Assembly: GCF_029870955.1 (NCBI RefSeq)
Contig: NZ_PGFQ01000001.1
Location: forward strand, 2,790,001 to 2,854,000
DNA: 64,000 bases
Source: Sulfitobacter faviae
GTDB lineage: Bacteria > Pseudomonadota > Alphaproteobacteria > Rhodobacterales > Rhodobacteraceae
Reading direction: 5' to 3'
Shown here: piece after piece, positions 1 to 64,000 of the stretch
How the letters are laid out: the number at the start of each line of letters is the position of its first letter
Position numbering within the stretch: position 1 is the stretch's first letter
Translations under genes and position numbers: made by a program
Notes under the pieces: model-generated
Databases searched by the model: none
What the model was told of the DNA's origin: nothing
The model's input: the letters and a program-made list of their open reading frames with translations, nothing else

Positions 1-18
1 ACAGCAGGGAGGACAAGT

Positions 19-447
19 ATGGCCGTGGTGATGGATGCGAAGGCGTTGGAAGCCTTCATGCGGGAGGTGTTCGATCAGGTAGCGGATGATTTCGCCGTGG
101 ATCATGTGGCCGAGAACGAGATCACCATGCGCCTGTTGACCAGCCGCCGCCATCTGCGGCCCGGAGGGACTGTTTCAGGCCCGTCGATGTTCGCGCTGGC
201 GGATGTCTCGGCCTATCTGGTGACGCTGGCGATGATCGGGCCCAAGGCGCTGGCGGTGACGACGAATTGCTCGATTGATTTTATGCGTAAACCGCTGGCG
301 GATGTGCCGCTGGTGGCCCATGCCAAGCTGCTGAAGCTGGGGCGGCAGCTGTCGGTGACGGATGTGTTGATCTATTCCGAAGGGTCGGACAAGCCGGTCG
401 CGCGGGCCGGGCTGACCTATGCGATTCCGCCAGCGTCGATGGGGTGA
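19..447 (+). CDS. PaaI-family hotdog thioesterase
   Basis: A 142-residue protein of single hotdog-fold size. This family hydrolyses acyl- or aryl-CoA thioesters in the cytoplasm. The middle carries the family-typical stretch RPGGTVSGPSMFALADVSAY (residues about 48-67), which corresponds to the central helix and its catalytic acidic residue (the D of LADVS), followed by a beta-rich C-terminal half with the NCSIDFMRKP strand. The start at 19 is preceded by GGGAGGA at a suitable distance. The true substrate cannot be read from sequence. It is monocistronic as far as the window shows, since the next gene is convergent. The family call is firm and the substrate is unknown. Confidence 0.85.
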   Translation: MAVVMDAKALEAFMREVFDQVADDFAVDHVAENEITMRLLTSRRHLRPGGTVSGPSMFALADVSAYLVTLAMIGPKALAVTTNCSIDFMRKPLADVPLVAHAKLLKLGRQLSVTDVLIYSEGSDKPVARAGLTYAIPPASMG

Positions 448-460
448 GGGGCAGAGTTTA

Positions 461-628
461 GGGTCAGCGCCTGACCGTGGGGTGGCGATTGCGACGCCGG
501 TCCATGCCACTTTATGGCGCAGCCGTGATGCGCCTTATCGCAGAAGCGCCCCGCCTCACCAAATCGCCAGCCCGCCGGGACGGGCAGGCGATGGCCCGGC
601 GCCTGCGGCTTGATTCCGGGCCGGGGAA
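461..628 (+). repeat. Dispersed palindromic repeat, copy A
   Basis: An intergenic element of about 165 bp between the thioesterase and DUF1127 genes. Its right part (582-625) is identical over 44 bases to the reverse complement of 63579-63622. The inner 15 bases at 503-517 (catgccactttatgg) also match copy B (63687-63701, inverted). The ends form an inverted repeat: gggcaggcgatggccc at 582-597 faces a degenerate partner, gggtcagcgcctgacc, at 461-476. No protein-coding function is supported, although the core can be translated as the MARRLRLDSGPG peptide, which is probably a spurious ORF tail. Confidence 0.8.
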
Positions 629-641
629 TTCTCAGAGGCCA

Positions 642-668
642 CAAAAAAGGGCCGGGAAAACCCGGCCC
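642..668 (-). terminator. Rho-independent terminator of the DUF1127 gene
   Basis: On the minus strand an 8-bp GC stem (gggccggg/cccggccc, 649-668) with a 4-base loop is followed by six T residues (plus-strand a's at 643-648). It lies 33 bases past the DUF1127 stop. Confidence 0.85.
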
Positions 669-700
669 GAGGAAGAGGTCTGGCAGTCGCCACAGGGAAG

Positions 701-931
701 CTACGCCTGCCAGAACACGCGGGAAGCCTCGGCCGAGGCTTGTTCCGGTGTCAGTCCCGCATCTTCAAGCTCCCAGGGTTCAAGCGCGGCAAGCGCGATC
801 CGGGTGCGTCGGCGGGCCGCCCATGTGGTCACGACAGCCGCAAAGCGCAGCGCAATCACCGCAGGGACCGGCAGGGCGCGGTATGTCATCAATGTCATTG
901 CATCAGCGGTAAGGGGGCGTGCCTGTGTCAT
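701..931 (-). CDS. DUF1127 (YjiS-like) small protein
   Basis: A 76-residue protein. The C-terminal region has the DUF1127 pattern: an arginine-rich helix (AARRRTRIALAAL) followed by EPWELEDAGLTPEQA, which matches the family's L..L....L.DiGL.r..a signature. DUF1127 proteins in alphaproteobacteria are small and often RNA- or stress-related, but this one has no established role. The start at 931 is chosen over an upstream in-frame ATG because AAGGAG lies 8 bases in front of it. It is transcribed divergently from the MocR-type regulator gene, and the shared promoter region carries repeated AAATTGTAT-type sites, so the regulator may control it. Confidence 0.75.
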   Translation of the reverse strand: MTQARPLTADAMTLMTYRALPVPAVIALRFAAVVTTWAARRRTRIALAALEPWELEDAGLTPEQASAEASRVFWQA

Positions 932-946
932 GGGGGGAACTCCTTG

Positions 947-1056
947 AAATTGTATTGGCAAAATTGTATTGACACAAAGTGTAGAATGCCTACAGGTGCA
1001 AAGGTACAAAGCGCGATACAATTTGACCACAGGAATATTGTGATGGGTACAATTTG
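947..1056. promoter_or_regulatory. Candidate MocR operator array, divergent promoter region
   Basis: Two identical direct repeats AAATTGTATTG occur at 947-957 and 961-971 (14-bp period). Inverted versions ATACAATTT (1016-1024) and TACAATTTG (1048-1056, just inside the regulator gene) follow. A TTGACA at 969-974 overlaps the second repeat and could be a -35 element for the regulator. MocR regulators such as PdxR and TauR typically bind direct repeats in their own divergent promoter. The layout fits that, but binding is inferred. Confidence 0.6.
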
Positions 1057-2458
1057 GCAGCCGACATTGGCCGAGGGGCAGGGGCCGAAGTACAAACTCG
1101 TCGCGCTGACCATCCGGCAGGGGATTAACTCTGGCGCTTTGGCGGTGGGGGATAAGCTGCCGCCGGTGCGGGAACTGGCGTGGCAATTGGGGATTACCCC
1201 CGGCACCGTGGCGCGGGCCTATACCATCCTCACCGATGAGGGTCTGTTGGAGGCCGAGGTGGGCCGTGGCACCTTTGTCGCCCCGCCGCAGGCGGCCATC
1301 CGCGAGGATGTCTGGAATCGCGAACAAGATAGTTGGATCAAGGAGTTGGAGGTTGCCGATACGGATGCGGTCAGCCTCTTCAGCCCGCGCCTGCCGGACA
1401 TGGGACAGGTGGCGCTGATCCGCAGCGCCCTACGGCAGGTGGCGGATGTGCCAGGCGAAGACCTGATGAACTATCCCACCCGCGACGCCTATGCCCCGGT
1501 GCGGCAAGCGGTGGTCAACTGGCTGTCGCATCTCGCGCTCGGGCCGCTGAGCGAGCGTGACGTTGTGCTCTCGCATGGCGGGCAGAGCGGGATTGTATTG
1601 GTACTGCAAGCGATCCTTTCAGGGCCGAAGCCGGTGATGCTGGTCGAAGATCTCTCCTACGCCGGGTTTCGCCGCGCGGCAGAGGTGCTGCGCGCCGAGG
1701 TGGTCGGGGTGGCGATGGACGCAGAGGGCGTGCTGCCAGAGGCGCTGGACAAGGCCGCGCGCGACAGCGCGGCGCAGGTCTTTTGCACGACGCCGGAGGT
1801 GCATAACCCTACGGGCAGCCACACCAGCCTTGAACGGCGGCGTGCGCTGTTGGAAGTCGCCAAACGGCACGGGTTGGAGATTTTGGAGGATGACTGCTAC
1901 CGCATGGGCCTCGCCCGCGCGCCGAGCTACCGCTCGCTCTGGCCTGAGCATGTCTGGCATGTCTCTTCGATCTCAAAGGAATTGACGCCTGCCTTGCGGG
2001 TGGGGTTTGCGCTGGCGCCCGCAGGCCGTGCGGCGGACCTGCGGCGGGTGGCGGAATATGGCTATTTCGGCCTCGCCCGTCCCTTGGCCGAAGCCACGCG
2101 GATTCTCCTGACGGACCCACGGCTCAAGGCGATCTGCGCCGATATTCGCGAAAGACTGGCGGAATATGTCGAAGTGGCGGTCAACCATCTGGGCGGCCAC
2201 GCTTTGGAATGGTCGCGCGATGTGCCCTTTCTCTGGCTGCAACTCCCGCCGGGGTGGCGGGCTGCCGGGTTCTGCCGCGCGGCAGAGGCGCAGGGCGTGC
2301 AGATCCGCTCGGCCGATGAATTCGCCCTGCGCGATGGCCGCGCGCCCCATGCGGTGCGCATCGCGGTGAACGCCCATGTCTCCCTGCGCTCTTTCGAGGC
2401 GGCGATGCAGCGGCTGCGCTGCCTTCTGGACAATCCACCGGAGCAGATCAGCGTGTAG
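1043..2458 (+). CDS. MocR-type (GntR/aminotransferase) transcriptional regulator
   Basis: A 471-residue chimeric regulator. Residues about 12-80 form a GntR winged helix (IRQGINSGALAVGDKLPPVR, then LAWQLGITPGTVARAYTIL), and the rest is a fold-type I PLP-dependent aminotransferase-like domain. The PLP lysine is in SSISKELTPALR (K312), and the substrate-binding region includes HNPTGSH. Such proteins use PLP or an aldimine as effector rather than acting as enzymes. An upstream in-frame ATG at 740 would run antisense through the DUF1127 gene, so I take 1043, where the conserved sequence begins. Repeated operator-like sites lie between it and the divergent DUF1127 gene. The regulated pathway is not evident from the neighbours. 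Confidence 0.85.
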   Translation: MGTIWQPTLAEGQGPKYKLVALTIRQGINSGALAVGDKLPPVRELAWQLGITPGTVARAYTILTDEGLLEAEVGRGTFVAPPQAAIREDVWNREQDSWIKELEVADTDAVSLFSPRLPDMGQVALIRSALRQVADVPGEDLMNYPTRDAYAPVRQAVVNWLSHLALGPLSERDVVLSHGGQSGIVLVLQAILSGPKPVMLVEDLSYAGFRRAAEVLRAEVVGVAMDAEGVLPEALDKAARDSAAQVFCTTPEVHNPTGSHTSLERRRALLEVAKRHGLEILEDDCYRMGLARAPSYRSLWPEHVWHVSSISKELTPALRVGFALAPAGRAADLRRVAEYGYFGLARPLAEATRILLTDPRLKAICADIRERLAEYVEVAVNHLGGHALEWSRDVPFLWLQLPPGWRAAGFCRAAEAQGVQIRSADEFALRDGRAPHAVRIAVNAHVSLRSFEAAMQRLRCLLDNPPEQISV

Positions 2459-2528
2459 AAATATGGGGTATTATTATACCTAAATCGCAACGTATTGTTT
2501 TAGCTGATAAAATCAGGGATTGCTGCGC

Positions 2529-2556
2529 TTGACCCGGCGATGCAGGTGTTTATAAC
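2529..2556 (+). promoter_or_regulatory. Promoter of rplM-rpsI
   Basis: TTGACC (2529-2534) and TATAAC (2551-2556) are separated by 16 bases and lie about 60 bases before the rplM start. This is the best sigma-70-like promoter in the gap. Confidence 0.6.
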
Positions 2557-2618
2557 GCCTCCATCAGACACCGGGCGGGGATTCCTCGTTCCGACCAACC
2601 TCAAACGGGAATTCATCC

Positions 2619-3080
2619 ATGAAAACCTTTTCTGCGACACCGGCAGATATCGACAAGAAATGGATCATCATCGACGCCGAAGGCGTCGTGCTGGGCCGTC
2701 TCGCCTCGATCGTTGCCATGCGCCTGCGCGGCAAGCACAAGCCGTCCTTCACGCCGCATATGGATTGCGGCGACAACGTGATCGTCATCAACGCCGACAA
2801 GGTGCAGATGACCGGCAAGAAGCGCGAAGAGCACTTCTACTGGCACACCGGCCACCCCGGTGGCATCAAATCGCGCACCAAGGCACAGATCCTCGAAGGC
2901 GCGCATCCTGAGCGTGTTGTGACCCAAGCGGTCAAGCGCATGCTGCCCGGCAACCGCCTGAGCCGCCAGATCATGACCAACCTGCGCGTATATGCAGGTA
3001 GCGAACACCCCCATGAGGCGCAGAGCCCCGAAGTTCTGGATGTCAAATCCTTGAACAAGAAAAACACGCGGAGTGCATGA
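2619..3080 (+). CDS. rplM: 50S ribosomal protein L13
   Basis: A 153-residue L13, an early-assembling protein of the large ribosomal subunit. Diagnostic sequences include [16 protein letters not shown] near the N-terminus, [18 protein letters not shown] in the middle, and [21 protein letters not shown] near the C-terminus. The start at 2619 gives the usual alphaproteobacterial N-terminus (MKTFSATP). It is the first gene of the conserved rplM-rpsI operon: the stop codon overlaps an ATG, and the preferred rpsI start is 3 bases further on. A promoter with TTGACC/TATAAC lies upstream. Nothing in the sequence is abnormal. Confidence 0.97.
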
Positions 3081-3082
3081 GC

Positions 3083-3582
3083 ATGGCTGACGAAATCAAA
3101 TCCCTCGACGGTCTGGAAGCAGCCGTGACCGACAACATCGGCGGCGTGCAGGGCACCGAGACCGAAGTGACCCCCGTGAGCCGGTTCGTGACGAACTGGG
3201 CCGCGCCTATGCCACCGGCAAGCGTAAAGACGCGGTCGCCCGCGTTTGGATCAAGCCCGGTTCCGGCAAGGTCATCGTGAACGGCAAGCCGCAGAACGAA
3301 TACTTCGCGCGCCCTGTGCAGCAGCTGATCCTCGCGCAGCCTTTCGGCATCACCAACACCGAAGGCCAGTTCGACGTGATCGCGACTGTCAAAGGCGGCG
3401 GTCTGTCCGGTCAAGCGGGTGCGGTCAAGCACGGCATCTCCAAAGCCCTGCAACTCTACGATCCCTCCCTGCGCGGTGCGCTGAAAGCGGCAGGCTTCCT
3501 GACCCGCGACAGCCGCGTCGTCGAGCGGAAGAAATACGGTAAGGCCAAAGCGCGCCGGAGCTTCCAGTTCTCCAAGCGTTAA
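3083..3582 (+). CDS. rpsI: 30S ribosomal protein S9 (one-base frameshift in the read sequence)
   Basis: S9 of the small subunit, whose basic C-terminal tail (RRSFQFSKR) reaches the P-site tRNA. The start at 3083 is preferred over 3077 because GGAG sits 9 bases before it. As written, the frame breaks in the acidic N-terminal extension at a CCCCC run (3171-3175). Adding one C gives [27 protein letters not shown] in frame and restores a normal 166-residue protein that includes [14 protein letters not shown]. The gene is essential, so a sequencing or assembly error is far more likely than a real mutation. It is the second gene of the rplM operon and is followed by a terminator. Confidence 0.93.
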
Positions 3583-3603
3583 GCTTACCGGTCATATTTT
3601 GCG

Positions 3604-3634
3604 AAAGGGCTGCCCTCCGGGGTGGCCCTTTTTC
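3604..3634 (+). terminator. Rho-independent terminator of rplM-rpsI
   Basis: An aaagggc/gcccttt stem with a GC-rich loop runs into five T residues, 22 bases after the rpsI stop. Confidence 0.8.
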
Positions 3635-3666
3635 GTTGCGGTGGGCAGGGTTGGCCGCGGGACATG

Positions 3667-3699
3667 AAAAAGGCCGCCGCGGTTTCCCGCAGCGGCCTT
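3667..3699 (-). terminator. Terminator of the outer-membrane protein gene
   Basis: Read on the minus strand, aaggccgctgcggg and cgcggcggcctt pair in a long GC stem with a small loop. It ends in a run of T's and lies about 30 bases past the stop. Confidence 0.8.
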
Positions 3700-3730
3700 A
3701 GGGTCGGATCGCCTTTGATCCTAAATCGGC

Positions 3731-4420
3731 TTAGCCGCCGATTTCGTAGCTCACGGTGAAGCCCAGCACGCCGTCGCCATCGTTGGTGTCTTCGTAAAGC
3801 GCTTCGAAAGTGACGCCGTCACCGAAGTCATAAACGGCACCGGCTTCGGCATAGATGTTGTCGTCGCGGTCGCTGTTGCCGATGAGGCCAACGGCGGTCC
3901 AACGCTCGGACAGGGGCGCTTCGAACGCGACTTCCTGATCGCTTTCGCCATTGTCGGGATCGATGATCACGGCGAATGCGCCCGAAGCGTCACGCCCGAT
4001 GGGGAAGCCCAGCGTCGCGGTGATCTCTTCGCTGTGATCTTTGGAATCGTTCAGCCAGATGTAGCCATAGGTCAGATCCCAGCTCAGGCCTTGACCGAAG
4101 TCCGCGCCGTAGCCGAGGTTCGCTTCGAATTCGACGTCATCGGTGGGGTCTTGGTAAAGCGATGTCGCGCTCAGCCCGGTGTGGAAGCCGCCGTAGGTCA
4201 GCTCGACAAAACCTTCGACTTCGTTCTCAACGTGATCGAAATCATCCGACGTGTTGAACCGTGTCGCGGCAGAGACGCCGGCGGTCCAGCCAACCATGGA
4301 AGTCATGCTGCGGTCTTCGATGACCGGGTCGAAACCGGTAGTGACGTTTTCCTGCGCATAGGCAGCAGAGGAGAGCAGCCCGGCGGTGAGGCCGAACCCG
4401 ATAAGATGTTTGATATTCAT
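3731..4420 (-). CDS. Putative outer-membrane beta-barrel protein
   Basis: A 229-residue exported protein. Residues 1-22 are a signal peptide (basic MNIKH, hydrophobic core, AYA cleavage site). The mature part is acidic and made of alternating short amphipathic strands rich in glycine and aromatics, for example FVELTYGGFHTGLSATSLY and LSWDLTYGYIWL, and it ends in a strand, VLGFTVSYEIGG. This fits a small porin-like barrel in the outer membrane, although the last residue is not the usual aromatic. I cannot assign a named porin family. It stands alone, with its own terminator. The exported barrel call is reasonable and the function is unknown. Confidence 0.65.
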   Translation of the reverse strand: MNIKHLIGFGLTAGLLSSAAYAQENVTTGFDPVIEDRSMTSMVGWTAGVSAATRFNTSDDFDHVENEVEGFVELTYGGFHTGLSATSLYQDPTDDVEFEANLGYGADFGQGLSWDLTYGYIWLNDSKDHSEEITATLGFPIGRDASGAFAVIIDPDNGESDQEVAFEAPLSERWTAVGLIGNSDRDDNIYAEAGAVYDFGDGVTFEALYEDTNDGDGVLGFTVSYEIGG

Positions 4421-4658
4421 GGCATTTGCCTAGTTTTGGACCATAGCTTGTCTGCGACTGGCGAGGTCAGGTTGTGAAGGCCCCTCGGATAGGGCGCTCT
4501 CCGGGGGGCGGCAAGGCCCGATTGCGCATATCTGGCATGCGTTAGAACATAACATTGTGATCGACGGAAATTTCGCCCAAGTCGTTGGTTTTTATCAGGC
4601 GACGTGGTTCCGGGCGGGGCTGTGCCTGCCTATATCAGCCCCAACACAGGAGACAGTC

Positions 4659-5654
4659 ATGCAGTATTCAGTTCTTGATCTTGCGCCCGTGCCCGAAGGG
4701 TCGGATACCACCACCGCCATCGCCAATTCGGTCGCTCTGGCGCAACTGGCCGAGGCCAAGGGCTATCACCGGTTTTGGATGGCGGAGCATCATAATATGC
4801 CCGGCATCGCTTCGGCGGCGACCTCGGTTCTGCTGGGTCATGTGGCGGATCACACGAAAGAGATTCGCGTCGGCGCGGGCGGGGTGATGCTGCCCAACCA
4901 TGCGCCCTTGGCCATTGCCGAACAGTTCGGCACGCTTGCGGCGATTCATGGTGACCGGATCGATTTGGGGCTGGGCCGCGCGCCGGGCGGGGATCAGGCG
5001 GTGATGCGCGCCATGCGCCGCGGCATGATCGCGGGCGATCAATTCCCCGATGACGTGGCCGAGTTGATGGCCTATCTCGGCGCGCCCGATCCCCGCGCGC
5101 CGGTGCGCGCCCATCCGGGTGAGGGGACGCATGTGCCGATCTGGATCCTCGGCTCCTCGCTCTATGGCGCACAATTGGCGGCGCATTTTGGGCTGCCCTA
5201 TGCCTTTGCCTCGCATTTCGCGCCGGATGCGTTGGAAGAGGCCGCGGCGATCTATCGTCGGGATTTCAAACCGTCCAAAGCCTGCCCCGAACCGCGTTTC
5301 ATGCTGGCGGTGAACGTCTTTGCCGCCGACACGGATGAGGAGGGCGCCTATCTGCGGACCACCATGCAGCAGGCTTTCGCCCGTCTGCGTACTGGCCGCC
5401 CCGGCAAGCTGCCAGCCCCGGTGCGCGACATCGATGCCGAGATCGGCGCGGGCCTGCGCCAAGGGGTCGACCACGCATTGCGCATCTCTGCGGTCGGCAG
5501 TCCTGAGACGGTGAAACGTCAGTTGGAAACGCTGATCGCGCAGCACCGACCCGATGAGTTGATCTTGACCGGGCAGATTCACGACCATAACGCGCGGCTG
5601 CGCTCGTTCGAGATTGCGGCGGATGTCTTGCAGGAGATGAAAGTGGCGGCCTAA
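4659..5654 (+). CDS. LLM-class flavin-dependent monooxygenase (luciferase-like)
   Basis: A 331-residue luciferase-like TIM-barrel protein expected to use reduced FMN and oxygen on an unknown substrate. Typical sequences are LDLAPVPEG near the start, [11 protein letters not shown] (residues about 45-55), [20 protein letters not shown] and the [12 protein letters not shown] stretch. These define the family 'LLM class flavin-dependent oxidoreductase, group 1'. The start at 4659 follows AGGAGA at good spacing, and an in-frame ATG at 4557 would add 34 unconserved residues. The divergent-end neighbour is a TetR gene (convergent). No partner reductase is visible. Family firm, substrate unknown. Confidence 0.85.
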
Positions 5655-5666
5655 GGGCCGCCGCCG

Positions 5667-6284
5667 TCACTCGTCGGGGCTGACCAGCCCCAAGCCGCGC
5701 AGATAAATCCCGATCCCGGTTTCCAGCAGGTCATCGGGCGGGAAGGGCGAGGCGCGACCGGGCGAGTTGCGGGCGAAAAGCTCGACCACCCCGTGGCTCA
5801 TCGCCCAGATATGGGCCGAGAACATCGAGGCGGGCGGGCGTTTGTCCGCCGGGATATGTTGGCTGAGGTCGGTCGCCGCGCGTTCCAGCACCGCATTGGC
5901 GCGGTTGGCGGCATGGGCCAGTTCCGGCGTGCGGTTGACCGAGATGCCGGATTCGAACATCGCGATGTAATGGCCGGGATGTTTGCGGGCAAAGGCAAGA
6001 TAGGCGCGGCCCGTCGCCTCAAAGGCTTTAAGTGCCGAGGGCTGGCCGGATTGATAGGCAAATTCCATCAAGTCGGCAAAGATATCATAGCCTTGATGCG
6101 CGGCCTCGGCGATGAGGTCTTCGCGGCCCTCAAAATGGCGATAGACCGCCGCCGGGGTGACGCCCGCGCGTTTGGCGGCCTCGGAAAGGGTGAAACCCGT
6201 GGGGCCGCGCTGCTCGATCAACTCAAGCGCCGCGTCGATCAGCGCTTGGCGCAGGTTGCCGTGATGGTAGCCGCGCTTAGGCAT
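5667..6284 (-). CDS. TetR/AcrR-family transcriptional regulator
   Basis: A 205-residue one-component regulator. Residues about 6-55 form the TetR DNA-binding domain: [19 protein letters not shown], then [27 protein letters not shown], a classical helix-turn-helix. The rest is an alpha-helical ligand and dimer domain of the TetR_C_33-like type. I choose the ATG at 6284 ([10 protein letters not shown]), which is the usual N-terminus of close relatives. It overlaps the stop of ppk2 by 8 bases, which suggests co-transcription with ppk2. An in-frame start at 6314 is also possible. Its targets are not evident from the sequence. Confidence 0.85.
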
Positions 6285-7145
6285 CCCAGATGTCCGGCCC
6301 GCCGCAGATTTCATCGTCGATCTTGCCGATCGCCTTGGCGTCTTTCTGAGGATAGTCGAAACGGTGCAGCAGATGGCGCATGGCCGCGAGACGGGCGCGG
6401 CGTTTGTCGTCAGAGCGGATCACCGTCCACGGGGTTTCATCCGTATGGCTGCGCAGCAATGTCTCGGCGATGGCGGCGGAATACTCCTCCCATTTCGCGA
6501 GACCTTTGACGTCGATGGGGCTCAGTTTCCACTGTTTCAACGGATCGGATTCGCGCGACAACATGCGGCGCAACTGCTCGGCCCGGCCCACGTTGAGCCA
6601 GAACTTGATCAGGTGAATGCCGTCTTCGACGAGCATCTGCTCGAACGGGGTGACCTGTTCAAAGAAATGCGCGCGTTGTTCGGGGGTGCAAAAGTCAAAG
6701 ACCTTTTCCACCACCCGCGATTGTACCAAGAACGGTCATAAAAAACCATCTCGCCCGCTGTGGGCAGATGTTTGATATAGCGCTGAAAATACCACTCGCC
6801 TTGCTCGGTTTCGGTAGGTTTCGACAGGGCCACCACCCGCGCGGACCGTGGGCTGAGGTTTTCGCGCATACGGCGGATCGTGCCGCCTTTGCCAGCGGCG
6901 TCGCGGCCCTCGAAAACCATGACCACGCGCTGCCCGGTTTCGCGCACCCAAGATTGCAGTTTGACCATCTCGATCTGCAAACGGTCATAGTCGCGCTCAT
7001 AGGTCTTGCGCGACAGACGTTCATCATGCGGGTAGCTGGGCGAAAGGATATCGTCCTTGTCGGCCCGCTGGATCGCTTGGCGGATGTCCTCGGGGGCGTC
7101 GTTTTCGTAAAAGGCGCTGATTGCGCCGTCAAAGGGCAGGTCCAT
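6277..7145 (-). CDS. ppk2: Polyphosphate kinase 2 (one-base frameshift in the read sequence)
   Basis: PPK2 transfers phosphate between polyphosphate and nucleotides. The N-terminal part has the P-loop [10 protein letters not shown] (residues about 80-89) and FYDRSWYNR. The C-terminal part continues in another frame with [32 protein letters not shown] and [11 protein letters not shown]. The two join when one base is added to a three-base C run at 6714-6716 (plus strand), giving the standard [14 protein letters not shown] and a 289-residue protein of normal class I length. Probably a sequencing error. It is transcribed upstream of, and overlapping, the TetR gene. Donor and acceptor preference cannot be decided here. 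Confidence 0.9.
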
Positions 7146-7194
7146 GGGCGCTCCTTGCGGGTTGTTCTTGTTTCAATATGGGATGTTAAGGCGA

Positions 7195-8174
7195 TTAACG
7201 CAAACCGGCACGGGCGGCGGCGCGGTCGATGGCATCCACCACCGCCTGCGGGTCGGCGTGATGGGGCATATGGCCCATGCCGGGCAGGCGGGTCAGGGCG
7301 CCGTTGGGGATGTCTTTGATCAGTTCCTCGGCGTGGATATGCATCGGCACAATGGTATCGGCATCACCGTGAATGATTTCGACCGGCATGGTCAGGCGGT
7401 CATATTGCGCGGCCATTTCAACCACATGCGGGCGGAGTTGATAAACCTGTTGCGCATTGGCGCGGCTGGCGCTGCGGCGCAGAGTGAGGCCCGTGCCGAT
7501 GTGATCGGCATAGCCTTCGGGCGCTTGCTGTGGGGCAAAGATCGCCGCGATGCTGCTTTGCACCACGCTGTCGGGGACAAAGGCGGTGACGGCGGGGATA
7601 AAGAGCGCCCCGCCAAGCCGTGAGGCGCTGACGTTATAGAGCCAGCCGAGACCGCCGGGCCAAGGCTCCGACACGGCAGAGACCAGCACCAGCGCTGCGG
7701 TCTCATCAGGGCGTTGCAGCCCCAAGCCAGCGCCACGGCCCCGCCAAAGGAATGGCCCAGCACGATGGGGTTTTCGACACCCAGTTGATCCGCCGCTTTC
7801 TGCAAGAGTGCGGCCTGTTCCTGCGGCGACTCGCCGCGCGGGTTCCAAGGCCCGCGCGCGCCGGGCAGGCGGGCGGTATAGCCCATGCCGGGACGGTCGA
7901 ACATGATGACGCGGTAGCGGTCGCTCAGCCGCTCAGCGAAGCCCAGAGTAAAATCGCGCAGGTTGCCGCTGGCCCCGTGGATCAGTACCAGATCGGGCCC
8001 GCTGCCGATGATCTTGGCATGGACCGGCAGGCCATCCACCGTGATGATCTCACCCTCGGGCGGATGGCTTGCCTCGGCCCGCGCCTCATGCCGCGCGGCA
8101 CGCCATTGGACAAGCGCGGTGAGCAGCGCCAGCCCGAGGAGGAGGGCAAGCAGCAGTTTAATGGCCGATCTCAT
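7195..8174 (-). CDS. Alpha/beta-fold hydrolase, membrane-anchored (one-base frameshift in the read sequence)
   Basis: An alpha/beta hydrolase with an N-terminal hydrophobic anchor (residues about 4-24), so it is probably tethered to the inner membrane with its catalytic domain outside. The catalytic set is visible: oxyanion region LIHGASG, nucleophile elbow GHSFGG, acid loop HGDADTIVP and base GMGHMPH. The gene is split at a four-base C run (7720-7723 plus strand). Adding one base gives [18 protein letters not shown] in frame and a 326-residue protein. It starts 17 bases inside the end of metA, so the two are probably co-transcribed. The substrate is unknown. Confidence 0.85.
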
Positions 8175-9075
8175 TCATATCAAAGGGGGTGGTTTGGTAT
8201 ATCTCGTTGATCCAATTGCCATAAAGCAGATGCGCATGGCTGCGCCAGCGGTTCACCGGCGTGCGCGCGGGGTCATCCTCGGGGTAGTAGTTGCAGGGCA
8301 CGTTGATCGGCACGCCATTCTCGACATCGCGGTCATACTCTTGCTTGAGCGTGTCGCGGTCGTATTCAAAATGGTTAAAGACATAGAGCGCGCGGTGTTC
8401 GGGGTCTTCGATCAGACAGGGGCCAACCTCATCACTGCCCAAAAGGGTGGTCAGGCCGGGACGCGCGTCAACCTCGTCTTGTCGCATCTCGGTCCAGCGC
8501 GAGACGGGCACGGTGCAATCATCCGAAAAGCCGCGCAGATAGGGCGAGGCGGGCGCGAGGTTGCGGTGCCGGAAACAGCCGAAAGCCTTTTCGCTCAGCA
8601 TGTGTTTCTTGACGCCGTGGAAGTGGTTGATCATCGCCATGCCGCCCCAGCAGACGCCAAAGGTGGAGTGGATGTTCGTCTGGGTCCATTCCATCACCTC
8701 GCGCAGCTCGTCCCAATAGGTCACCTCGTCAAAGTCGAGATGTTCGATCGGTGCGCCGGTGATGATCAGCCCGTCGAATTTCTCGGCCTTCATCTCCTCA
8801 AAGGGGCGGTAGAAGCTTTCCATATGTTCGGCGGCGGTGTTGCGGGTCCGGTGGTCTGACATGCGGATGAGGCTCAGTTCGATCTGCAAGGGCGTGGCAC
8901 CGATCAGCCGGGCGAACTGGTTCTCCGTCTGGATTTTCTTGGGCATCAGGTTCAGCAGGGCGATGCGCAGGGGGCGGATGTCTTGCCGCGATGCCAGTTC
9001 CTCGTCCAGCACCATGACCCCTTCGTTGCGCAGAACGTCGAAGGCAGGCAGGCGGGAGGGGATCTTGATGGGCAT
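8158..9075 (-). CDS. metA: Homoserine O-acyltransferase, acetyl-CoA type (MetAA)
   Basis: A 305-residue MetA that activates homoserine in methionine biosynthesis. Catalytic residues sit at family positions: Cys142 in FGVCWGG, and His235 and Glu237 in NHFEYDRDT. Residue 111 is glutamate (GAPIEHLDF). In characterised family members Glu at this position goes with acetyl-CoA use, and Gly with succinyl-CoA, so I infer homoserine O-acetyltransferase (EC 2.3.1.31) despite the common 'succinyltransferase' annotation. The start at 9075 gives the standard MPIKIP N-terminus. It overlaps the downstream hydrolase gene by 17 bases. I see no SAM riboswitch in the short upstream gap. Confidence 0.93.
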
Positions 9076-9131
9076 GAGACAGGTCTTTCAGGGGTGGCCA
9101 GTGCAGTCAGATAATCTTGGGCGGGGCGGGT

Positions 9132-9992
9132 TCAACCGCCTGCGGGCAGGTGGCGGGCAATGAGGTCGGTAAAGTCTTCGGGAGCTGTCAGCGCGTCGAT
9201 ATCGGTGGGGGTGATGGTCACACCCCATTTCGACATGGCGGCGTAGCGGGGTTGGCGGTGCGACAGGGCGGCGGCATAGGTCCAGCGGATGAAATCGTCG
9301 GGGTTCACCGCGTCCTCGGTGATGTTCTTTTCGGCCAGATAATCGGCCCATGCCCGGGCGAGGAATTCGGGCTGATAGGCCATCGGCTTGGGCGCTTTGT
9401 CAAAGCGGCGGATAAGTTCCTCGGTATGGGCTTCGTCGCCCTTGATCCAGACCAGCAGACATTCCTCGGCCAATTGCCGCAGGAGCGGGTCGTTCGGGTC
9501 TTCGGGGTCGACCCATTCGCAGATCGAGCCACCGGTGTCGCAGATGAAATGCGGATAGCCATAGAGCGCTTCGGCGCGGGTGGCGAAATAGGCGGTGTCT
9601 TGCAGCGCGCTGATCTCGGCCCGGCGGAAAGCCTCTTGCCGTTTGGCGTATTCTGCCATCGGCAGCCCGCCGCGCGAAGGGTCGCCCGGTTTGCCCAGCC
9701 ATGTGGCCACGGGCGACAGGTTGTCGAAGGTGATGTTTGAGCCGATGTAGATGCTGTCGCTCAGCAGCAGATCGCGCAGGAAGGGCACTTTCATCGCCTC
9801 GGCTTTGGCGTTGTCGGCGATGAGTTCGCCCAGGTAACGGGTGCCGATGCGGTAGTCGATGGAGTAGTGAAACCAATCCCCGCTGGCGCGCAGCAGGCTA
9901 GAGAGATGGGTCTTGCCCAAGCCCGACATGCCGAAGATCAGAACTTTGCGCCGCGGCGCCGCGCGCCAATCGTCAGCCGTGGGGTAGAGCAT
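9132..9992 (-). CDS. P-loop ATPase of unknown function
   Basis: A 286-residue protein with an early Walker A, FGMSGLGKTHLSS (residues about 20-32), and no signal peptide or membrane segment. The middle contains FICDTGGSICEWVDP, which could act as Walker B and sensor, and LLVWIKGDEAHTEELIRRFDK, which resembles nucleoside-kinase-like P-loop proteins. I know similar proteins as 'ATPase' in roseobacters but no function. It lies just upstream of metA on the same strand (56 bases), so it may share a transcript. The P-loop is certain and the rest is open. Confidence 0.7.
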   Translation of the reverse strand: MLYPTADDWRAAPRRKVLIFGMSGLGKTHLSSLLRASGDWFHYSIDYRIGTRYLGELIADNAKAEAMKVPFLRDLLLSDSIYIGSNITFDNLSPVATWLGKPGDPSRGGLPMAEYAKRQEAFRRAEISALQDTAYFATRAEALYGYPHFICDTGGSICEWVDPEDPNDPLLRQLAEECLLVWIKGDEAHTEELIRRFDKAPKPMAYQPEFLARAWADYLAEKNITEDAVNPDDFIRWTYAAALSHRQPRYAAMSKWGVTITPTDIDALTAPEDFTDLIARHLPAGG

Positions 9993-10004
9993 GTATCACC
10001 AAGG

Positions 10005-10991
10005 TTAAGTGCTTCGTTTCCCCTGACTACCCCAGTGTTTCACCAGACGCCAGATGCGGCCATCGAGCACCAGAAGCCCAAGTGCGAGAAGGGCGAAACC
10101 GCCATAGGCAGCGGGGCGCAGGGTCTCATCACGCAGCCATGCGCCCAGCAGGATCGCCACGGGGGCGACCAGCAGTGTCACCAACATCAGGTTGCTGCTG
10201 CCCGCCATGCCGAGCACGCGGTAATAGAGCAGATAAGCCAGCGCCGTCGCGGCCAGCGCGTAATAGGCGATGGCGACGAGCGTGGCCGGGGCGAGGTTTA
10301 GGGTCAGTGGCCCCTCCGCCACCCATGCCAGCGGCAGCATGACCAGCGTGGCGCCGGTGAGCATCCCGGCGGCGGCCAGTTGCGGCGGCTGGCCCGGCAG
10401 CAGTTTGCGCGCGCAGACACCGGCCATGGCATAGGACATCGCCCCGCCCAGCACGGCCAGTTGTGCAAGGCTGCCGAGGTCGAAATTCGTGAGATTTTCC
10501 AGACCGATGGCGGTGCTGACGCCCGCGAAGCCGAGGCAGACGCCAATCGCCTTGCGCGGGGTGATCCGCTCATCCGCCAGAAAGATCGCCGCGGCCAGCA
10601 CGCCAAAGATCGCGGTGGCGGCATTGAGGATCGAGGTCAGCCCCGAGGGGATGTGCAACTGCCCCCATGCCATCAGCGAGAAGGGGATCACATTGTTCAA
10701 AAGCCCCATCAGCAGGAAGGCCGCCCAGATGCGCGGGTCGCGCGGCAGTGGCAGGCGCATGGTGGCGACGGCGGCCCAAAGCACCAACATCGCCCAGAAC
10801 ACCCGATGCGCGACCGAGGTCAGCGGCCCGATCTCATCCAAGGCCACCCGCACGGCGACAAAGGACGCGCCCCAGAGCAGGGCGAGACAGCCCATTTCGA
10901 TCCAAGCGCGCGGGGGATGGTTTTCTGTGTGATCATGGCTTGGGTTTAGGCTGTTCCACGGATCGGCACGACCCGAAAGATGCGCATGCAT
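10005..10991 (-). CDS. EamA/DMT-family transporter
   Basis: A polytopic membrane protein with two EamA repeats and about ten hydrophobic segments, starting with IEMGCLALLWGASFVAVR and ending with GGFALLALGLLVLDGR. Substrate is unknown (family members export amino acids or metabolites). The open frame from 10991 is 328 residues but begins directly at the T-run of the preceding terminator and has no ribosome site. An alternative ATG at 10936 would read MITQKTIPPRAWIEMG if one base is missing in a GGGGG run at 10912-10916. This is the same error type as in other genes here, so I consider the N-terminus uncertain. Confidence 0.8.
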   Translation of the reverse strand: MHAHLSGRADPWNSLNPSHDHTENHPPRAWIEMGCLALLWGASFVAVRVALDEIGPLTSVAHRVFWAMLVLWAAVATMRLPLPRDPRIWAAFLLMGLLNNVIPFSLMAWGQLHIPSGLTSILNAATAIFGVLAAAIFLADERITPRKAIGVCLGFAGVSTAIGLENLTNFDLGSLAQLAVLGGAMSYAMAGVCARKLLPGQPPQLAAAGMLTGATLVMLPLAWVAEGPLTLNLAPATLVAIAYYALAATALAYLLYYRVLGMAGSSNLMLVTLLVAPVAILLGAWLRDETLRPAAYGGFALLALGLLVLDGRIWRLVKHWGSQGKRST

Positions 10992-11023
10992 AAAAAACGC
11001 CGCCCGAGGGTCTCGGGCGGCGT
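10992..11023 (-). terminator. Strong terminator of the FadL-type porin gene
   Basis: A perfect 12-bp stem (10997-11008 with 11012-11023) and a 3-base loop are followed on the minus strand by T6. It lies directly before the EamA reading frame at 10991. Confidence 0.92.
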
Positions 11024-11046
11024 AATCTCGACGGGTCTGGTGTGGA

Positions 11047-12147
11047 TCAGAAGGTGAAACCCACTTTTACACCAAAGGCCAGAGCATCGTTGTCTTCGAA
11101 CTCGCCCGAGGCATTCGTACCGTTCAAAGTTGTCTCTGCATCACCGATGTTGACGTAGCGCACGCCGGTGGTGATCTTCATGTTGTCGCGGGTATAGACG
11201 GCGGCCAGTGCAAGGCTCTTGTTGCCATCGGTCGGCCCGAGGTTGGAGGCGAACCCGCCGTTGGACTTCTCATAGCCGACGGAGGCCGAGACCGACCAGT
11301 TGTCGTTCAGACGGCGGCCCACGCCGAGCGAGTAGGTGAAAACGTCGTCATCGTAGCTGACGAGCGAGCCGCCCGTCGCGCCTTGGTATTGGGCGGGGGT
11401 GATGTCGAAGGAGGACCAATCGACCCAGCGGATGCCACCAAAAAGCAACGTGTCGGCGGCGATGCCGGTCTGGAAATCAAGGTTCACCGACTGCGGGGTT
11501 TCGATTTCGGTCGTGCTCATGATGGCGCCGAACTCGGTCGTGTCGACCTCGTGGTCGATGCTGGAGCTATAGGTCAGCGCGACACGCATGGCGATGTCGG
11601 GGCGCTCATAGGCGACACCCGCAACATAGCCGACGCCGGTGTCACGCTCGCCGTTCACCGTATAGCCGGCGACGAAGGGCACAGCTGCGACCGCTTCGAT
11701 GGTTTGGACGCGCAGACCGCCGTGAACGCTGAAGTTCTCGTTCATGCGGTAGCGCAACAGGCCGGTTATCGCGTGGCTTTCCAGATCCGCTTGGGCACCT
11801 TGTGCATAGTAGCCGGTGGGCGTGGGGTAATCGACATCCGCGCCGAACGGCTGATCATAGATGATCGCATAGGACAGCTTGTCGTTGATGTCGGCCTTAT
11901 AGGCTGCGCCAAACTGGAGATAGCTGGAGGTCATATCGCCGGAGCTGACATTCGACAGCGATGGCGGCGGCACCGCCATTGTCGACGTCCCGCTGGTGGA
12001 TGGATCGATATGCCCAAAGCTGAACTCCGCATAGCGGCCGCTTTCAAACAGGGCGTTGATGGATTGGCCCGACCGATCGATGCCGCCAGCGTGAACGATT
12101 GCCGTAGATGCCAACAGTGCCGGAATTGCCAAGAAATAGGTTTTCAT
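11047..12147 (-). CDS. OmpP1/FadL-family outer-membrane transporter
   Basis: A 366-residue exported protein. Residues 1-20 are a signal peptide ending AHA. The mature start, GGIDRSGQSINALFESGRY, is the typical N-terminal hatch-region sequence of OmpP1/FadL proteins in alphaproteobacteria. The remainder is amphipathic strands ending in ALAFGVKVGFTF, a C-terminal phenylalanine as expected for insertion by the BAM complex. The family brings long-chain fatty acids or other hydrophobic compounds through the outer membrane. The start at 12147 is supported by GGAGGAGAG. It is shorter than E. coli FadL (about 420 residues). Followed by a strong terminator. Confidence 0.85.
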   Translation of the reverse strand: MKTYFLAIPALLASTAIVHAGGIDRSGQSINALFESGRYAEFSFGHIDPSTSGTSTMAVPPPSLSNVSSGDMTSSYLQFGAAYKADINDKLSYAIIYDQPFGADVDYPTPTGYYAQGAQADLESHAITGLLRYRMNENFSVHGGLRVQTIEAVAAVPFVAGYTVNGERDTGVGYVAGVAYERPDIAMRVALTYSSSIDHEVDTTEFGAIMSTTEIETPQSVNLDFQTGIAADTLLFGGIRWVDWSSFDITPAQYQGATGGSLVSYDDDVFTYSLGVGRRLNDNWSVSASVGYEKSNGGFASNLGPTDGNKSLALAAVYTRDNMKITTGVRYVNIGDAETTLNGTNASGEFEDNDALAFGVKVGFTF

Positions 12148-12268
12148 TTGCTCTCCTCCCAAGACTTCTGTGCGGATCCTCCCCGGCACAGGTTGGAAAC
12201 GATCTAAGCGGATTGCTGCCGTTTGCGTCAATCGCTGACCTTGGGTCAGGCTGGAATCTGGGCCAACA

Positions 12269-13138
12269 TTACTTGGGGTGTGCTTTGCGGGTCTCAAACC
12301 AGATATTGAGATAGTTGCCCGCAAAGATGATCCCGGCCCCGACAAAGACCCAGATATCCAGCGCTTCGGCATAGAGAAGCATGCCCACAATCGCGATGGC
12401 CGGTAGGCGGACGAAATCAATGGGCACCACCACGGTCGCGGGGGCAAGGCTTAGTGCGTTGGTCAGGCAGTAGTGCGCAAGCAGCCCGCAGGCGCCGACC
12501 AGCAGCAGGAAGGGCGTCGTCTCAGCCGTGGGGCTGGCGATATCGCCATCGTAGCCTGCCGCGATCAGGCCGAACAGCAGTTGCAACGTGGTGAGATAGA
12601 AGAGGATCGTGGTGATCCCTTGGGTTCGCGTCAGCCATTTAGTCAGCACATTGGTCAGGGCAAAGAAGACGGCGCATCCCGCCGCCGCCAGAATGCCGGT
12701 GTTGAGGTTGCCGATATCGGGGCGCGCCACGATCAGGATGCCGATGAACCCCATGATGGCGGCCAGCGCCCGTGTCGCGGTCAGCCGTTCGCCCAGCAGG
12801 AAGATCGACAGGACGATGACCCATAGCGGCGACGTGAATTCCAACGCGAAGACCTGTGCCAGCGGGATCAGCGACACGGCGAAGAACCACAGGTTCTGCC
12901 CGGTGAAATGCGCAAGGTTGCGCAGCAGTTGCAGGCCGAAGTTGCGGGTGTTGATCTGCCGCCACGCGCCCGTGGCTCCGGCGAGCGACAGGACGATGAT
13001 CACGCCAATCACGCTGCGGTAGAGCATGACCTCGAAAGTGTCGAACCGCGCCGAGAGTTCGCGCCCCGCCACGGCCATGGTGGAGAATGACCCGATGGAG
13101 CCGATCATCCAGAGTGCAGCGCGAAAGGTGGGGCTCAT
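12269..13138 (-). CDS. EamA/DMT-family transporter
   Basis: A 289-residue integral membrane protein with about ten hydrophobic helices in two EamA halves: MIGSIGSFSTMAVAGRELS and LWVIVLSIFLLGERLTATRA in the first, and LLAHYCLTNALSLAPATVVVP in the second. Relatives export small metabolites, and the substrate is unknown here. Its ATG overlaps the stop of the upstream ABM-domain gene (ATGA), so translation is probably coupled and the two belong to a guaA-led transcript. It is not closely similar to the EamA gene at 10005-10991. Confidence 0.85.
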   Translation of the reverse strand: MSPTFRAALWMIGSIGSFSTMAVAGRELSARFDTFEVMLYRSVIGVIIVLSLAGATGAWRQINTRNFGLQLLRNLAHFTGQNLWFFAVSLIPLAQVFALEFTSPLWVIVLSIFLLGERLTATRALAAIMGFIGILIVARPDIGNLNTGILAAAGCAVFFALTNVLTKWLTRTQGITTILFYLTTLQLLFGLIAAGYDGDIASPTAETTPFLLLVGACGLLAHYCLTNALSLAPATVVVPIDFVRLPAIAIVGMLLYAEALDIWVFVGAGIIFAGNYLNIWFETRKAHPK

Positions 13139-13413
13139 GTGGTTTCTGTGATCTGATAGTCGCGGGCGATCCCGGCGGTGAGCCGCGCCCAGTTCGATGC
13201 TGCGGCACGGGCCTGATGCGCCTCAAAGGCCGCCCGGTCGGTAAAGAGCTCCGCGACCTGCCAGACAAGGGGATCGTCGGTCGGGGTCACGTCGAAGCTG
13301 AGGCATCCCGGCTCGGCCCGGGTAAGACGCAGATGCGCGTCAAGCCCTGCGCGCACCCGGTCCGCCTCGGCCCGGGTGGCGCAGCGTAGGTGGCCGGTCA
13401 GGGCCACCCGCAA
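13135..13413 (-). CDS. Antibiotic-biosynthesis-monooxygenase (ABM) domain protein
   Basis: A small ferredoxin-like protein of about 92 residues with the ABM pattern: LTGHLRCATRAEADRVRAGLDAH, then EPGCLSFDVTPTDDPLVWQVAELFTDRAAFEAH. Such proteins are heme- or quinol-type monooxygenases or stress proteins, usually dimeric, and no substrate can be named. I put the start at the TTG (13413) one base after the guaA stop. A GTG at 13407 and an in-frame ATG at 13458 inside guaA are alternatives. The stop overlaps the ATG of the EamA gene. The start is uncertain and the domain is clear. Confidence 0.75.
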   Translation of the reverse strand: MRVALTGHLRCATRAEADRVRAGLDAHLRLTRAEPGCLSFDVTPTDDPLVWQVAELFTDRAAFEAHQARAAASNWARLTAGIARDYQITETT

Positions 13414-13414
13414 T

Positions 13415-14977
13415 TTATTCCCACTCGATGGTGCCCGGAGGTTTCGAGGTGATGTCATAGGTCACGCGGTTGATGCCCGGCACCTCATTGATGATCCGTG
13501 TGGCGGTTTCGCCAAGGAAATCATGCGAGAAGGGGTAGTAATCCGCCGTCATCCCATCGACTGAGGTCACCGCGCGCAGGGCGCAGGCGAAGTCATAGGT
13601 GCGGCCATCGCCCATCACGCCCACGGTGCGCACCGGCAGGATCGCCACGAAGGCCTGCCAGATATCGTCATAAAGCCCATGGCGGCGGATTTGGTCGATA
13701 TAGACCGCATCGGCTTCGCGCAGGATGTCGAGCTTCTCGCGGGTGATCTCACCAGGACAGCGGATCGCAAGACCCGGCCCGGGGAAGGGGTGGCGACCGA
13801 TGAAGGAGGGCGGCAGGCCCAGCTCGCGGCCCAACTCGCGCACCTCGTCCTTAAACAGCTCGCGCAGCGGCTCGACCAGTTTCAGGCCCATCTTTTCGGG
13901 CAGCCCGCCAACGTTGTGGTGGCTCTTGATGGTGACAGAGGGCCCGCCGGAGAAGGAGACGCTCTCGATCACGTCCGGGTAGAGCGTGCCTTGGGCAAGG
14001 AAGGTCGCATCGCCCACTTCCTTGGCGTGTTTCTGGAAGACGTCGATGAAGAGCTTGCCGATGATCTTGCGCTTGGTCTCGGGGTCCGAGACGCCGTCCA
14101 GCTCGCCCAGGAAGAGTTCCTGCTCATCCGCGTGGATCAGCGGCATGTTGTAATGGTCGCGGAACATGGTGACGACCTCTTCGGCCTCACCTTTGCGCAG
14201 CAGACCGTGGTCAACGAAAACGCAAGTCAGCTGGTCGCCGATGGCCTCATGGATCAACACCGCGGCGACGGAACTGTCGACCCCACCCGAAAGGCCGCAG
14301 ATTACCTTTTGGTCGCCGACCTGCTCGCGGATCGCGGCGATGGCCTCCTCACGATAGGCGCTCATGGTCCAGTCGCCCTTGAAGCCCGCCAGACGCACGA
14401 AGTTCTCATAAAGGCGCGGACCGTTGGGGGTGTGATGCACCTCGGGGTGGAACTGCACTGCGTAGAAGTGACGCTCCACATCCGCGGTGATGGCGAAAGG
14501 CGCGTTGGGGGAGGTGCCATAGACCTCGAACCCCGGGGCGATTTTGCTGACGTGGTCACCATGACTCATCCAGACCTGTTCGCGGTCGGTGGCGAACCAG
14601 CCTTCGAGCAGATCAAGCTGTTGGCCCGTGGGGGTGACAAAGGCCCGGCCGAATTCAGCGGTGCCATGGCCGCGCTCCACATGGCCGCCAAGGCAATGCA
14701 TCATGACTTGCTGGCCATAGCAGATGCCAAGGATCGGCACGCCCAGTTCAAAAACAGCCTGCGGCGGACGCGGCGCGCCTTCGGCAAACACCGAGGACGG
14801 GCCACCCGACAGGATCACCGCCTTAGGCGCGAATTCCTTGAGGAAGGCTTCGTCCACCGTGTTGAACGGGTGGATTTCGCAAAAGACATTCAGCTCCCGC
14901 AGGCGACGCGCGATAAGCTGCGTGACCTGGCTGCCGAAGTCGATGATGAGAAGGCGGTCATGGGTGATATCTGTCAT
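13415..14977 (-). CDS. guaA: GMP synthase (glutamine-hydrolysing)
   Basis: A 520-residue GuaA that converts XMP, ATP and glutamine to GMP. The N-terminal class I amidotransferase domain has the nucleophile Cys86 in LGICYGQQ, with the His and Glu in [10 protein letters not shown]. The ATP-pyrophosphatase domain has the P-loop GLSGGVDSS. The C-terminal dimerisation domain ends in the invariant KPPGTIEWE. The start at 14977 gives the family-standard length, and the longer open frame upstream is not conserved. Two small genes follow so closely that they are probably co-transcribed. Confidence 0.97.
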
Positions 14978-15176
14978 GGGGCTGTGATTAGGCCCGTGCG
15001 CGCGCTCTGGCAAGTCTCTAGCAGGCCGAAGACCAGTGCCGCCTGCGTTTAATTCGCGCAAGTGGCGCGGGGACGGCACGCGATGTCGCTTTTTGCCGCT
15101 AGGGGGCGTTATCCGCGCGAAGCGCCTGCCGGGAATGGGGTAGTGACGGGCCAAGACTTGTGGGAAGGAAAGAGCA

Positions 15177-16713
15177 ATGGCGGAATCAGCACGACGGGCA
15201 CGCGGCGGTGGTGGTGCGGCAAGACGCGCGGCGCGCACAGCCGTCTCTTTCGAGACAGCGCGCTATATCGAGCGGAATATCCCGAACTTCGAAGTGCTGA
15301 CCGAAGAGGCGCTGGAGATCATCGAACAGAACGCCGATGCGGTGCTGGAAGAGATTGGCGTGAACTTCCCCGACAACCCCGAGGCATTGGCGCTCTGGCG
15401 TGAGGCCGGGGCCGATGTTCAGGGGGAGCGGGTGCGTATCCCACGGGGGCTGGCACGCAAGCTCTGCTCCACCGCGCCTTCGACGATCACCCAAGTGGCC
15501 CGCAACCGAGATCGGGATGTGGTGATCGGGGGGAGGAACCTTGTCCTCGCCCCCGTCTATGGCCCGCCCTTCGTGCGCGATGCCGCAGGGGGGCGGCGCT
15601 ATGCCACGATGGCGGATTTCGAGAAGTTCGTTAAACTGGGCTATATGTCCAAATGGCTGCATCACTCGGGGGGACGGTATGCGAGCCGACAGATATCCCG
15701 GTGAACAAACGTCACCTCGATATGCTGCATGCCCATATGACGCTGAGCGACAAACCCTTCATGGGATCGGTGACCGAACCCAGCCGTGCGCAGGATTCCG
15801 TCGATATGTGCGGTATCCTCTTCGGTAAGGATTTCGTGCAGGAAAACACGGTGATGACCTCGCTCATCAACATCAACTCGCCGATGACCTTCGACGATGT
15901 GATGATGGGCGCGCTCAAGGTCTATGCCGAGAACAATCAGGCCTGCATCATCTCGCCCTTCATCGTAGGCGGTGCCATGGCCCCGGTGAGCGTGGCGGGC
16001 ACGCTGACACAGGTCTTGGCCGAGACGCTGGCGGGCATCGCCTATAGCCAGCTTGTCCGCCCCGGGGCGCCGGTGATCATGGGGGCTTTCGTCACCTCCA
16101 TCGATATGAACAGCGGCGCGCCCACATTCGGCACGCCCGAGGCTGCGCATATCACCTATGGCGCTGGGCAACTGGCCCGCCGGCTCAACCTGCCGTACCG
16201 CAGCGCCGGGTCTTTCACCGGCTCGAAACTGCCCGATGCGCAGGCGGCTTATGAGACCTCGAACAGCCTAAACATGGGGCTGCTTTCGGGGGTGAACTTC
16301 ATGCTGCACGCCTGTGGCTGGCTGGAAGGGGGCTTGTTTCCTCTTTCGAGAAATTCGTCATGGATGCGGATCAACTGGGCACGTTGCATCACCTTGCCCG
16401 TGGGGTGGAGATCGACGTGAACGCACAGGCCATGGACGCGATCCGCGAAGTGGGGCCGGGGGGGCATTACCTCGGCTGCGCCCATACGCAGAGCAATTTC
16501 CGCGATGCCTTTTGGAAGTCGGATCTGTTGGACTACAAACCTTTCGAGACTTGGTCGGACGAGGGCGCGCGCGACACGCAGAGCCTTGCCACCGCGCGGG
16601 TCGAAAAGATGCTGGCCGACTATCAGCAGCCCGCGCTGGATCCAGCCATTCGCGAAGCGCTCGATGCCTTTGTCGCAACCCGTAAGGCGGCGGAACCCGA
16701 TAGCTTTAGCTAA
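15177..16713 (+). CDS. MttB-family (trimethylamine/betaine-type) methyltransferase, non-pyrrolysine (two frameshifts in the read sequence)
   Basis: A member of the MttB superfamily, which moves a methyl group from a quaternary or tertiary amine to a corrinoid protein. It is readable in three frames: to LHHSGG, then [18 protein letters not shown] to LEGGL, then [22 protein letters not shown] to the end. The breaks are a six-base G run (15669-15674) and near 16336 ([12 protein letters not shown] is restored by one G). The corrected protein is about 512 residues, the usual length. There is no in-frame TAG, so this is a non-pyrrolysine member, and the TMA substrate should not be assumed. GGAAGGAAAG precedes the start. 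No corrinoid-protein gene is adjacent. Confidence 0.85.
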
Positions 16714-16748
16714 AGCTTTGCGGCGGGGGCGATCCCCCGCATCGCAGA

Positions 16749-17045
16749 TCAGGCGCCGGGCATCATCGCGGCCTTCAAGAACCGCGCCTCGCCGACCATG
16801 GCAATAAGAACATCTACATGGCGGATCAGGCTATAGCTTGCATCCGCCGTCTTGCGCTGGGTGTCCAACGCGGCCTCGATCTCGATCAGTTTGATCAGCG
16901 CGGTGCCGTGGCGTGGCAATATACCAAAGCCCAGTATCCGTGGCAAATGGGTGCCGCGGCGGTAGTCTTCGGCCCCGATGCGGGCGGCCCGCATCAAGAG
17001 GCGCGGGCGGTGAAGTCTTTGCAACATGGTCAGTAGATCTTGCAT
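16749..17045 (-). CDS. DUF6477-family protein
   Basis: A small basic 98-residue protein with the pattern I associate with the Rhodobacteraceae family DUF6477: MQDLLTMLQRLHRPRLLMRA, then ARIGAEDYRR, LPRILG and ASYSLIRHVDVLIAMVGEARFL. It is mostly helical, with no signal or membrane segment. No function is known. The start is the ATG at 17045, preceded by GGAGACTTTG. The codon before it in frame is TTG and is less likely. It faces the mttB-like gene (convergent) and is divergent from the HTH/DUF6456 locus. The shared upstream region has DnaA-box-like and CtrA-like sequences. Confidence 0.75.
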   Translation of the reverse strand: MQDLLTMLQRLHRPRLLMRAARIGAEDYRRGTHLPRILGFGILPRHGTALIKLIEIEAALDTQRKTADASYSLIRHVDVLIAMVGEARFLKAAMMPGA

Positions 17046-17195
17046 CAAAGTCTCCGATTTCTGAGGGGTGAATCACCCCGGGTCGGCGAAGTGTTGCACA
17101 ACCTTTCCGGGTGTTGCGTGTTGCGGGTTCCCGGCGAACGGCGCCTTTCGATGGCGTTTACCTTTTGGAAACAATCATTGCCAAATGCGACGATT

Positions 17196-17248
17196 TTAAC
17201 GAACGGGTAACCAAAACATCCATAGGTTGTGAATAACTCTGGGGATAA
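17196..17248. promoter_or_regulatory. Candidate CtrA- and DnaA-like sites
   Basis: TTAA-N7-GTAA at 17196-17210 is one base from the CtrA pattern TTAA-N7-TTAA. TGTGAATAA at 17228-17236 is an exact reverse-strand DnaA box (TTATTCACA), and TGGGGATAA at 17240-17248 is a one-mismatch box. They lie between the divergent DUF6477 and HTH/DUF6456 genes. This is pattern matching only. Confidence 0.35.
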
Positions 17249-17564
17249 CTCACCCAGCTTGGGGACCCGCCAAAATGGAAGTGGCAGTCAATTGAAGGCG
17301 CATCACCAAATTCAACAGTCCGTCCTGCCGGGATGGGTGCCGCACGGAGCCCTGCATTACCTCGCACATACGGAGACCGGCGCCCCGATCCGGGCCTTGG
17401 CACGCCAAGCTGGCTGTCATGCCTCGACCATCATGCGCCAAATCCGCCGTATCGAGACACGGCGCGACGATCCGCTGGTGGATGCCGCCCTGCGCAGGCT
17501 CGGGGCCGTGCGGCGCGCCTTGGATTGTACTGCTGGCCCCCAGCAGGAAAGACAGCGACAATGA
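17229..17564 (+). CDS. Helix-turn-helix protein (possibly the N-terminal part of the DUF6456 protein)
   Basis: A 111-residue frame whose conserved part is LPGWVPHGALHYLAHTETGAPIRALARQAGCHASTIMRQIRRIETRRDDPLVDAALRRLG, given here as domains: a short lead, then a helix-turn-helix (IRALARQAGCHASTIMRQIR, residues about 54-73). The start (GTG, 17229) is weak, and a TTG at 17292 is possible. The stop overlaps the ATG of the next frame (ATGA). Relatives in this family carry this HTH fused to the DUF6456 domain. One extra C in the CCCCC run at 17537-17541 would fuse the two frames here, so this is probably one gene split by a sequencing error. Confidence 0.6.
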   Translation: MNNSGDNSPSLGTRQNGSGSQLKAHHQIQQSVLPGWVPHGALHYLAHTETGAPIRALARQAGCHASTIMRQIRRIETRRDDPLVDAALRRLGAVRRALDCTAGPQQERQRQ

Positions 17565-18412
17565 CCAAACCCGCCGCCCCCCTTCTTGACGAAGACACCT
17601 TCGCCGCCGAGGCGCTGCGCGTCCTGCGGCGCCTGCATGAGGCGGGCGCGATCCTTGCCGTGGCTGAAGGGATGGAAAAGGCCGTCGTCCTGCGCGAGAC
17701 GGACACCGGCCCCGGCGCACGCACTGCCGTGGTGGACAGCGCCGTGGCGCAGGCGATGGCGCTAAAAGATTGGATCGCGCCGGGCAGCACAGGCCGGGTG
17801 ACACGCTATCATATCACCAGCGCGGGGCGCGCGGCGCTGCGGCGCATGCTTGAAGAGCAGGGCGCAGCCGCAGACGGCTTTGCCGAAGATCAGACCGCCT
17901 TTCTGGGCGGGCCCGACGCGCCCGCCGCAGACCTAGGCGCAGATGCGGATACGGCCCCGCGCCGTGGCCGCTATTGCCTGTCCGAAAGCCCGCTTTCGAC
18001 CCTCGCACGGCGGCGCGACAAATCCGGCGCACCCTTCTTGAACGAGGGGCTGGTCCATGCGGGCGAAAGGCTGCGCGAAGATTTCGAACTGGCGCAGATG
18101 GGCGGTGAGGTTACGCAGAATTGGGACCATTTCCTGACCCCCGGCGCCAAACCCAGCGGCGGGCGAGATGGGGCAGGCGCCATGGCCGCGGCGGAGGCGC
18201 GCAAGAGGGTGGCCGATGCCATGGCCGACCTCGGCCCCGGCCTGTCGGACGTGGTGCTGCGCTGTTGCTGTTATTTGGAAGGGTTGGAGACCACCGAAAA
18301 ACGGCTCGGTTGGTCCGCGCGTTCGGGCAAGATCGTGCTTCGGATCGCGCTCATGCGGCTGAAGCGGCACTACGATGAAACCGTGGGGCCAGGCGGCCCA
18401 ATGATCGGGTAA
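17561..18412 (+). CDS. DUF6456 domain protein
   Basis: A 283-residue frame starting MTKPAAPLLDEDTF. It contains AVVDSAVAQAMALKDWI, RVTRYHITSAGRAALRRML (winged-helix-like), LSESPLSTLARRRDKSG, a GERLREDFELAQMG segment and the C-terminal VVLRCCCYLEGLETTEKRLGWSARSGKIVLRIAL. These are the DUF6456 hallmarks. The ATG at 17561 has AGGAAAG in front and overlaps the preceding stop, so a separate coupled gene is possible. I think it more likely the C-terminal part of one HTH-DUF6456 regulator. DNA-binding regulation is inferred, and no target is known. Confidence 0.75.
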   Translation: MTKPAAPLLDEDTFAAEALRVLRRLHEAGAILAVAEGMEKAVVLRETDTGPGARTAVVDSAVAQAMALKDWIAPGSTGRVTRYHITSAGRAALRRMLEEQGAAADGFAEDQTAFLGGPDAPAADLGADADTAPRRGRYCLSESPLSTLARRRDKSGAPFLNEGLVHAGERLREDFELAQMGGEVTQNWDHFLTPGAKPSGGRDGAGAMAAAEARKRVADAMADLGPGLSDVVLRCCCYLEGLETTEKRLGWSARSGKIVLRIALMRLKRHYDETVGPGGPMIG

Positions 18413-18431
18413 ATGCCGGTCGGGTAAAGAA

Positions 18432-18468
18432 GGGGCGGCAGGATGATAATCCTGCCGCCCCGTTGTTT
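18432..18468 (+). terminator. Terminator between DUF6456 and catalase genes
   Basis: A perfect 13-bp stem, ggggcggcaggat (18432-18444) with atcctgccgcccc (18449-18461), has a 4-base loop and is followed by gttgtttt. It serves the plus-strand gene and may also act for catalase, whose transcript leaves through the same hairpin but with a weaker T-run. Confidence 0.85.
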
Positions 18469-19964
18469 TAGTCTGCGACCTTCACCGGCGTCTCATCTGT
18501 GACCGAGATCGCCACTTCGTCTTTCTCGCAAGCGGCACGCACACCGGCGGCATAGTCGGGGTGCACTTTCTCAAGCACCGCATACCAGCGTTCTTTCACC
18601 GACTGCGAACAGGGCGCCATGGCACCGGCCATGTTCTCGTGCAGACGGTCACGCTGCGCCTGATCGAACACCTCGGTATAGAGCTTGCGCGGCTGGATGT
18701 AATCGGCATCCGCCTCTTCCTGCACATACCGGTCCGCATCGCCCGAGATGCGCAGCGGTGGTTCTTGCACCGATGGATCGGGACGGGCCGAGCCTTCGTA
18801 TTGGTTCGGCTCGTAATAGGCGTCCGGGTGGCCGGTCTGCTGCGGGAAGAACCGCATCGCGCCGTCCTTGTGGTAGTGATGCATCGGCGCGGCCTTGGGC
18901 GCGTTCACGGGCAGGGCCTCGTAATGCGTGCCGAGACGGTAGCGGTGCGCATCCGCATAGGAGAATACCCGCGCCTGCAACATCTTATCGGGCGAGAAGC
19001 CGATGCCGGGGATTTTGTTCGACGGCGAATAGGCAGCGTTCTCGATGCTCTGGAAGTAGTTGTCAGGGTTGCGGTTGAACTCCAACATGCCGACGGGGAT
19101 CAGCGGGTAATCCGCATGCGGCCAAACCTTGGTCAGGTCGAAGGGGTTGAAGCCGCAGGTCTCGGCCTCTTCCTCGGGCATGACTTGGATGTTCAGCTCC
19201 CATTTCGGGTAGTCACCGCCTTCGATCGCGTTGAAGAGATCCTCTTGGAAGTTCTCACGGGTGGAGCCGATCAGCTTTTCCGCGTCTTCATTGGTGCGGT
19301 TGCGGATTTCCTGCTGGCAGCGGAAGTGGAACTTCACCCAGTGACGCTCGCCCTTGGCGTTCCACATCGAATAGGTGTGGCTGCCGTAGCCGTGCATATG
19401 CATTGGGTTCACCGGGATGCCACGGTCGGACATCAGGATGGTGACCTGGTGCACACATTCGGGCTGCGCCGCCCAGAAGTCGAACATCGCCTCGGGCGAC
19501 CGCAGGTTGGTGCGCGGATGGCGTTTCTGGGTGCGGATGAAGTCCGGGAATTTATAGGCATCGCGGACAAAGAAGATCGGGGTGTTGTTGCCCACAACGT
19601 CCCAGTTGCCCTCTTCGGTGTAAAATTTCACCGAGAAGCCGCGCACGTCACGCTCACTGTCGGCGGCGCCAAGCTCGCCCGCCACGGTGGACCAGCGCGA
19701 GATGATTTCGCAGGTCTTGCCCACTTCGGAGAAGATCGCAGCACAGCTATATTGGCTGATGTCATGGGTGACGGTGAAGGTGCCCTCGGCGCCCCAGCCC
19801 TTGGCGTGAACGGCACGCTCAGGAATGCGCTCGCGGTTCTGATGGGCGAGCTTCTCGATCAATTGGTAGTCGTCCAGCAGGACCGGGCCACGGGCGCCCG
19901 CGGTCTTGCTGGTGTCGTTTGTCGGCATCGGTGCGCCGGCGGTGGTGGTGAGACGCTTGCTCAT
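18468..19964 (-). CDS. Monofunctional heme catalase
   Basis: A 498-residue small-subunit clade catalase that dismutates hydrogen peroxide. Visible hallmarks are [16 protein letters not shown] with the distal His, [20 protein letters not shown] with the catalytic Asn, and the proximal heme-ligand signature [14 protein letters not shown] with the Tyr. The start at 19964 ([10 protein letters not shown]) is preceded by GAGGGGAAC. An in-frame ATG 33 bases upstream lies in the operator region. It is divergent from oxyR across about 95 bases, so it is probably induced by OxyR under peroxide stress. I do not assign a kat letter. Confidence 0.95.
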
Positions 19965-20024
19965 CTTGGGTTCCCCTCGGTTACTGTCTGACAGCAAGAT
20001 GATCGATTCCCCCCATAATTTCCA

Positions 20025-20048
20025 ATTGCAGTTTTATAAAATTGCGAT
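20025..20048. promoter_or_regulatory. Candidate OxyR operator
   Basis: A near-palindrome is centred on TTTTATAAAA (20032-20041), with flanks GCAG..ATTGC that pair except for single mismatches. It lies 12 bases before the oxyR start and 61 bases from the catalase start. LysR-type regulators bind such AT-rich dyads between themselves and their target. The assignment to OxyR is by position. Confidence 0.55.
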
Positions 20049-20059
20049 AGGTAAAAGTT

Positions 20060-20977
20060 ATGAATTTTACCCTGAAACAACTCGAATACTTTCGCGCGCT
20101 GGCGACCTTGGGCAACTTCGGGCGGGCGGCGGAGGCGAGCAATATCTCCCAGCCAGCGCTTTCGGTGCAGATCCGCAGTTTGGAGGAAACGCTCGGCGGG
20201 CGGCTGATCGAGCGGCAAAGTCGCGCTTCGGTGCTCACGCCCTTGGGCCGCGAGGTGCTGACCCGCGCCGAAGATATCCTGCGCCGCGCCAAGCTGCTCG
20301 AGGCCACGGCGCGGGAGCAGGTGGGGCTGGCGGGCACGTTGAATCTCGGGCTGATCCCGACCGTGGCACCCTATCTTTTGCCCGGCGTGCTGGCCGCGTT
20401 GCGGGCGCAGGATATCTCGCTTCGGGTTGAGGTACGCGAGGCGCAGACGGATCAATTGCTGGCCGATCTGCGCGCCGGGGCGCTGGACGCGGCGGTGATG
20501 GCGGTGCCCTCGGGTGAAACGGGCCTCGCAGAGGTGCCGCTTTTCGAGGATCGCTTCCTGCTGGCCGGGTCCGCCGACCGGATAGCGGGGGCGGATGTCG
20601 CCCGCCCGACCGATTTGGCCCGCACACCGCTGATGTTGCTGGAGGATGGCCACTGCCTCACCGATCAGGCGCTGGAGGTTTGCCAGCGCGACCGCACGCA
20701 GGCGGGCATTCACACCGGGGCCTCCTCCCTCGCCACGCTGTCGCGGCTGGTGGAGGCGGGCTTTGGCATGACCCTGATGCCCGAAATCGCCGCCAAGACC
20801 GAGCTTGATGCCGCACCGGGGCTGCGCCTGCACCGTTTCGGCGCGCCGGAACCTGCGCGGCAAATCGGGCTCGTCCGCCGGGCGGGCACGCCGGGCAGCG
20901 GTTGGGCGGCGCAACTGGCCGAGACGCTGAAGGAAGTGGGGGAGGGGCTGACCGGAGAACTGCGCGCGAAATACTAG
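20060..20977 (+). CDS. oxyR: Hydrogen-peroxide-sensing LysR regulator OxyR
   Basis: A 305-residue LysR-type regulator. Residues 1-60 hold the winged HTH (LKQLEYFRALATLGNFGRAAEASNISQPALSVQIRSLE). The effector domain carries the OxyR redox pair, Cys199 and Cys208, in DGHCLTDQALEVC, exactly at the E. coli OxyR positions, so it should sense peroxide by disulfide formation. It is divergent from a catalase gene with a palindromic site between them, and a peroxiredoxin gene follows convergently. The numbering match makes the identification strong. Confidence 0.95.
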   Translation: MNFTLKQLEYFRALATLGNFGRAAEASNISQPALSVQIRSLEETLGGRLIERQSRASVLTPLGREVLTRAEDILRRAKLLEATAREQVGLAGTLNLGLIPTVAPYLLPGVLAALRAQDISLRVEVREAQTDQLLADLRAGALDAAVMAVPSGETGLAEVPLFEDRFLLAGSADRIAGADVARPTDLARTPLMLLEDGHCLTDQALEVCQRDRTQAGIHTGASSLATLSRLVEAGFGMTLMPEIAAKTELDAAPGLRLHRFGAPEPARQIGLVRRAGTPGSGWAAQLAETLKEVGEGLTGELRAKY

Positions 20978-21014
20978 GCGCTGTGGGGCCTGCCGGGTCA
21001 AAGGGAGCGTGTCA

Positions 21015-21045
21015 AAAGGACCGGGCCAAAGGGCCCGATCCGGTC
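21015..21045 (-). terminator. Weak terminator of the peroxiredoxin gene
   Basis: A gaccgg/ccggtc outer stem with an inner ggcc-rich stem lies 15 bases past the peroxiredoxin stop and is followed on the minus strand by TTTT. The stem has internal asymmetry, so it is only moderately convincing. Confidence 0.5.
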
Positions 21046-21059
21046 ACATGAAAGAGCGC

Positions 21060-21608
21060 TTAGGCCGCTTCGGTTTGTTTCTGGTTCTCGAGGTATTCCA
21101 GCAGGGTCTCAGGGCTGGAAACGCCGTAGGGGTCTTCGTCGTGGTTGTCACGGATGCCGGGCTCTTCGAACCATGCTTCGATCTGACCATCGTTGATGAT
21201 CGCCGCATAGCGCCAGCTGCGCGGGCCGAAGCCAAGGTTGTCTTTGGCGACCAGCATGCCCATGCGGCGGGTGAATTCGCCCGAACCGTCAGGGATCACG
21301 TCGATGTTCTGGACGCCCTGCATCTCTTTCCACTTGTTCATCACAAAGCTGTCGTTGACCGACAGGCAATAGATCGCGTCGATGCCATGCTCTTGGAAGG
21401 CGGCGAAATTGTTTTCGAACCCGGGCAGCTGGTAGGTGCTGCAGGTCGGGGTGAAGGCACCGGGGAGGGAGAAGAGCACAACGCGCTTGCCTTTGAAGAA
21501 ATCATCGCTGGTCTTGTCTTCCCAGCGGAAGGGGTTGGACCCTTCGATGCTTTCGTCGCGCACGCGCGTCTTGAAGGTGACGTTGGGGACATTGATACCG
21601 GGTTTCAT
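21060..21608 (-). CDS. Peroxiredoxin, Prx5-like
   Basis: A 182-residue atypical peroxiredoxin that reduces hydroperoxides. The peroxidatic cysteine is Cys56 in SLPGAFTPTCSTYQLPGFE, the Prx5-type motif, and GFGPRSWRYAAIINDGQIEAWF follows near the C-terminus. There is no C-terminal glutaredoxin domain, so an external reductant is needed. The start at 21608 follows GAGAGAC, while the longer open frame has a cysteine-rich unconserved lead. It sits convergent to oxyR, next to catalase, which makes a peroxide-defence cluster. Direct OxyR control is likely but no operator was confirmed. Confidence 0.92.
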   Translation of the reverse strand: MKPGINVPNVTFKTRVRDESIEGSNPFRWEDKTSDDFFKGKRVVLFSLPGAFTPTCSTYQLPGFENNFAAFQEHGIDAIYCLSVNDSFVMNKWKEMQGVQNIDVIPDGSGEFTRRMGMLVAKDNLGFGPRSWRYAAIINDGQIEAWFEEPGIRDNHDEDPYGVSSPETLLEYLENQKQTEAA

Positions 21609-21850
21609 CGCGTCTCTCTTTCTCGGATTGGAATCTTTGCGGCTTGGTAGCCCATATAAGAAGCCTCGGCAACTCTCGCAATGCTGCAACTGCATTGTAA
21701 TTTTTCAGTTACATATCAACGTTCTAAATCAACGGTCTAGGGCGATGCCGCCTTTGCATGGCCGCCTTGTCGCGGGGGCGTATGCAGTAGGTGGCCATCG
21801 GGTTAAGGACTGTGATAAACAAGGCGCGACACAATGATCAGAGGCCCCCG

Positions 21851-22804
21851 ATGCGCGATCTGAAGATACCCGAACAGCGCCACCCCGAAAAGGCGCGCAA
21901 GCCCGACAACGCCCAGCCGAAAAAGCCGAGCTGGATCAGGGTCAAAGCGCCCGGCGGCAAAGGCTATGCCGAAACCGCGCGGATCATGCGCGACAACAAG
22001 CTGACCACGGTCTGCGAAGAGGCGGGCTGCCCCAATGTCGGGGAATGCTGGTCTCAGGGCCACGCAACGATGATGATCATGGGCGAGGTCTGTACCCGGG
22101 CCTGTACCTTCTGCAACATCGCCACCGGTAAGCCGCCCGAGGCGCTGGACGTGTTCGAGCCGGGCCGCGTGGCCGAAGCGGTCGCCAAACTGGGGCTGAA
22201 CCATGTGGTCATCACGAGCGTTGACCGCGACGATATCGAAGACGGCGGGGCGGAACATTTCGCCCAGACGATCCGCGCCGTGCGCCACCGCAGCCCCGAC
22301 ACGACAATCGAAATCCTGACACCGGATTTCATCCGCTGCGGTCCCGAAGCCCTTGAAAAGGTTGTCGAAGCGCGACCTGATGTGTTCAACCACAACCTTG
22401 AAACCGTGCCGGGCCTCTATCCCGAGGTGCGCCCCGGCGCGCGCTACTTCCACTCCCTCCGCCTGCTTCAGCGGGTCAAGGAGTTGGACCCGTCGATGTT
22501 CACCAAATCGGGCATCATGGTGGGTTTGGGCGAAGATCGCCAAGCGGTCATTCAGGTCATGGAAGACATGCGCGCCGCTGACATCGATTTCCTGACCATC
22601 GGCCAGTACCTACAGCCGACGCCCAAACACCATGCGCTGGACCGTTTCGTCACCCCCGAAGAGTTCACCTCTTACGAAAAGGCGGCCTACGGTAAGGGCT
22701 TCCTCATGGTCTCGGCCACGCCGCTGACCCGGTCGAGCTACCACGCGGGTGACGATTTCGCGCGGCTGCGCGAGGCGCGTAACCGCAAACTGGGTATTGC
22801 CTGA
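21851..22804 (+). CDS. lipA: Lipoyl synthase
   Basis: A 317-residue radical-SAM enzyme that inserts two sulfurs into octanoyl groups on lipoyl domains. The auxiliary cluster cysteines are in [15 protein letters not shown] and the radical-SAM cluster in [11 protein letters not shown] (CxxxCxxC). The [10 protein letters not shown] end includes the conserved RSSY serine that ligates the auxiliary cluster. The start at 21851 (MRDLKIPEQ) is chosen over an ATG 60 bases upstream, as the extra residues are not conserved and AGAGG lies before it. It stands alone, and no lipB is in the window. Confidence 0.97.
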
Positions 22805-22824
22805 TCGAAAAGACGCGCCCGGCG

Positions 22825-23712
22825 CTAACCGCCGGGCAGGGCCTTGAGGTAGGCCGCAATCGCTTCGCGGTCGCTTTCGGGGAGCTGCGCGAGGTTGCTG
22901 ACCACCTCGGCCATCTCACCGCCCGCGCTGTCGTATTCCGGCGTGAAGCCGGAGGTGAAATAGGCTACGAGATCGGGCTTTGACCAATCAAGCTGATCCG
23001 GTGTGATGCCGGGAATACGCCCCTTGCCCGAAGGGTTCGGCGCGCCGGTCAGCCAAGCGCCCCGGTCAAGCGCGCCCAAGGCATTGCGCGGGGTGTGGCA
23101 TTCGCCGCAATGGGCAAGAGCTTCGACCAGATAACGCCCGCGTTCGACCTCAGCATCGGGCGCGTCGCTCATCACGAAATCATCATGTGAAAACAGCGCC
23201 TTCCATGCGCCAAGCCCGCGACGGATGTTAAAGGGGAATGCCACCTCATGCGGCAGGCTCGGCGTATCCGAGGCGGGCAGGGTCTGCATATAGGCAAAGA
23301 GGTCCACCACATCCTGCGGGGCGAGGTGTTGGTAGGCCGTGTATGGAAAGGCGGGGTAATAATGCTGCCCCTCGGGCGAGACACCCCGCGTCACGGCACG
23401 GGCGAACTCCGGCAGGGTCCAGTCACCGATGCCATGCTCTGGATCGGGGGAGATATTGGGCGCGTGGAAGGTGCCGAAATCACTGGCGAAGGGCAGCCCC
23501 CCGGCCAGCACCAGCCTCTCATCCTCTTCACTTTCGGGCGCAGCGTGGCAGGAAACGCAGCCGCCAGCGGCAAAGACCAGCGCGCCCGCCTCCGGGTCCG
23601 GTGTCAGCCCGGCACCATAGGAAGGCTCAAGCGGATTGGGCCGGGTGAGCGCCCAGCCAAGGGCCGCGCCGAGAGCGGCACAGCCCAGCAGTACTGGAAT
23701 GACCCGTCGCAA
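22825..23712 (-). CDS. Diheme c-type cytochrome, membrane-anchored or periplasmic
   Basis: A 295-residue cytochrome with an N-terminal hydrophobic segment (residues about 4-23, signal or anchor) and two heme-binding motifs, CVSCH (about residue 52) and CGECH (about residue 202), each within a cytochrome-c-like domain. The axial methionine candidates follow in each domain. It resembles the cytochrome subunits of alcohol and aldehyde dehydrogenase complexes and related electron carriers. The next gene upstream on the same strand is another c-type cytochrome, with only 3 bases between, so they are one operon. The electron partners are unknown. Confidence 0.85.
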   Translation of the reverse strand: MRRVIPVLLGCAALGAALGWALTRPNPLEPSYGAGLTPDPEAGALVFAAGGCVSCHAAPESEEDERLVLAGGLPFASDFGTFHAPNISPDPEHGIGDWTLPEFARAVTRGVSPEGQHYYPAFPYTAYQHLAPQDVVDLFAYMQTLPASDTPSLPHEVAFPFNIRRGLGAWKALFSHDDFVMSDAPDAEVERGRYLVEALAHCGECHTPRNALGALDRGAWLTGAPNPSGKGRIPGITPDQLDWSKPDLVAYFTSGFTPEYDSAGGEMAEVVSNLAQLPESDREAIAAYLKALPGG

Positions 23713-23715
23713 GGA

Positions 23716-24195
23716 TCAGTTCTTGGGGCCGCGGTAATCGTCATGGCAAGCGCCGCAAGCCTTGCCGATTGCGCCCATGCCCGCCCTCAGCGCGTCCAGA
23801 TCGGTGCCCGCGGCCTCGATCATATCCGCGCTGGCGGTTTCCAGCGCCATCAGCGCTTCGTTGAACCCTTCGGCATCGCTCCAGATTTCGGCCTTGGCGC
23901 GGGAACCTTCGACGGCGCCTTGCTCGGTCCCTTCAAGCCAGAGGGTGCCCGGCGCGAAACCGGCGGCGGCGTTCAGATTGGTCGCGGCGGCGGTGGCCAT
24001 CTCGGCGTTATACTCCGTCTCGCCCTTGGCCATGCCGCCCAGAATGCCGGTATGATAGGCAATCAGTTGCATCTGCGCATGGCGCGCGTTCACCGCCGCA
24101 CTGGCGGCTTTCTCACTATGGCTGGCGGCGAAGCCTGCGGTGGCAATCAAGGCGGCGCTGATACCAATGGCGGTAATGCTTTTGGTCAAATGCAT
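23716..24195 (-). CDS. Class II cytochrome c (c'-type), periplasmic
   Basis: A 159-residue precursor. A signal peptide of about 22 residues ends AGFAA. The mature part is a four-helix-bundle-like sequence with one C-terminal CGACH heme motif in ACGACHDDYRG, characteristic of cytochrome c'/c556. It could carry electrons or bind NO. The ATG at 24195 is chosen because GGGAG lies 6 bases before it, whereas the ATG at 24201 is too close to the ribosome site. It is co-transcribed with the diheme cytochrome gene downstream. Confidence 0.88.
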   Translation of the reverse strand: MHLTKSITAIGISAALIATAGFAASHSEKAASAAVNARHAQMQLIAYHTGILGGMAKGETEYNAEMATAAATNLNAAAGFAPGTLWLEGTEQGAVEGSRAKAEIWSDAEGFNEALMALETASADMIEAAGTDLDALRAGMGAIGKACGACHDDYRGPKN

Positions 24196-24287
24196 GGTCA
24201 TCTCCCTTTTCTTGCCGCAGCGTAACATGGCAGGGGCAGGTCGCAAAAAACAAAAATGTGATCAGCGGGATAAGACTGCGGGCAGGG

Positions 24288-24461
24288 TCAGAACCGGCGG
24301 GGGATACGTTCGGCCGTGGCCCAGTCAGGCCAATAGCCCAGCCATTCGACAAGCCCCACGGCCAAAGCCGCCGCGATGATCGCAAAGACCAAGATCACCC
24401 GTTTGCCCGAAGGTGGATTGCGCGCCCATTGGGACATGCGCAGCAGCCACCGCGGGTCCAT
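24288..24461 (-). CDS. Small single-span membrane protein (57 residues)
   Basis: A short gene too small for a usual ORF list. It begins [21 protein letters not shown] (positively charged, cytoplasmic), has one transmembrane helix (VILVFAIIAAALAVGLVEWL, residues about 22-41), and ends YWPDWATAERIPRRF. Its ATG overlaps the hpt stop by one base (TGATG), so translation is probably coupled to hpt. Frame, charge distribution and clean helix argue it is real. I believe similar short proteins follow hpt in roseobacters, but I cannot check. Function unknown. Confidence 0.65.
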   Translation of the reverse strand: MDPRWLLRMSQWARNPPSGKRVILVFAIIAAALAVGLVEWLGYWPDWATAERIPRRF

Positions 24462-24997
24462 CACGTAAAGCGGACTTTCCCGATGAAGGGCAGGTTGCGG
24501 TCGCGTTGGGCAAAGTCGATGCCATAGCCCACAACGAATTCATCGGGAATTTCAAAGCCGGTCCAATCCGCCTTGAGGTCGACCTCACGCCGGGTGGGTT
24601 TGTCAAGCAGGGCGATGGACTTCAACCGCGCAGGCTCACGGGAGCGCAGCAGGTTGGTGACATGGTGCAGCGTGTGGCCAGTGTCGACGATATCTTCGAC
24701 AACCAGCACGTCGCGCCCTTCGATGGCCCCGCGCAAGTCTTTGAGAATGCGCACCTCTCGGCTGCTCTCCATGCCGTCGCCATAGCTGGAGGCTTCGAGG
24801 AAATCGACTTCGATCGGCAGGTCCAACTCACGCACCAGATCGGCGATAAAGACGAAAGAGCCGCGCAGCAGGCCGACCACGACCAATTTATCGGTGCCGT
24901 TGAATTCACCGTGAATCTCACGGCAAAGATCTTCGATCCGCGCCGCGATGGCCTTGGCCGAGATCATTTCGTCGATGACATAAGGCCCGTGTGCCAT
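24461..24997 (-). CDS. hpt: Hypoxanthine phosphoribosyltransferase
   Basis: A 178-residue purine-salvage enzyme that makes IMP or GMP from hypoxanthine or guanine and PRPP. The PRPP-binding loop is [14 protein letters not shown]. Substrate and metal-binding stretches are [19 protein letters not shown] and [14 protein letters not shown]. The C-terminal [29 protein letters not shown] is standard for the family. The start at 24997 gives the normal length. Its stop overlaps the ATG of a 57-codon membrane-protein gene. Located between a cytochrome operon and a COQ10 gene. Confidence 0.96.
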
Positions 24998-25066
24998 GGT
25001 TTTGCCCTTGAATCTGCGGGGTTGAGACGTGAAATAGGGGGTTAACCCGCAACGCTACGGAACGCA

Positions 25067-25519
25067 ATGCCTACGCACTCAGAGACCCGCCAACTGCCCT
25101 ATAGCGCGCAACAGATGTATGATCTTGTCGCCGATGTGGGCCGCTATCCTGAATTCCTGCCCTGGACCGCCGCCGCGCGCATTCGCAGCGACGAGGACCG
25201 CGGCGATCATCGGGTGATGGATGCCGATCTGGTGATCTCGTTCAAAGTCTTTCGGGAGCGGTTTACCAGCCGCGTCGTGCTGTGGCCCGGGGCCAAGAAG
25301 ATCGACACGGAATACCTCGACGGACCATTCAAGTATATGAAATCAAACTGGCATTTCGAGGATAATCTCGAAGGCTGTCAGGTGCATTTCTTCGTCGATT
25401 TCGAATTCCGCAACGCCATCTTGCAAAAGGTCATCGGCGTGGTTTTCAACGAGGCGATGCAGCGTATCGTGCGCGCCTTTGAGAACCGCGCGAAAGAGCT
25501 TTACGGCCCCAAGGGTTAA
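25067..25519 (+). CDS. COQ10/RatA-family START-domain protein
   Basis: A 150-residue polyketide-cyclase/START-fold protein of the COQ10 family, which binds ubiquinone and aids its use in respiration. Hallmarks are LPYSAQQMYDLVADVGRYPEFLPW near the start and WHFEDNLEGCQVHFFVDFEFRN in the second half. It is often annotated as toxin RatA, but no antitoxin gene is adjacent and the bacterial-to-mitochondrial ubiquinone role fits better. It overlaps the convergent pncC gene by 4 bases. The start at 25067 gives MPTHSETRQLPY, the family-typical beginning. Confidence 0.92.
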   Translation: MPTHSETRQLPYSAQQMYDLVADVGRYPEFLPWTAAARIRSDEDRGDHRVMDADLVISFKVFRERFTSRVVLWPGAKKIDTEYLDGPFKYMKSNWHFEDNLEGCQVHFFVDFEFRNAILQKVIGVVFNEAMQRIVRAFENRAKELYGPKG

Positions 25520-25989
25520 AGCGCCGCGTATCCTTGCAGCAAAAGGCCGAGCGCGTGGTCGCGGGCGGCCAAACGCACGGCATCACGGCCCTGCGCGCCG
25601 AACTCCACCGTTTCTGTCTGAACCCCGGCTGCCGTGGCAAGGCCGAAACAGACGCGGCCCTCGGGCTTGTGCTCTGATCCGCCGGGGCCTGCGATGCCGG
25701 TGATGGAGACGGCGATCCGCGCTTCGGACCGCGCCAGAGCGCCCGCCGCCATTCCTTCGGCGACCTGTTCCGAGACCGCACCCCAATCCGCCAACGTCTC
25801 CTCCGACACGCCCAGCATCGCCATCTTCGCCGCATTGGTATAGGTGACGAATCCCCGGTCCAGCAGCGCCGAGGAGCCCGGCAGATCGGTCAGCGCGGCG
25901 GTGAGCATGCCGCCGGTGCAGCTTTCCGCACAGGCGACCATCGCGCCGGTTTCGCGGGCCTTTTCCAACAGTTGCGCGGCAAGGCTCAT
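25516..25989 (-). CDS. pncC: Nicotinamide-nucleotide amidase (CinA C-terminal family)
   Basis: A 157-residue stand-alone CinA C-terminal domain, which deamidates nicotinamide mononucleotide in NAD recycling. Visible hallmarks are VACAESCTGGMLTAALTDLPGSS and VSITGIAGPGGSEHKPEGRVCFG. No N-terminal competence domain is present. Its start lies directly at the stop of pgpA (adjacent codons), and it belongs to an ispDF-pgpA-pncC operon on the minus strand. The protein ends by overlapping the COQ10 gene tail to tail. Confidence 0.93.
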   Translation of the reverse strand: MSLAAQLLEKARETGAMVACAESCTGGMLTAALTDLPGSSALLDRGFVTYTNAAKMAMLGVSEETLADWGAVSEQVAEGMAAGALARSEARIAVSITGIAGPGGSEHKPEGRVCFGLATAAGVQTETVEFGAQGRDAVRLAARDHALGLLLQGYAAL

Positions 25990-26480
25990 TTACAGCACCC
26001 CGTGATAAAGTGCGGCCAGCGCCATGACGCCGAGCGCCGCGAAAACCCCGGCAAAGATATCGTCGAGCATCACCCCCCAAGGCCCGCCCAGACGGTCGGC
26101 CCAGCCGATGATCAGCGGTTTGGTGATGTCGAACAGCCGGAACAGCGCGAAGGCGGCGATCCAACCGGGCCACATGGCAAGGATCGGGATTTGCATCGAC
26201 CATGCGGCATAGGAGAGCGGCAAAAGCGCGATCCACTGGCCGACCAATTCATCGACCACCACCTCTCCGGGGTCATGATCCGGCCCGCCCGCGGTGTAGC
26301 GTCCGGTGGCCCACCAGCCCAAGGGAATGGCCACCAAAAGCCCGATCACCAGCAGCGGAAAGCCCCCAACACATGCAAAAGCCAAGCATAGGGCAGGGCG
26401 ATGAGCGACCCCCAAGTGCCCGGCGCGGGGCGGATGTGGCCAACGCCCAGTAGCGTCGCGATCAGATGTGCTGCGGTCAT
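25990..26480 (-). CDS. pgpA: Phosphatidylglycerophosphatase A (one-base frameshift in the read sequence)
   Basis: PgpA removes the phosphate from phosphatidylglycerol phosphate at the inner membrane. The N-terminus reads [30 protein letters not shown]. The rest, [32 protein letters not shown] and [11 protein letters not shown], is in another frame. They join at a five-base run (26363-26367, C on the plus strand) with one added base, giving a normal 163-residue protein with the conserved DE..GQ metal site. The ATG at 26480 overlaps the ispDF stop (ATGA), so translation is coupled. A sequencing error is the probable cause. Confidence 0.9.
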
Positions 26481-27607
26481 GATTTCACCAATGTTGCCGT
26501 TGCCATACAGGCGATGCCTTCGCCCCGCCCGGTAAAGCCGAGGCGCTCGCTCGTGGTGGCCTTGACTGATACGCGGTCGATCTCAATCCCCAGCATCTCG
26601 GCCATCGCGGCGCGCATCGGCTGCACATGAGGGCCGATCTTGGGGGTCTCGCAAATCAGCGTGCAATCGACATGGGTGAGGGTGAAGCCCATGTCGCGCG
26701 CCAGTTCCGCGGCATGACGCAGGAAGATATCGCTGCGCGCGCCTTTCCATTGTGGGTCGCTCGGCGGGAAATGCTGGCCGATGTCGCCGCGTGCAAGCGC
26801 GCCGTAGATGGCATCGGTCACCGTGTGCAGCGCCACATCGGCGTCGGAATGGCCGACCAGCCCGTTGGTATGTGGGATGTCGATGCCGCAGAGGGTCACG
26901 TGATCTCCGGGGCCGAAAGCGTGCACGTCAAATCCGTTGCCGGTGCGAATGTCCATGCGGGTCTCCAATATGCGGGCGGCGCGGGCGAAATCCTCGGGCC
27001 GGGTGATTTTCAGGTTATCGGCGCTGCCTTGGGTGATGGCAACGGTCAGGCCCGCCGCGCGGGCGACTTCGACGTCATCCGCCGCTTGGCCGTCATAAGC
27101 CGCATGCGCCGCACGGATCGCGGTGAGGTCAAAGCCCTGCGGTGTTTGCGCGGCGAAAAGGGCGCTGCGGTCTTGGGTGCCGGTGACGCGGCCTTCGTGC
27201 CCCTGCCAAAGCGCGTCACTCACCGGCAGCCCCGGCGCGGCGGCTTGATGGTGGTCGAGCGCGTCGATCACGCCTGAGATGATTTGGGCCGAAACGCAGG
27301 GCCGTGCCGCATCATGGATCAGCACCTTCCTCGCCCCCCGGATCGCCGCAAGCCCGCGTTGGACCGAGGCCGCGCGGTCCGCCCCGCCGGTGGTGACGGT
27401 GATGCCACCCGCCGTGAATGCCCCTGCATGATCCATGTCGTCCGCGTTCAGCACCAGCACGATCTCGGTGATCTGGGGCAGGGCGCGAAAGGCGGCGATC
27501 GTGTGGTCGATCACCCGCGCCCCCGCCAGCGCCTGCCATTGCTTCGGCTGCGGACCGCCGGCGCGGCTGCCGCGTCCTGCGGCAACGATCAGAGCTGCGA
27601 TACTCAT
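26477..27607 (-). CDS. ispDF: Bifunctional IspD/IspF, MEP isoprenoid pathway
   Basis: A 376-residue fusion that carries out two steps of the non-mevalonate pathway. Residues about 1-220 are IspD ([21 protein letters not shown] nucleotide-binding, [22 protein letters not shown]). Residues about 222-376 are IspF ([36 protein letters not shown], metal-binding D and H, and [14 protein letters not shown]). Fused IspDF is typical of alphaproteobacteria. The start at 27607 begins [11 protein letters not shown]. It leads an operon with pgpA and pncC, coupled by ATGA overlap. Confidence 0.96.
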
Positions 27608-27791
27608 TTGGGCAATCCGGAAAAGCTGGCGAACATGGCCCTGTCTAGGCAATGCGGCGGCGGGGTGCAATCTGGGGTGGCTGCCTAAAAAATGGGCAGT
27701 GCCTTGGCGCATAGCTGCTTTTCCGGGTAGTTTTATTGAGGTCACCCCGTGGCAGAGCTACACAGCAAGGGACCGCACAAGGATTAAGCAT

Positions 27792-28782
27792 GTGACCGCC
27801 GACCCCTGACATTCGACCCGCCGGTATTCCTCGCCCCGATGGCCGGGATCACCGATCTGCCCTATCGCAGCCTCGTGGCGCGATTCGGGGCCGGATTGGT
27901 CGTGTCCGAGATGGTCGCCAGTCAGGAGTTGCTCAGCCGCCGCCCCGGCACGCGGGAGAAAGCGGAACTGGGGCTCGATGTCATCGGCACCTCCGTTCAG
28001 CTTGCCGGGCGCGAGGCCGAACCGATGGCCGAAGCCGCCCGCATGGTCGAGGCGATGGGCGCGCGGATCATCGACATTAACATGGGCTGCCCGGCCAAGA
28101 AGGTTACGCAGGGCGCCTCCGGCTCGGCACTGATGAAGACCCCCGATCACGCACTGCGGCTGATCGAGGCGGTGGTCGGCGCGGTCAAGGTACCGGTGAC
28201 GCTGAAAACCCGGCTGGGCTGGGACGACAATATGCTCAACGCCGCCCCGATCGCCAAACGGGCCGAAGAGGTGGGCGTGCAGATGATCACCATCCACGGG
28301 CGCACGCGCTGTCAGTTCTACAAGGGCCGCGCCGATTGGGCCGCGATCCGGGCGGTGAAAGAGGCCGTGAATGTTCCGGTCATCGCCAATGGCGACATTA
28401 TTGGCAGTGACACGGCGCGCACGGCGCTGCGGCTGTCGGGGCGGACGGTGTGATGGTGGGCCGCGGTGCGCAAGGAAGGCCGTGGCTGCTGGCGCAGATC
28501 GCCCATGATCTGCATGGACGGCCCAAGCCGATGATCCCGCAAGGGCAGGCGATGGCCGAAATGGTGGCCGAACATTACGACGAGATGCTGCGTTTCTACG
28601 GCACCGATTTGGGGGCCAAGGTCGCGCGGAAACATCTGGGCTGGTATATGGATCACTGCGCCACCCCTGCCGATCTGCGCCGCGCGCTGCTCACGGCGCG
28701 CGAGGTGAAAACCACTTTCGATCTCATCGCGGAGGCCATGCAATATGACGCCGCCACCGCCCAACCCCGGGCCGCAGCATGA
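27792..28782 (+). CDS. dusB: tRNA-dihydrouridine synthase (nifR3/DusB; two frameshifts in the read sequence)
   Basis: A flavin enzyme that reduces uridine in tRNA. The body is clear: [33 protein letters not shown] with the active Cys, [12 protein letters not shown] and [13 protein letters not shown]. Two one-base gaps break it: a CCCC run at 27803-27806 (adding C gives [17 protein letters not shown] from a GTG start at 27792, preceded by AAGGA) and a GGGG run at 28438-28441 (gives [13 protein letters not shown]). The corrected protein has about 330 residues. Its stop overlaps ntrB (ATGA). This is the nifR3-ntrB-ntrC arrangement known from Rhodobacter. Confidence 0.92.
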
Positions 28783-29864
28783 GAAGCGAGACCCCGGAGC
28801 GGCAGGTTTGGACCTCTCTGCCGGTGCCTGCTTTCATCGTCGGTGCCGATGACCGGGTCGTCGATCTGAACCCCTCTGCCGAAGGCTTCCTCAATGCCTC
28901 CGCCCGCGCCACCATCGGCCAGTCGATCTGGCAGCTGATCGCGGTGGATCACCCGCTTGAGGCCGCATTCGCCCGTGCGCGGCTGCAAGGCACGCCGCTT
29001 TTCGTCAATGACGTGGATGTGGGCGCGATGCAGCGCGCGCCCTTGCAGTGCGGCTTGCAGATCGCCCCGCTGGTGGGCGGCGCAGGCGAGATGGTCTTGA
29101 TGATCACCCCGCGTGAATTGGCCGGGCGCATCACCCAAGATCACAGCGTGAAATCCGCCGCCAAATCCGCCATCGGCATGGCCGAGATGCTGGCCCATGA
29201 GATCAAGAACCCGCTCGCCGGGATCACCGGCGCGGCGCAGCTCTTGTCGATGAACCTGTCCAAGAATGATCTGGAACTGACCGATCTGATCGTCGCCGAA
29301 AGCCGCCGCATCGTGAAACTGCTGGAGCAGGTCGAACAATTCGGCAATCTGACCGCGCCCGAGCGCAAGCCCGTGAACCTGCATGACGTGTTGGACCGCG
29401 CCCGCCGATCGGCTCTGCTGGGCTTTGGCTCGCACATGAAAATCACCGAGGATTACGACCCCTCGCTGCCGCCCGCGCTTGGCGACAAGGACCAGCTTTT
29501 GCAGGTCTTGCTCAACCTCATTCGCAACGCGGCTGAGGCGGCGGGCGAGGCGGGGGGCACCATCCGGCTCCGCAGTTTCTATGAACATGGCTTCCAGCTG
29601 CGCCGTGCTGATGGGGATGGCCAGCCGTTGCCCCTCCAGATCGAAGTGATCGACGATGGCCCCGGCCTGCCGGATCATATCCGCGCCGATGTTTTCGATC
29701 CCTTCGTCTCGGGCCGGGAGAATGGCACCGGGCTGGGCCTCGCCTTGGTGAGCAAGATCATCTCAGACCATGGAGGCTGGATTTCCGTCAGTTCCGCCCC
29801 CGGTCGAACCGCATTCCGCATTTCGCTGCCGCGCGCAGGCGCCGCTGCCCTCAAGGAGAATTGA
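28779..29864 (+). CDS. ntrB: Nitrogen-sensing histidine kinase NtrB
   Basis: A 361-residue soluble kinase. An N-terminal PAS domain is at residues about 10-115. The H-box [20 protein letters not shown] carries the phospho-acceptor His140. The ATPase domain has [14 protein letters not shown] (N-box), [11 protein letters not shown] and [18 protein letters not shown] (G-boxes). NtrB phosphorylates NtrC when nitrogen is limiting and is held back by PII under excess. It overlaps dusB by 4 bases and is followed at once by ntrC, so it is part of one operon. No transmembrane segment, as expected. Confidence 0.95.
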
Positions 29865-29865
29865 C

Positions 29866-31245
29866 ATGGATGGCACCATCCTCGTCGCCGATGACGACCG
29901 CACAATCCGCACCGTTCTGACCCAAGCGCTGACCCGCGCGGGCTGCAAGGTGCATGCCACGTCAAGCCTGACCACCCTGATGCGATGGGTCAGCGAGGGC
30001 AAGGGCGACGCGGTGATCTCTGACGTGGTCATGCCCGATGGCAACGGATTGGAAATGTTGCCGAAAATCGCGCAGGACCGGCCCGGCCTGCCGGTGATCG
30101 TGATCTCGGCGCAGAACACGATCATGACGGCGATCAAGGCGGCAGAGGCCGAAGCCTTTGACTATCTGCCCAAACCCTTCGACCTGCCGGACCTGATGAA
30201 ACGCACGGCGCGCGCCTTGGAGCAGCGCACGACGCTCAGCCGCAAAGCTGCCGCCGATGACAGTGCCGAGATCGACGCGGAGCGTGATGATCTGCCGATG
30301 ATTGGCCGCACCCCGGTGATGCAAGCGCTCTACCGCACCGTGGCGCGTGTGATGAACACGGACCTGCCGGTGCTGATTTGGGGCGAGAGCGGTTCGGGCA
30401 AGTCACTGATCGCGCGAGCTATTCACGACTTCTCTGATCGGCGCAGCCTGCCGTTCGTGACCGTGACGGACGCCGATCTTGCCGATATCGAAGGCCCCTC
30501 GCGGGTGCTGGCGCGGGTCGGCGGGGGCACTCTGATGATCGATGAGATCGCGGATTTCCCGCAGGATATTCAAGCCCGTCTGGTGCGGATGATGGACGCG
30601 CCGGGCGATGACGCGCCGCGCTTCATGGCCACCAGCCAAAGCGATCTGGATGCCGCGATGCAAGAGGGCAAGCTGCGCCGCGATCTCTATTACCGTCTGT
30701 CTGGGGCGACCCTCGAAGTGCCCGCCCTGCGAGATCGGGTCGAAGACATCCCGCTTTTGGCGGACCATTTTCTGGCCCGCGCCAATCCCGGCCCTGCTTC
30801 GCCGCGCAAGCTGTCGGACAAAGCTGCGCAGATTTTGCTGAAATTCCCATGGCCCGGTAATGTGCGCCAGTTGGAGCATGCGATGCGGCAACTCGCGCTC
30901 GCCAGCCAAGCGGCTGAGATTACGGCCAGCGAGGCTGAGCAACTGCTGGGGGCGCAAAGCGGTCCGGCACCGATGCAGACCGAGGCCGATACCGAACGGC
31001 TGGGCGCCTCGGTCGAGCGGCATTTGCAACGCTACTTTGATCTGCACGGCTCCATGCTGCCGCCGCCGGGTCTCTACGCGCGGATTCTGCGTGAGGTTGA
31101 GCTGCCGATGATCGAAATCGCCCTTGCCGCCACGGCGGGGAATCAGGCGAAATGTGCCGCTTTGCTGGGAATTAACCGAAATACTTTGCGCAAGAAGATC
31201 ACCGACCTCGATATTGAGGTGACACGGGGCCGCAAGATGATGTAA
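29866..31245 (+). CDS. ntrC: Nitrogen response regulator NtrC lacking the GAFTGA loop
   Basis: A 459-residue response regulator. Receiver Asp53 is in [11 protein letters not shown]. The AAA+ domain has Walker A GESGSGKS (residues 173-180) and Walker B GTLMIDEI (about 221-228). The C-terminal Fis-type HTH is in [20 protein letters not shown]. The sigma-54 contact loop GAFTGA is absent: the region between the Walker motifs (about 200-220) reads [19 protein letters not shown]. Rhodobacter capsulatus NtrC has the same loss and activates the housekeeping polymerase, so this protein probably works without sigma-54. It has AAGGAGAA before the ATG at 29866. Confidence 0.94.
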
Positions 31246-31340
31246 AAGAGCCACATAACAGTGGCCATCGGGGAACTCCCCCGTTCAGGACCACATAATA
31301 TGGCGGTTGATGCAGCGATGCATCACAACATCGGTGAGGT

Positions 31341-33594
31341 ATGCGGGTGGCAACCCGGTCACGCAGGTTCAAGCTCGAGCGGTTGGGGCGTCTCAGGCGG
31401 GTCAAGCGGCTGCGCAATTGGTCCACCTTCGGGCTGGTGGTGCTGGGGCCGGTCTTGGCGCTGGCGACCTATCTGGCGCTCGGGCCGCTAGGGCAGGGGG
31501 CGGATACGCTCAACCTGCGGCTCATTCTCTTGTCCGACCTCGTCTATGTGCTGCTGGTGGCGGCGCTGGTGCTGATCCAAGTCGGGCGGCTGATCTCGGC
31601 ACGGCGCGCCAAATCGGCGGGGTCGCGGTTGCACCTGCGGCTGACGGGGGTCTTTGCGCTGATGGCGCTGATCCCGACGGTCACGGTGGCGATTTTCGCG
31701 GGGCTCACGGTGAATGTCGGGCTCGAAGGCTGGTTTTCCGACCGGGTCAGCGGCGTGGTCGGCTCGTCTCTGGCAGCGGCGGAGGCTTACGAGGCCGAGC
31801 AGCGCGAGGCGCTGATCTTGGACGCGCAGACCCTTGCCCGCAGCATCGACAGCGCCCGCGCACAGGGCATCAACCTGAGCGACAGTGAGCTTTTGGGCGA
31901 GGGCCAGCGGCAAATCCAACGGGGCCTGCGCGAAGCCTTTCTGATCGACAGCACCGCGCAGATCCGGGCGCGGGGGATCGGTCCTATCTCTTTGATTTTG
32001 AGGCCCCACCGAGGCGCAGCTGGAAACCGCCAGCGAAGAGGGGCTTTTGGTCATCGAGGACTGGCCCAACAATGAATTCCGCGCGCTGGTGCCGATGGAC
32101 GCCTATGTCGATCGTTTCCTCTATGTCTCCCGCGCGGTAGATGGTGAGATTCTGGCGCTGCTGGATGAAACCAAGGAAACGGTGCGCCTCTACCAACAGC
32201 TTGAATCCGAACGCGGGCGGCTGCTGTTTGAATTCGCCCTTGTTTATCTGGGCTTTGCGGTAATCCTCATTTTGGCCGCCGTTTGGCTGGGCCTGTGGTT
32301 TGCCGAGCGGCTTTCCGGCCCGGTTGGGCGGCTCACGGGGGCCGCGCAGCAGGTGGGCGCGGGCGATTTGAACGTGCAGGTCCGCGAAGAAGAAGGCGAT
32401 GACGAGATCGCCATGCTGGGCCGTTACTTCAACCAGATGACCCGGCAGTTGAAGGGCCAGCGCGAGACGCTGTTGGAGAATACCGACCAGATCGAACGCC
32501 GCCGCCGCCTCTTCGATTCCGTGCTAAGCTCGGTGACCTCGGGCGTGGTGGGGCTCGATCCCGAGGGGCGCGTGACCTTCGTGAACCGCTCGGCCATGCG
32601 GCTGCTGGATTGGTCCGAAGATCAGCAAAGCCTGCCCCTGACCCTTGCGGTGCCGGAGTTCGGGCCGCTGTTCGAAACGGTCAAGGCCGCCTCGGATGAG
32701 GTGGCGCAGGCCGAGGTCAAGGTCTCGCGCCAAGGGGCGATGGAGAACCTCTTGGTCCGCATGGCGACCCGCCGGTCCAAGGATGGCGATCTTGAGGGCT
32801 ATGTGGTGGCCTTTGACGATGTGACCGATCTGGTGTCGGCGCAGCGTATGGCCGCATGGGGTGATGTGGCCCGCCGCATCGCGCATGAGATCAAGAACCC
32901 GCTGACGCCCATCCAGCTGAGTGCCGAGCGCATTCGCCGCAAGTTCGGCCCCAAGATGGCCGAAGGCGATGACGACGCGCTGGAGCAGATGACCGGCGTG
33001 ATCATTCGCCAGACAGGTGACCTGCGGCGAATCGTCGACGAGTTCTCGAAATTCGCGCGGATGCCCGAGCCGGAAACCAGCCGTCAGGACATCCGGCAGT
33101 TGCTGCGCGACGCGGTGCTGCTTCAGCAAAGCCGGCAGGAAGAGGTGGCGATCAAACTCGACCTGCCCGCAGAGCCGGTGATGGCCAATATCGACGGCAC
33201 GATGATTTCGCAGGCGCTGACCAATCTGATCAAGAACGCAGGCGAAGCCATTGAAAGCCTGAAGAAAGAAGGCGCGCCTGAAGGGCATGCACCGCAGATC
33301 CGCGTGACGCTCACGCCCGAGAACCGGCTCTTGCGGCTGACCATCGCCGACAATGGCATTGGCCTGCCCGAAGACCGCGCCCGGCTGTTCGAGCCCTATG
33401 TGACCACGCGCAGCGAAGGCACGGGGCTGGGCCTGCCGATCGTCAAAAAGATTATCGAGGAACACGGCGGCAGCCTGACGCTCGAAACCGCGCCCGCATT
33501 TGACGGGCAAGACCATCACGGTGCCATGGCAGTCATTTCGCTGCCCTTGGCCATCGACGCAACGACAGACCAAGGGGATAAGGCAGATGAGTGA
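31341..33594 (+). CDS. ntrY: Membrane histidine kinase NtrY (two frameshifts in the read sequence)
   Basis: A sensor kinase with several N-terminal transmembrane helices (for example NWSTFGLVVLGPVLALATYLAL and LVYVLLVAALVLIQVGRL), a periplasmic part, another helix (LVYLGFAVILILAAVWLGLWF), then HAMP (ERLSGPVGRLTGAAQQVG), PAS, H-box [29 protein letters not shown] and HATPase. It is split around 31972-31976 (GGGGG) and 32004-32007 (CCCC). Adding one base at each gives GDRSYLFDFEAPTEAQLET in frame and about 751 residues, the usual length. It partners with NtrX, whose start overlaps its end. Both breaks look like sequencing errors. Confidence 0.92.
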
Positions 33595-34999
33595 CATTCT
33601 GATTGTAGACGACGAACGCGACATCCGTGAGTTGATCTCGGATATCCTTGAGGATGAAGGTTTCGCCACGCGCTTGGCCAGCAATTCGGATGAGACGATG
33701 GCCGAAATCAACACCGAGGCACCGGCCCTGATCATCCTCGACATCTGGTTGAAAGACAGCCGCATGGACGGGATCGACATCCTCAAGACGGTCAAACGCG
33801 ACAACCCGGATGTGCCGGTGGTGATCATTTCGGGCCATGGCAATATCGAGATTGCCGTGGCAGCGATCAAACAGGGCGCTTACGATTTTATCGAAAAGCC
33901 GTTCAACATCGATCAGTTGCTGGTGGTGATCCGCCGCGCGATGGAAACCTCGCGCCTGCGCCGGGAGAACCAGAACCTCAAGCGCCGCGATGTGGCAACC
34001 TCCGAGATGATCGGCACCTCCGCCCCCTATCGGGCTTTGCTGGGCCAGCTTGACAAGGTGACCAAATCCAATGGCCGCGTGATGCTGACTGGCCCCGCCG
34101 GATCGGGCAAGGAAGTGGCTGCCCGCTATATCCACGCCCATTCCGCCCGCGCCGCCGCACCCTTTGTCACCGTCAACTGCGCCGGGGTGGCGCCCGACCG
34201 GATGGAAGAGGTGCTCTTTGGTCGCGAGACGCCTGATCGCGGGGTCGAGCCGGGGTTGCTAGAGCAAGCCCACGGCGGGGTGATCTATTTCGATGAGGTC
34301 GCCGACATGCCGCTTGGCACCCAGTCCAAAATCCTGCGGGTGCTGGTCGATCAACAGTTCACCCGCGTTGGCGGGACCGACAAGGTCCGCGTCGATCTGC
34401 GGGTGATTTCCTCAACGAACCGCGATCTGGATCAGGCGATCAAGGCAGATACCTTCCGGCAGGAACTCTATCACCGTCTCAACGTCGTGCCGATCGCCGT
34501 GCCCTCGCTTGAAGAGCGCCGCGAGGATATCCCGCTGCTGGCCGAACATTTCATCGCCGAATTCAACGCCTCTCAAGGGCTGCCGCAGCGTGCGTTGACC
34601 GAAGACGCCGTGGCGCTCATGCAGACGATGGTTTGGCCCGGCAACGTGCGCCAGCTCAAAAACCTTGTCGAACGGGTGCTGATCCTTGGCGACGGCACCG
34701 GCCCGATCGAAGCGCGGGAACTGCCGGGCGAAGAAGAGAATGGCGGCGATGAGGGGCGCGTGGTGCTCTCAGGCGCCTTGGCGACGTTGCCGCTGCGCGA
34801 AGCGCGCGAGGCGTTCGAGCGGGAATATCTGCTGACCCAGATCAACCGTTTCGGCGGCAACATCAGCCGCACCGCGAATTTCGTGGGGATGGAGCGCAGC
34901 GCCCTGCACCGCAAGCTGAAATCGCTTGGCGTGGTAACCTCGGCCAAAGCGGGCGTGCGTGTGGCCCATGTGGACGAGGAAGTCGAAGCGGCGGGGTAA
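33587..34999 (+). CDS. ntrX: Response regulator NtrX
   Basis: A 470-residue response regulator paired with NtrY. Receiver Asp52 lies in IILDIWLKDSRMDGI, with the conserved Lys in AYDFIEKPFNIDQLL. The AAA+ domain contains GPAGSGKE (Walker A) and GGVIYFDEVADM (Walker B). It also lacks GAFTGA: the site reads EEVLFGRETPDRGVEPG. The C-terminal HTH is in NRFGGNISRTANFVGMERSALHRKLKSLG. NtrX in alphaproteobacteria affects nitrogen, redox and envelope genes and often acts without sigma-54. The start at 33587 has AAGGGGATAAGG before it and overlaps ntrY by 8 bases. Confidence 0.94.
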   Translation: MSDILIVDDERDIRELISDILEDEGFATRLASNSDETMAEINTEAPALIILDIWLKDSRMDGIDILKTVKRDNPDVPVVIISGHGNIEIAVAAIKQGAYDFIEKPFNIDQLLVVIRRAMETSRLRRENQNLKRRDVATSEMIGTSAPYRALLGQLDKVTKSNGRVMLTGPAGSGKEVAARYIHAHSARAAAPFVTVNCAGVAPDRMEEVLFGRETPDRGVEPGLLEQAHGGVIYFDEVADMPLGTQSKILRVLVDQQFTRVGGTDKVRVDLRVISSTNRDLDQAIKADTFRQELYHRLNVVPIAVPSLEERREDIPLLAEHFIAEFNASQGLPQRALTEDAVALMQTMVWPGNVRQLKNLVERVLILGDGTGPIEARELPGEEENGGDEGRVVLSGALATLPLREAREAFEREYLLTQINRFGGNISRTANFVGMERSALHRKLKSLGVVTSAKAGVRVAHVDEEVEAAG

Positions 35000-35010
35000 G
35001 CGCCGCCGGT

Positions 35011-35038
35011 CGCGCGCGCGGGCTGCCCCGCGCGCGCG
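35011..35038. other. Perfect alternating CG hairpin
   Basis: A 12-bp stem, cgcgcgcgcggg with cccgcgcgcgcg, and a ctgc loop lie between the convergent ntrX and lipoprotein genes. There is no T-run, so intrinsic termination is doubtful. The alternating CG composition can adopt Z-DNA. Confidence 0.6.
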
Positions 35039-35042
35039 TGCG

Positions 35043-35537
35043 TCACCCTTGCGTGACGATCTGGAACGACCCATCGCTGTTGCGGATCACGCAGGATTTG
35101 GGGTTGAGCGCGGGCAGCGTGGTCGTCGCGCGTGTCGGTGCGGCGCGGGCCACATTGCGGGGGCAGGCGGGGATCGACACGGGCGCGAAACCTTTGTCGG
35201 CCATACATTGCGCCTCGACCCGGTTGCGCAGGTCTTCGTTCGGGTCAAAGGTCACCAATTCCCCGGGCACGTAAAAACCGCCCCGCGTGGTGCAATTGTT
35301 GTCGGCATCGCAGTGGCGCCGCGCGGGTATATAGCGTGGCGGTTCGCGGCGGATCTGCGTCGAGATTGGCACATCGCGCAGGGCCTGAACCTCGCAAGCG
35401 GTGGTGGCGCGGTTGACCTGCGCGACACTCGCGCCCGGTTTGTAATAGGTGTTGAGCGGCGCACAGGCCGCCGCCGCCAAGCCGACAAAGGTCAAGGCGA
35501 AAGCGGCGCGGGAGGGGCGAGGGGATATCGGTTTCAT
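35043..35537 (-). CDS. Putative small lipoprotein
   Basis: A 164-residue exported protein. The N-terminus has a basic start (MKPISPRPSR), a hydrophobic stretch and LAAAAC, a permissive lipobox, with Cys25 as the lipid-bearing residue. The mature part has several cysteines, as in ACEVQALRDVPIST, RRHCDADNNC, QCMADKGF and PACPRN, which may form disulfides. It ends CVIRNSDGSFQIVTQG. The pattern resembles conserved roseobacter lipoproteins of unknown function. It is convergent with ntrX and divergent from trkA. No function can be assigned. Confidence 0.7.
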   Translation of the reverse strand: MKPISPRPSRAAFALTFVGLAAAACAPLNTYYKPGASVAQVNRATTACEVQALRDVPISTQIRREPPRYIPARRHCDADNNCTTRGGFYVPGELVTFDPNEDLRNRVEAQCMADKGFAPVSIPACPRNVARAAPTRATTTLPALNPKSCVIRNSDGSFQIVTQG

Positions 35538-35663
35538 GGCCCCATCATGCCGCCGTTGCGGGGCAAAGACAATTGATTTGACCCTTGCCAACCCATCTGT
35601 CATGCCCTCTAACCGACCCAAGACAACCCTCACACGATCTTTGCTCAGGGTAAGGAAGCCTTC

Positions 35664-37040
35664 ATGAAAATCATCATTTGCGGCGCAGGGCAGGTGGGTT
35701 GGCAGATTGCCCGTCACCTCAGCGGAGAGCGCAACGATGTGACCGTGGTCGACAGCAATGCCGAATTGATCCGCCGCGCCACCGATACGCTGGATGTGCA
35801 GGGCATCGCCGGTTTCGCGAGCTACCCTGACGTGCTGGACCGTGCAGGCGCGCGCGACGCCGAGATGATCATCGCCGCGACCCATTCCGATGAGGTCAAT
35901 ATGGTGACCTGTCAGGTGGCGCATTCGGTCTTTGGCATCAACCGCAAGATCGCGCGGCTGCGCAGCCAATCCTATCTCGATGCGATCTACTCCGACCTCT
36001 ACCGCCGCGATCACATGCCGATCGACGTGGTGATCTCGCCCGAGAAGGAGGTCGCCACCGCAGCGCTCCAGCGGCTCAGTGCACCCGCCGCTTTCGACAC
36101 CGAGATTTTCATGGAGGGGCAGGCGCAGCTTCTGGGGATTTCGATCGACAGTGATTGTCCTGTGGTGAACACACCGTTGCGGCAGCTGACCGATCTCTTC
36201 TCGACCCTGCGCGCCGTGGTCGTGGGCGTGCGCCGCGACGGCACGCTTTTCGCGCCCGAGGCGAAGGACCAGCTTTTCGTCGGAGATGATTGCTATGTCT
36301 TTTCGCATCACGACGACATCGCCCGCACGATGGAGATTTTCGGCAAGCAAACCACCAAGCAAGAGCGTGTCGTGCTCGTGGGCGGCGGCAATGTCGGCCT
36401 GACCGTGGCGCAGCATCTGGAAAGCGGGCCTCTGCGCGTGCGCACCAAGATGATCGAGAAGAACCGCAAATGCGCCGAGCGTGCCGCCGAAGGGTTGGAA
36501 CGGACAATCGTGCTCAATGGCGACGGGCTGGATGCGGCGCTGCTGGCCGAGGCGGGCATCAGCCGCGCCGATGCGATGCTGGCGGTGACCGACGACGATA
36601 AGACCAACATGCTGTCATGCGTCCGCGCCAAAGCCGAGGGCTGCCCCTATGTGATCGCGCTGATCAACGATCCCACGCTGGTGCCGCTGATGACCCACCT
36701 TGGAATCGACGCCTATATCAACCCGCGCGCCACGACCGTAAGTTCGATCCTGCGTCACATCCGCCATGGCAGGGTGCGGGCGGTCTATTCCATCGGCGAT
36801 GCCGAGGCCGAGGTGATTGAGGCCGAAGTGCTGTCGACCTCGCCCCTTGCAGGTAAGAAAGTCTCGGAAATCGACTTCCCCGAAGGCGTTTTGATCGGCA
36901 TGCTGCGCAAAGAAGGCAAGGTCATTCGCCCCTTAGGCAGCACGCGGATCGACGAAGGCGATGTGGTCGCCCTCTTTGCTCTGGCCGAGGATGTGCCGCG
37001 GGTCGAACAGCTTTTGCAGGTCTCGATCGACTTTTTCTAA
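35664..37040 (+). CDS. trkA: Trk potassium uptake regulator TrkA
   Basis: A 458-residue peripheral membrane protein that gates the Trk/Ktr potassium channel. It has two RCK_N Rossmann units, MKIIICGAGQVGWQIARHLS at the start and VVLVGGGNVGLTVAQHLES at residues about 233-251, each with an RCK_C-type domain behind. Conserved HSVFGINRKIARLRSQSYLD and INPRATTVSSILRHIR are standard. It is followed by trkH after a short gap with an AGGAG site, so the two are co-transcribed. Its placement after ntrYX is common in this lineage. Confidence 0.95.
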   Translation: MKIIICGAGQVGWQIARHLSGERNDVTVVDSNAELIRRATDTLDVQGIAGFASYPDVLDRAGARDAEMIIAATHSDEVNMVTCQVAHSVFGINRKIARLRSQSYLDAIYSDLYRRDHMPIDVVISPEKEVATAALQRLSAPAAFDTEIFMEGQAQLLGISIDSDCPVVNTPLRQLTDLFSTLRAVVVGVRRDGTLFAPEAKDQLFVGDDCYVFSHHDDIARTMEIFGKQTTKQERVVLVGGGNVGLTVAQHLESGPLRVRTKMIEKNRKCAERAAEGLERTIVLNGDGLDAALLAEAGISRADAMLAVTDDDKTNMLSCVRAKAEGCPYVIALINDPTLVPLMTHLGIDAYINPRATTVSSILRHIRHGRVRAVYSIGDAEAEVIEAEVLSTSPLAGKKVSEIDFPEGVLIGMLRKEGKVIRPLGSTRIDEGDVVALFALAEDVPRVEQLLQVSIDFF

Positions 37041-37056
37041 GCGCAGGAGCGCCTTT

Positions 37057-38606
37057 GTGACGCAACCGACCCGCATAGGCCCGACCGGCATCCGCCGGGA
37101 GATCGTGCAGCTGCCGCTGTTCTTGCAATTGTTCGGCGTCTCCGCCCTGTCGATGATCCTGCCGTCGATCCACGGGCTGGTGATGAACGATCATTTGGCC
37201 AGCCGGGCCTTTCTCTATGCGGGGCTTCTGGGGCTTGTGGCCTTCACGCTGATCGCCATCGCCCATGCCGGGCGCAAACCTTTGGACGGGGCGCTTGGGC
37301 CACTTTTGTCGCTGCTTTCGGCCTTTGTGTTGCTGCCGGTCTTCTTTGCGGTGCCTTTTCTTGAGGCGCTGCCGACGACGCGTTTCGTGAATGTCTATTT
37401 CGAGATGGTCAGCGCCCTGACCACCACCGGGGCCACCATGTTCAACCCCGAACGGCTGAGTGACACGCTGCATCTGTGGCGCGCGCAGGTCGGCTGGATG
37501 GGCGGGCTGCTGATGTGGGTCACGGCCTCAGCCATTCTGGCCCCGCTGCATTTGGGGGCTTTGAGGTCACGGCGCAGGCTGAGCCGGGGCGGCCTGATGA
37601 CCGGATCAACACGCGGATGGGCCGCATCACCCCGCGCCAACGGCTGCTGCGCACCACCCAAGCGTTGCTGCCGATCTACTTCGGGCTGACACTGCTGCTG
37701 TGGCTTTTGCTCGTCATCGGTGGGGAGACGGCCTTGGTGGCGCTTTGCCATGCCATGTCGGTCATGGCGACCTCGGGCATTTCGCCCATCGGCGGCGTGG
37801 CCGAGGCGCAGGTCGGCGTGACGGGCGAGGCGGTGATGATGCTCTTCATGCTCTTCGCCCTGTCGCGGCTGACCTTTTCCAAGGATACCGTCACCGCCAC
37901 CCAAGGCGGGCTGATGACCGACCCTGAGTTTCGCATCGGGCTTTTGGTGGTGATCGGCGTGCCGCTGCTGCTGTTCGCGCGCCATTGGATCGGCGCTTTT
38001 GAGGTCGAGGTTGAGGTCGACGGCACCCGCGCCTTGCACGCGCTTTGGGGCGGGCTCTTCACGGTGCTCTCCTTCCTGTCGACCACCGGTTTCGTCTCTG
38101 AGCATTGGGCCGATGCGCAGAATTGGTCGGGGCTGCGCACGCCGGGGCTGGTGCTCATGGGGCTTGCGCTGATCGGCGGCGGGGTGGCCACCACGGCGGG
38201 CGGGGTGAAGCTGCTGCGGGTCTTCGCCCTTTACCAAAACGGGGTGCGCGAGATGGACCGGCTGGTCTATCCCAATTCCGTCAGCGGGGCGGGGGCGGCC
38301 GGGCGGCGTTTGCAAAGCAACGGGGCTTTCATCGCTTGGATCTTCTTCATGCTCTTCGCCATGTCACTGGCTGGGGTGACCCTGCTGCTGACCCTGACCG
38401 GCGCCTCCTTCGATGCGGCGGTGGTCATGTCAGTGGCCACGCTGTCCACCACCGGGCCGCTGATCGAACATGCCGCCGACAAGCCCATTCACCTGATCGA
38501 ACTGGGATTGGCGGCCAAAGTCATCCTTAGCGGTGCCATGGTGCTGGGGCGGCTGGAAACCTTGGCGATTATTGCGCTGATGACCCCGAATTTGTGGCGC
38601 GCTTGA
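37057..38606 (+). CDS. trkH: Potassium uptake channel subunit TrkH (one-base frameshift in the read sequence)
   Basis: The membrane channel of the Trk system. Around ten hydrophobic segments are seen, with the potassium-filter repeats ALTTTGATMF, VMATSGISPIGG, FLSTTGF and ATLSTTGPL. The start is a GTG at 37057 behind AGGAG. The frame breaks at a five-base G run (37554-37558). One added G turns LHLGALRSRR into LHLGGFEVTAQAEPG and gives a protein of about 516 residues, normal for TrkH. It partners with the upstream TrkA. Confidence 0.93.
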
Positions 38607-38736
38607 CACGTTTAGCGCTAGAACCGCCCTAGTCCTCTGATATTGGGGCTGGAAACTCACGCTTTCGCACTCCATACTTGAGGCAATGGGGGGGTCCGGT
38701 ACGCGGACGCCAGCAAGAACAAAAGGCGATACTACC

Positions 38737-38976
38737 ATGGCGTCAGACAGACAGAACCTTCAGGATGCGTTCCTTAACCACGTTCGCAAGACCAAAGTAC
38801 CGGTGACAATTTTCCTGATCAATGGCGTCAAATTGCAGGGCGTCATTACATGGTTTGACAACTTCTGCGTTCTGCTGCGCCGCGACGGTCAATCGCAACT
38901 TGTGTACAAACACGCGATTTCGACCATCATGCCAAGCCAGCCGATCAGCCTATATGAGGGCGAAGACGCTTCTTGA
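38737..38976 (+). CDS. hfq: RNA chaperone Hfq
   Basis: A 79-residue Sm-like protein forming a hexamer that binds small RNAs and mRNAs. Sm1 motif is [29 protein letters not shown] and Sm2 is [17 protein letters not shown]. The proximal-face residues (Q8 in NLQDAFL, the K/Y in YKHAIS) are present. The alphaproteobacterial form has almost no C-terminal tail, ending YEGEDAS. The start at 38737 gives the standard MASDRQN. It is translationally coupled to hflX, whose TTG start overlaps the hfq stop. Confidence 0.97.
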
Positions 38977-40271
38977 GCCGTCCAGCATTTCAGATCGACA
39001 ACAGCGACGGGCCCCGCGTAACGCGCGCTTGGGTGCTGCATCCTGATATCAAGTCCGACAACGACCGGCGCGCGCCCGAGCCCGCGCTGGCCGAAGCCGT
39101 GGCACTGGCCGAGGCGCTGCCCGAGTTGCAGGTCGTCGGCTCCGAAGTCGTGCCCCTGCGCACGGTGCATGCGGGTATGCTGTTCGGCAAGGGCAAGATC
39201 GAAGAGCTTGAGCAGCGCATGAAGGGGGCAGAGGTCGACCTCGTGCTGGTCGATGGCCCCGTGACCCCGGTGCAGCAGCGCAATCTTGAGAAGGCTTGGG
39301 GCGTCAAACTGCTCGACCGGACCGGGCTGATTCTCGAAATTTTCAGCGATCGTGCGGCGACCCGCGAAGGGGTGCTTCAGGTTGAGATGGCCGCGCTGAA
39401 CTATCAGCGCACGCGGCTTGTCCGGGCATGGACCCACCTTGAGCGGCAGCGCGGCGGTTTGGGTTTTGTCGGCGGTCCGGGTGAGACCCAGATCGAGGCT
39501 GACCGCCGTGCCATTGACGACCAATTGGTGCGCCTGCGCCGCCAATTGGAAAAAGTCGTGAAAACCCGCGCCCTGCACCGTGCCGCACGGGCCAAGGTGC
39601 CGTTCCCCATCGTCGCGCTGGTGGGCTATACCAACGCCGGGAAATCCACGCTTTTCAACCGTTTGACCGGGGCCGAGGTTATGGCCAAAGACATGCTCTT
39701 TGCCACGCTCGACCCGACCATGCGCAGCCTCGTGCTGCCCGATGGGCCTGAGATCATCCTCAGCGACACGGTGGGTTTCATCAGCGATCTGCCCACGGAA
39801 CTCGTCGCCGCCTTCCGCGCCACGCTGGAAGAGGTTTTGGCCGCCGATATCATCTGCCATGTGCGCGATGTCTCTCATGCCGAGACCGAAGAGCAGGCGC
39901 AGAACGTGCGCGATATTCTCGCCTCTCTCGGTGTGCCGAAAGAGACCCGCAGTTTCGAGGTTTGGAACAAGCTGGACCTGCTGCCCGAAGACCGGGCCGA
40001 GGCGATGCGCGCCCGTGCCGCGCGCAACGATGATGTGCTGGCGATCTCGGCCATCACGGGCGAAGGGCTGGAGACGCTGCAAGAAACCATCGCCGAGGCG
40101 CTGCAAGGTGCCGTGCGCGAGGCTGTGCTGACCCTTGGTTTCGCCGACGGCAAGAAACGCGCCTGGCTGTTCGCGCAGGACGTGGTCGAGGGCGAGCGCC
40201 AGACCGACGACGGGTTCGAGATCACCGTGCGCTGGTCCGCGCGGCAAGAGGCTGAATTCCAGCAAATTTGA
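38973..40271 (+). CDS. hflX: Ribosome-associated GTPase HflX
   Basis: A 432-residue GTPase that splits stalled or heat-damaged ribosomes. The N-terminal domain has [14 protein letters not shown] and [17 protein letters not shown], and a coiled region with [18 protein letters not shown] precedes the G domain. G1 is [10 protein letters not shown]3 is [11 protein letters not shown] and G4 is NKLD. The start codon is TTG at 38973, overlapping the hfq stop (TTGA), which is a usual hfq-hflX coupling. The protein begins immediately with a family-typical sequence, so I see no better start. Confidence 0.95.
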
Positions 40272-40368
40272 CGGGTTTGCCATGGGCGGTGAAATTTTGC
40301 CGCCCCCGGCATCGAATTCCGCGCGTCGCGCCGCATATGGTCCTATGACCAAAAACGGAGCGCGCCAC

Positions 40369-40770
40369 ATGACCCTCGTTATCCTTTACCTCTCTACCGT
40401 CGTCATCTTCCTCGGGCTGGATTATCTCGGGCTGACCTACCTCATCAAACCTGCGTTCGAGCGTGATATCGGCAACTGGCTGTTGGATGAATTCCGCATG
40501 GCCCCGGCGCTGATCTTCTATGCCTTCTTCGTGGCCGTGGTGCTGTGGTTCGTGTCTTGGCCCGCGATGGTGCAGGATCATTCGCTGCTCTGGGTCTTTG
40601 GCAATGCGTTGCTGATCGGGGCGATGGGCTATGGCACCTATGAGTTCACCAATTTGGCGACGCTCAAGGATTGGACATGGGCCATGGTCGCGCGCGACTT
40701 CACTTGGGGCTCGGTCCTGACCGGGACGGCGACGACGGCGGGTGTGGCGATCACCCGCGCCTTTACCTAA
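40369..40770 (+). CDS. DUF2177-family integral membrane protein
   Basis: A 133-residue protein with four predicted helices: [57 protein letters not shown] and a C-terminal one ending in [15 protein letters not shown]. The [24 protein letters not shown] and DFTWGSVL motifs fit DUF2177. It has no known function. The ATG at 40369 is preceded by CGGAG. Another in-frame ATG at 40345 is possible. It overlaps rluE by 4 bases tail to tail, and sits downstream of hflX but separated by about 100 bases. Confidence 0.85.
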
Positions 40771-41333
40771 CGGCCCGTTTCGGTCGACCAGCGCCATGCG
40801 CCGGGTTGCAGCCCGGCCAGCGTCCAGTCGCCCACGCTTTCGCGGATCAGCCGCAGCGTGGGCAGGCCGACATGGGCTGTCATGCGCCGCACTTGCCGGT
40901 TGCGCCCCTCGCGGATGGTGATGCGCAGCCAAGCATCGGGGACCGTCTTGCGAAAACGCACCGGCGGGTCGCGCGGCCAAAGCGGATCAGGCGCGTCGAT
41001 CTGATCCACCTGGGCGGGTTTCGTCAGACCGTCCTTCAGTTCGACACCTTTGCGCAGCGCGTCGAGCGCCGCGGCATCCGGCGTGCCTTCGACCTGCACC
41101 AGATAGCTCTTGGGCCGTTTGTATTTGGGATGCGCGATGCGGGCCTGAAGCGGGCCGTGGTCTGTCAGCACCAAAAGCCCTTCGCTGTCGCGGTCGAGCC
41201 GCCCTGCGGGATAAAATCCCTTTTCATCGACATAGGCCGAGAGGGTGGGCCGTGTGCTGCCTTCGGTGCCTTTGTCGGTGAATTGCGACAGCACGCCATA
41301 GGGTTTGTACAGCAAGATCACGCGGGCGGTCAT
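40767..41333 (-). CDS. rluE: 23S rRNA pseudouridine synthase, RluE-type
   Basis: A 188-residue RsuA/RluB/E/F-family enzyme. The catalytic Asp lies in the motif [17 protein letters not shown], and the C-terminal [32 protein letters not shown] is close to E. coli RluE, which modifies U2457. There is no N-terminal S4 domain, also as in RluE. The ATG overlaps the stop of the upstream penicillin-acylase gene (ATGA). The assignment to RluE rather than another member is likely but not certain. Confidence 0.88.
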
Positions 41334-43798
41334 TGGGCAGGCTCCAATCGGGTCACGCCCACGGCAGCGGCGCGGGCCAGTTCGGCGTCCAGCGACATCG
41401 GGATATATTCGCCCCGCCGCCAGAGTTGCGCCATATCATCGTAATGGCGCGACAGGAAATGCCCCGATTGCCCGGTGGAGGTGACAAAGACCGAACTGTC
41501 GGGATCGGCAAAATCGTAAACGCCGCGATAGCCCGCGCCGTGCACGTTATAAAACGGGTCTTTGCCGGTGCCGCGTGTCAGCCCGCGTTGCAGGGTGTTG
41601 TCCCCGCCCGAGGTCGACTGGCGGATGTTCACGAAGTAGCGCAAAAGCGGCACCTCGCCCAGCACGGGGTGATCATGGGTCGCCTGATGCGCGTCGCCCC
41701 AGCGGAGCGATTCAAGCTGCGTGCCCCATGTCTCGTTGATCCACAAAAGCGCATCGTCGAGCGCCAGCCGCGCCATGTCGTGGCAGGTCTCCACCGGCGC
41801 GGATTGGCGCACATCGCACCATTTCGCAGCGCCCTGCACATCGCGAAAGGCGCGTTCGATGAAGAGCGGCTGGATATGGGTGAACTCCTCGGCCAGCGGT
41901 CCCAATTCATCGCGGATCAGCCGGTCCTGTAGCGCGCGGATCCACGCGGCATAGATCAGCGGCTCGGGCAGGTGTTCGTTCATCTCACCCGACCAACCGG
42001 CGAGCAGATCAAGCGCGCGCTGGCGCTGGCGCTCCGGCGTGCCATCGGGGGCGGCCTCTCCGGTGAACCACAGCTCGGCGCCGATGAGCGGCAGCAGCGA
42101 CCGGGCGGTGGGGCTGACGGTATCAAGCTGCGCTTCGATGAAACTATCGCGGGTGTGCACCTCGCGGTTCTGCATCAGCCGTTGCCAGCGCTGGACCCGC
42201 TGCGTGTCGCCCCAGACAAAGGAGACATGGTTGGGGAAGGGGCGGTCGACCGTTTTGTTGTTGGTATTGCCAAGGATGCCGCCTGCGGGGGCGATGAATT
42301 CGGGGTTCGCGGTATAGGGCAGCATCCCGTCCCAGCGGTTGGCGGCGATCCAACCGGGGCTGGGCATGCGCCCTTCGCTTTGGTGATTGGCATCGCGGCG
42401 CGGCATGGCGCCGATGGTCTTCATCGCGATGGTGTCGCGGTCGACAAGCGTGAGGTTCTGCGCGGGTGCCACATAGTCCGTTGCGGCATTGATCGCCTGC
42501 TGCACCGATTTCGCGCGCATCACCTTCATCGCGGCGGCAAGTGAGGTGTCCTCTTCGGTAAAGAGGGTCGAGGCGACAGAGGCCACATGCCCCGGCGGGG
42601 TGATGCTGCCAAGGTTGTAGTGGCTGCCGGGCAGCACGGGGCCATTGTCGGTCCAACGCAGGGTGACAGTGATCGGATCGGCATCGGCGATATTGATGAT
42701 CGACGCGCGTTTGCGGAACTTCTTGAACCCGTCCGGGGTGCGATATTCCTCGGCGTTGTCGGGGTTCAGCTCTTCGATATAGACGTCTTGATCATCGACA
42801 TAGGCGGTGGTTAGCCCCCAGCCCAGATCGGCGCTGCGGCCCGTAAGCACCACCGGCATCCCCGGAATGGTGCCACCGATCACGCCGCCGGTTTCAAGCT
42901 CCAGCCGGGCCAGATACCAGATCGCGGGGGCGGTGAAGCCCAAATGCGGGTCATTGGCCAAAAGCGTGCCCCCTGCGGCAGAGCGCGAGGGCGCGGCGGC
43001 CCAAGCGTTGGAAGCCCCGGCGAAGGCCTGCCGTTTGAAGGGTGACAGCGGGTGGCTTTCAATCGGCGCTGCGGCGGCGTGGCGGCGGGTGACCTCGGGG
43101 AAAAGGGCGGCATATTCAGGCAGGGCGGCGACCCCGCTGCCCGGCGCTTCGGGCAGGATGTCGCGCAGACGGTCCGGATCGCTCAACTCCAAAGACACGC
43201 GCGCGCGCAGCACCTCGGCCTCCAGATGGCCCGACATTTGCAGGCCCATGAGCTTGGTGATCGCGAGTGAATCCGCAGGCCGCCACGGGGCCATGGGCGC
43301 ATTGAAAAGCCACATCTCGGGCGCACCGCGGCCCAAGGCTTCGGTGTTGATCTGGTCGAGACGCGCGTTGATCCCCGCGGAATAAGCCTCAAGCGCCGCT
43401 TCGGTTTCGGGGTCGAGCTTATCCGCCGCCGCCACGGCAAGGCGGTAGATGTCATAGCGCCGCATCAGCTTGTCGGTGGTGATGGTGGCGGTGCCGAAGA
43501 CCTCGGACAGACGCCCCTGCGCGGTGCGGCGCAGGGTGATCAATTGCCACAGCCGGTCTTGGGCATGCGCGAAGCCGAGGCCGAAAAAGACATCCTCATC
43601 GCTCTGCCCGAAGATATGCGGCACGTTGGCATTGTCGCGCACGATCTCGACCGGGGCGCTGACGCCCGCGACCTCGACCGTATCATCATAGTCGGGCAGG
43701 GACCGCGCGGCGAACCAATAGACCAGCACCAAAACCACGACGCTCAGCGCGACGAGAAACACCGCCAATCGGATAAGCCAGCGAAACATCAATGCCAT
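41330..43798 (-). CDS. Penicillin acylase family N-terminal-nucleophile hydrolase
   Basis: An 822-residue protein with an N-terminal hydrophobic segment (residues about 5-28), so it is exported or anchored. It has an alpha-subunit region ([29 protein letters not shown]) and an internal serine in [28 protein letters not shown], where self-cleavage exposes the catalytic Ser of the beta subunit. The remaining body has [16 protein letters not shown] and a C-terminal [15 protein letters not shown]. Relatives include penicillin G acylases and acyl-homoserine-lactone acylases, so quorum quenching is possible but not shown. The start is the ATG at 43798 or 43789. Confidence 0.9.
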
Positions 43799-43894
43799 CG
43801 GGGGATCCTCGACTGGCGCGCAGATTGACCGGAGCGCGCAGGGTGGTAGGTGTAATGACAGGGAATAACGCAACTGAATGACAAGGAAAAGCAC

Positions 43895-44767
43895 ATGGCA
43901 AAGCTCGCGTTTTTGGGACTGGGGGTCATGGGGGCTCCGATGGCGGGGCATCTGCAAAAGGCGGGCCACGATGTGACCGTCTACAACCGCACCGAAGCCA
44001 AGGCCGACGACTGGGTGAAAACCTATGGCGGCGCTATGGCCAAGACACCGCGTGCGGCGGCAAAGGATGCGGACTTCGTGATCGCCTGCGTCGGCAATGA
44101 CGATGATCTGCGCTCGGTCTGTTTGGGGGACGACGGGGCCTTTGGCGGCATGACGGCGGGGGCGATCTTTGTTGATCACACCACCGTTTCGGCGGCTGTG
44201 ACTCGTGAGCTTTATGCCGCCGCCGATGACGCGCAGGTGAGCTTTGTCGACGCGCCGATCTCAGGTGGTCAGGCAGGCGCGGAAAACGGCCAATTGTCGA
44301 TCATGTGCGGCGGCGACGAAGGCGCTTTTGACCGGGCGCTGCCGATCATGGAGGTCTACGCGAAAATTTGCCGCCGCATTGGGGAAAGCGGCGCAGGTCA
44401 GATGACCAAGATGTGCAACCAGATCGCCATCGCGGGGCTGGTGCAGGGCCTGTCCGAGGCGCTGCATTTCGCCGAGAAGGCGGGGCTTGATGGCCGCGCC
44501 GTGGTCGAGGTGATCAGCCAAGGCGCGGCAGGTTCATGGCAGATGGAAAACCGCTATGAGACCATGCTCGACGACAAGTTTGATCACGGCTTTGCTGTGG
44601 ATTGGATGCGCAAGGATTTGGGCATCTGTCTCGATGCGGCGGATGAGACGGGGGCGAGCCTGCCGGTGACCGCGCTGGTCGATCAGTTCTACAAAGACGT
44701 GCAGAAGATGGGCGGCGGGCGTTGGGATACGTCGAGCCTGTTCAAACGGTTGCAGAACCTCGGCTAA
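43895..44767 (+). CDS. NAD(P)-dependent beta-hydroxyacid dehydrogenase
   Basis: A 290-residue member of the 3-hydroxyisobutyrate/tartronate-semialdehyde reductase family. The Rossmann motif is FLGLGVMGAPMAGHLQ, the substrate-binding motif is DAPISGGQAGAENGQL, and the catalytic Lys lies in GAGQMTKMCNQIAI (about residue 172). The C-terminal domain is all-helical, with FAVDWMRKDLGICLDAA. The precise substrate is open: 3-hydroxyisobutyrate, tartronate semialdehyde and glyoxylate reduction are all possible. Divergent from the penicillin acylase gene. Confidence 0.88.
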   Translation: MAKLAFLGLGVMGAPMAGHLQKAGHDVTVYNRTEAKADDWVKTYGGAMAKTPRAAAKDADFVIACVGNDDDLRSVCLGDDGAFGGMTAGAIFVDHTTVSAAVTRELYAAADDAQVSFVDAPISGGQAGAENGQLSIMCGGDEGAFDRALPIMEVYAKICRRIGESGAGQMTKMCNQIAIAGLVQGLSEALHFAEKAGLDGRAVVEVISQGAAGSWQMENRYETMLDDKFDHGFAVDWMRKDLGICLDAADETGASLPVTALVDQFYKDVQKMGGGRWDTSSLFKRLQNLG

Positions 44768-44770
44768 CCC

Positions 44771-44794
44771 GCAATGGGCAGCTTTGCCCATTGC
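44771..44794. repeat. Perfect inverted repeat after the dehydrogenase gene
   Basis: gcaatgggca and tgcccattgc (10 bp each) flank a gctt loop, 3 bases after the stop. It is followed by ccccaaacaaaaa instead of T's, so it is not a standard terminator on the plus strand. It may still help end or protect the mRNA. Confidence 0.6.
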
Positions 44795-44801
44795 CCCAAA
44801 C

Positions 44802-44828
44802 AAAAACGCCCGGCCTAAAGCCGGGCGT
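44802..44828 (-). terminator. Terminator of the SYLF-protein gene
   Basis: On the minus strand the stem cgcccggc/gccgggcg (44807-44827) with a 5-base loop is followed by TTTTTG. It lies 27 bases past the SYLF stop. Confidence 0.85.
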
Positions 44829-44854
44829 GTGCTTTCAGCAGACGCGGATGCCCA

Positions 44855-45421
44855 TTAGGGAATGATCCGCGTGTATTTCGTGCCTTCCAGCGTCGCGCCG
44901 ATGCGCAGGCCCGCGCGGCCAAAGACGGCGGCCAGCACCGGGGCCATGACGGTGGTGGTATCCGCACTGACGCTGTCGCCCTTGTCCGAGATCACATATT
45001 CCAGACCGGCCCCCGCCGCCCAACCGGGCGAGCTGCGGAATTCGCGCAGGGCGGGTTCGGTCATGAAGAACAGCACATGCGCATATTGCTGCGCGCCGAT
45101 CTGCAAGCCGCCCGAGGCTTTGGTCACCGAATAATAGTCCACCGTCACGTCGTTGACGCGCAGCGCGCCGCGCCCGTAGGCACCGCCAAAGCCGAGGCCC
45201 GCTTCGGTCACCAGCGGCATGACCAACATGCCATTGGCCTTTTCGGCCAATTGCCGGGTGTTGGGATAGCCGCGGTACATCTCGGCCAATGTCGCGTCCA
45301 CGCGCGCGTCGATCATCGCGCTGCCGCGTCCGCCCACGCCATTGCCGCAGGCCGCGGTCGCGCCGAGCGCCGAGAGGGCGCCCAATGTCACGAAGCGCCG
45401 GTTATATGTCTGTTTGGTCAT
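44855..45421 (-). CDS. SYLF/YSC84-domain Tat-type lipoprotein
   Basis: A 188-residue exported protein with a twin-arginine start (TYNRRFVTLGALSALGATAAC), where Cys at about residue 25 fits a lipobox. The body is a SYLF domain: GMLVMPLVTEAGLGFGGAYGRGAL, YYSVTKASGGLQIGAQQYAHVLFF, and a C-terminal TVMAPVLAAVFGRAGLRIG. SYLF proteins bind lipids. The start at 45421 gives MTKQTYNRRF and has GGCAGATAAG before it. An in-frame ATG 21 bases upstream is less likely. The region behind the gene start carries an inverted repeat, ttatgcg...cgcataa. Confidence 0.82.
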   Translation of the reverse strand: MTKQTYNRRFVTLGALSALGATAACGNGVGGRGSAMIDARVDATLAEMYRGYPNTRQLAEKANGMLVMPLVTEAGLGFGGAYGRGALRVNDVTVDYYSVTKASGGLQIGAQQYAHVLFFMTEPALREFRSSPGWAAGAGLEYVISDKGDSVSADTTTVMAPVLAAVFGRAGLRIGATLEGTKYTRIIP

Positions 45422-45472
45422 CTTATCTGCCTGTATATTCAAGATCGGTTGCCTGCTGCCGGTTTTCCCGAC

Positions 45473-45494
45473 TTATGCGCAAGATTACGCATAA
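45473..45494. promoter_or_regulatory. Inverted repeat upstream of the SYLF gene
   Basis: TTATGCG (45473-45479) and CGCATAA (45488-45494) are exact inverted repeats, spaced 8 bases. It may be a regulator site or a weak hairpin. It lies about 52 bases upstream of the SYLF start and 54 bases past the hemB stop. Confidence 0.35.
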
Positions 45495-45547
45495 TCCTGC
45501 GGCTTGTCATGTTGATTGGCCCCTTTGCGCAGATTTACGCCCTTAGG

Positions 45548-46555
45548 TCACGCGCTTTTGAGCAAAAGCCGGGCGACATCGGGGGCGAAATAGGTCAGCA
45601 CGCCGTCGCAACCCGCGCGTTTAAAGGCCAGAAGGCTCTCCATCATCGCGCGTTCGCCGTCGATCCAACCTTGGTCCGCCGCGCCCTTGATCATGCTGTA
45701 TTCGCCTGAGACCTGATAGGCGAAGGTCGGCGCGCCGAAGGCGTCTTTTACCCGGCGACAGATATCAAGGTAGGGCATTCCCGGTTTCACCATGACCATA
45801 TCCGCGCCTTCCGAGAGGTCACGCGCCACAAGCCGCAGCGCCTCGTCACTATTGGCCGGATCCATCTGATAGGTCTTTTTGTCGCCGGTCAGGGCCGCAG
45901 AGGCGCCAACCGCGTCGCGGAAGGGGCCGTAGAAAGCGCTGGCGTATTTGGCGGCGTAGCTCAGGATCATCACATCTTGATGCCCGGCCTCTTCGAGGGC
46001 TGCGCGGATCGCGCCGATGCGCCCGTCCATCATATCCGAAGGCCCGATGATATCCGCCCCTGCTTCGGCTTGGGCCAGCGCCATCTTGACCAGCGCCTCG
46101 ACCGTGCGGTCGTTCACGATGATGCCGTCTTCGACGAAACCGTCATGGCCGTTGATGTTATAGGTATCGAGCGCCACATCGGTCATCACCACCATCTCCG
46201 GCACCGCCTTTTTGATCGCGGCAATGGCGCGGTTGGTGGCGTTCTGCGGATCCCATGCGCGGGCGCAGTCTTCGGTTCGGTCCTCGGGCCCGGTATAGGG
46301 AAAGACGCAGACCGTGCCGATGCCCAGGTCCGCCGCCGCGCGCACCGCCGGGACCAGCGTGTCGACCGACCGGCGCATGACACCGGGCATGGAGGGGATC
46401 GGCTCTTCCACGCCTTGGCCATCGCGCACGAAAACCGGCCAGATCAGATCGCCCAGTTGCAGGTCATTCTCGCGCACCAACGCGCGGATACCGGCATTGG
46501 CACGGGTGCGGCGCAGGCGTGTGGCGGGGAAGGGGGCGTGGACGGGTTGCATCAA
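45548..46555 (-). CDS. hemB: Porphobilinogen synthase (delta-aminolevulinate dehydratase)
   Basis: A 335-residue enzyme that condenses two 5-aminolevulinate molecules in heme and tetrapyrrole synthesis. The Schiff-base lysines are in YAAKYASAFYGPF and MVKPGMPYLD. The zinc-binding cysteines of other bacteria are replaced: VALDTYNINGHDG has Asp and Asn where the zinc form has three Cys. This points to the Zn-independent class found in Rhodobacter and plants. The start at 46555 (MMQP) has no clear ribosome site, and an ATG one codon in is equivalent. A SYLF lipoprotein gene lies downstream. Confidence 0.95.
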   Translation of the reverse strand: MMQPVHAPFPATRLRRTRANAGIRALVRENDLQLGDLIWPVFVRDGQGVEEPIPSMPGVMRRSVDTLVPAVRAAADLGIGTVCVFPYTGPEDRTEDCARAWDPQNATNRAIAAIKKAVPEMVVMTDVALDTYNINGHDGFVEDGIIVNDRTVEALVKMALAQAEAGADIIGPSDMMDGRIGAIRAALEEAGHQDVMILSYAAKYASAFYGPFRDAVGASAALTGDKKTYQMDPANSDEALRLVARDLSEGADMVMVKPGMPYLDICRRVKDAFGAPTFAYQVSGEYSMIKGAADQGWIDGERAMMESLLAFKRAGCDGVLTYFAPDVARLLLKSA

Positions 46556-46671
46556 TTATACCTCAGAATGGCTTGGCACGGGCTTGCCATGTATTTTTGA
46601 ACGCCTCAACCCTATGAATTGTTGCGCCGGACCGCTAAGAGATCCGAACTCAATATTCGGACGAGCACGCC

Positions 46672-47199
46672 TTGGACTGGTATCAAACCCTTTTCGAAAT
46701 GATCGACATGCGCTCTTTCTCGAACCTTTGGTTCTGGATCGCGCTGGCTGTGATGTGGTCGACGGCAAGTCACTGGGTGCTGGGCGTGCCCTTCGACATG
46801 GTCCTGCGCGCCCGCCGCTATGGCGGAGAGGCCGAGGCCGATTTGGAAGACATCGTGCGGATCAACGTGAACCGGATGCTCTATATCTCGCAGGTCTCGG
46901 GGCTGTGGCTCTTGGGGCTGGGGTTCTTCGCGCTGACCTCTCTGGTGCTCTTGGGGTTCGTCTATGGCATCGAATTCGCTCAAGCCCTGCTGCTCTTGGG
47001 CTTTCCCATGTCGCTGGTGGGGCTTTTAAGCCTGTCGACCGCCCGGCTCATTCGCATCGAAGGGTCAACCGGCGAGGTGCTGCGGCGGCGATTGATGCGG
47101 CACCGGCTTTACACCCAGATCATCGGCATGGTCTCGATCTTCGTGACCGCGCTTTGGGGAATGTATCAAAATCTAAGCATCGGCCCGCTGGCGGGTTGA
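46672..47199 (+). CDS. Conserved membrane protein of unknown function
   Basis: A 175-residue protein with four hydrophobic segments: NLWFWIALAVMWSTASHWVLG, MLYISQVSGLWLLGLGFFALTSLV, IEFAQALLLLGFPMSLVGLL and YTQIIGMVSIFVTALWGMY. The opening MDWYQTLFEMIDMRSFSNLWFW starts at a TTG (46672); the next candidate is an ATG at 46699 (frame of MIDMR). Close relatives in this group carry the name 'component of SufBCD complex' in some annotations, which I cannot substantiate from sequence. It precedes mfd by 31 bases, so may be co-transcribed. Function unknown. Confidence 0.7.
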   Translation: MDWYQTLFEMIDMRSFSNLWFWIALAVMWSTASHWVLGVPFDMVLRARRYGGEAEADLEDIVRINVNRMLYISQVSGLWLLGLGFFALTSLVLLGFVYGIEFAQALLLLGFPMSLVGLLSLSTARLIRIEGSTGEVLRRRLMRHRLYTQIIGMVSIFVTALWGMYQNLSIGPLAG

Positions 47200-47230
47200 C
47201 AGCCCCCCTCCGAGGGCCAATTGAGACCCG

Positions 47231-50200
47231 ATGAACGATCCGCGCAATATCACCCTCTCCGGCGTTCCCGAAGGCTATGATGCCCGCGCCATCCTCGATG
47301 AAATCGCCAAGGGCGGCCAGCCGGTGGTCCATGTGGCGCGCGATGACAAGCGCATGGCGGCGATGCAGGCTGCCTTGCGGTTCTACGCCCCCGACATGCC
47401 GGTCGTCACCTTCCCGGGGTGGGATTGCCTGCCCTATGACCGGGTGTCACCCAACGCCGATATCTCGGCCCGGCGGATGGCGACGCTGGCGGCGCTGGTG
47501 CATGGGATGCCCGATCAGTTCGTCTTGCTGACGACCTTGAACGCGGCCAGCCAACGCATCCCCGCCCGCGACACCCTGCGCGACGCGGCCTTTGCCGCCC
47601 GCGTGGGCAGCCGGATCGACGAAAAGGCGCTGCGCGCGTTTCTGGTGCGCATGGGCTTTGTGCAAAGCCCCACGGTGATGGAGCCGGGCGATTACGCGGT
47701 GCGCGGCGGGATCATCGACATTTACCCGCCCGGCGATCTTGGCCCGGTGCGGCTCGATCTCTTCGGCGATGTGCTGGATGGCGCGCGGCGGTTTGATCCA
47801 GCGACGCAGCGGACGACCGAAAAGCTCGATCTGGTGGAACTCGCCCCGGTGAGCGAGGTCATCCTCGACGAGGCCGCGATCACCCGGTTCCGGCAGAACT
47901 ACCGTATCGAATTCGGCGCCGCGGGCACCGACGATCCGCTTTACGAGGCGATCAGCGCGGGCCGCAAACATCAGGGCGCGGAGCATTGGCTCGCGTTTTT
48001 CCACGATGATCTGGAAACGCTTTTCGACTATCTGCCCAAGGCGACGGTCACTCTGGACGATCAACTGACCCCGATGCGGATTGCGCGGTGGGAAACCATC
48101 GAAGACCAGTATGAGACCCGCAAACTGGCGATGAAGACGCGCTCGAAGATGGACAGCGTGTACAAACCCGCCCCGCCGGAGGGGCTATACCTGACCGATG
48201 AGGCTTGGACCCAAGCGTTGCTGGATCATCGGGTGATCCAGTTCAACCCGCTGCCGCAGCCCACGGGGCCGGGGGTGCTGGATGCAGGCGCGCGGCTCGG
48301 GCGCAATTTCGCCCCTGAGCGACAGCAGGAATCCGTTAGTCTTTTCGGTGCTTTGGCCGCGCATATTAAAGCAAAGCTTGAGGTTGGGCCGGTGCTGATC
48401 GCCAGCTACTCCGAAGGCGCGCGGGAGCGCCTGACCGGGCTGATCGAAGACGAAGGTCTGGCCGAGGCGATCCCGGTGATGGATGCCACCCGCATCGGAA
48501 AGCGCGGGCTGCATCTGGCGGTTTGGGCGCTGGAGCACGGCTTCGAGGCGCCGGGGATGACGGTGATCTCAGAACAGGACGTGCTGGGCGACCGTCTGAT
48601 CCGTGCGCCGAAACGCAAGCGCCGGGCCGAGAACTTTCTGACCGAGGCGCAAAGCCTCAGCCCCGGCGATCTGGTGGTTCATGTCGACCACGGCATCGGG
48701 CGCTATCACGGGATGGAGGTGGTCACCGCCGCAGGCGCCGCGCATGAGTGCCTCGTGCTGGAATATGCCGAACAGTCAAAGCTTTACCTGCCGGTGGAGA
48801 ATATTGAACTGCTGTCGCGCTACGGGCATGAGGAAGGGCTTTTGGATAAGCTCGGCGGTGGTGCATGGCAGTCTAAAAAGGCCAAGCTCAAAGAGCGCAT
48901 TCGCGAGATGGCGGACAAGCTCATCCGCATCGCCGCCGAACGCAGCCTGCGCAAAGCGCCCGTGCTCGACCCGCCGCCGGGCATGTGGGATGCCTTCTCG
49001 GCCCGTTTCCCTTACACGGAAACCGACGACCAGCTCCGCGCCATCGGTGATGTGATCGAAGATCTGACCTCCGGCAACCCGATGGACCGTCTGGTCTGCG
49101 GCGATGTGGGTTTCGGCAAGACCGAGGTGGCGATGCGCGCGGCTTTCGTCGCGGCCATGTCGGGCGTGCAGGTCGCGGTGATCGCGCCGACGACCCTGCT
49201 CGCGCGGCAGCACTACAAGAGCTTCGCGGAACGCTTCCGCGGCTTCCCGATCAACGTGCGGCAACTCAGCCGTTTCGTCTCGGCCAAGGAGGCGGCGGCG
49301 ACGCGTGAGGGGATGGCCAAGGGCACGGTCGATATCGTCATCGGCACCCATGCGCTGCTGGCAAAGGGTATTCGTTTCAACGACCTAGGCTTGTTGATTA
49401 TCGATGAAGAACAACACTTTGGCGTCACCCATAAGGAGCGGTTGAAGGCGCTGCGCACGGATATCCACGTGCTGACCCTGACCGCCACGCCGATCCCGCG
49501 CACCTTGCAACTGTCGCTCACCGGCGTGCGCGATCTGTCGATCATCGGCACGCCGCCCGTGGACCGCTTGTCGATCCGCACCTATGTCAGCGAGTTCGAC
49601 GCGGTGACCATCCGCGAGGCGCTCTTGCGCGAGCATTACCGCGGCGGGCAGAGCTTCTACGTTGTGCCGCGCGTCAGCGACCTGCGCGAGATCGAGGAGT
49701 TCCTGAAGGCACAACTGCCCGAGCTTTCTTACGTCGTCGCCCACGGCCAGATGGCGCCGGGGGAGCTCGACGACCGAATGAACGCTTTCTACGACGGCAA
49801 GTTCGACATTCTGTTGGCCACGACCATCGTGGAATCCGGCCTCGACATTCCCACCGCCAACACGATGATCGTCCACCGCGCGGATATGTTCGGGCTGGCG
49901 CAGCTCTACCAGATCCGGGGTCGGGTGGGGCGTTCGAAAACGCGCGCCTATGCCTATCTCACGACCAAGCCCCGCGCCAAGCTGACCGACACGGCGCAGA
50001 AACGCCTGCGGGTGCTGGGCAGCCTCGACACGCTCGGCGCGGGCTTCACGCTGGCGTCCCAAGACCTCGACATTCGCGGCGCGGGCAACCTGCTGGGCGA
50101 AGAACAGTCCGGCCAGATGCGCGACGTGGGTTTCGAGCTTTACCAGTCCATGCTGGAAGAGGCGATTGCCAAGATCAAAGCGGGCGAGCTGGAGGGGCTG

Positions 50201-50701
50201 TCGGAGGCCGACGAGCAATGGGCGCCGCAGATCAACCTTGGCGTGCCGGTGCTGATCCCCGAAGACTATGTGCCCGACCTCGACGTGCGGCTCGGCCTCT
50301 ATCGCCGCCTCAGCGAGCTATCGACCAAGGTTGAGCTGGAAGGCTTCGCCGCCGAGCTGATCGACCGTTTCGGCAAGCTGCCGAAAGAGGTCAACACGCT
50401 GATGCTGGTGGTGCGGATCAAGGCGATGTGCAAACGCGCCGGGATCGCCAAGCTCGACGGCGGGCCGAAGGGGGCGACGATCCAGTTCCACAACGACAAA
50501 TTCGCCTCGCCCGAGGGGTTGGTGAAGTTCATCCAAGACCAGCGCGGGCTGGCGAAGGTGAAGGACAACAAGATCGTCGTGCGCCGGGATTGGAAGACGG
50601 ATGCCGATAAGATCAAAGGCGCCTTTGCCATCGCACGCGACTTGGCCGAACATGTGATCGCCAAGGAAAAGACTGCGAAAAAGGCCAAGGCGAAGGGCTA
50701 A
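47231..50701 (+). CDS. mfd: Transcription-repair coupling factor Mfd
   Basis: A 1156-residue ATPase that pushes stalled RNA polymerase off damaged DNA and recruits UvrA. The N-terminal UvrB-homology module includes WDCLPYDRVSPN, GDYAVRGGIIDIYPPG and the relay. The RNA-polymerase interaction domain is GDLVVHVDHGIGRYHGMEVV. The motor has Walker A CGDVGFGKTEVA, DEEQ box IIDEEQHFGV, TATPIPRTLQ and the QIRGRVGRS helicase motif, and ends with the TRCF C-terminal domain. No frameshift despite its length. Start at 47231 gives MNDPRNITLSG. Confidence 0.97.
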   Translation: MNDPRNITLSGVPEGYDARAILDEIAKGGQPVVHVARDDKRMAAMQAALRFYAPDMPVVTFPGWDCLPYDRVSPNADISARRMATLAALVHGMPDQFVLLTTLNAASQRIPARDTLRDAAFAARVGSRIDEKALRAFLVRMGFVQSPTVMEPGDYAVRGGIIDIYPPGDLGPVRLDLFGDVLDGARRFDPATQRTTEKLDLVELAPVSEVILDEAAITRFRQNYRIEFGAAGTDDPLYEAISAGRKHQGAEHWLAFFHDDLETLFDYLPKATVTLDDQLTPMRIARWETIEDQYETRKLAMKTRSKMDSVYKPAPPEGLYLTDEAWTQALLDHRVIQFNPLPQPTGPGVLDAGARLGRNFAPERQQESVSLFGALAAHIKAKLEVGPVLIASYSEGARERLTGLIEDEGLAEAIPVMDATRIGKRGLHLAVWALEHGFEAPGMTVISEQDVLGDRLIRAPKRKRRAENFLTEAQSLSPGDLVVHVDHGIGRYHGMEVVTAAGAAHECLVLEYAEQSKLYLPVENIELLSRYGHEEGLLDKLGGGAWQSKKAKLKERIREMADKLIRIAAERSLRKAPVLDPPPGMWDAFSARFPYTETDDQLRAIGDVIEDLTSGNPMDRLVCGDVGFGKTEVAMRAAFVAAMSGVQVAVIAPTTLLARQHYKSFAERFRGFPINVRQLSRFVSAKEAAATREGMAKGTVDIVIGTHALLAKGIRFNDLGLLIIDEEQHFGVTHKERLKALRTDIHVLTLTATPIPRTLQLSLTGVRDLSIIGTPPVDRLSIRTYVSEFDAVTIREALLREHYRGGQSFYVVPRVSDLREIEEFLKAQLPELSYVVAHGQMAPGELDDRMNAFYDGKFDILLATTIVESGLDIPTANTMIVHRADMFGLAQLYQIRGRVGRSKTRAYAYLTTKPRAKLTDTAQKRLRVLGSLDTLGAGFTLASQDLDIRGAGNLLGEEQSGQMRDVGFELYQSMLEEAIAKIKAGELEGLSEADEQWAPQINLGVPVLIPEDYVPDLDVRLGLYRRLSELSTKVELEGFAAELIDRFGKLPKEVNTLMLVVRIKAMCKRAGIAKLDGGPKGATIQFHNDKFASPEGLVKFIQDQRGLAKVKDNKIVVRRDWKTDADKIKGAFAIARDLAEHVIAKEKTAKKAKAKG

Positions 50702-50720
50702 GCCCTTCGAAAGGCGGCGG

Positions 50721-51953
50721 TTATTCCGCCGCCGCTGGCTGCCGGTTCTCCACCCGCCCCATGTAGAGCATCAGCGCATAGGCCGCGATTGCCATCAGTA
50801 GCATGGCCAGCGCCAGCGGCTTGGTGGTGCCGTCGAACATCAACCCCACCGGGGAGGCGATCAGCGCCGCCAGCACGGTGGAAATTGCCCCCACGACCGA
50901 AGCCGCCATGCCTGCGATATGGCCCATCGGCTCCATCGCGATGGCGTTGAGGTTGCCCAATGTCAGCCCCGCCTGGAAGAACAGGCAGGTCTGGAAGAAC
51001 ACGAAGGCGGCGAAACCATAAGGGTCGGGCAGGGCACCGAGGTTGAGGAAATACATGGCCCCCGACAGCAGGATTTGGACGCCCAAGGCGATGGTCACCA
51101 GCCGCCGCATGCCGTAGCGGACGACCAAAAGCGCGTTGATCAGGCTGGCGCTGGCCGCCACCACGGCGATGCCGCCGAACCACAGCGGGAAGCTTTCGCC
51201 GCGGCCATAGACGGTGTCATAGATCGGCTGCACCAGCATCAGCATCGAAAAGAGCATCGCCATGGCAAGCGACTGCACGAGGATCGACAGGCGCACCGTG
51301 GGGTGGCCCACCAACTCGCGCACCGCGCCAATGATCAGCCGTGCGCGCAGCGGACGGCGGTCTTCGGGGGCGAGGGTTTCGGGCAGGCGCAGGGCCATCC
51401 AGATGACCGAAATGAGCGAGAAGGCCATGAAGGCCATGAAGATCGCGCGCCAGCCCGCCGTGAGGATGATCCCCGCGCCCAGCATCGGGGCCAAGGCGGG
51501 CACCAGCGCGAAGACCATCATCACCACCGACATGATCCGCGCCATCTCGCGCCCCGCATAGAGGTCACGAATGATCGCCACGGCCACCACACGCGGGCCA
51601 GAGGCGCCAAGCCCTTGGAAGATGCGTGCCACCAGCATGATTTCGAGAGAGTTGCTCATCCAAGCGACGAAGGCCGAAAGACAATAGAGCGCCGCCCCGC
51701 CGAAGACCACATTGCGGCGGCCGAATGCATCCGACAGCGCGCCGCTAAAGAATGTGCCCAGCCCCATGCCCAGCACGAAGGCTGTCAGGATCAGCGGGGC
51801 GCGGTGGGCCATCTCGGGCGAGAGTTCCGCCGCGATCTCGGGCAGGGCTGGCAGCATCGCGTCGATGGAAAAGGCGATGGTGGCGATCATCATCGCGATA
51901 AGGCCGACGAATTCGATCCGCCCCATGGAGAATTTTGGATTTTCGGTGGTCAC
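50721..51953 (-). CDS. MFS multidrug transporter, Bcr/CflA family
   Basis: A 410-residue membrane protein with about twelve transmembrane segments. The family motifs are DAMLPALPEIAAEL in helix 1, GTFFSGALSDAFGRRNVVFGG (MFS motif A), RIFQGLGASGPRVVAVAIIRDLY and GWRAIFMAFMAFSLI. This places it in the Bcr/CflA drug-efflux group, exporting drugs such as bicyclomycin or chloramphenicol, or sulfonamides or metabolites. The substrate is not predictable. The gene is convergent with mfd and separated by about 20 bases. Upstream lies a palindromic stretch, which could hold its control site. Confidence 0.9.
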   Translation of the reverse strand: MTTENPKFSMGRIEFVGLIAMMIATIAFSIDAMLPALPEIAAELSPEMAHRAPLILTAFVLGMGLGTFFSGALSDAFGRRNVVFGGAALYCLSAFVAWMSNSLEIMLVARIFQGLGASGPRVVAVAIIRDLYAGREMARIMSVVMMVFALVPALAPMLGAGIILTAGWRAIFMAFMAFSLISVIWMALRLPETLAPEDRRPLRARLIIGAVRELVGHPTVRLSILVQSLAMAMLFSMLMLVQPIYDTVYGRGESFPLWFGGIAVVAASASLINALLVVRYGMRRLVTIALGVQILLSGAMYFLNLGALPDPYGFAAFVFFQTCLFFQAGLTLGNLNAIAMEPMGHIAGMAASVVGAISTVLAALIASPVGLMFDGTTKPLALAMLLMAIAAYALMLYMGRVENRQPAAAE

Positions 51954-52024
51954 GAAGGCGCACTCCGGCGATTGTCCCGAACGGCGGATCCGTTTGGGCA
52001 GGATTCAGGGAATAACTTGTGGTT

Positions 52025-52047
52025 GCGCTCTCGATAGTCGAGAACGC
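52025..52047. promoter_or_regulatory. Palindrome between MFS and DsbA-family genes
   Basis: gcgctctcga and tcgagaacgc (10 bp, one mismatch) are separated by TAG. It lies about 75 bases upstream of the MFS start and just past the DsbA-gene end. A repressor operator is possible. Confidence 0.3.
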
Positions 52048-52074
52048 TTAACTTGGCAATGATTGCCGCCCTGT

Positions 52075-52719
52075 TTAGTCTTGCTGATTGGTCAGATCGG
52101 CAATGACCTGCGCCCATAGCTCGGGCGGCTGCGCGCCGGGCACGGCATGGGTGTTGGCAACGATGAAGGTCGGCACCGAGTTCACGCCCATCTTGCGGCT
52201 ATGGGCATCACGGTCGCGGATGTCCTGCGCATCGACATCGGATTTCAGCAGGCGGGTGACCACGGCGGCGTCCATCTCGATACTGTCAGCGATATCGGCC
52301 AACACTTCGGCGTCACCGATATCGCGGGCATCGACGAAATAGGCTTTGAAAAGGGCAGAGACGGCTGCGGTCTGGCGGCCTTCGATCCCGGCCCAGTGGA
52401 TCAGACGGTGCGCATCGAGCGTGTTGGGCGTGCGCTGCATGGCCTCGAAGTTGATCTTCAGCCCGGCCTTCTCGGCATGTTCCACGACCGGTGCATAGGC
52501 GCGCACGGCGCCTTCCTTGCCGCCGAACTTGCGTTCAAGATAGCTGCGCCGGTCCATGCCTTCGCGCGGCATCTCGGGGTTGAGCTGGAACGGGTGCCAT
52601 TCGATGGCAAAAGGGTGGTCGGGATGGTCCTGCAAAGCGCGGTCGAGATGCGCCTTGCCGATATAGCACCACGGGCAGATCGGGTCTGACATGATATCGA
52701 GTTTGATCGCTTCGGCCAT
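52075..52719 (-). CDS. DsbA-family oxidoreductase, FrnE-type
   Basis: A 214-residue cytosolic thioredoxin-fold protein. The redox motif is CPWC in DIMSDPICPWCYIGK (residues about 11-25), followed by the DsbA helical insertion with HPFQLNPEMP and a cis-Pro loop in MGVNSVPTFIV. No signal peptide, so the cytosolic FrnE/2-hydroxychromene isomerase branch fits. The start at 52719 (MAEAIKLDIMSD) is chosen over the first in-frame ATG, which is 12 bases upstream. Substrate unknown. Confidence 0.9.
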   Translation of the reverse strand: MAEAIKLDIMSDPICPWCYIGKAHLDRALQDHPDHPFAIEWHPFQLNPEMPREGMDRRSYLERKFGGKEGAVRAYAPVVEHAEKAGLKINFEAMQRTPNTLDAHRLIHWAGIEGRQTAAVSALFKAYFVDARDIGDAEVLADIADSIEMDAAVVTRLLKSDVDAQDIRDRDAHSRKMGVNSVPTFIVANTHAVPGAQPPELWAQVIADLTNQQD

Positions 52720-52821
52720 GATGCGCCCCATCTATTGCTGCGCAATGGGCATAGCGGGCCGGGGCCGGTATCGCAAGCGGGCAGCGTTGCAAGCGCCCCG
52801 AGGCGCGGCTATAGCAAGCCC

Positions 52822-53444
52822 ATGACAGATACGCCGCCCCGTTCCCTGATCCAGATCGCCCGCGAAAGCGGCGCGAGCGAGACCGCCCCGCCGGTCGACC
52901 TTGGTGCAAGGGTGCGCGAGCTGCGCAAGGCGCGCAATTGGACGCTGGAACAGGCCGCGCGGCAGGCGGGGCTGGCGCGCTCGACCTTGAGCAAGATCGA
53001 GAACGGGTTGATGTCGCCCACCTATGACGCGCTGAAAAAGCTCGCCGTGGGGCTAGAGATCACCGTGCCGCAGCTTTTCACCCCGCCCGCGGGGAGAAGA
53101 TCACCGGCCGCATGGCCGTGACCCGCGCCGAGGAAGGTGCGCCCAAGGCCACCGGCACCTATGAGCATGTCCTGCTGGCCGACGCGCTGCGCAAGAAGCA
53201 GATGCTGCCCTACCGCGCCCGCATCCGCGCCCGCCGGATGGAGGAGTTCGACGGCTGGGTGCGCCATGACGGGGAGGAGTTCCTCTATGTGCTGACCGGC
53301 ATGGTGCGGCTCTTCACCGAGTTTTACGAACCCGTCGACATGCGCCGGGGCGATAGCGCCTATTACGACGCTACCATGGGGCATAACGTTGTCTCGCTCA
53401 GCGATGAGGATGCGACGATCCTCTGGGTGACCTCACTGGTCTGA
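52822..53444 (+). CDS. XRE-family regulator with C-terminal cupin (one-base frameshift in the read sequence)
   Basis: A small regulator of 207 residues after correction. Residues about 28-85 form the Cro/C1-type HTH (VRELRKARNWTLEQAARQAGLARSTLSKIENGLMSPTYDALKK). The C-terminal half is a cupin, with MEEFDGWVRHDGEEFLYVLTGMVRLF and RRGDSAYYDATMGHN. The frame breaks at a GGGG run (53091-53094); one added G gives PAGEKITGRMAVTRAEEG. This architecture is that of amino-acid or polyamine-type regulators such as PuuR. The gene is convergent with the binding-protein gene, which overlaps its end by 12 bases, and its target is unknown. Confidence 0.85.
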
Positions 53445-55277
53445 CCCCTCCGCCGGTTGCCACCACCAGACCTCGGGCATGAAGTTCGGCCCATCGCCGT
53501 AAAGCGGGATGGTCTCGGGGTAGGCCATGCGCGCGTCATGGGCGATCAGCCCTTCGTCGAACTGCCAAAAGGGGATGACATAGCGCCCCGCCGTCAGGAT
53601 ACGGTCAAGCGCGCGGGTCGCGGCGACGAAATCCGCCGTTTCGCGGGCCTGCAACATCCTGTCGATCATGGCATCCACCGCCGGAGAGCGCACGCCCATG
53701 AGGTTGCGCGTGCCGGGCAGATCGGCGGCCTCCGACCCCAGTAGAAACGCTGCTCCGTACCGGGGCTGAGCGACAGCGCACGGCGGAAGGTCGTCATGTC
53801 GAAATCATAGCTGTTCTGCCGTGCAACGAATTGCGCATCATCTACGGTTTCGATCTCGGCAGTGATGCCAAGTCGCTTGAGGGCCTGCGTGTAAAGCTCT
53901 GCAATCGCTATGTTTTCACGGCTTCCCTTGGACAGCAGAATGGTGAAGGTCAGCGGCGTGCCGTCGCCCCGGCGCATGACGCCGCCTTCGGCCTCGTAAC
54001 CTGCGGCATTCAGCTGCTGCATCGCGGCGCGGATGCCCGCGCGGTTGCGGGCAGAGCCGTCACCCACCGGCAGCTGATAGCCATCCACCGTGCCGGGCGG
54101 CAGCGTGTCGGCGTAATCGGCCAGCAGATCGAAAACCCGCCCCGACGCCGGACCGTCGCGCATGGCAAGGTCTGAGTTCGAGAAATAAGAGGTGATCCGG
54201 GGCAGGGTGCCGCCGGTCAACGTCTCGTTAATATACTCGAAGTTGAAGGCCGAAATCAGCGCGTCGCGCACCCGCCAATCGTCGAAAGGCGCGCGGCGGG
54301 CGTTCATGACAAAACCGGTCATGCCCGACGGTTTGCTATGCGGGAAGGTCGATTTCACCACCTCGCCGCGGGTGATCGCGGGGAAGTCGTATTGCGTGGC
54401 CCAAGTCTCGGCGTTGAATTCGCGCACGGCTGAGATTTGACCGGCCTTGAAGGCTTCGAAGAGCACATTGGCATCGCCGTAAAAGTCGATCTTCACCTCA
54501 TCGTAGTTATGCGTGCCTTGGCGAAAGGGCACCTCTGCGCCCCAGTAATCTGGGTTGCGAGTCAGCGTGACATGGCGGCCCGCCTGATAGTCGGTGATGG
54601 TATAGGGGCCACTGCCCAAGGGGATTTCAGACAGGGGGCATTGGCAAAGTCCTGCCCCGCCCATTGCGCCTTGCTCAGGATGGGGCGCATCCCGGCGAGC
54701 AGGGCAAGCTCGCGGTTGTCGCTGCTGAAAGTCATCCGCAGGCTGCGCGGGCCGGTCTGTTCGATGCTGTCGATCTGCTGGCGCAGCCCGTGGTAGCGGG
54801 GGTGGCCTTCGGTGCCGAGCAGATCGAAAGAAAAGATCACATCCTCGACGGTGACGGGCGTGCCATCGGAAAACTGCGCCTCCTCGCGCAGGGTGAATTC
54901 CACCCAAGAGCGGTCCTCAGGCACCTCGATCGTCTCGGCCAGCAGGCCGTAAAGCGCGAAGGGTTCATCCCAGGACCGCCCCATCAAGGTCTCATGGGTG
55001 AAATGCGGCAATTGCCAAGGCGCGGTGCCCTTGCGGACGAAGGGGTTGAGGCTGTCGAATCCCCCGGTATTGCCCAGAACGATCTCACCCCCTTGGGGGC
55101 TTCGGGGTTCACGTAAGGGAGGGCGTCAAAATCGGCCGGCAGAGCAGGGTCGCCATACATAGCGATTCCATGTTGCGGGGCAGCCGATGCCGCTCCCGAG
55201 AGCAGAATCAGTGAAGAAAGGGCCGCAACGCCCCGTGCTTTCGAGAAAAATTCCCGGCTCATTTTTGAAACAATCAC
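53433..55277 (-). CDS. Extracellular solute-binding protein, family 5, YejA-like (three frameshifts in the read sequence)
   Basis: A periplasmic peptide-binding protein. A signal peptide is at residues about 1-33 (GTG start, AAGGGCAG before it), followed by HGIAMYGDPALPADFDALPYVNPEAPKGG, the opening of YejA-type proteins. Three one-base gaps break it: 55088-55092 (restores PKGGEIVLGNTGGFDSLNPF), 54634-54638 (APLSEIPLGSGPYTITDY) and 53736-53739 (WGSEAADLPGTRNLM). The joined protein has 615 residues. YejA works with YejBEF in peptide or microcin C uptake, but no permease or ATPase genes are next to it, so it may be an orphan binding protein. Confidence 0.85.
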
Positions 55278-55342
55278 GATCTGCCCTTATTTTGTTGGAG
55301 TTATTCCATACCCGCGGATTCTCGCCTTATCAAACTTTTAGC

Positions 55343-55371
55343 TTGGATTGTGAGCGTGAAAGGCGTATACA
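55343..55371 (+). promoter_or_regulatory. Candidate promoter of the intergenic RNA
   Basis: TTGGAT (55343-55348) and TATACA (55366-55371) are separated by 17 bases. Transcription would begin near 55378. The -35 matches only three consensus positions, but the spacing is ideal. Confidence 0.45.
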
Positions 55372-55377
55372 GAGGTC

Positions 55378-55452
55378 ACTGCTCGATAGGTTTCTTGCCT
55401 GTATGAAACCTGCCTCAATAACTTACGCCCGCCTCGCGCGGGCGTTTTTTTT
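55378..55452 (+). ncRNA. Candidate small RNA
   Basis: About 75 bases, between the binding-protein gene (divergent) and bdhA. The first hairpin is AGGTTTC (55388-55394) with GAAACCT (55405-55411) around a 10-base loop. A single-stranded stretch of about 13 bases follows, then a strong terminator (acgcccgc/gcgggcgt, 8 bp, loop of 5) with T8. No ORF of sense length is inside. There is no plus-strand gene upstream that the terminator could serve, because the neighbour runs the other way. I do not recognise the family. It could also be an attenuated leader of bdhA. Confidence 0.5.
55425..55452 (+). terminator. Strong terminator upstream of bdhA
   Basis: An 8-bp perfect GC stem (55425-55432 and 55438-55445) and a 5-base loop are followed by eight T's. 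It is oriented toward bdhA but ends about 100 bases before its start. Confidence 0.9.
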
Positions 55453-55553
55453 GGCCAATTTTCACCGACCCTTAAGCTCCTTCGCGCAAACCCTTTCCCT
55501 TTGGCGCGCGCGCAGTACATGATGCAGGCGCAGCATGAACAAGGAGACGCGCC

Positions 55554-56339
55554 ATGGCTTTCACCATCGACCTGTCCGGCAAGACAGCCGTCATCACGGG
55601 ATCGAACTCTGGAATCGGACTGGGCATCGCCTGGGAATTGGCGCGGGCCGGGGCCGATATCGTGTTGAACTCTTTTACCGATGACGAGGCGGATCATGCG
55701 CTGGCGCAGGAGATTGCGCAGACATGCAACGTAACGGCCCGCTACATCAAGGCCGACATGTCCAAGGGGACGGACTGTCGGCGTTTGATTGCCGAAGCCG
55801 GGGTCTGTGACATTCTGGTGAACAACGCGGGCATCCAGCATGTCGCGCCAATTCCTGAGTTTCCGGCCGAGAAATGGGACGCGATCATCGCGATCAACCT
55901 GTCGTCGGCCTTTCACACCACCGCCGAGGCTTTGCCGATGATGCGCAAGGCGGGGTGGGGTCGGGTGATTAACATCGCCTCGGCCCATGGTCTGACGGCA
56001 TCGCCCTATAAATCCGCCTATATCGCCGCGAAACATGGGATCGTCGGCCTCAGCAAGACCACCGCGCTTGAGACGGCGAAAGACCCGATCACCTGCAACG
56101 CGATTTGCCCCGGCTATGTGCTGACCCCGATCGTTGAGAAGCAGATCCCCGACACGATGAAGGAGTACGACATGAGCCGCGAAGAGGTGATCGAACAGGT
56201 CATGCTCACCCGGCAGCCGTCGCGCGAATTCGCCACTGTTGAGCAGATGGGCGGCACGGCAACCTTCCTATGCTCGGATGCAGCGGCCCAGATCACCGGC
56301 ACGACGATCAGTGTCGATGGCGGCTGGACGGCTTTGTAA
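55554..56339 (+). CDS. 3-hydroxybutyrate dehydrogenase (SDR family)
   Basis: A 261-residue short-chain dehydrogenase. The NAD-binding motif is TGSNSGIGLGIA, and NNAGIQH and the catalytic tetrad NIASAHG..YKSAYIAAKHG (Ser, Tyr, Lys) are intact. ICPGYVLTPIVEKQIPD and the C-terminal end match the 3-hydroxybutyrate dehydrogenase subgroup, which oxidises D-3-hydroxybutyrate to acetoacetate in polyhydroxybutyrate turnover. AAGGAGACGCG precedes the ATG at 55554. The patatin gene follows 5 bases after the stop, so they are probably co-transcribed. The name bdhA would be usual, but I leave the symbol empty. Confidence 0.9.
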   Translation: MAFTIDLSGKTAVITGSNSGIGLGIAWELARAGADIVLNSFTDDEADHALAQEIAQTCNVTARYIKADMSKGTDCRRLIAEAGVCDILVNNAGIQHVAPIPEFPAEKWDAIIAINLSSAFHTTAEALPMMRKAGWGRVINIASAHGLTASPYKSAYIAAKHGIVGLSKTTALETAKDPITCNAICPGYVLTPIVEKQIPDTMKEYDMSREEVIEQVMLTRQPSREFATVEQMGGTATFLCSDAAAQITGTTISVDGGWTAL

Positions 56340-56344
56340 GCGCC

Positions 56345-57379
56345 GTGGCGGTCAAGAAACGCATCAACCTCGCCCTCCAAGGCGGCGGCGCCCATGGCGC
56401 TTTCACTTGGGGGGTGCTTGACCGGCTGTTGCAGCAGGACGATCTGGATATCTGCGGGATCTCGGGCACCTCGGCGGGGGCGCTGAACGGGGCGGCATTG
56501 AAATCGGGGATGATCTCGGGCGGTCGCGAGGGCGCCCGGGAGAACCTTGATTGGCTTTGGGCGCAGGTCTCTGGCATTTCGGACCTGCGGCTGTCCCATT
56601 GGCTGGCGCCTTTCGGTTTGGACAAGCTCAGTCAGGCGATGGAATATTCGCTGCCCATGGCAATCTCGGATTCGCTGACGCGGGTCGTGTCACCCTATGC
56701 TTACGGCCCGTTCTATCGCAACCCGCTCGAAGATGTCGTGGCGCGGTTCGACTATGGCAAAGTGGGCGCGCATAAGCCGCCGTTCTTTTTCGTCTGCGCC
56801 ACACGGGTGCGCAACGGCAAGATCAGGGTGTTTGAGGGGGACGAGATCGGGCCTGATGCCTTGCTCGCCTCAGCCTGTCTGCCGACGATCTTTAAGGCGG
56901 TTGAGATTGACGATGCCCAGACCGGCCAGCGCGAAGCGTTTTGGGACGGCGGCTATACCGGCAATCCGGCGCTGTTTCCGCTGTTCCGCGATGACCTGCC
57001 CGAAGATATCGTGGTGGTGAACATCAACCCGCTCGACCGCGAAGACCTGCCGGTCACACCGCAGCAAATCCAGAACCGCATCAATGAGATCAGCTTTAAT
57101 TCCAGCCTCTTGCGCGAGATGCGGGCGATTGACTTCGTTCAGCGGCTGATTGCGGATGGCACCCTGCCGGAGGGGCGGATGAAGCGGGTGCACATGCATA
57201 TGATCGCCGACGACGCGCTGATGGCGCAGCTGTCGGTGGCGACGAAACTGATGCCCAACCCGGCGGTGATCCGGGCGCTGCATGAGGCAGGCGTGGCGGC
57301 GGCGGATCGGTTTCTAGAGGAGCACTTCGACGATCTGAACCAGCGCAGCAGCGTCGATCTACCCGCGATGTTCGGCTGA
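56345..57379 (+). CDS. Patatin-like phospholipase
   Basis: A 344-residue lipid acyl hydrolase, probably cytosolic. The oxyanion hole is in LALQGGGAHGAFTWGVLD (residues about 9-26), the nucleophile is in GISGTSAGALNG, and the catalytic Asp is in FWDGGYTGNPALFPLF (DGG). These form the Ser-Asp dyad. It resembles patatin genes found next to 3-hydroxybutyrate dehydrogenase in proteobacteria, and its action on polyhydroxybutyrate granules or phospholipids is possible. The start is the GTG at 56345, 5 bases after the bdh stop. Its end overlaps the convergent DUF502 gene by 21 bases. Confidence 0.88.
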   Translation: MAVKKRINLALQGGGAHGAFTWGVLDRLLQQDDLDICGISGTSAGALNGAALKSGMISGGREGARENLDWLWAQVSGISDLRLSHWLAPFGLDKLSQAMEYSLPMAISDSLTRVVSPYAYGPFYRNPLEDVVARFDYGKVGAHKPPFFFVCATRVRNGKIRVFEGDEIGPDALLASACLPTIFKAVEIDDAQTGQREAFWDGGYTGNPALFPLFRDDLPEDIVVVNINPLDREDLPVTPQQIQNRINEISFNSSLLREMRAIDFVQRLIADGTLPEGRMKRVHMHMIADDALMAQLSVATKLMPNPAVIRALHEAGVAAADRFLEEHFDDLNQRSSVDLPAMFG

Positions 57380-58111
57380 GTTTTCAGGGTCCGACAGCGC
57401 CAGCGCCTCGGGCAGATCGGCACCGGGGCGCGGCGGATAGACCAGCCCGGCAGAGATCACCAGCTTCGCCGCGTCTTCGACGCTCATGTCGAGTTCGATC
57501 ACATCCTCCCGCGGCAGGAACAGTAAGAAGCCAGAGGTTGGGTTCGGCGTGGTGGGCAGAAAGACCGAGAGCATCTCGCCGCCCGCGTTGGTACGGGCCA
57601 AGACCTCTCCCTTCGCCTCGGTCGAGATGAAACCAAGCGCCCAGATGCCGCGCCGGGGGTATTCGATCAGGCAGGCGGTCTCAAAGCTCCGCTCGGACTG
57701 GGCGAAGATCGTCTCGGAAATCTGTTTGATGCCGGAATAGATCGTCCGCACGACGGGGGTGCGTTCCACCAGACTTTCGGCGAAGCGGATCATCGAACGG
57801 CCAATCAGCCCTTTCGCGGCCCAGCCCACCATGACGGTGAAGATCAGAAAGATCACCACCCCAAGGCCACGCACGTTGAACTGCATCGACGGGTCGAGAC
57901 CCAAGAAATCTTGGAGCAGCCGGTCGGGATGGTAGGCTTTGGGCACCAATGGCAGCACGAAACCGTCGATCCAACCGACCACGCTCCAGATCAGCCAGAT
58001 GGTCAGCCCGACAGGCGCAATCACGACCAGACCGGTCAGGAAAGACGCGCGCAGCCTTGCGACAAGGCTGCGCCGAACCTGCGTTGGGTCGGGATCAAAA
58101 GGTGTGTTCAT
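57359..58111 (-). CDS. DUF502-family membrane protein
   Basis: A 250-residue protein with two N-terminal transmembrane helices (LRASFLTGLVVIAPVGLTIWLIW and FNVRGLGVVIFLIFTVMVGWAAKGLIG) and a conserved soluble part with RTPVVRTIYSGIKQISETI, LIEYPRRGIWALGFIS and FLPTTPNPTSGFLLFLPREDVIELDMSVEDA. This is the DUF502 pattern. Its function is unknown. The start at 58111 (MNTPFDPDP) gives the usual N-terminus. A longer in-frame start at 58144 exists. The 3' end overlaps the patatin gene. Confidence 0.9.
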   Translation of the reverse strand: MNTPFDPDPTQVRRSLVARLRASFLTGLVVIAPVGLTIWLIWSVVGWIDGFVLPLVPKAYHPDRLLQDFLGLDPSMQFNVRGLGVVIFLIFTVMVGWAAKGLIGRSMIRFAESLVERTPVVRTIYSGIKQISETIFAQSERSFETACLIEYPRRGIWALGFISTEAKGEVLARTNAGGEMLSVFLPTTPNPTSGFLLFLPREDVIELDMSVEDAAKLVISAGLVYPPRPGADLPEALALSDPENSAEHRG

Positions 58112-58195
58112 CTGCGCCGTTTTCCGAAGAGTTAATCGCAACATAGCTAAGGCGTATGCCCCGGCCCGGCAATGGCTCCGCGGTGTTTTTCGCCT

Positions 58196-59128
58196 TTAAC
58201 GCGGCAGGTTGACGAGGTTTGCGGCGATCTTGGCCCCCAGCCGGGCATTGTTGCGCACCAGTGCGATATTGGCGGTCAGCGAACGGCCCTCGGTCAGCTC
58301 GAAGATGCGTTGCAACAAGAAGGGGGTCACGCCCTTGCCGTGGACCCCTTGAGCATCGGCCTCGGACTGGGCCTGCGCGATGATTGGGGCGAGTTCGGCG
58401 GCGGGGATTTCCTCTGCCGCGGGGATCGGGTTGGCCACCAACTGGCCGCCGGGCAGGCCCATGGCGGCGCGGGTGCGGTGGGCTTTGGCAAGGGCAGCGG
58501 CATCATCAAGGCGCAGCGGCGATTGCAGGTCCGACCCTGCGCTCCAGAAGGCGGGGAAGCTGTCTTGGCCTACGGTGATGACCGGCACGCCTTGGGTTTC
58601 CAGCACTTCCAGCGTCTTCGGTACGTCGAGGATCGCCTTGGCGCCCGCCGCGATAACGGTGACGGGGGTTTGGGCCAGTTCCATGAGATCGGCGGAGATG
58701 TCAAAGCTCTCTTCCGCGCCCTTATGCACGCCGCCGATGCCGCCGGTGGCGAAGACTTCGATGCCCGCAAGATTGGCGGCGATCATGGTGGCGGCGACGG
58801 TGGTGGCACCTGTGCCGCCCGAGGCGATGCAGACGGCCATATCGGCGCGCGACAGTTTGGCCACGTCTTTGGCTTGGGCCAGATCGCTCAGCTGGTCATC
58901 GTCTAGACCAATGTGCAGCGCGCCACGGATCACGGCGATGGTGGCGGGCACGGCGCCTGCGTCGCGAATGTCCTGCTCAACCTGCCGCGCCACTTCGAGG
59001 TTTTGCGGATAGGGCATGCCATGGGTGATGATGGTGCTTTCCAAGGCCACGATCGGCGCGGCGTTCTCGCGGGCCTTGGCCACCTCGGCGCTGAAGGTCA
59101 GGGGCAGGGCGGATGTGGCGGTGGTCAT
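58196..59128 (-). CDS. psuG: Pseudouridine-5'-phosphate glycosidase
   Basis: A 310-residue enzyme that splits pseudouridine 5'-phosphate to uracil and ribose 5-phosphate. Conserved stretches are VALESTIITHGMPYPQNLEVA, GAVPATIAVIRGALHIGL, VAKLSRADMA with the catalytic Lys, and ASGGTGATTVAATMIAANLAGIEVFATGGIGGVHKG. ANPIPAAEEIPA and a helical C-terminus complete it. The ATG overlaps the stop of the kinase gene upstream (ATGA). With the kinase it forms a complete pseudouridine salvage route. Confidence 0.96.
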   Translation of the reverse strand: MTTATSALPLTFSAEVAKARENAAPIVALESTIITHGMPYPQNLEVARQVEQDIRDAGAVPATIAVIRGALHIGLDDDQLSDLAQAKDVAKLSRADMAVCIASGGTGATTVAATMIAANLAGIEVFATGGIGGVHKGAEESFDISADLMELAQTPVTVIAAGAKAILDVPKTLEVLETQGVPVITVGQDSFPAFWSAGSDLQSPLRLDDAAALAKAHRTRAAMGLPGGQLVANPIPAAEEIPAAELAPIIAQAQSEADAQGVHGKGVTPFLLQRIFELTEGRSLTANIALVRNNARLGAKIAANLVNLPR

Positions 59129-60009
59129 ATCTTGGTCTCTCCGGAAACGTAAAGGGCGGCGGCATCGAGTGCTGCCTTGAGGGCGGATTGCGCAACGGCA
59201 CCGCCAAGTTCAGCGGCCACATGGGCCGCCATGAATGTATCGCCTGCACCCGTGACCCGGGCGACATGCACCTGCGGCGGGGTGAGGGTGATGATCTCGT
59301 CGCCTTGGCCCACGGTGGCGGGGTTGCCGCCGTCGGTCACCACGGCACGGCGTGCGCCACGGGCCAGCAGGGCGCGGGCGGCGGTTGGGGAATCGTCAAA
59401 GCTCGACTGGCAGAGCAGCCCGGCTTCTTCGAGGTTCACGTAAAGCGTGCCGCGCCCGGCCTTGAGGAAGGGCGTGAGCCGCAGCGCCTTGCCGGGAGAG
59501 GCGGGCGCGACGCGCAGGTCGGCCTTTGCCAACAGCGGGCTTTGCGCCATCCGGGCCAGCAGTTCGACGGTCAGGTTGCCATCAAGCGCCACGGCCCCTT
59601 CGTAGGGGCTGGGCAGGCTGCCATCCTCCAGCGGGCGCAGGATCTTGTCGCCCGCAGCCTCCAGCGAATGGGCATCGGCAATCGCGGCGATCAACCCGTT
59701 GGACCCTTCGACGGCCATGTAACGGTCGGTCGGCAAATCGTCCGAGCGGTAGACGTGATCGGTGATCAGCCCGCGCAGGGCGCAGGCGGCGATCAACTCA
59801 TCCCCTTCGGCATCGCGCCCCACGGCGGAAAGCAGCGCCGGCGTCAGCCCAAAGCGCGCCAGCGCCATGCCGATGTTCAGGGCCACGCCGCCGGGCAGGC
59901 GGGTGATCCGCCCCGGCATGTCAGAGCCTTGGCGCATGGCGTTTTCAGAACGGCCGATCACGTCCCAAAGGACGGAGCCGATGCAAAGGATGTCAGCTGT
60001 CTTGGTCAT
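59125..60009 (-). CDS. psuK: PfkB-family kinase, probably pseudouridine kinase
   Basis: A 294-residue ribokinase-type enzyme. The N-terminus has ILCIGSVLWDVIGRSE, the glycine-rich RLPGGVALNIGMALARFG follows, and the catalytic GAGDTFMAAHV motif is near the C-terminus, with the Asp base. The adjacent psuG, joined by ATGA overlap, assigns it to pseudouridine phosphorylation. Without this context a general PfkB sugar kinase would be the safe call. No transporter for pseudouridine is present here. Confidence 0.85.
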   Translation of the reverse strand: MTKTADILCIGSVLWDVIGRSENAMRQGSDMPGRITRLPGGVALNIGMALARFGLTPALLSAVGRDAEGDELIAACALRGLITDHVYRSDDLPTDRYMAVEGSNGLIAAIADAHSLEAAGDKILRPLEDGSLPSPYEGAVALDGNLTVELLARMAQSPLLAKADLRVAPASPGKALRLTPFLKAGRGTLYVNLEEAGLLCQSSFDDSPTAARALLARGARRAVVTDGGNPATVGQGDEIITLTPPQVHVARVTGAGDTFMAAHVAAELGGAVAQSALKAALDAAALYVSGETKI

Positions 60010-60051
60010 GCGGCGCTTCTAGCCGCCAAATCTCCCCACGCGCAAGCGGCG

Positions 60052-60879
60052 TTATTGTGGCACCGCGAATGTCAGCGCCGCCCAGAGCGTTTCCCAGACC
60101 GGTTGATCGGGGTCGTAGCCCGCGCTCGCCTGCGCCTCTGCCGCCGGGCGCAGCACCACCGCGTCAAAGAGGTATTCATGGCCGGCCGTGACCGGAATCA
60201 GTGCTTCGCCCGCCGCATCGGTGCGGTGGAGGGTGATGGTCACGCTGTCATCCGGCGCGCGGTCGAACACTTCGATCTGCGCGTTGGCGCGAGGGGTGCC
60301 TTGATAGAGGAGTGCCACCTTCATCTCACCCGCGAAATCTACGGCATAGGGATTCGCCAGCGCCACGAACTCCGTCGCCATGCCGGTGGGCGCATCCTGC
60401 CCCGTGCCCGCGCCGAGGGCGATCAGGGTTTTGACGTGGCGGGTGTAGCTTTCGACGACCTTCTCGGTCGACCAGCCGTTCGCGCGGTGATCGCTCTCAG
60501 CCTTAGGGAAGTCCTTATGCGCGGCGAACCGGAGGAACTTGTCGAAGTCCTCATAGGTGACTTTGGAAGGCGTCGTTTCGGCCACCGCCACCACCAGCGC
60601 GTCACCCTCGGGCGCGGGGAGGCTCAGGGCAGGGCTGTCGCCCGCGCGCGGCGATAGCGGGACCTCTTTCCCGCCGATTTTGACCTCAAAACGCGTCAGC
60701 CGGTTGGGCAGATAGGGAAAGGCCGCGCCGGTAAATTCCTCACCATTGCGAAAATGCGCCGCGATCTTTTCACCGCTTTCCACTTGATAGTTCACCGGCG
60801 ACAGCCAGTATTCATGTGCAAAGGCAGGCACTGCCGATAAGATACTGAAAATAATAGCGGACAACTGGGACAGTTTCAT
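60052..60879 (-). CDS. DUF4198 periplasmic protein (NikK-like)
   Basis: A 275-residue exported protein. Signal peptide MKLSQLSAIIFSILSAVPAFA, then AHEYWLSPVNYQVESGEKI and a beta-rich domain of DUF4198 type, ending FDAVVLRPAAE..WETLWAALTFAVPQ. The HEYW motif after the signal peptide fits DUF4198 members placed beside nickel/cobalt transporters, where they may bind metal in the periplasm. The start is 60879 or 60894. The ATG overlaps the ATG of the divergent HupE gene by two bases, so the promoters must lie inside the opposite gene or the starts are wrong. Confidence 0.78.
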   Translation of the reverse strand: MKLSQLSAIIFSILSAVPAFAHEYWLSPVNYQVESGEKIAAHFRNGEEFTGAAFPYLPNRLTRFEVKIGGKEVPLSPRAGDSPALSLPAPEGDALVVAVAETTPSKVTYEDFDKFLRFAAHKDFPKAESDHRANGWSTEKVVESYTRHVKTLIALGAGTGQDAPTGMATEFVALANPYAVDFAGEMKVALLYQGTPRANAQIEVFDRAPDDSVTITLHRTDAAGEALIPVTAGHEYLFDAVVLRPAAEAQASAGYDPDQPVWETLWAALTFAVPQ

Positions 60880-62022
60880 GAAGAGAACTTTCATTTTGTT
60901 AAGATCCAAGCTGGCGTTGCTGTGGCTGTTGTCAAGCGCGGTGCTGCTTTCGGCGGGCGCGGGTGCACAGGCGCATGAGGTCAAACCAACGATCGCGGAT
61001 CTGACCGTGGCCGACGGGCGGGCGGTGCTGGCGCTGGAGGTCAACCTTGAAGCGCTCTTGGCGGGCATCGACCTCGATACCGTCGAAGACACCGACAATG
61101 CCGAGAATGCGAGCGATTACGATGCGCTGCGCAGCCTGCCCGCCGCGCGCATCGCCGACCGCGCGCCTGAGCTTTTGCCGAAGTGGAACAGCCTGCCGCT
61201 GCTCAGCGTCGATGGCGCCGCCGTGCCGTTGGAGAGTGTGACACTCGAGGTGCCCGATGGGGTTGCCGCCGAACTACCGCGCGACAGCCAGTGGCGGCTG
61301 GAGGGCGCGGTGCCTATGGGCGCCGAAGAGGTACAGGTGACGTGGACGGATGGCGCGGGCGCGCTGGTGCTGCGCCAGCAAGGGGTGGAGGCGCCCTATA
61401 CCGGATATCTGTCGGGCGGTGAGACCAGCCCCGAAATCGCCCTTGGGGCGGTGATGCTGAAAGCGGCTGGCAGGCTTTCGTCAGCTACATCCCGGTCGGG
61501 TTCGATCACATCCTGCCGAAAGGGCTGGACCACATCCTCTTTGTCTTGGGCCTATTCTTTCTGTCGACCCGCCTACGGCCTTTGATCTGGCAGATCACCG
61601 CCTTCACGCTGGCCCATACGGTCACGCTGGCGCTTGGCGCCTTGGGCTGGGTCAACGTGCCGGGGGCCATCGTCGAGCCGCTGATCGCCGCGTCGATCAC
61701 CTATGTCGCGGTCGAGAATATCTTTCACTCCGCCCTGAACCGCTGGCGGCCTTTGGTGATCTTTGGCTTTGGGCTGTTGCACGGGCTTGGCTTCGCCTCG
61801 GTGCTGGGAGATTTTGGCCTACCTGCGGGGCAATTTGTGCCTGCGCTCATCGGCTTCAACATCGGGGTGGAACTGGGCCAGCTGGCAGTAATCGCCATCG
61901 CCTTCGTTTTGGTCGGCTGGGCGATGAATCGCGACTGGTACCGCCGCGCCATCGCGGTCCCTGCCTCCTGCGTCATCGCGGCGGTCGGGGCCTATTGGTT
62001 CATCGAACGGGTGTTTCTGTAA
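60878..62022 (+). CDS. HupE/UreJ-family metal transporter (one-base frameshift in the read sequence)
   Basis: A membrane protein whose family moves nickel or cobalt. N-terminal signal-like segment (LALLWLLSSAVLLSAGAGAQA, then HEVKPTIADL), a periplasmic domain and a C-terminal HupE/UreJ module with about six helices, including ILPKGLDHILFVLGLFFLS, FTLAHTVTLALGALG, ASITYVAVENIFHSAL and FGFGLLHGLGFASVLGDFGLP (the HGLGFA motif). The frame breaks at GGGG (61445-61448). One added G gives ALGGGDAESGWQAFVSYIPVGF. Corrected length is about 381. It is paired with the DUF4198 gene. Confidence 0.85.
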
Positions 62023-62028
62023 GCAAGC

Positions 62029-62052
62029 GGGCAGCCCTTAACCGGGCTGCCC
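62029..62052. repeat. Inverted repeat between HupE and ThiE-like genes
   Basis: gggcagccc (62029-62037) and gggctgccc (62044-62052) are exact inverted repeats with a 6-base loop. It lies between convergent genes and has no T-run on either strand, so its role as terminator is uncertain. Confidence 0.6.
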
Positions 62053-62062
62053 TAGGGGCCGC

Positions 62063-62686
62063 TTAGCCCTGCATGGCGGCGATCAGAGTGGCGAGTTCGG
62101 CCACCGGATCGTCTTTGTCCCAAATCTCGGTCCCGATGCCGAAAAAGTCGGTCCGAGGGGCGAGGTCGCGGATCATGTTGATGTCGAGCGCGCCTTCGGC
62201 GACGACGGGCACTTCGATGACTTCGGACCACCACTGAAACAGATCGGCCTCGGCAAAGCTTCCATCGCCAAGGGCGCTGGCTTGGGTCGGGCCGAAGCTG
62301 ATGTAGTCCGCTCCGGCTTCGCCAGCCGCCATCCCCTCATGCCGCGATGTGCCGCAGAAGGCGCCGACGATGGCATCTTCGCCCAGTTCTTTGCGGGCAT
62401 GGCGCACGGTGCGAGCGGCATCGCTAAGGTGTACACCGTCAAGGCCAAGCTTTTCGACCAGCAGCAGATGATCCGAGATCACCAAGGCCACGTCGCGCGC
62501 ATGGGTCACTTCGCGCAGCGCGTCACCGGCGCGGGCGAGGCGGTCTTCATCCCGGGTCGAAAGCGCCATGCGCACACAGGCCACCGGATGGGCGTCGAGC
62601 ACGGCGGCGAGTTGCGCGGGGAATTGGCTCAGCTCAACTTCGGGCGGGGTGATAAGGTAAATCTGCGGCTGTTCTGGCGCGTCCAT
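62063..62686 (-). CDS. ThiE-like thiamine-phosphate synthase family protein
   Basis: A 207-residue TIM-barrel protein of the ThiE/TenI family. Recognisable parts are YLITPPEVELSQFPAQL, ALVISDHLLLVEKLGLDGVHLSDAARTV, VGAFCGTSRHEGMAAGEAGADYISFGPTQAS and a phosphate-binding PVVAEGALDINMI. ThiE joins the HMP and thiazole parts of thiamine. This sequence deviates in the pyrophosphate loop, so TenI-like or unknown activity is possible. The ATG at 62686 has AAGGACA at good spacing, whereas the GTG at 62692 is too close. No other thiamine genes lie here. Confidence 0.75.
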   Translation of the reverse strand: MDAPEQPQIYLITPPEVELSQFPAQLAAVLDAHPVACVRMALSTRDEDRLARAGDALREVTHARDVALVISDHLLLVEKLGLDGVHLSDAARTVRHARKELGEDAIVGAFCGTSRHEGMAAGEAGADYISFGPTQASALGDGSFAEADLFQWWSEVIEVPVVAEGALDINMIRDLAPRTDFFGIGTEIWDKDDPVAELATLIAAMQG

Positions 62687-62808
62687 GGTCACTGTCCTTA
62701 ATCGGGTCTGGGAGCCTGACTAGCGCAGGGCGTTGCAAAAGAAAACGGATATGCGTGTGTCGCGCGGGCTTTCTTGCGGTGCTGCGGCGCAGGGGCTATG
62801 AGGCGCGC

Positions 62809-63571
62809 ATGACAGAGACATCCTCCTCCCCCGTTCAGCCCGCGCCGATCCCGGCCATCGTGCTTGTCCGCCCCAGATGGGCGAGAACATCGGCGCCGCG
62901 GCGCGCGCGATGTGGAATTTTGGCCTCGATCACATGCGGGTCGTGGCCCCGCGCGACGGCTGGCCGAGCCAATCCGCCGTGGCCATGGCCTCGGGGCGGG
63001 GCGGCTGTTGGACGAGGCACAGCATTGCGCCGATCTGCCCGAAGCGCTTGGCGATTGCGATTTCACCTTTGCCACCACGGCGCGCAGTCGCGATCTGACG
63101 AAACCGGTCTACAGCCCTGAGGCTGCGATGCGGTTGGCGGCGGAGAAAATCGCGGCGGGCCAACGGGTTGCGGTGCTGTTCGGACCCGAGCGGGCAGGGC
63201 TTGAGAATGAGGATATCGCGCAGGCCAATGCCATCGTCTCGGTCCCGGTGAACCCAAAGTTCGCCTCTCTCAACCTCGCGCAATGCGTGCTGTTGATGTC
63301 TTACGAATGGATGCGGGCGCAGGGTGACGTGACCCATGAGGTGGTCGAGATGGCGGGCACCGATTGGGCCAAGGGCGCCGAGGTTGACCATCTGGCGCGG
63401 CATTATGAGGAGCAGTTGACTGAGGCCGGGTTCTTCTTCCCCGAGCATAAGGTTGCCTCGATGAAGCTCAACCTTCGCAACATGTGGTCGCGGATGCCGC
63501 TGACGCGGGCGGATGTGCAGATGTTGCATGGCATCCTGCGGCAAATGGTCCGCTGGAAGGAGAAGGGCTGA
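62809..63571 (+). CDS. SPOUT RNA 2'-O-methyltransferase, TrmJ-like (two frameshifts in the read sequence)
   Basis: A TrmH/TrmJ-type methyltransferase that 2'-O-methylates tRNA position 32 or rRNA. It is split at CCCC 62871-62874 (gives VRPQMGENIGAAARAMWNFGLDHM) and at GGGG 62993-62996 (gives ASGAGRLLDEAQH). Further motifs are VAVLFGPERAGLENEDI and VPVNPKFASLNLAQCVLLMSYE, motifs 2 and 3 of the SPOUT knot. The joined protein has about 254 residues, as in TrmJ. The repeat element copy B follows the stop. Confidence 0.88.
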
Positions 63572-63578
63572 GCCAAAG

Positions 63579-63742
63579 CCCGGCCCGGAATCAAGCCGCA
63601 GGCGCCGGGCCATCGCCTGCCCGCCCCACGGGGAGGCGATTTTGCAAAGCAATGCAACACCTTACGCATGTTGCACCATCGCTGAGCCATAAAGTGGCAT
63701 GACGGCCCCGTCGGATCGCCACCCCCGGGCAGGCGATGGCCC
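63579..63742 (-). repeat. Dispersed palindromic repeat, copy B
   Basis: An intergenic element, 8 bases after the methyltransferase stop. Its first 44 bases (63579-63622) are the exact reverse complement of 582-625, and 63687-63701 (ccataaagtggcatg) match 503-517 inverted. The two ends (63607-63622 gggccatcgcctgccc and 63727-63742 gggcaggcgatggccc) are perfect 16-bp inverted repeats of each other, so the transcript can fold into a long stem. Such MITE- or REP-like elements are non-coding. Confidence 0.85.
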
Positions 63743-63825
63743 TCACCTGTCTGGCGACCCCACCCCGCTAGACCTTTCTCTGCCCATGTCATACCACTCT
63801 ATCCAAACGGAAAAAGAGGCGCGCC

Positions 63826-64000
63826 ATGGCGGAGAAACGCAAACTGTTCGAAGAGGTCGGGACCGACCAACCCAGCCGTGCGCCGGTGCAAACCGGCACG
63901 ATCGACAAGGGCCGGGGCGGCGCGCGCGGGCCGATCCGGGTCTGGCTGATGATCCTCTTTGCGCTGGTCTTTGTCATGATCGCCGTGGGCGGGCTGACGC
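63826..64000 (+). CDS. ctaA: Heme A synthase CtaA (partial, runs off the window)
   Basis: The first 58 codons are present. The sequence begins MAEKRKLFEEVGTDQP, then a basic glycine-rich region and the first transmembrane helix, IRVWLMILFALVFVMIAVGGLT, which is the opening of CtaA/Cox15 in alphaproteobacteria. CtaA oxidises heme O to heme A for cytochrome oxidase. AAAAGAGG precedes the ATG. The rest of the protein is beyond position 64000, so the assignment rests on this beginning only. Confidence 0.72.
   Translation, partial: MAEKRKLFEEVGTDQPSRAPVQTGTIDKGRGGARGPIRVWLMILFALVFVMIAVGGLT

Follow-up and report, generated by a model that had tools for sequence, protein, structure and literature searches.

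A 64,000-nucleotide stretch of the Sulfitobacter faviae genome (the window) carries near its two ends similar palindromic sequences in inverted orientation, raising the question of whether they form an isolated pair or belong to a family of repeats and, if so, of which kind.

Two inverted copies in the window

BLASTN of the left copy (A) against the window returned the right copy (B) inverted, at 76.7% over 172 bp (E = 5e-27). An earlier note, made from the sequence alone, had described a 44-base identical block (582-625 with 63579-63622, inverted) and a 15-base identical block (503-517 with 63687-63701, around CCACTTTATGG), and both are present. Its repeat length of about 160 bp stands, while the extents it gave, 461-628 and 63579-63742, are corrected by a covariance model to about 460-622 (plus strand) and about 63743-63582 (minus strand). 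The terminal inverted repeats of B, described as perfect over 16 bases, are indeed perfect (17 bases, 63607-63623 with 63726-63742) but not terminal on the tail side, where a 25-nt conserved stretch of the tail hairpin (63582-63606) lies beyond them. A is degenerate on one side as reported, namely in the matching 5′ arm GGGTCAGCGCCTGACCG, and both copies adjoin gene ends: the stop codon of one predicted gene lies 12 bases from the start of A, and that of another lies 10 bases from the end of B. The features are as follows:

19..447, plus: predicted gene, 4HBT thioesterase family, ending 12 nt before A (gene prediction, domain match)
about 460..622, plus: copy A, whole element, ~163 nt (cmsearch 145.6 bits; boundaries from alignments)
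461..477, plus: A, long stem P1, 5′ arm, degenerate GGGTCAGCGCCTGACCG (sequence; pairing counts)
479..489, plus: A, inner stem P2, 5′ arm, GGGGTGGCGAT (sequence; pairing counts)
505..518, plus: A, unpaired conserved motif TGCCACTTTATGGC (sequence; alignments)
563..573, plus: A, P2 3′ arm, ATCGCCAGCCC (sequence; pairing counts)
574..579, plus: A, stem bulge, site of an optional ~47-nt two-hairpin module in other copies (alignments)
581..597, plus: A, P1 3′ arm, CGGGCAGGCGATGGCCC (sequence; pairing counts)
593..597, plus: A, central segment GGCCC, last five bases of the P1 3′ arm, common to the tail stem (pairing counts, co-variation)
593..622, plus: A, tail hairpin P5, GGCCCGG..CCGGGCC (sequence; pairing counts, co-variation)
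610..615, plus: A, conserved TTGATT internal loop of P5 (sequence)
649..668, minus: intrinsic-terminator-like hairpin and T run, reading leftward, just outside A (terminator search)
63008..63571, plus: predicted gene, SpoU-type methylase domain, whose end lies 10 nt from the tail of B (gene prediction, domain match)
about 63582..63743, minus: copy B, whole element (cmsearch 148.3 bits)
63582..63611, minus: B, tail hairpin P5 (sequence)
63607..63623, minus: B, P1 3′ arm, CGGGCAGGCGATGGCCC read on the minus strand (sequence; BLASTN)
63630..63640, minus: B, P2 3′ arm (sequence; cmsearch)
63687..63699, minus: B, conserved motif TGCCACTTTATGG (sequence; alignments)
63715..63725, minus: B, P2 5′ arm (sequence; cmsearch)
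63726..63742, minus: B, P1 5′ arm, GGGCCATCGCCTGCCCG read on the minus strand (sequence; BLASTN)

The leftward hairpin at 649..668 suggests that a minus-strand gene converges on A. The element itself was considered as an intrinsic terminator and rejected, as the sole terminator-like match at A falls outside it. At B, the terminator search gave one weak match only, near shuffle level; no T run follows the tail of either copy, and no terminator was called inside A.

Copy number and distribution of the repeat

A search with a 33-base core gave 26 matches in the Sulfitobacter genome at up to 3 mismatches and none for the reversed control. At least 37 core copies were found in this genome with 40 of 61 candidates scored, so that the outcome named earlier as refuting a family, only these two copies, does not hold. 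This supports the reading of a dispersed REP- or MITE-like family with a conserved core and a divergent middle. A and B being two among so many, their position at the window ends is accidental. A covariance model built on 31 copies found 54 matches in the Sulfitobacter genome, some of them antisense matches to palindromes that are also matched in sense, B being one example. It also found matches in 188 of 292 genomes of the order, belonging to 82 of 112 genera, and their number per genome ranges from 1 to at least 150, the latter in G077. Among genomes of the class outside Sulfitobacter's own family there was no match among the best 7 candidates scored per genome. Depending on the search, 13, 2, up to 150 (model, single genomes including G077), 9 (order) or 7 (class) candidates were scored per genome, and copy counts are therefore lower bounds; one further listing covers 80 of 105 stretches. 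In 18 of 21 genomes, copies within a genome are more alike than the between-genome mean.

The window contains no Rfam 15 match at the gathering score, and six loci contain none up to E = 0.5; together with searches of the open-licence literature, this agrees with the earlier statement that no described family was known. This folded repeat family of ~163 letters, spread across many genera of Sulfitobacter's bacterial family, is thus apparently undescribed. A structured repeat matched in 82 of 112 sampled genera of the order and lacking an Rfam match represents a gap in annotation, and a covariance model able to find its copies is now available.

Long-range stem, tail stem and central segment

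In total, 237 copies were detected, and 179 of them had at least 250 bases of flanking sequence and were not repeats of another copy. Three alignments were analyzed. A1 comprises 121 of the 179 Sulfitobacter copies, leaving out those that bear the module, contain N or are at least 92% alike. A2 comprises 31 copies aligned without structure, leaving out 4 of 23 other-genus matches in loci L265-L284 that lack the tail motif. A3 comprises 102 other-genus copies, i.e., the best-scoring model matches and loci L265-L284; the loci searched for it were 17 of the 20 in L265-L284 and 79 of 80 further ones, L349 being excluded as belonging to the same genus. Since A3 was aligned with the model itself, it leans towards the structure.

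The long-range stem P1+P2 consists of 28 pairs, with compensatory changes at 23 of them in A3. In A2, 91.3% of the stem cells are paired, compared with 79.8% after shuffling and 34-43% when the arms are slid; in A3, 93.5% are paired, with 394 double-changed cells against 129 after shuffling. The tail stem P5 has 10 double-changed cells against 2.0, though both sides vary in 2 of its 7 pairs only and 132 of 500 shuffles reach as much. Compensatory changes therefore back both the long stem and the tail, the latter on 2 of 7 pairs only. Local hairpins in place of the long stem were rejected: the strongest co-varying pairs of A1 outside an indel region, columns 19:125 and 23:115, are those of the long-range stem. 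Small hairpins of the middle region looked good by eye and had no support from co-variation. The co-variation term given by RNAalifold for A1 is near nil (-0.06 kcal/mol) because this region varies little among copies from a single genus; it is A2 and A3 that support the stem. The minimum-energy structure of copy A alone lacks the conserved stem.

The central segment co-varies with both ends of the element. At A3 columns 5/144/196 the combinations are GCG (56 copies), CGC (25) and TAT (10), and both pairings are possible in 93 of the 102 copies. This three-way co-variation argues that two mutually exclusive stems are both maintained, a concrete prediction that can be tested. As to the strand that folds, G.T cells exceed A.C cells in A1 (74 to 20 overall, 11 to 11 in the inner stem) and in A3 (65 to 25). 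This excess conflicts with the predicted folding energy, which does not favour the sense strand in A1 (p = 0.24) and favours the antisense strand in A3 (p = 0.001).

Placement, turnover and nature of the element

The copies are located downstream of genes, and none of the 99 Sulfitobacter sites and none of the 102 other-genus copies lies inside a predicted gene. Convergent gaps are the commonest single class (48/99 sites; 44/102 copies), and divergent gaps hold 6 sites and 2 copies. In tandem contexts, 23 sense and 15 antisense sites in Sulfitobacter, and 21 and 24 copies, respectively, in the other genera, give no clear sign that the element prefers one orientation relative to the gene upstream.

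Defining a site by its matching flanks, we found 27 shared sites, i.e., with a copy present in more than one genome or copy. At 6 of these, the element is reversed and the middles are unrelated: variable-middle identity is 0.450 between reversed elements, 0.629 in the same orientation and 0.478 between unrelated copies. Inversion in situ was rejected, as the similarity within reversed pairs does not exceed that between unrelated copies, even with flank identity matched; the copies would therefore have been replaced rather than inverted in place. This whole-element reversal points to a mobilising activity other than known RAYT. No clean empty site was found among the Sulfitobacter sites compared (ten own sites queried in 5 or 7 relatives, of which eight aligned, while L010 and L044 gave no call): the relatives carried copies, remnants or gaps too diverged (L313, L325), so that insertion itself was never seen and the evidence for mobility consists of the reversed, unrelated copies. 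L313 and L325 may be element-free, yet are too diverged to call. An inversion of about 63 kb through A and B, suggested earlier, finds no backing: all 5 relatives tried keep their order, relative orientation and ~63-64 kb spacing (judged from the end points), so nothing points to it, and the pair is nothing special in a genome that has dozens of copies in either orientation.

Taken together, these repeats probably constitute (probability about 0.6) a new family of mobile repeats, ~163 nt long, that fold, are non-autonomous and resemble REP, ERIC and BOX in kind; to date, it has been found in a single bacterial family only. An enzyme acting in trans would recognise a folded single strand of the element and so spread the copies, and the two exclusive folds could mark steps of its reaction. 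Gaps between convergent genes may be where insertions do least harm, and any effect on neighbours, such as protecting mRNA 3′ ends or insulating convergent transcripts from each other, would come second. More tentatively, the element may be a family-wide mobile nucleic acid acting as a conformational switch. Its centre would pair alternatively with the 5′ end and the 3′ tail of the element, the two pairings both being kept over many genera. Machinery other than RAYT or a target-duplicating DDE transposase would write and rewrite it, in either orientation, into gaps downstream of genes, where it would often replace an older copy.

The frequency of convergent gaps, the strong conservation of structure, the 27 shared sites and the mosaic middle between Sulfitobacter faviae strains would also be expected of a host-serving structure at mRNA 3′ ends (stabiliser, terminator or insulator between convergent genes), kept in place by selection and copied by gene conversion instead of transposition. 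We regard this as rather unlikely given the tandem orientations, the range of 1 to at least 150 matches per genome, the tails of A and B without T run, the absence of a terminator call within A and the fact that whole elements are found reversed at shared sites.

Template switching during replication is known to equalise the arms of palindromes (quasipalindrome correction), and the stems could in principle be such unselected products, the double changes being a mutational by-product. Indeed, four arm positions change together (TAAT in 44, GCCG in 38 and others in 20 of 102 copies) and few cells are changed on one side only (25, compared with 78 that are double-changed; A2, summed). This explanation is nevertheless improbable: a mismatch persists at the same place (pair 25:117 unpaired in 17/31 copies of A2; pair 25:118 in 72/102 of A3), the unpaired TTGATT loop and the CACTTTAT motif are also conserved, and spread and placement are left unexplained.

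It is very improbable that the element is a MITE in the strict, classical sense, a DDE transposon that has lost internal sequence and kept its terminal inverted repeats: the 17-bp inverted repeats, the many copies and a length at which coding capacity is not expected would suit it, but in the aligned copies (chosen as full-length matches) the tail extends ~25 nt beyond the inverted repeat, target-site duplication, which the earlier note proposed to look for, does not exceed random flank pairing (2.31 against 2.35 ± 0.08 in Sulfitobacter; 2.45 against 2.38 ± 0.09 in other genera), and no larger, gene-bearing version occurs in the fetched loci (212 left halves with a right half within 106 bp and 1 without, in a redundant set).

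Among known systems, HRC-8-4 is likewise a structured motif restricted to Rhodobacterales; PMC8632094 places it mainly at one locus, between ccoNOQP and ccoGHIS, with a terminator-like stem and a U run. The ~163-nt element, in contrast, is a dispersed repeat. RU-1, RU-2 and RU-3 are described in PMC2759123 as enterobacterial intergenic repeats of 103-168 bp, MITE-like and ERIC-like. Compared by description, they are of a similar kind, differing in being enterobacterial; they are not known to have three-way co-varying ends.

REP/BIME repeats are associated with RAYT (Y1) transposases (PMC2817692). The RAYT gene that the earlier note proposed to seek (PF01797) is absent from the Sulfitobacter genome and from 12 of 13 element-rich genomes (no match in G000, G003 and G009; one in the element-rich G007). 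REPs are palindromes of about 20-40 nt in extragenic space, present in many copies. The present elements are likewise palindromic, extragenic and numerous, but their unit measures ~163 nt and includes a long-range stem as well as two stems that exclude each other, and REP size is reached only in the tail or the module; the tail hairpin and the two-hairpin module resemble REP units. In BOX of Streptococcus pneumoniae (boxA-boxB-boxC), the outer parts are fixed and a central module of ~45 nt is optional. The same arrangement is seen here, except that the ~47-nt module forms two hairpins, is inserted at the bulge of the long stem and occurs in both orientations. Independent movement of this module was rejected, as 14 of its 17 pattern matches in the Sulfitobacter genome lie within elements and 3 outside (assigned from coordinates). 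Finally, short forms of the element recur and appear to be deletions between internal direct repeats.

Inverted copies A and B in the window

The inverted pair of palindromic repeats of about 160 bp that the earlier note described for both window ends is real: copies A and B of this folded element of about 163 nt are 76.7% identical over 172 bp (E = 5e-27). Both also score highly with the covariance model, which was built after this initial comparison.

Copies A and B: position, strand, covariance model score
Copy A, 460-622, + strand, 145.6 bits
Copy B, 63582-63743, - strand, 148.3 bits

The conserved stem is recovered when copy B is folded (z -3.4) but not with copy A (z -1.7). The inversion of 63 kb that had been envisaged between them is unsupported: according to flank coordinates only, the surroundings of both sites keep their order, relative orientation and a spacing of about 63-64 kb in five relatives (G003, G009, G024, G026, and G030). 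The pair is nothing special among the many copies of the genome (3.83 Mb), since at least 37 core copies were found there.

Distribution and relation to known families

A 33-base core gave 26 matches with up to 3 mismatches in this genome vs none for the reversed pattern. In the named genome collection, the exact 23-base core pattern occurred in 105 stretches, and the 80 listed were all from Sulfitobacter. The consensus was matched in 14 of 60 relatives (own genome included), all of the same genus, and 51 of 295 same-family genomes, again with our own, matched at E <= 1e-6. The covariance model extended this to 188 of 292 genomes and 82 of 112 genera of the order; among the matches listed, the top-scoring ones cover the whole model and some weaker ones are partial. 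In a sample of the class, 4 of 385 genomes matched, all four of the own family, and there was no match in the 380 genomes outside it, membership being taken from list order. Among twelve genomes, G014 had the fewest model matches (1) and G077 (about 3.8 Mb, loci L398-L407) the most, at least 150; the copies listed for contig C1 of the latter are mostly minus-strand and have low coordinates, a possible strand bias.

The element was found on six plasmid records (three of S. faviae, one of Salipiger, two of Leisingera) and in none of the phages searched. Our genome is close to S. faviae, its contig C2 being 96.8% identical to plasmid NZ_CP139726 over 3 kb. The two copies listed on C2 (L017 at 208957 and L018 at 10123), both counted among the 37, match one plasmid stretch at 96.8% and have identical 400-base flanks; given these shared surroundings and the size of C2 (214826), which fits an untrimmed end overlap of about 16 kb in a circular plasmid, the two may be one.

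The element has no match in Rfam, and we found no description of it in the available parts of the open-licence literature on Sulfitobacter, Rhodobacteraceae, Roseobacter, Rhodobacter, Paracoccus, Ruegeria or structured RNAs of Rhodobacterales; an earlier description in a subscription journal or an insertion-sequence database is possible. The Rhodobacterales motif HRC-8-4 (PMC8632094) is a stem resembling a terminator and belongs mainly to one locus, unlike the element with its dispersed copies.

Anatomy and alternative stems

Element in sense order, from the alignments
1. 5' arm AGGGCCATCGCCTGCCCG
2. Second arm CGGGTCGGCGAT
3. Middle, about 75 nt, containing the conserved motif (T)GCCACTTTATGG
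4. Return of the second arm ATCGCCTACCCG, then a short bulge
5. Return of the first arm CGGGCAGGCGATGGCCC
6. Tail hairpin GGCCCGG - GCC NNN GGC - TTGATT - CCGGGCC

A two-hairpin module of about 47 nt (GTCGCACC..GGTGCG and GGCACGCC..GGCGTGAC) can occupy the bulge. It is carried by 38 unique hits, once 3 of the 41 joined ones that link neighbouring copies are set aside, vs 143 full hits without it. The module pattern was found 17 times in our genome, 14 of them inside elements. At seven loci (L126, L130, L131, L153, L188, L209, and L212) the module is, by eye, reversed relative to the element; these include Sulfitobacter sp. EhC04 and DFL-14, the latter also carrying the usual orientation (L167). 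Short forms of the element reflect a recurrent deletion between direct repeats ATCGCCTRCCCG.

Covariation was analyzed in three sets of copies. In 121 Sulfitobacter copies, mutual information points to columns 23:115 and 19:125 (z 19 and 17), each pair belonging to the long-range stem; stronger still are three signals at columns 168-175, which we read as arising from an indel. In 31 copies aligned without structure (12 of the genus Sulfitobacter, 19 of other genera), the long stem, made up of 28 pairs between both arms and their returns, is paired in 91.3% of cells vs 79.8% after shuffling and 34-43% after sliding, with both-sided changes at 19 of 28 pairs and 78 double-changed cells vs 23 shuffled. 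For the tail stem the double-changed cells number 10 vs 2.0 shuffled, but both sides vary in only 2 of 7 pairs, a level reached by 132 of 500 shuffles. Finally, when 102 copies from other genera are fitted to the model, double changes affect 23 of 28 long-stem pairs (24 of 30 counting two tail pairs), that is 394 cells vs 129 shuffled.

In this last set, the central GGCCC segment, which the tail stem shares with the base of the long stem, co-varies with both. For instance, columns 5/144/196 read GCG in 56 copies, CGC in 25 and TAT in 10, and both pairings are possible in 93 of 102; in neighbouring triples this holds for 88, 86 and 80 of 102. Such co-variation with both partners means that two mutually exclusive stems are both maintained. 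Four arm positions also change jointly (TAAT 44, GCCG 38, others 20).

The indications for selection on a single strand are mixed: G.T cells exceed A.C cells in the Sulfitobacter copies (74 vs 20; inner stem 11 vs 11) and the other-genus copies (65 vs 25), but the sense strand has no advantage in folding energy.

Placement, turnover and mobilisation

Gene contexts come from a simple codon-usage gene finder and are rough. At copy A, for instance, the next gene is predicted 444 bp off, a probable minus-strand gene having been missed; the terminator-like hairpin at 668-649 would be that of this gene. The 99 Sulfitobacter sites are convergent in 48 cases, tandem in 38 (23 sense, 15 antisense), divergent in 6 and at an edge in 7, with none inside a predicted gene, vs 18 tandem, 11 divergent and 3 convergent among window gaps of at least 100 bp. 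Likewise, the 102 other-genus copies divide into 44 convergent, 45 tandem (21 sense, 24 antisense), 2 divergent and 11 edge, vs 12 tandem, 9 divergent and no convergent among the remaining gaps of at least 100 bp at these loci. Elements are therefore placed behind genes and avoid promoter gaps; an orientation preference is not clear.

More than one distinct copy occurs at 27 of the 99 sites, and at 6 of these the copies differ in orientation (50 reversed and 139 same-orientation pairs); at three aligned sites (B, C, and D) the tail is reversed together with the rest. In the variable middle, same-orientation orthologues reach an identity of 0.629, reversed ones 0.450 and unrelated copies 0.478, and the difference between same-orientation and reversed pairs persists at matched flank identity. 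Inversion in place is ruled out, the middles being as dissimilar as those of unrelated copies, and reversed elements are, judged from these identities, evidently different copies. Between S. faviae strains, with flanks 94.6-97.2% identical, two of the three pairs have elements that are 85-87% identical and mosaic in the middle, and the remaining pair reaches 98%. In 18 of 21 genomes, the similarity among a genome's own copies exceeds the between-genome mean.

No clean empty site was found among the aligned orthologous sites, nor any target duplication at the element flanks. The Y1 transposase (PF01797) is absent from our genome, G003 and G009, and from 12 of 13 element-rich genomes, with one each in G007 and G434; REP repeats differ in having a Y1 transposase as RAYT partner. 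The fetched loci hold no larger version with an internal gene. Mobilisation would require an enzyme that acts in trans and takes up the folded single strand.

At the orthologous site B of G003 (L227), the element seems reduced to about 30 bp, in which AGGGCC adjoins the tail end. Tandem element pairs were also found, and head-to-tail arrays of two or three elements, repeating roughly every 170 to 260 bp, occur at L148, L040, L046, L134, L274, L276, and L400.
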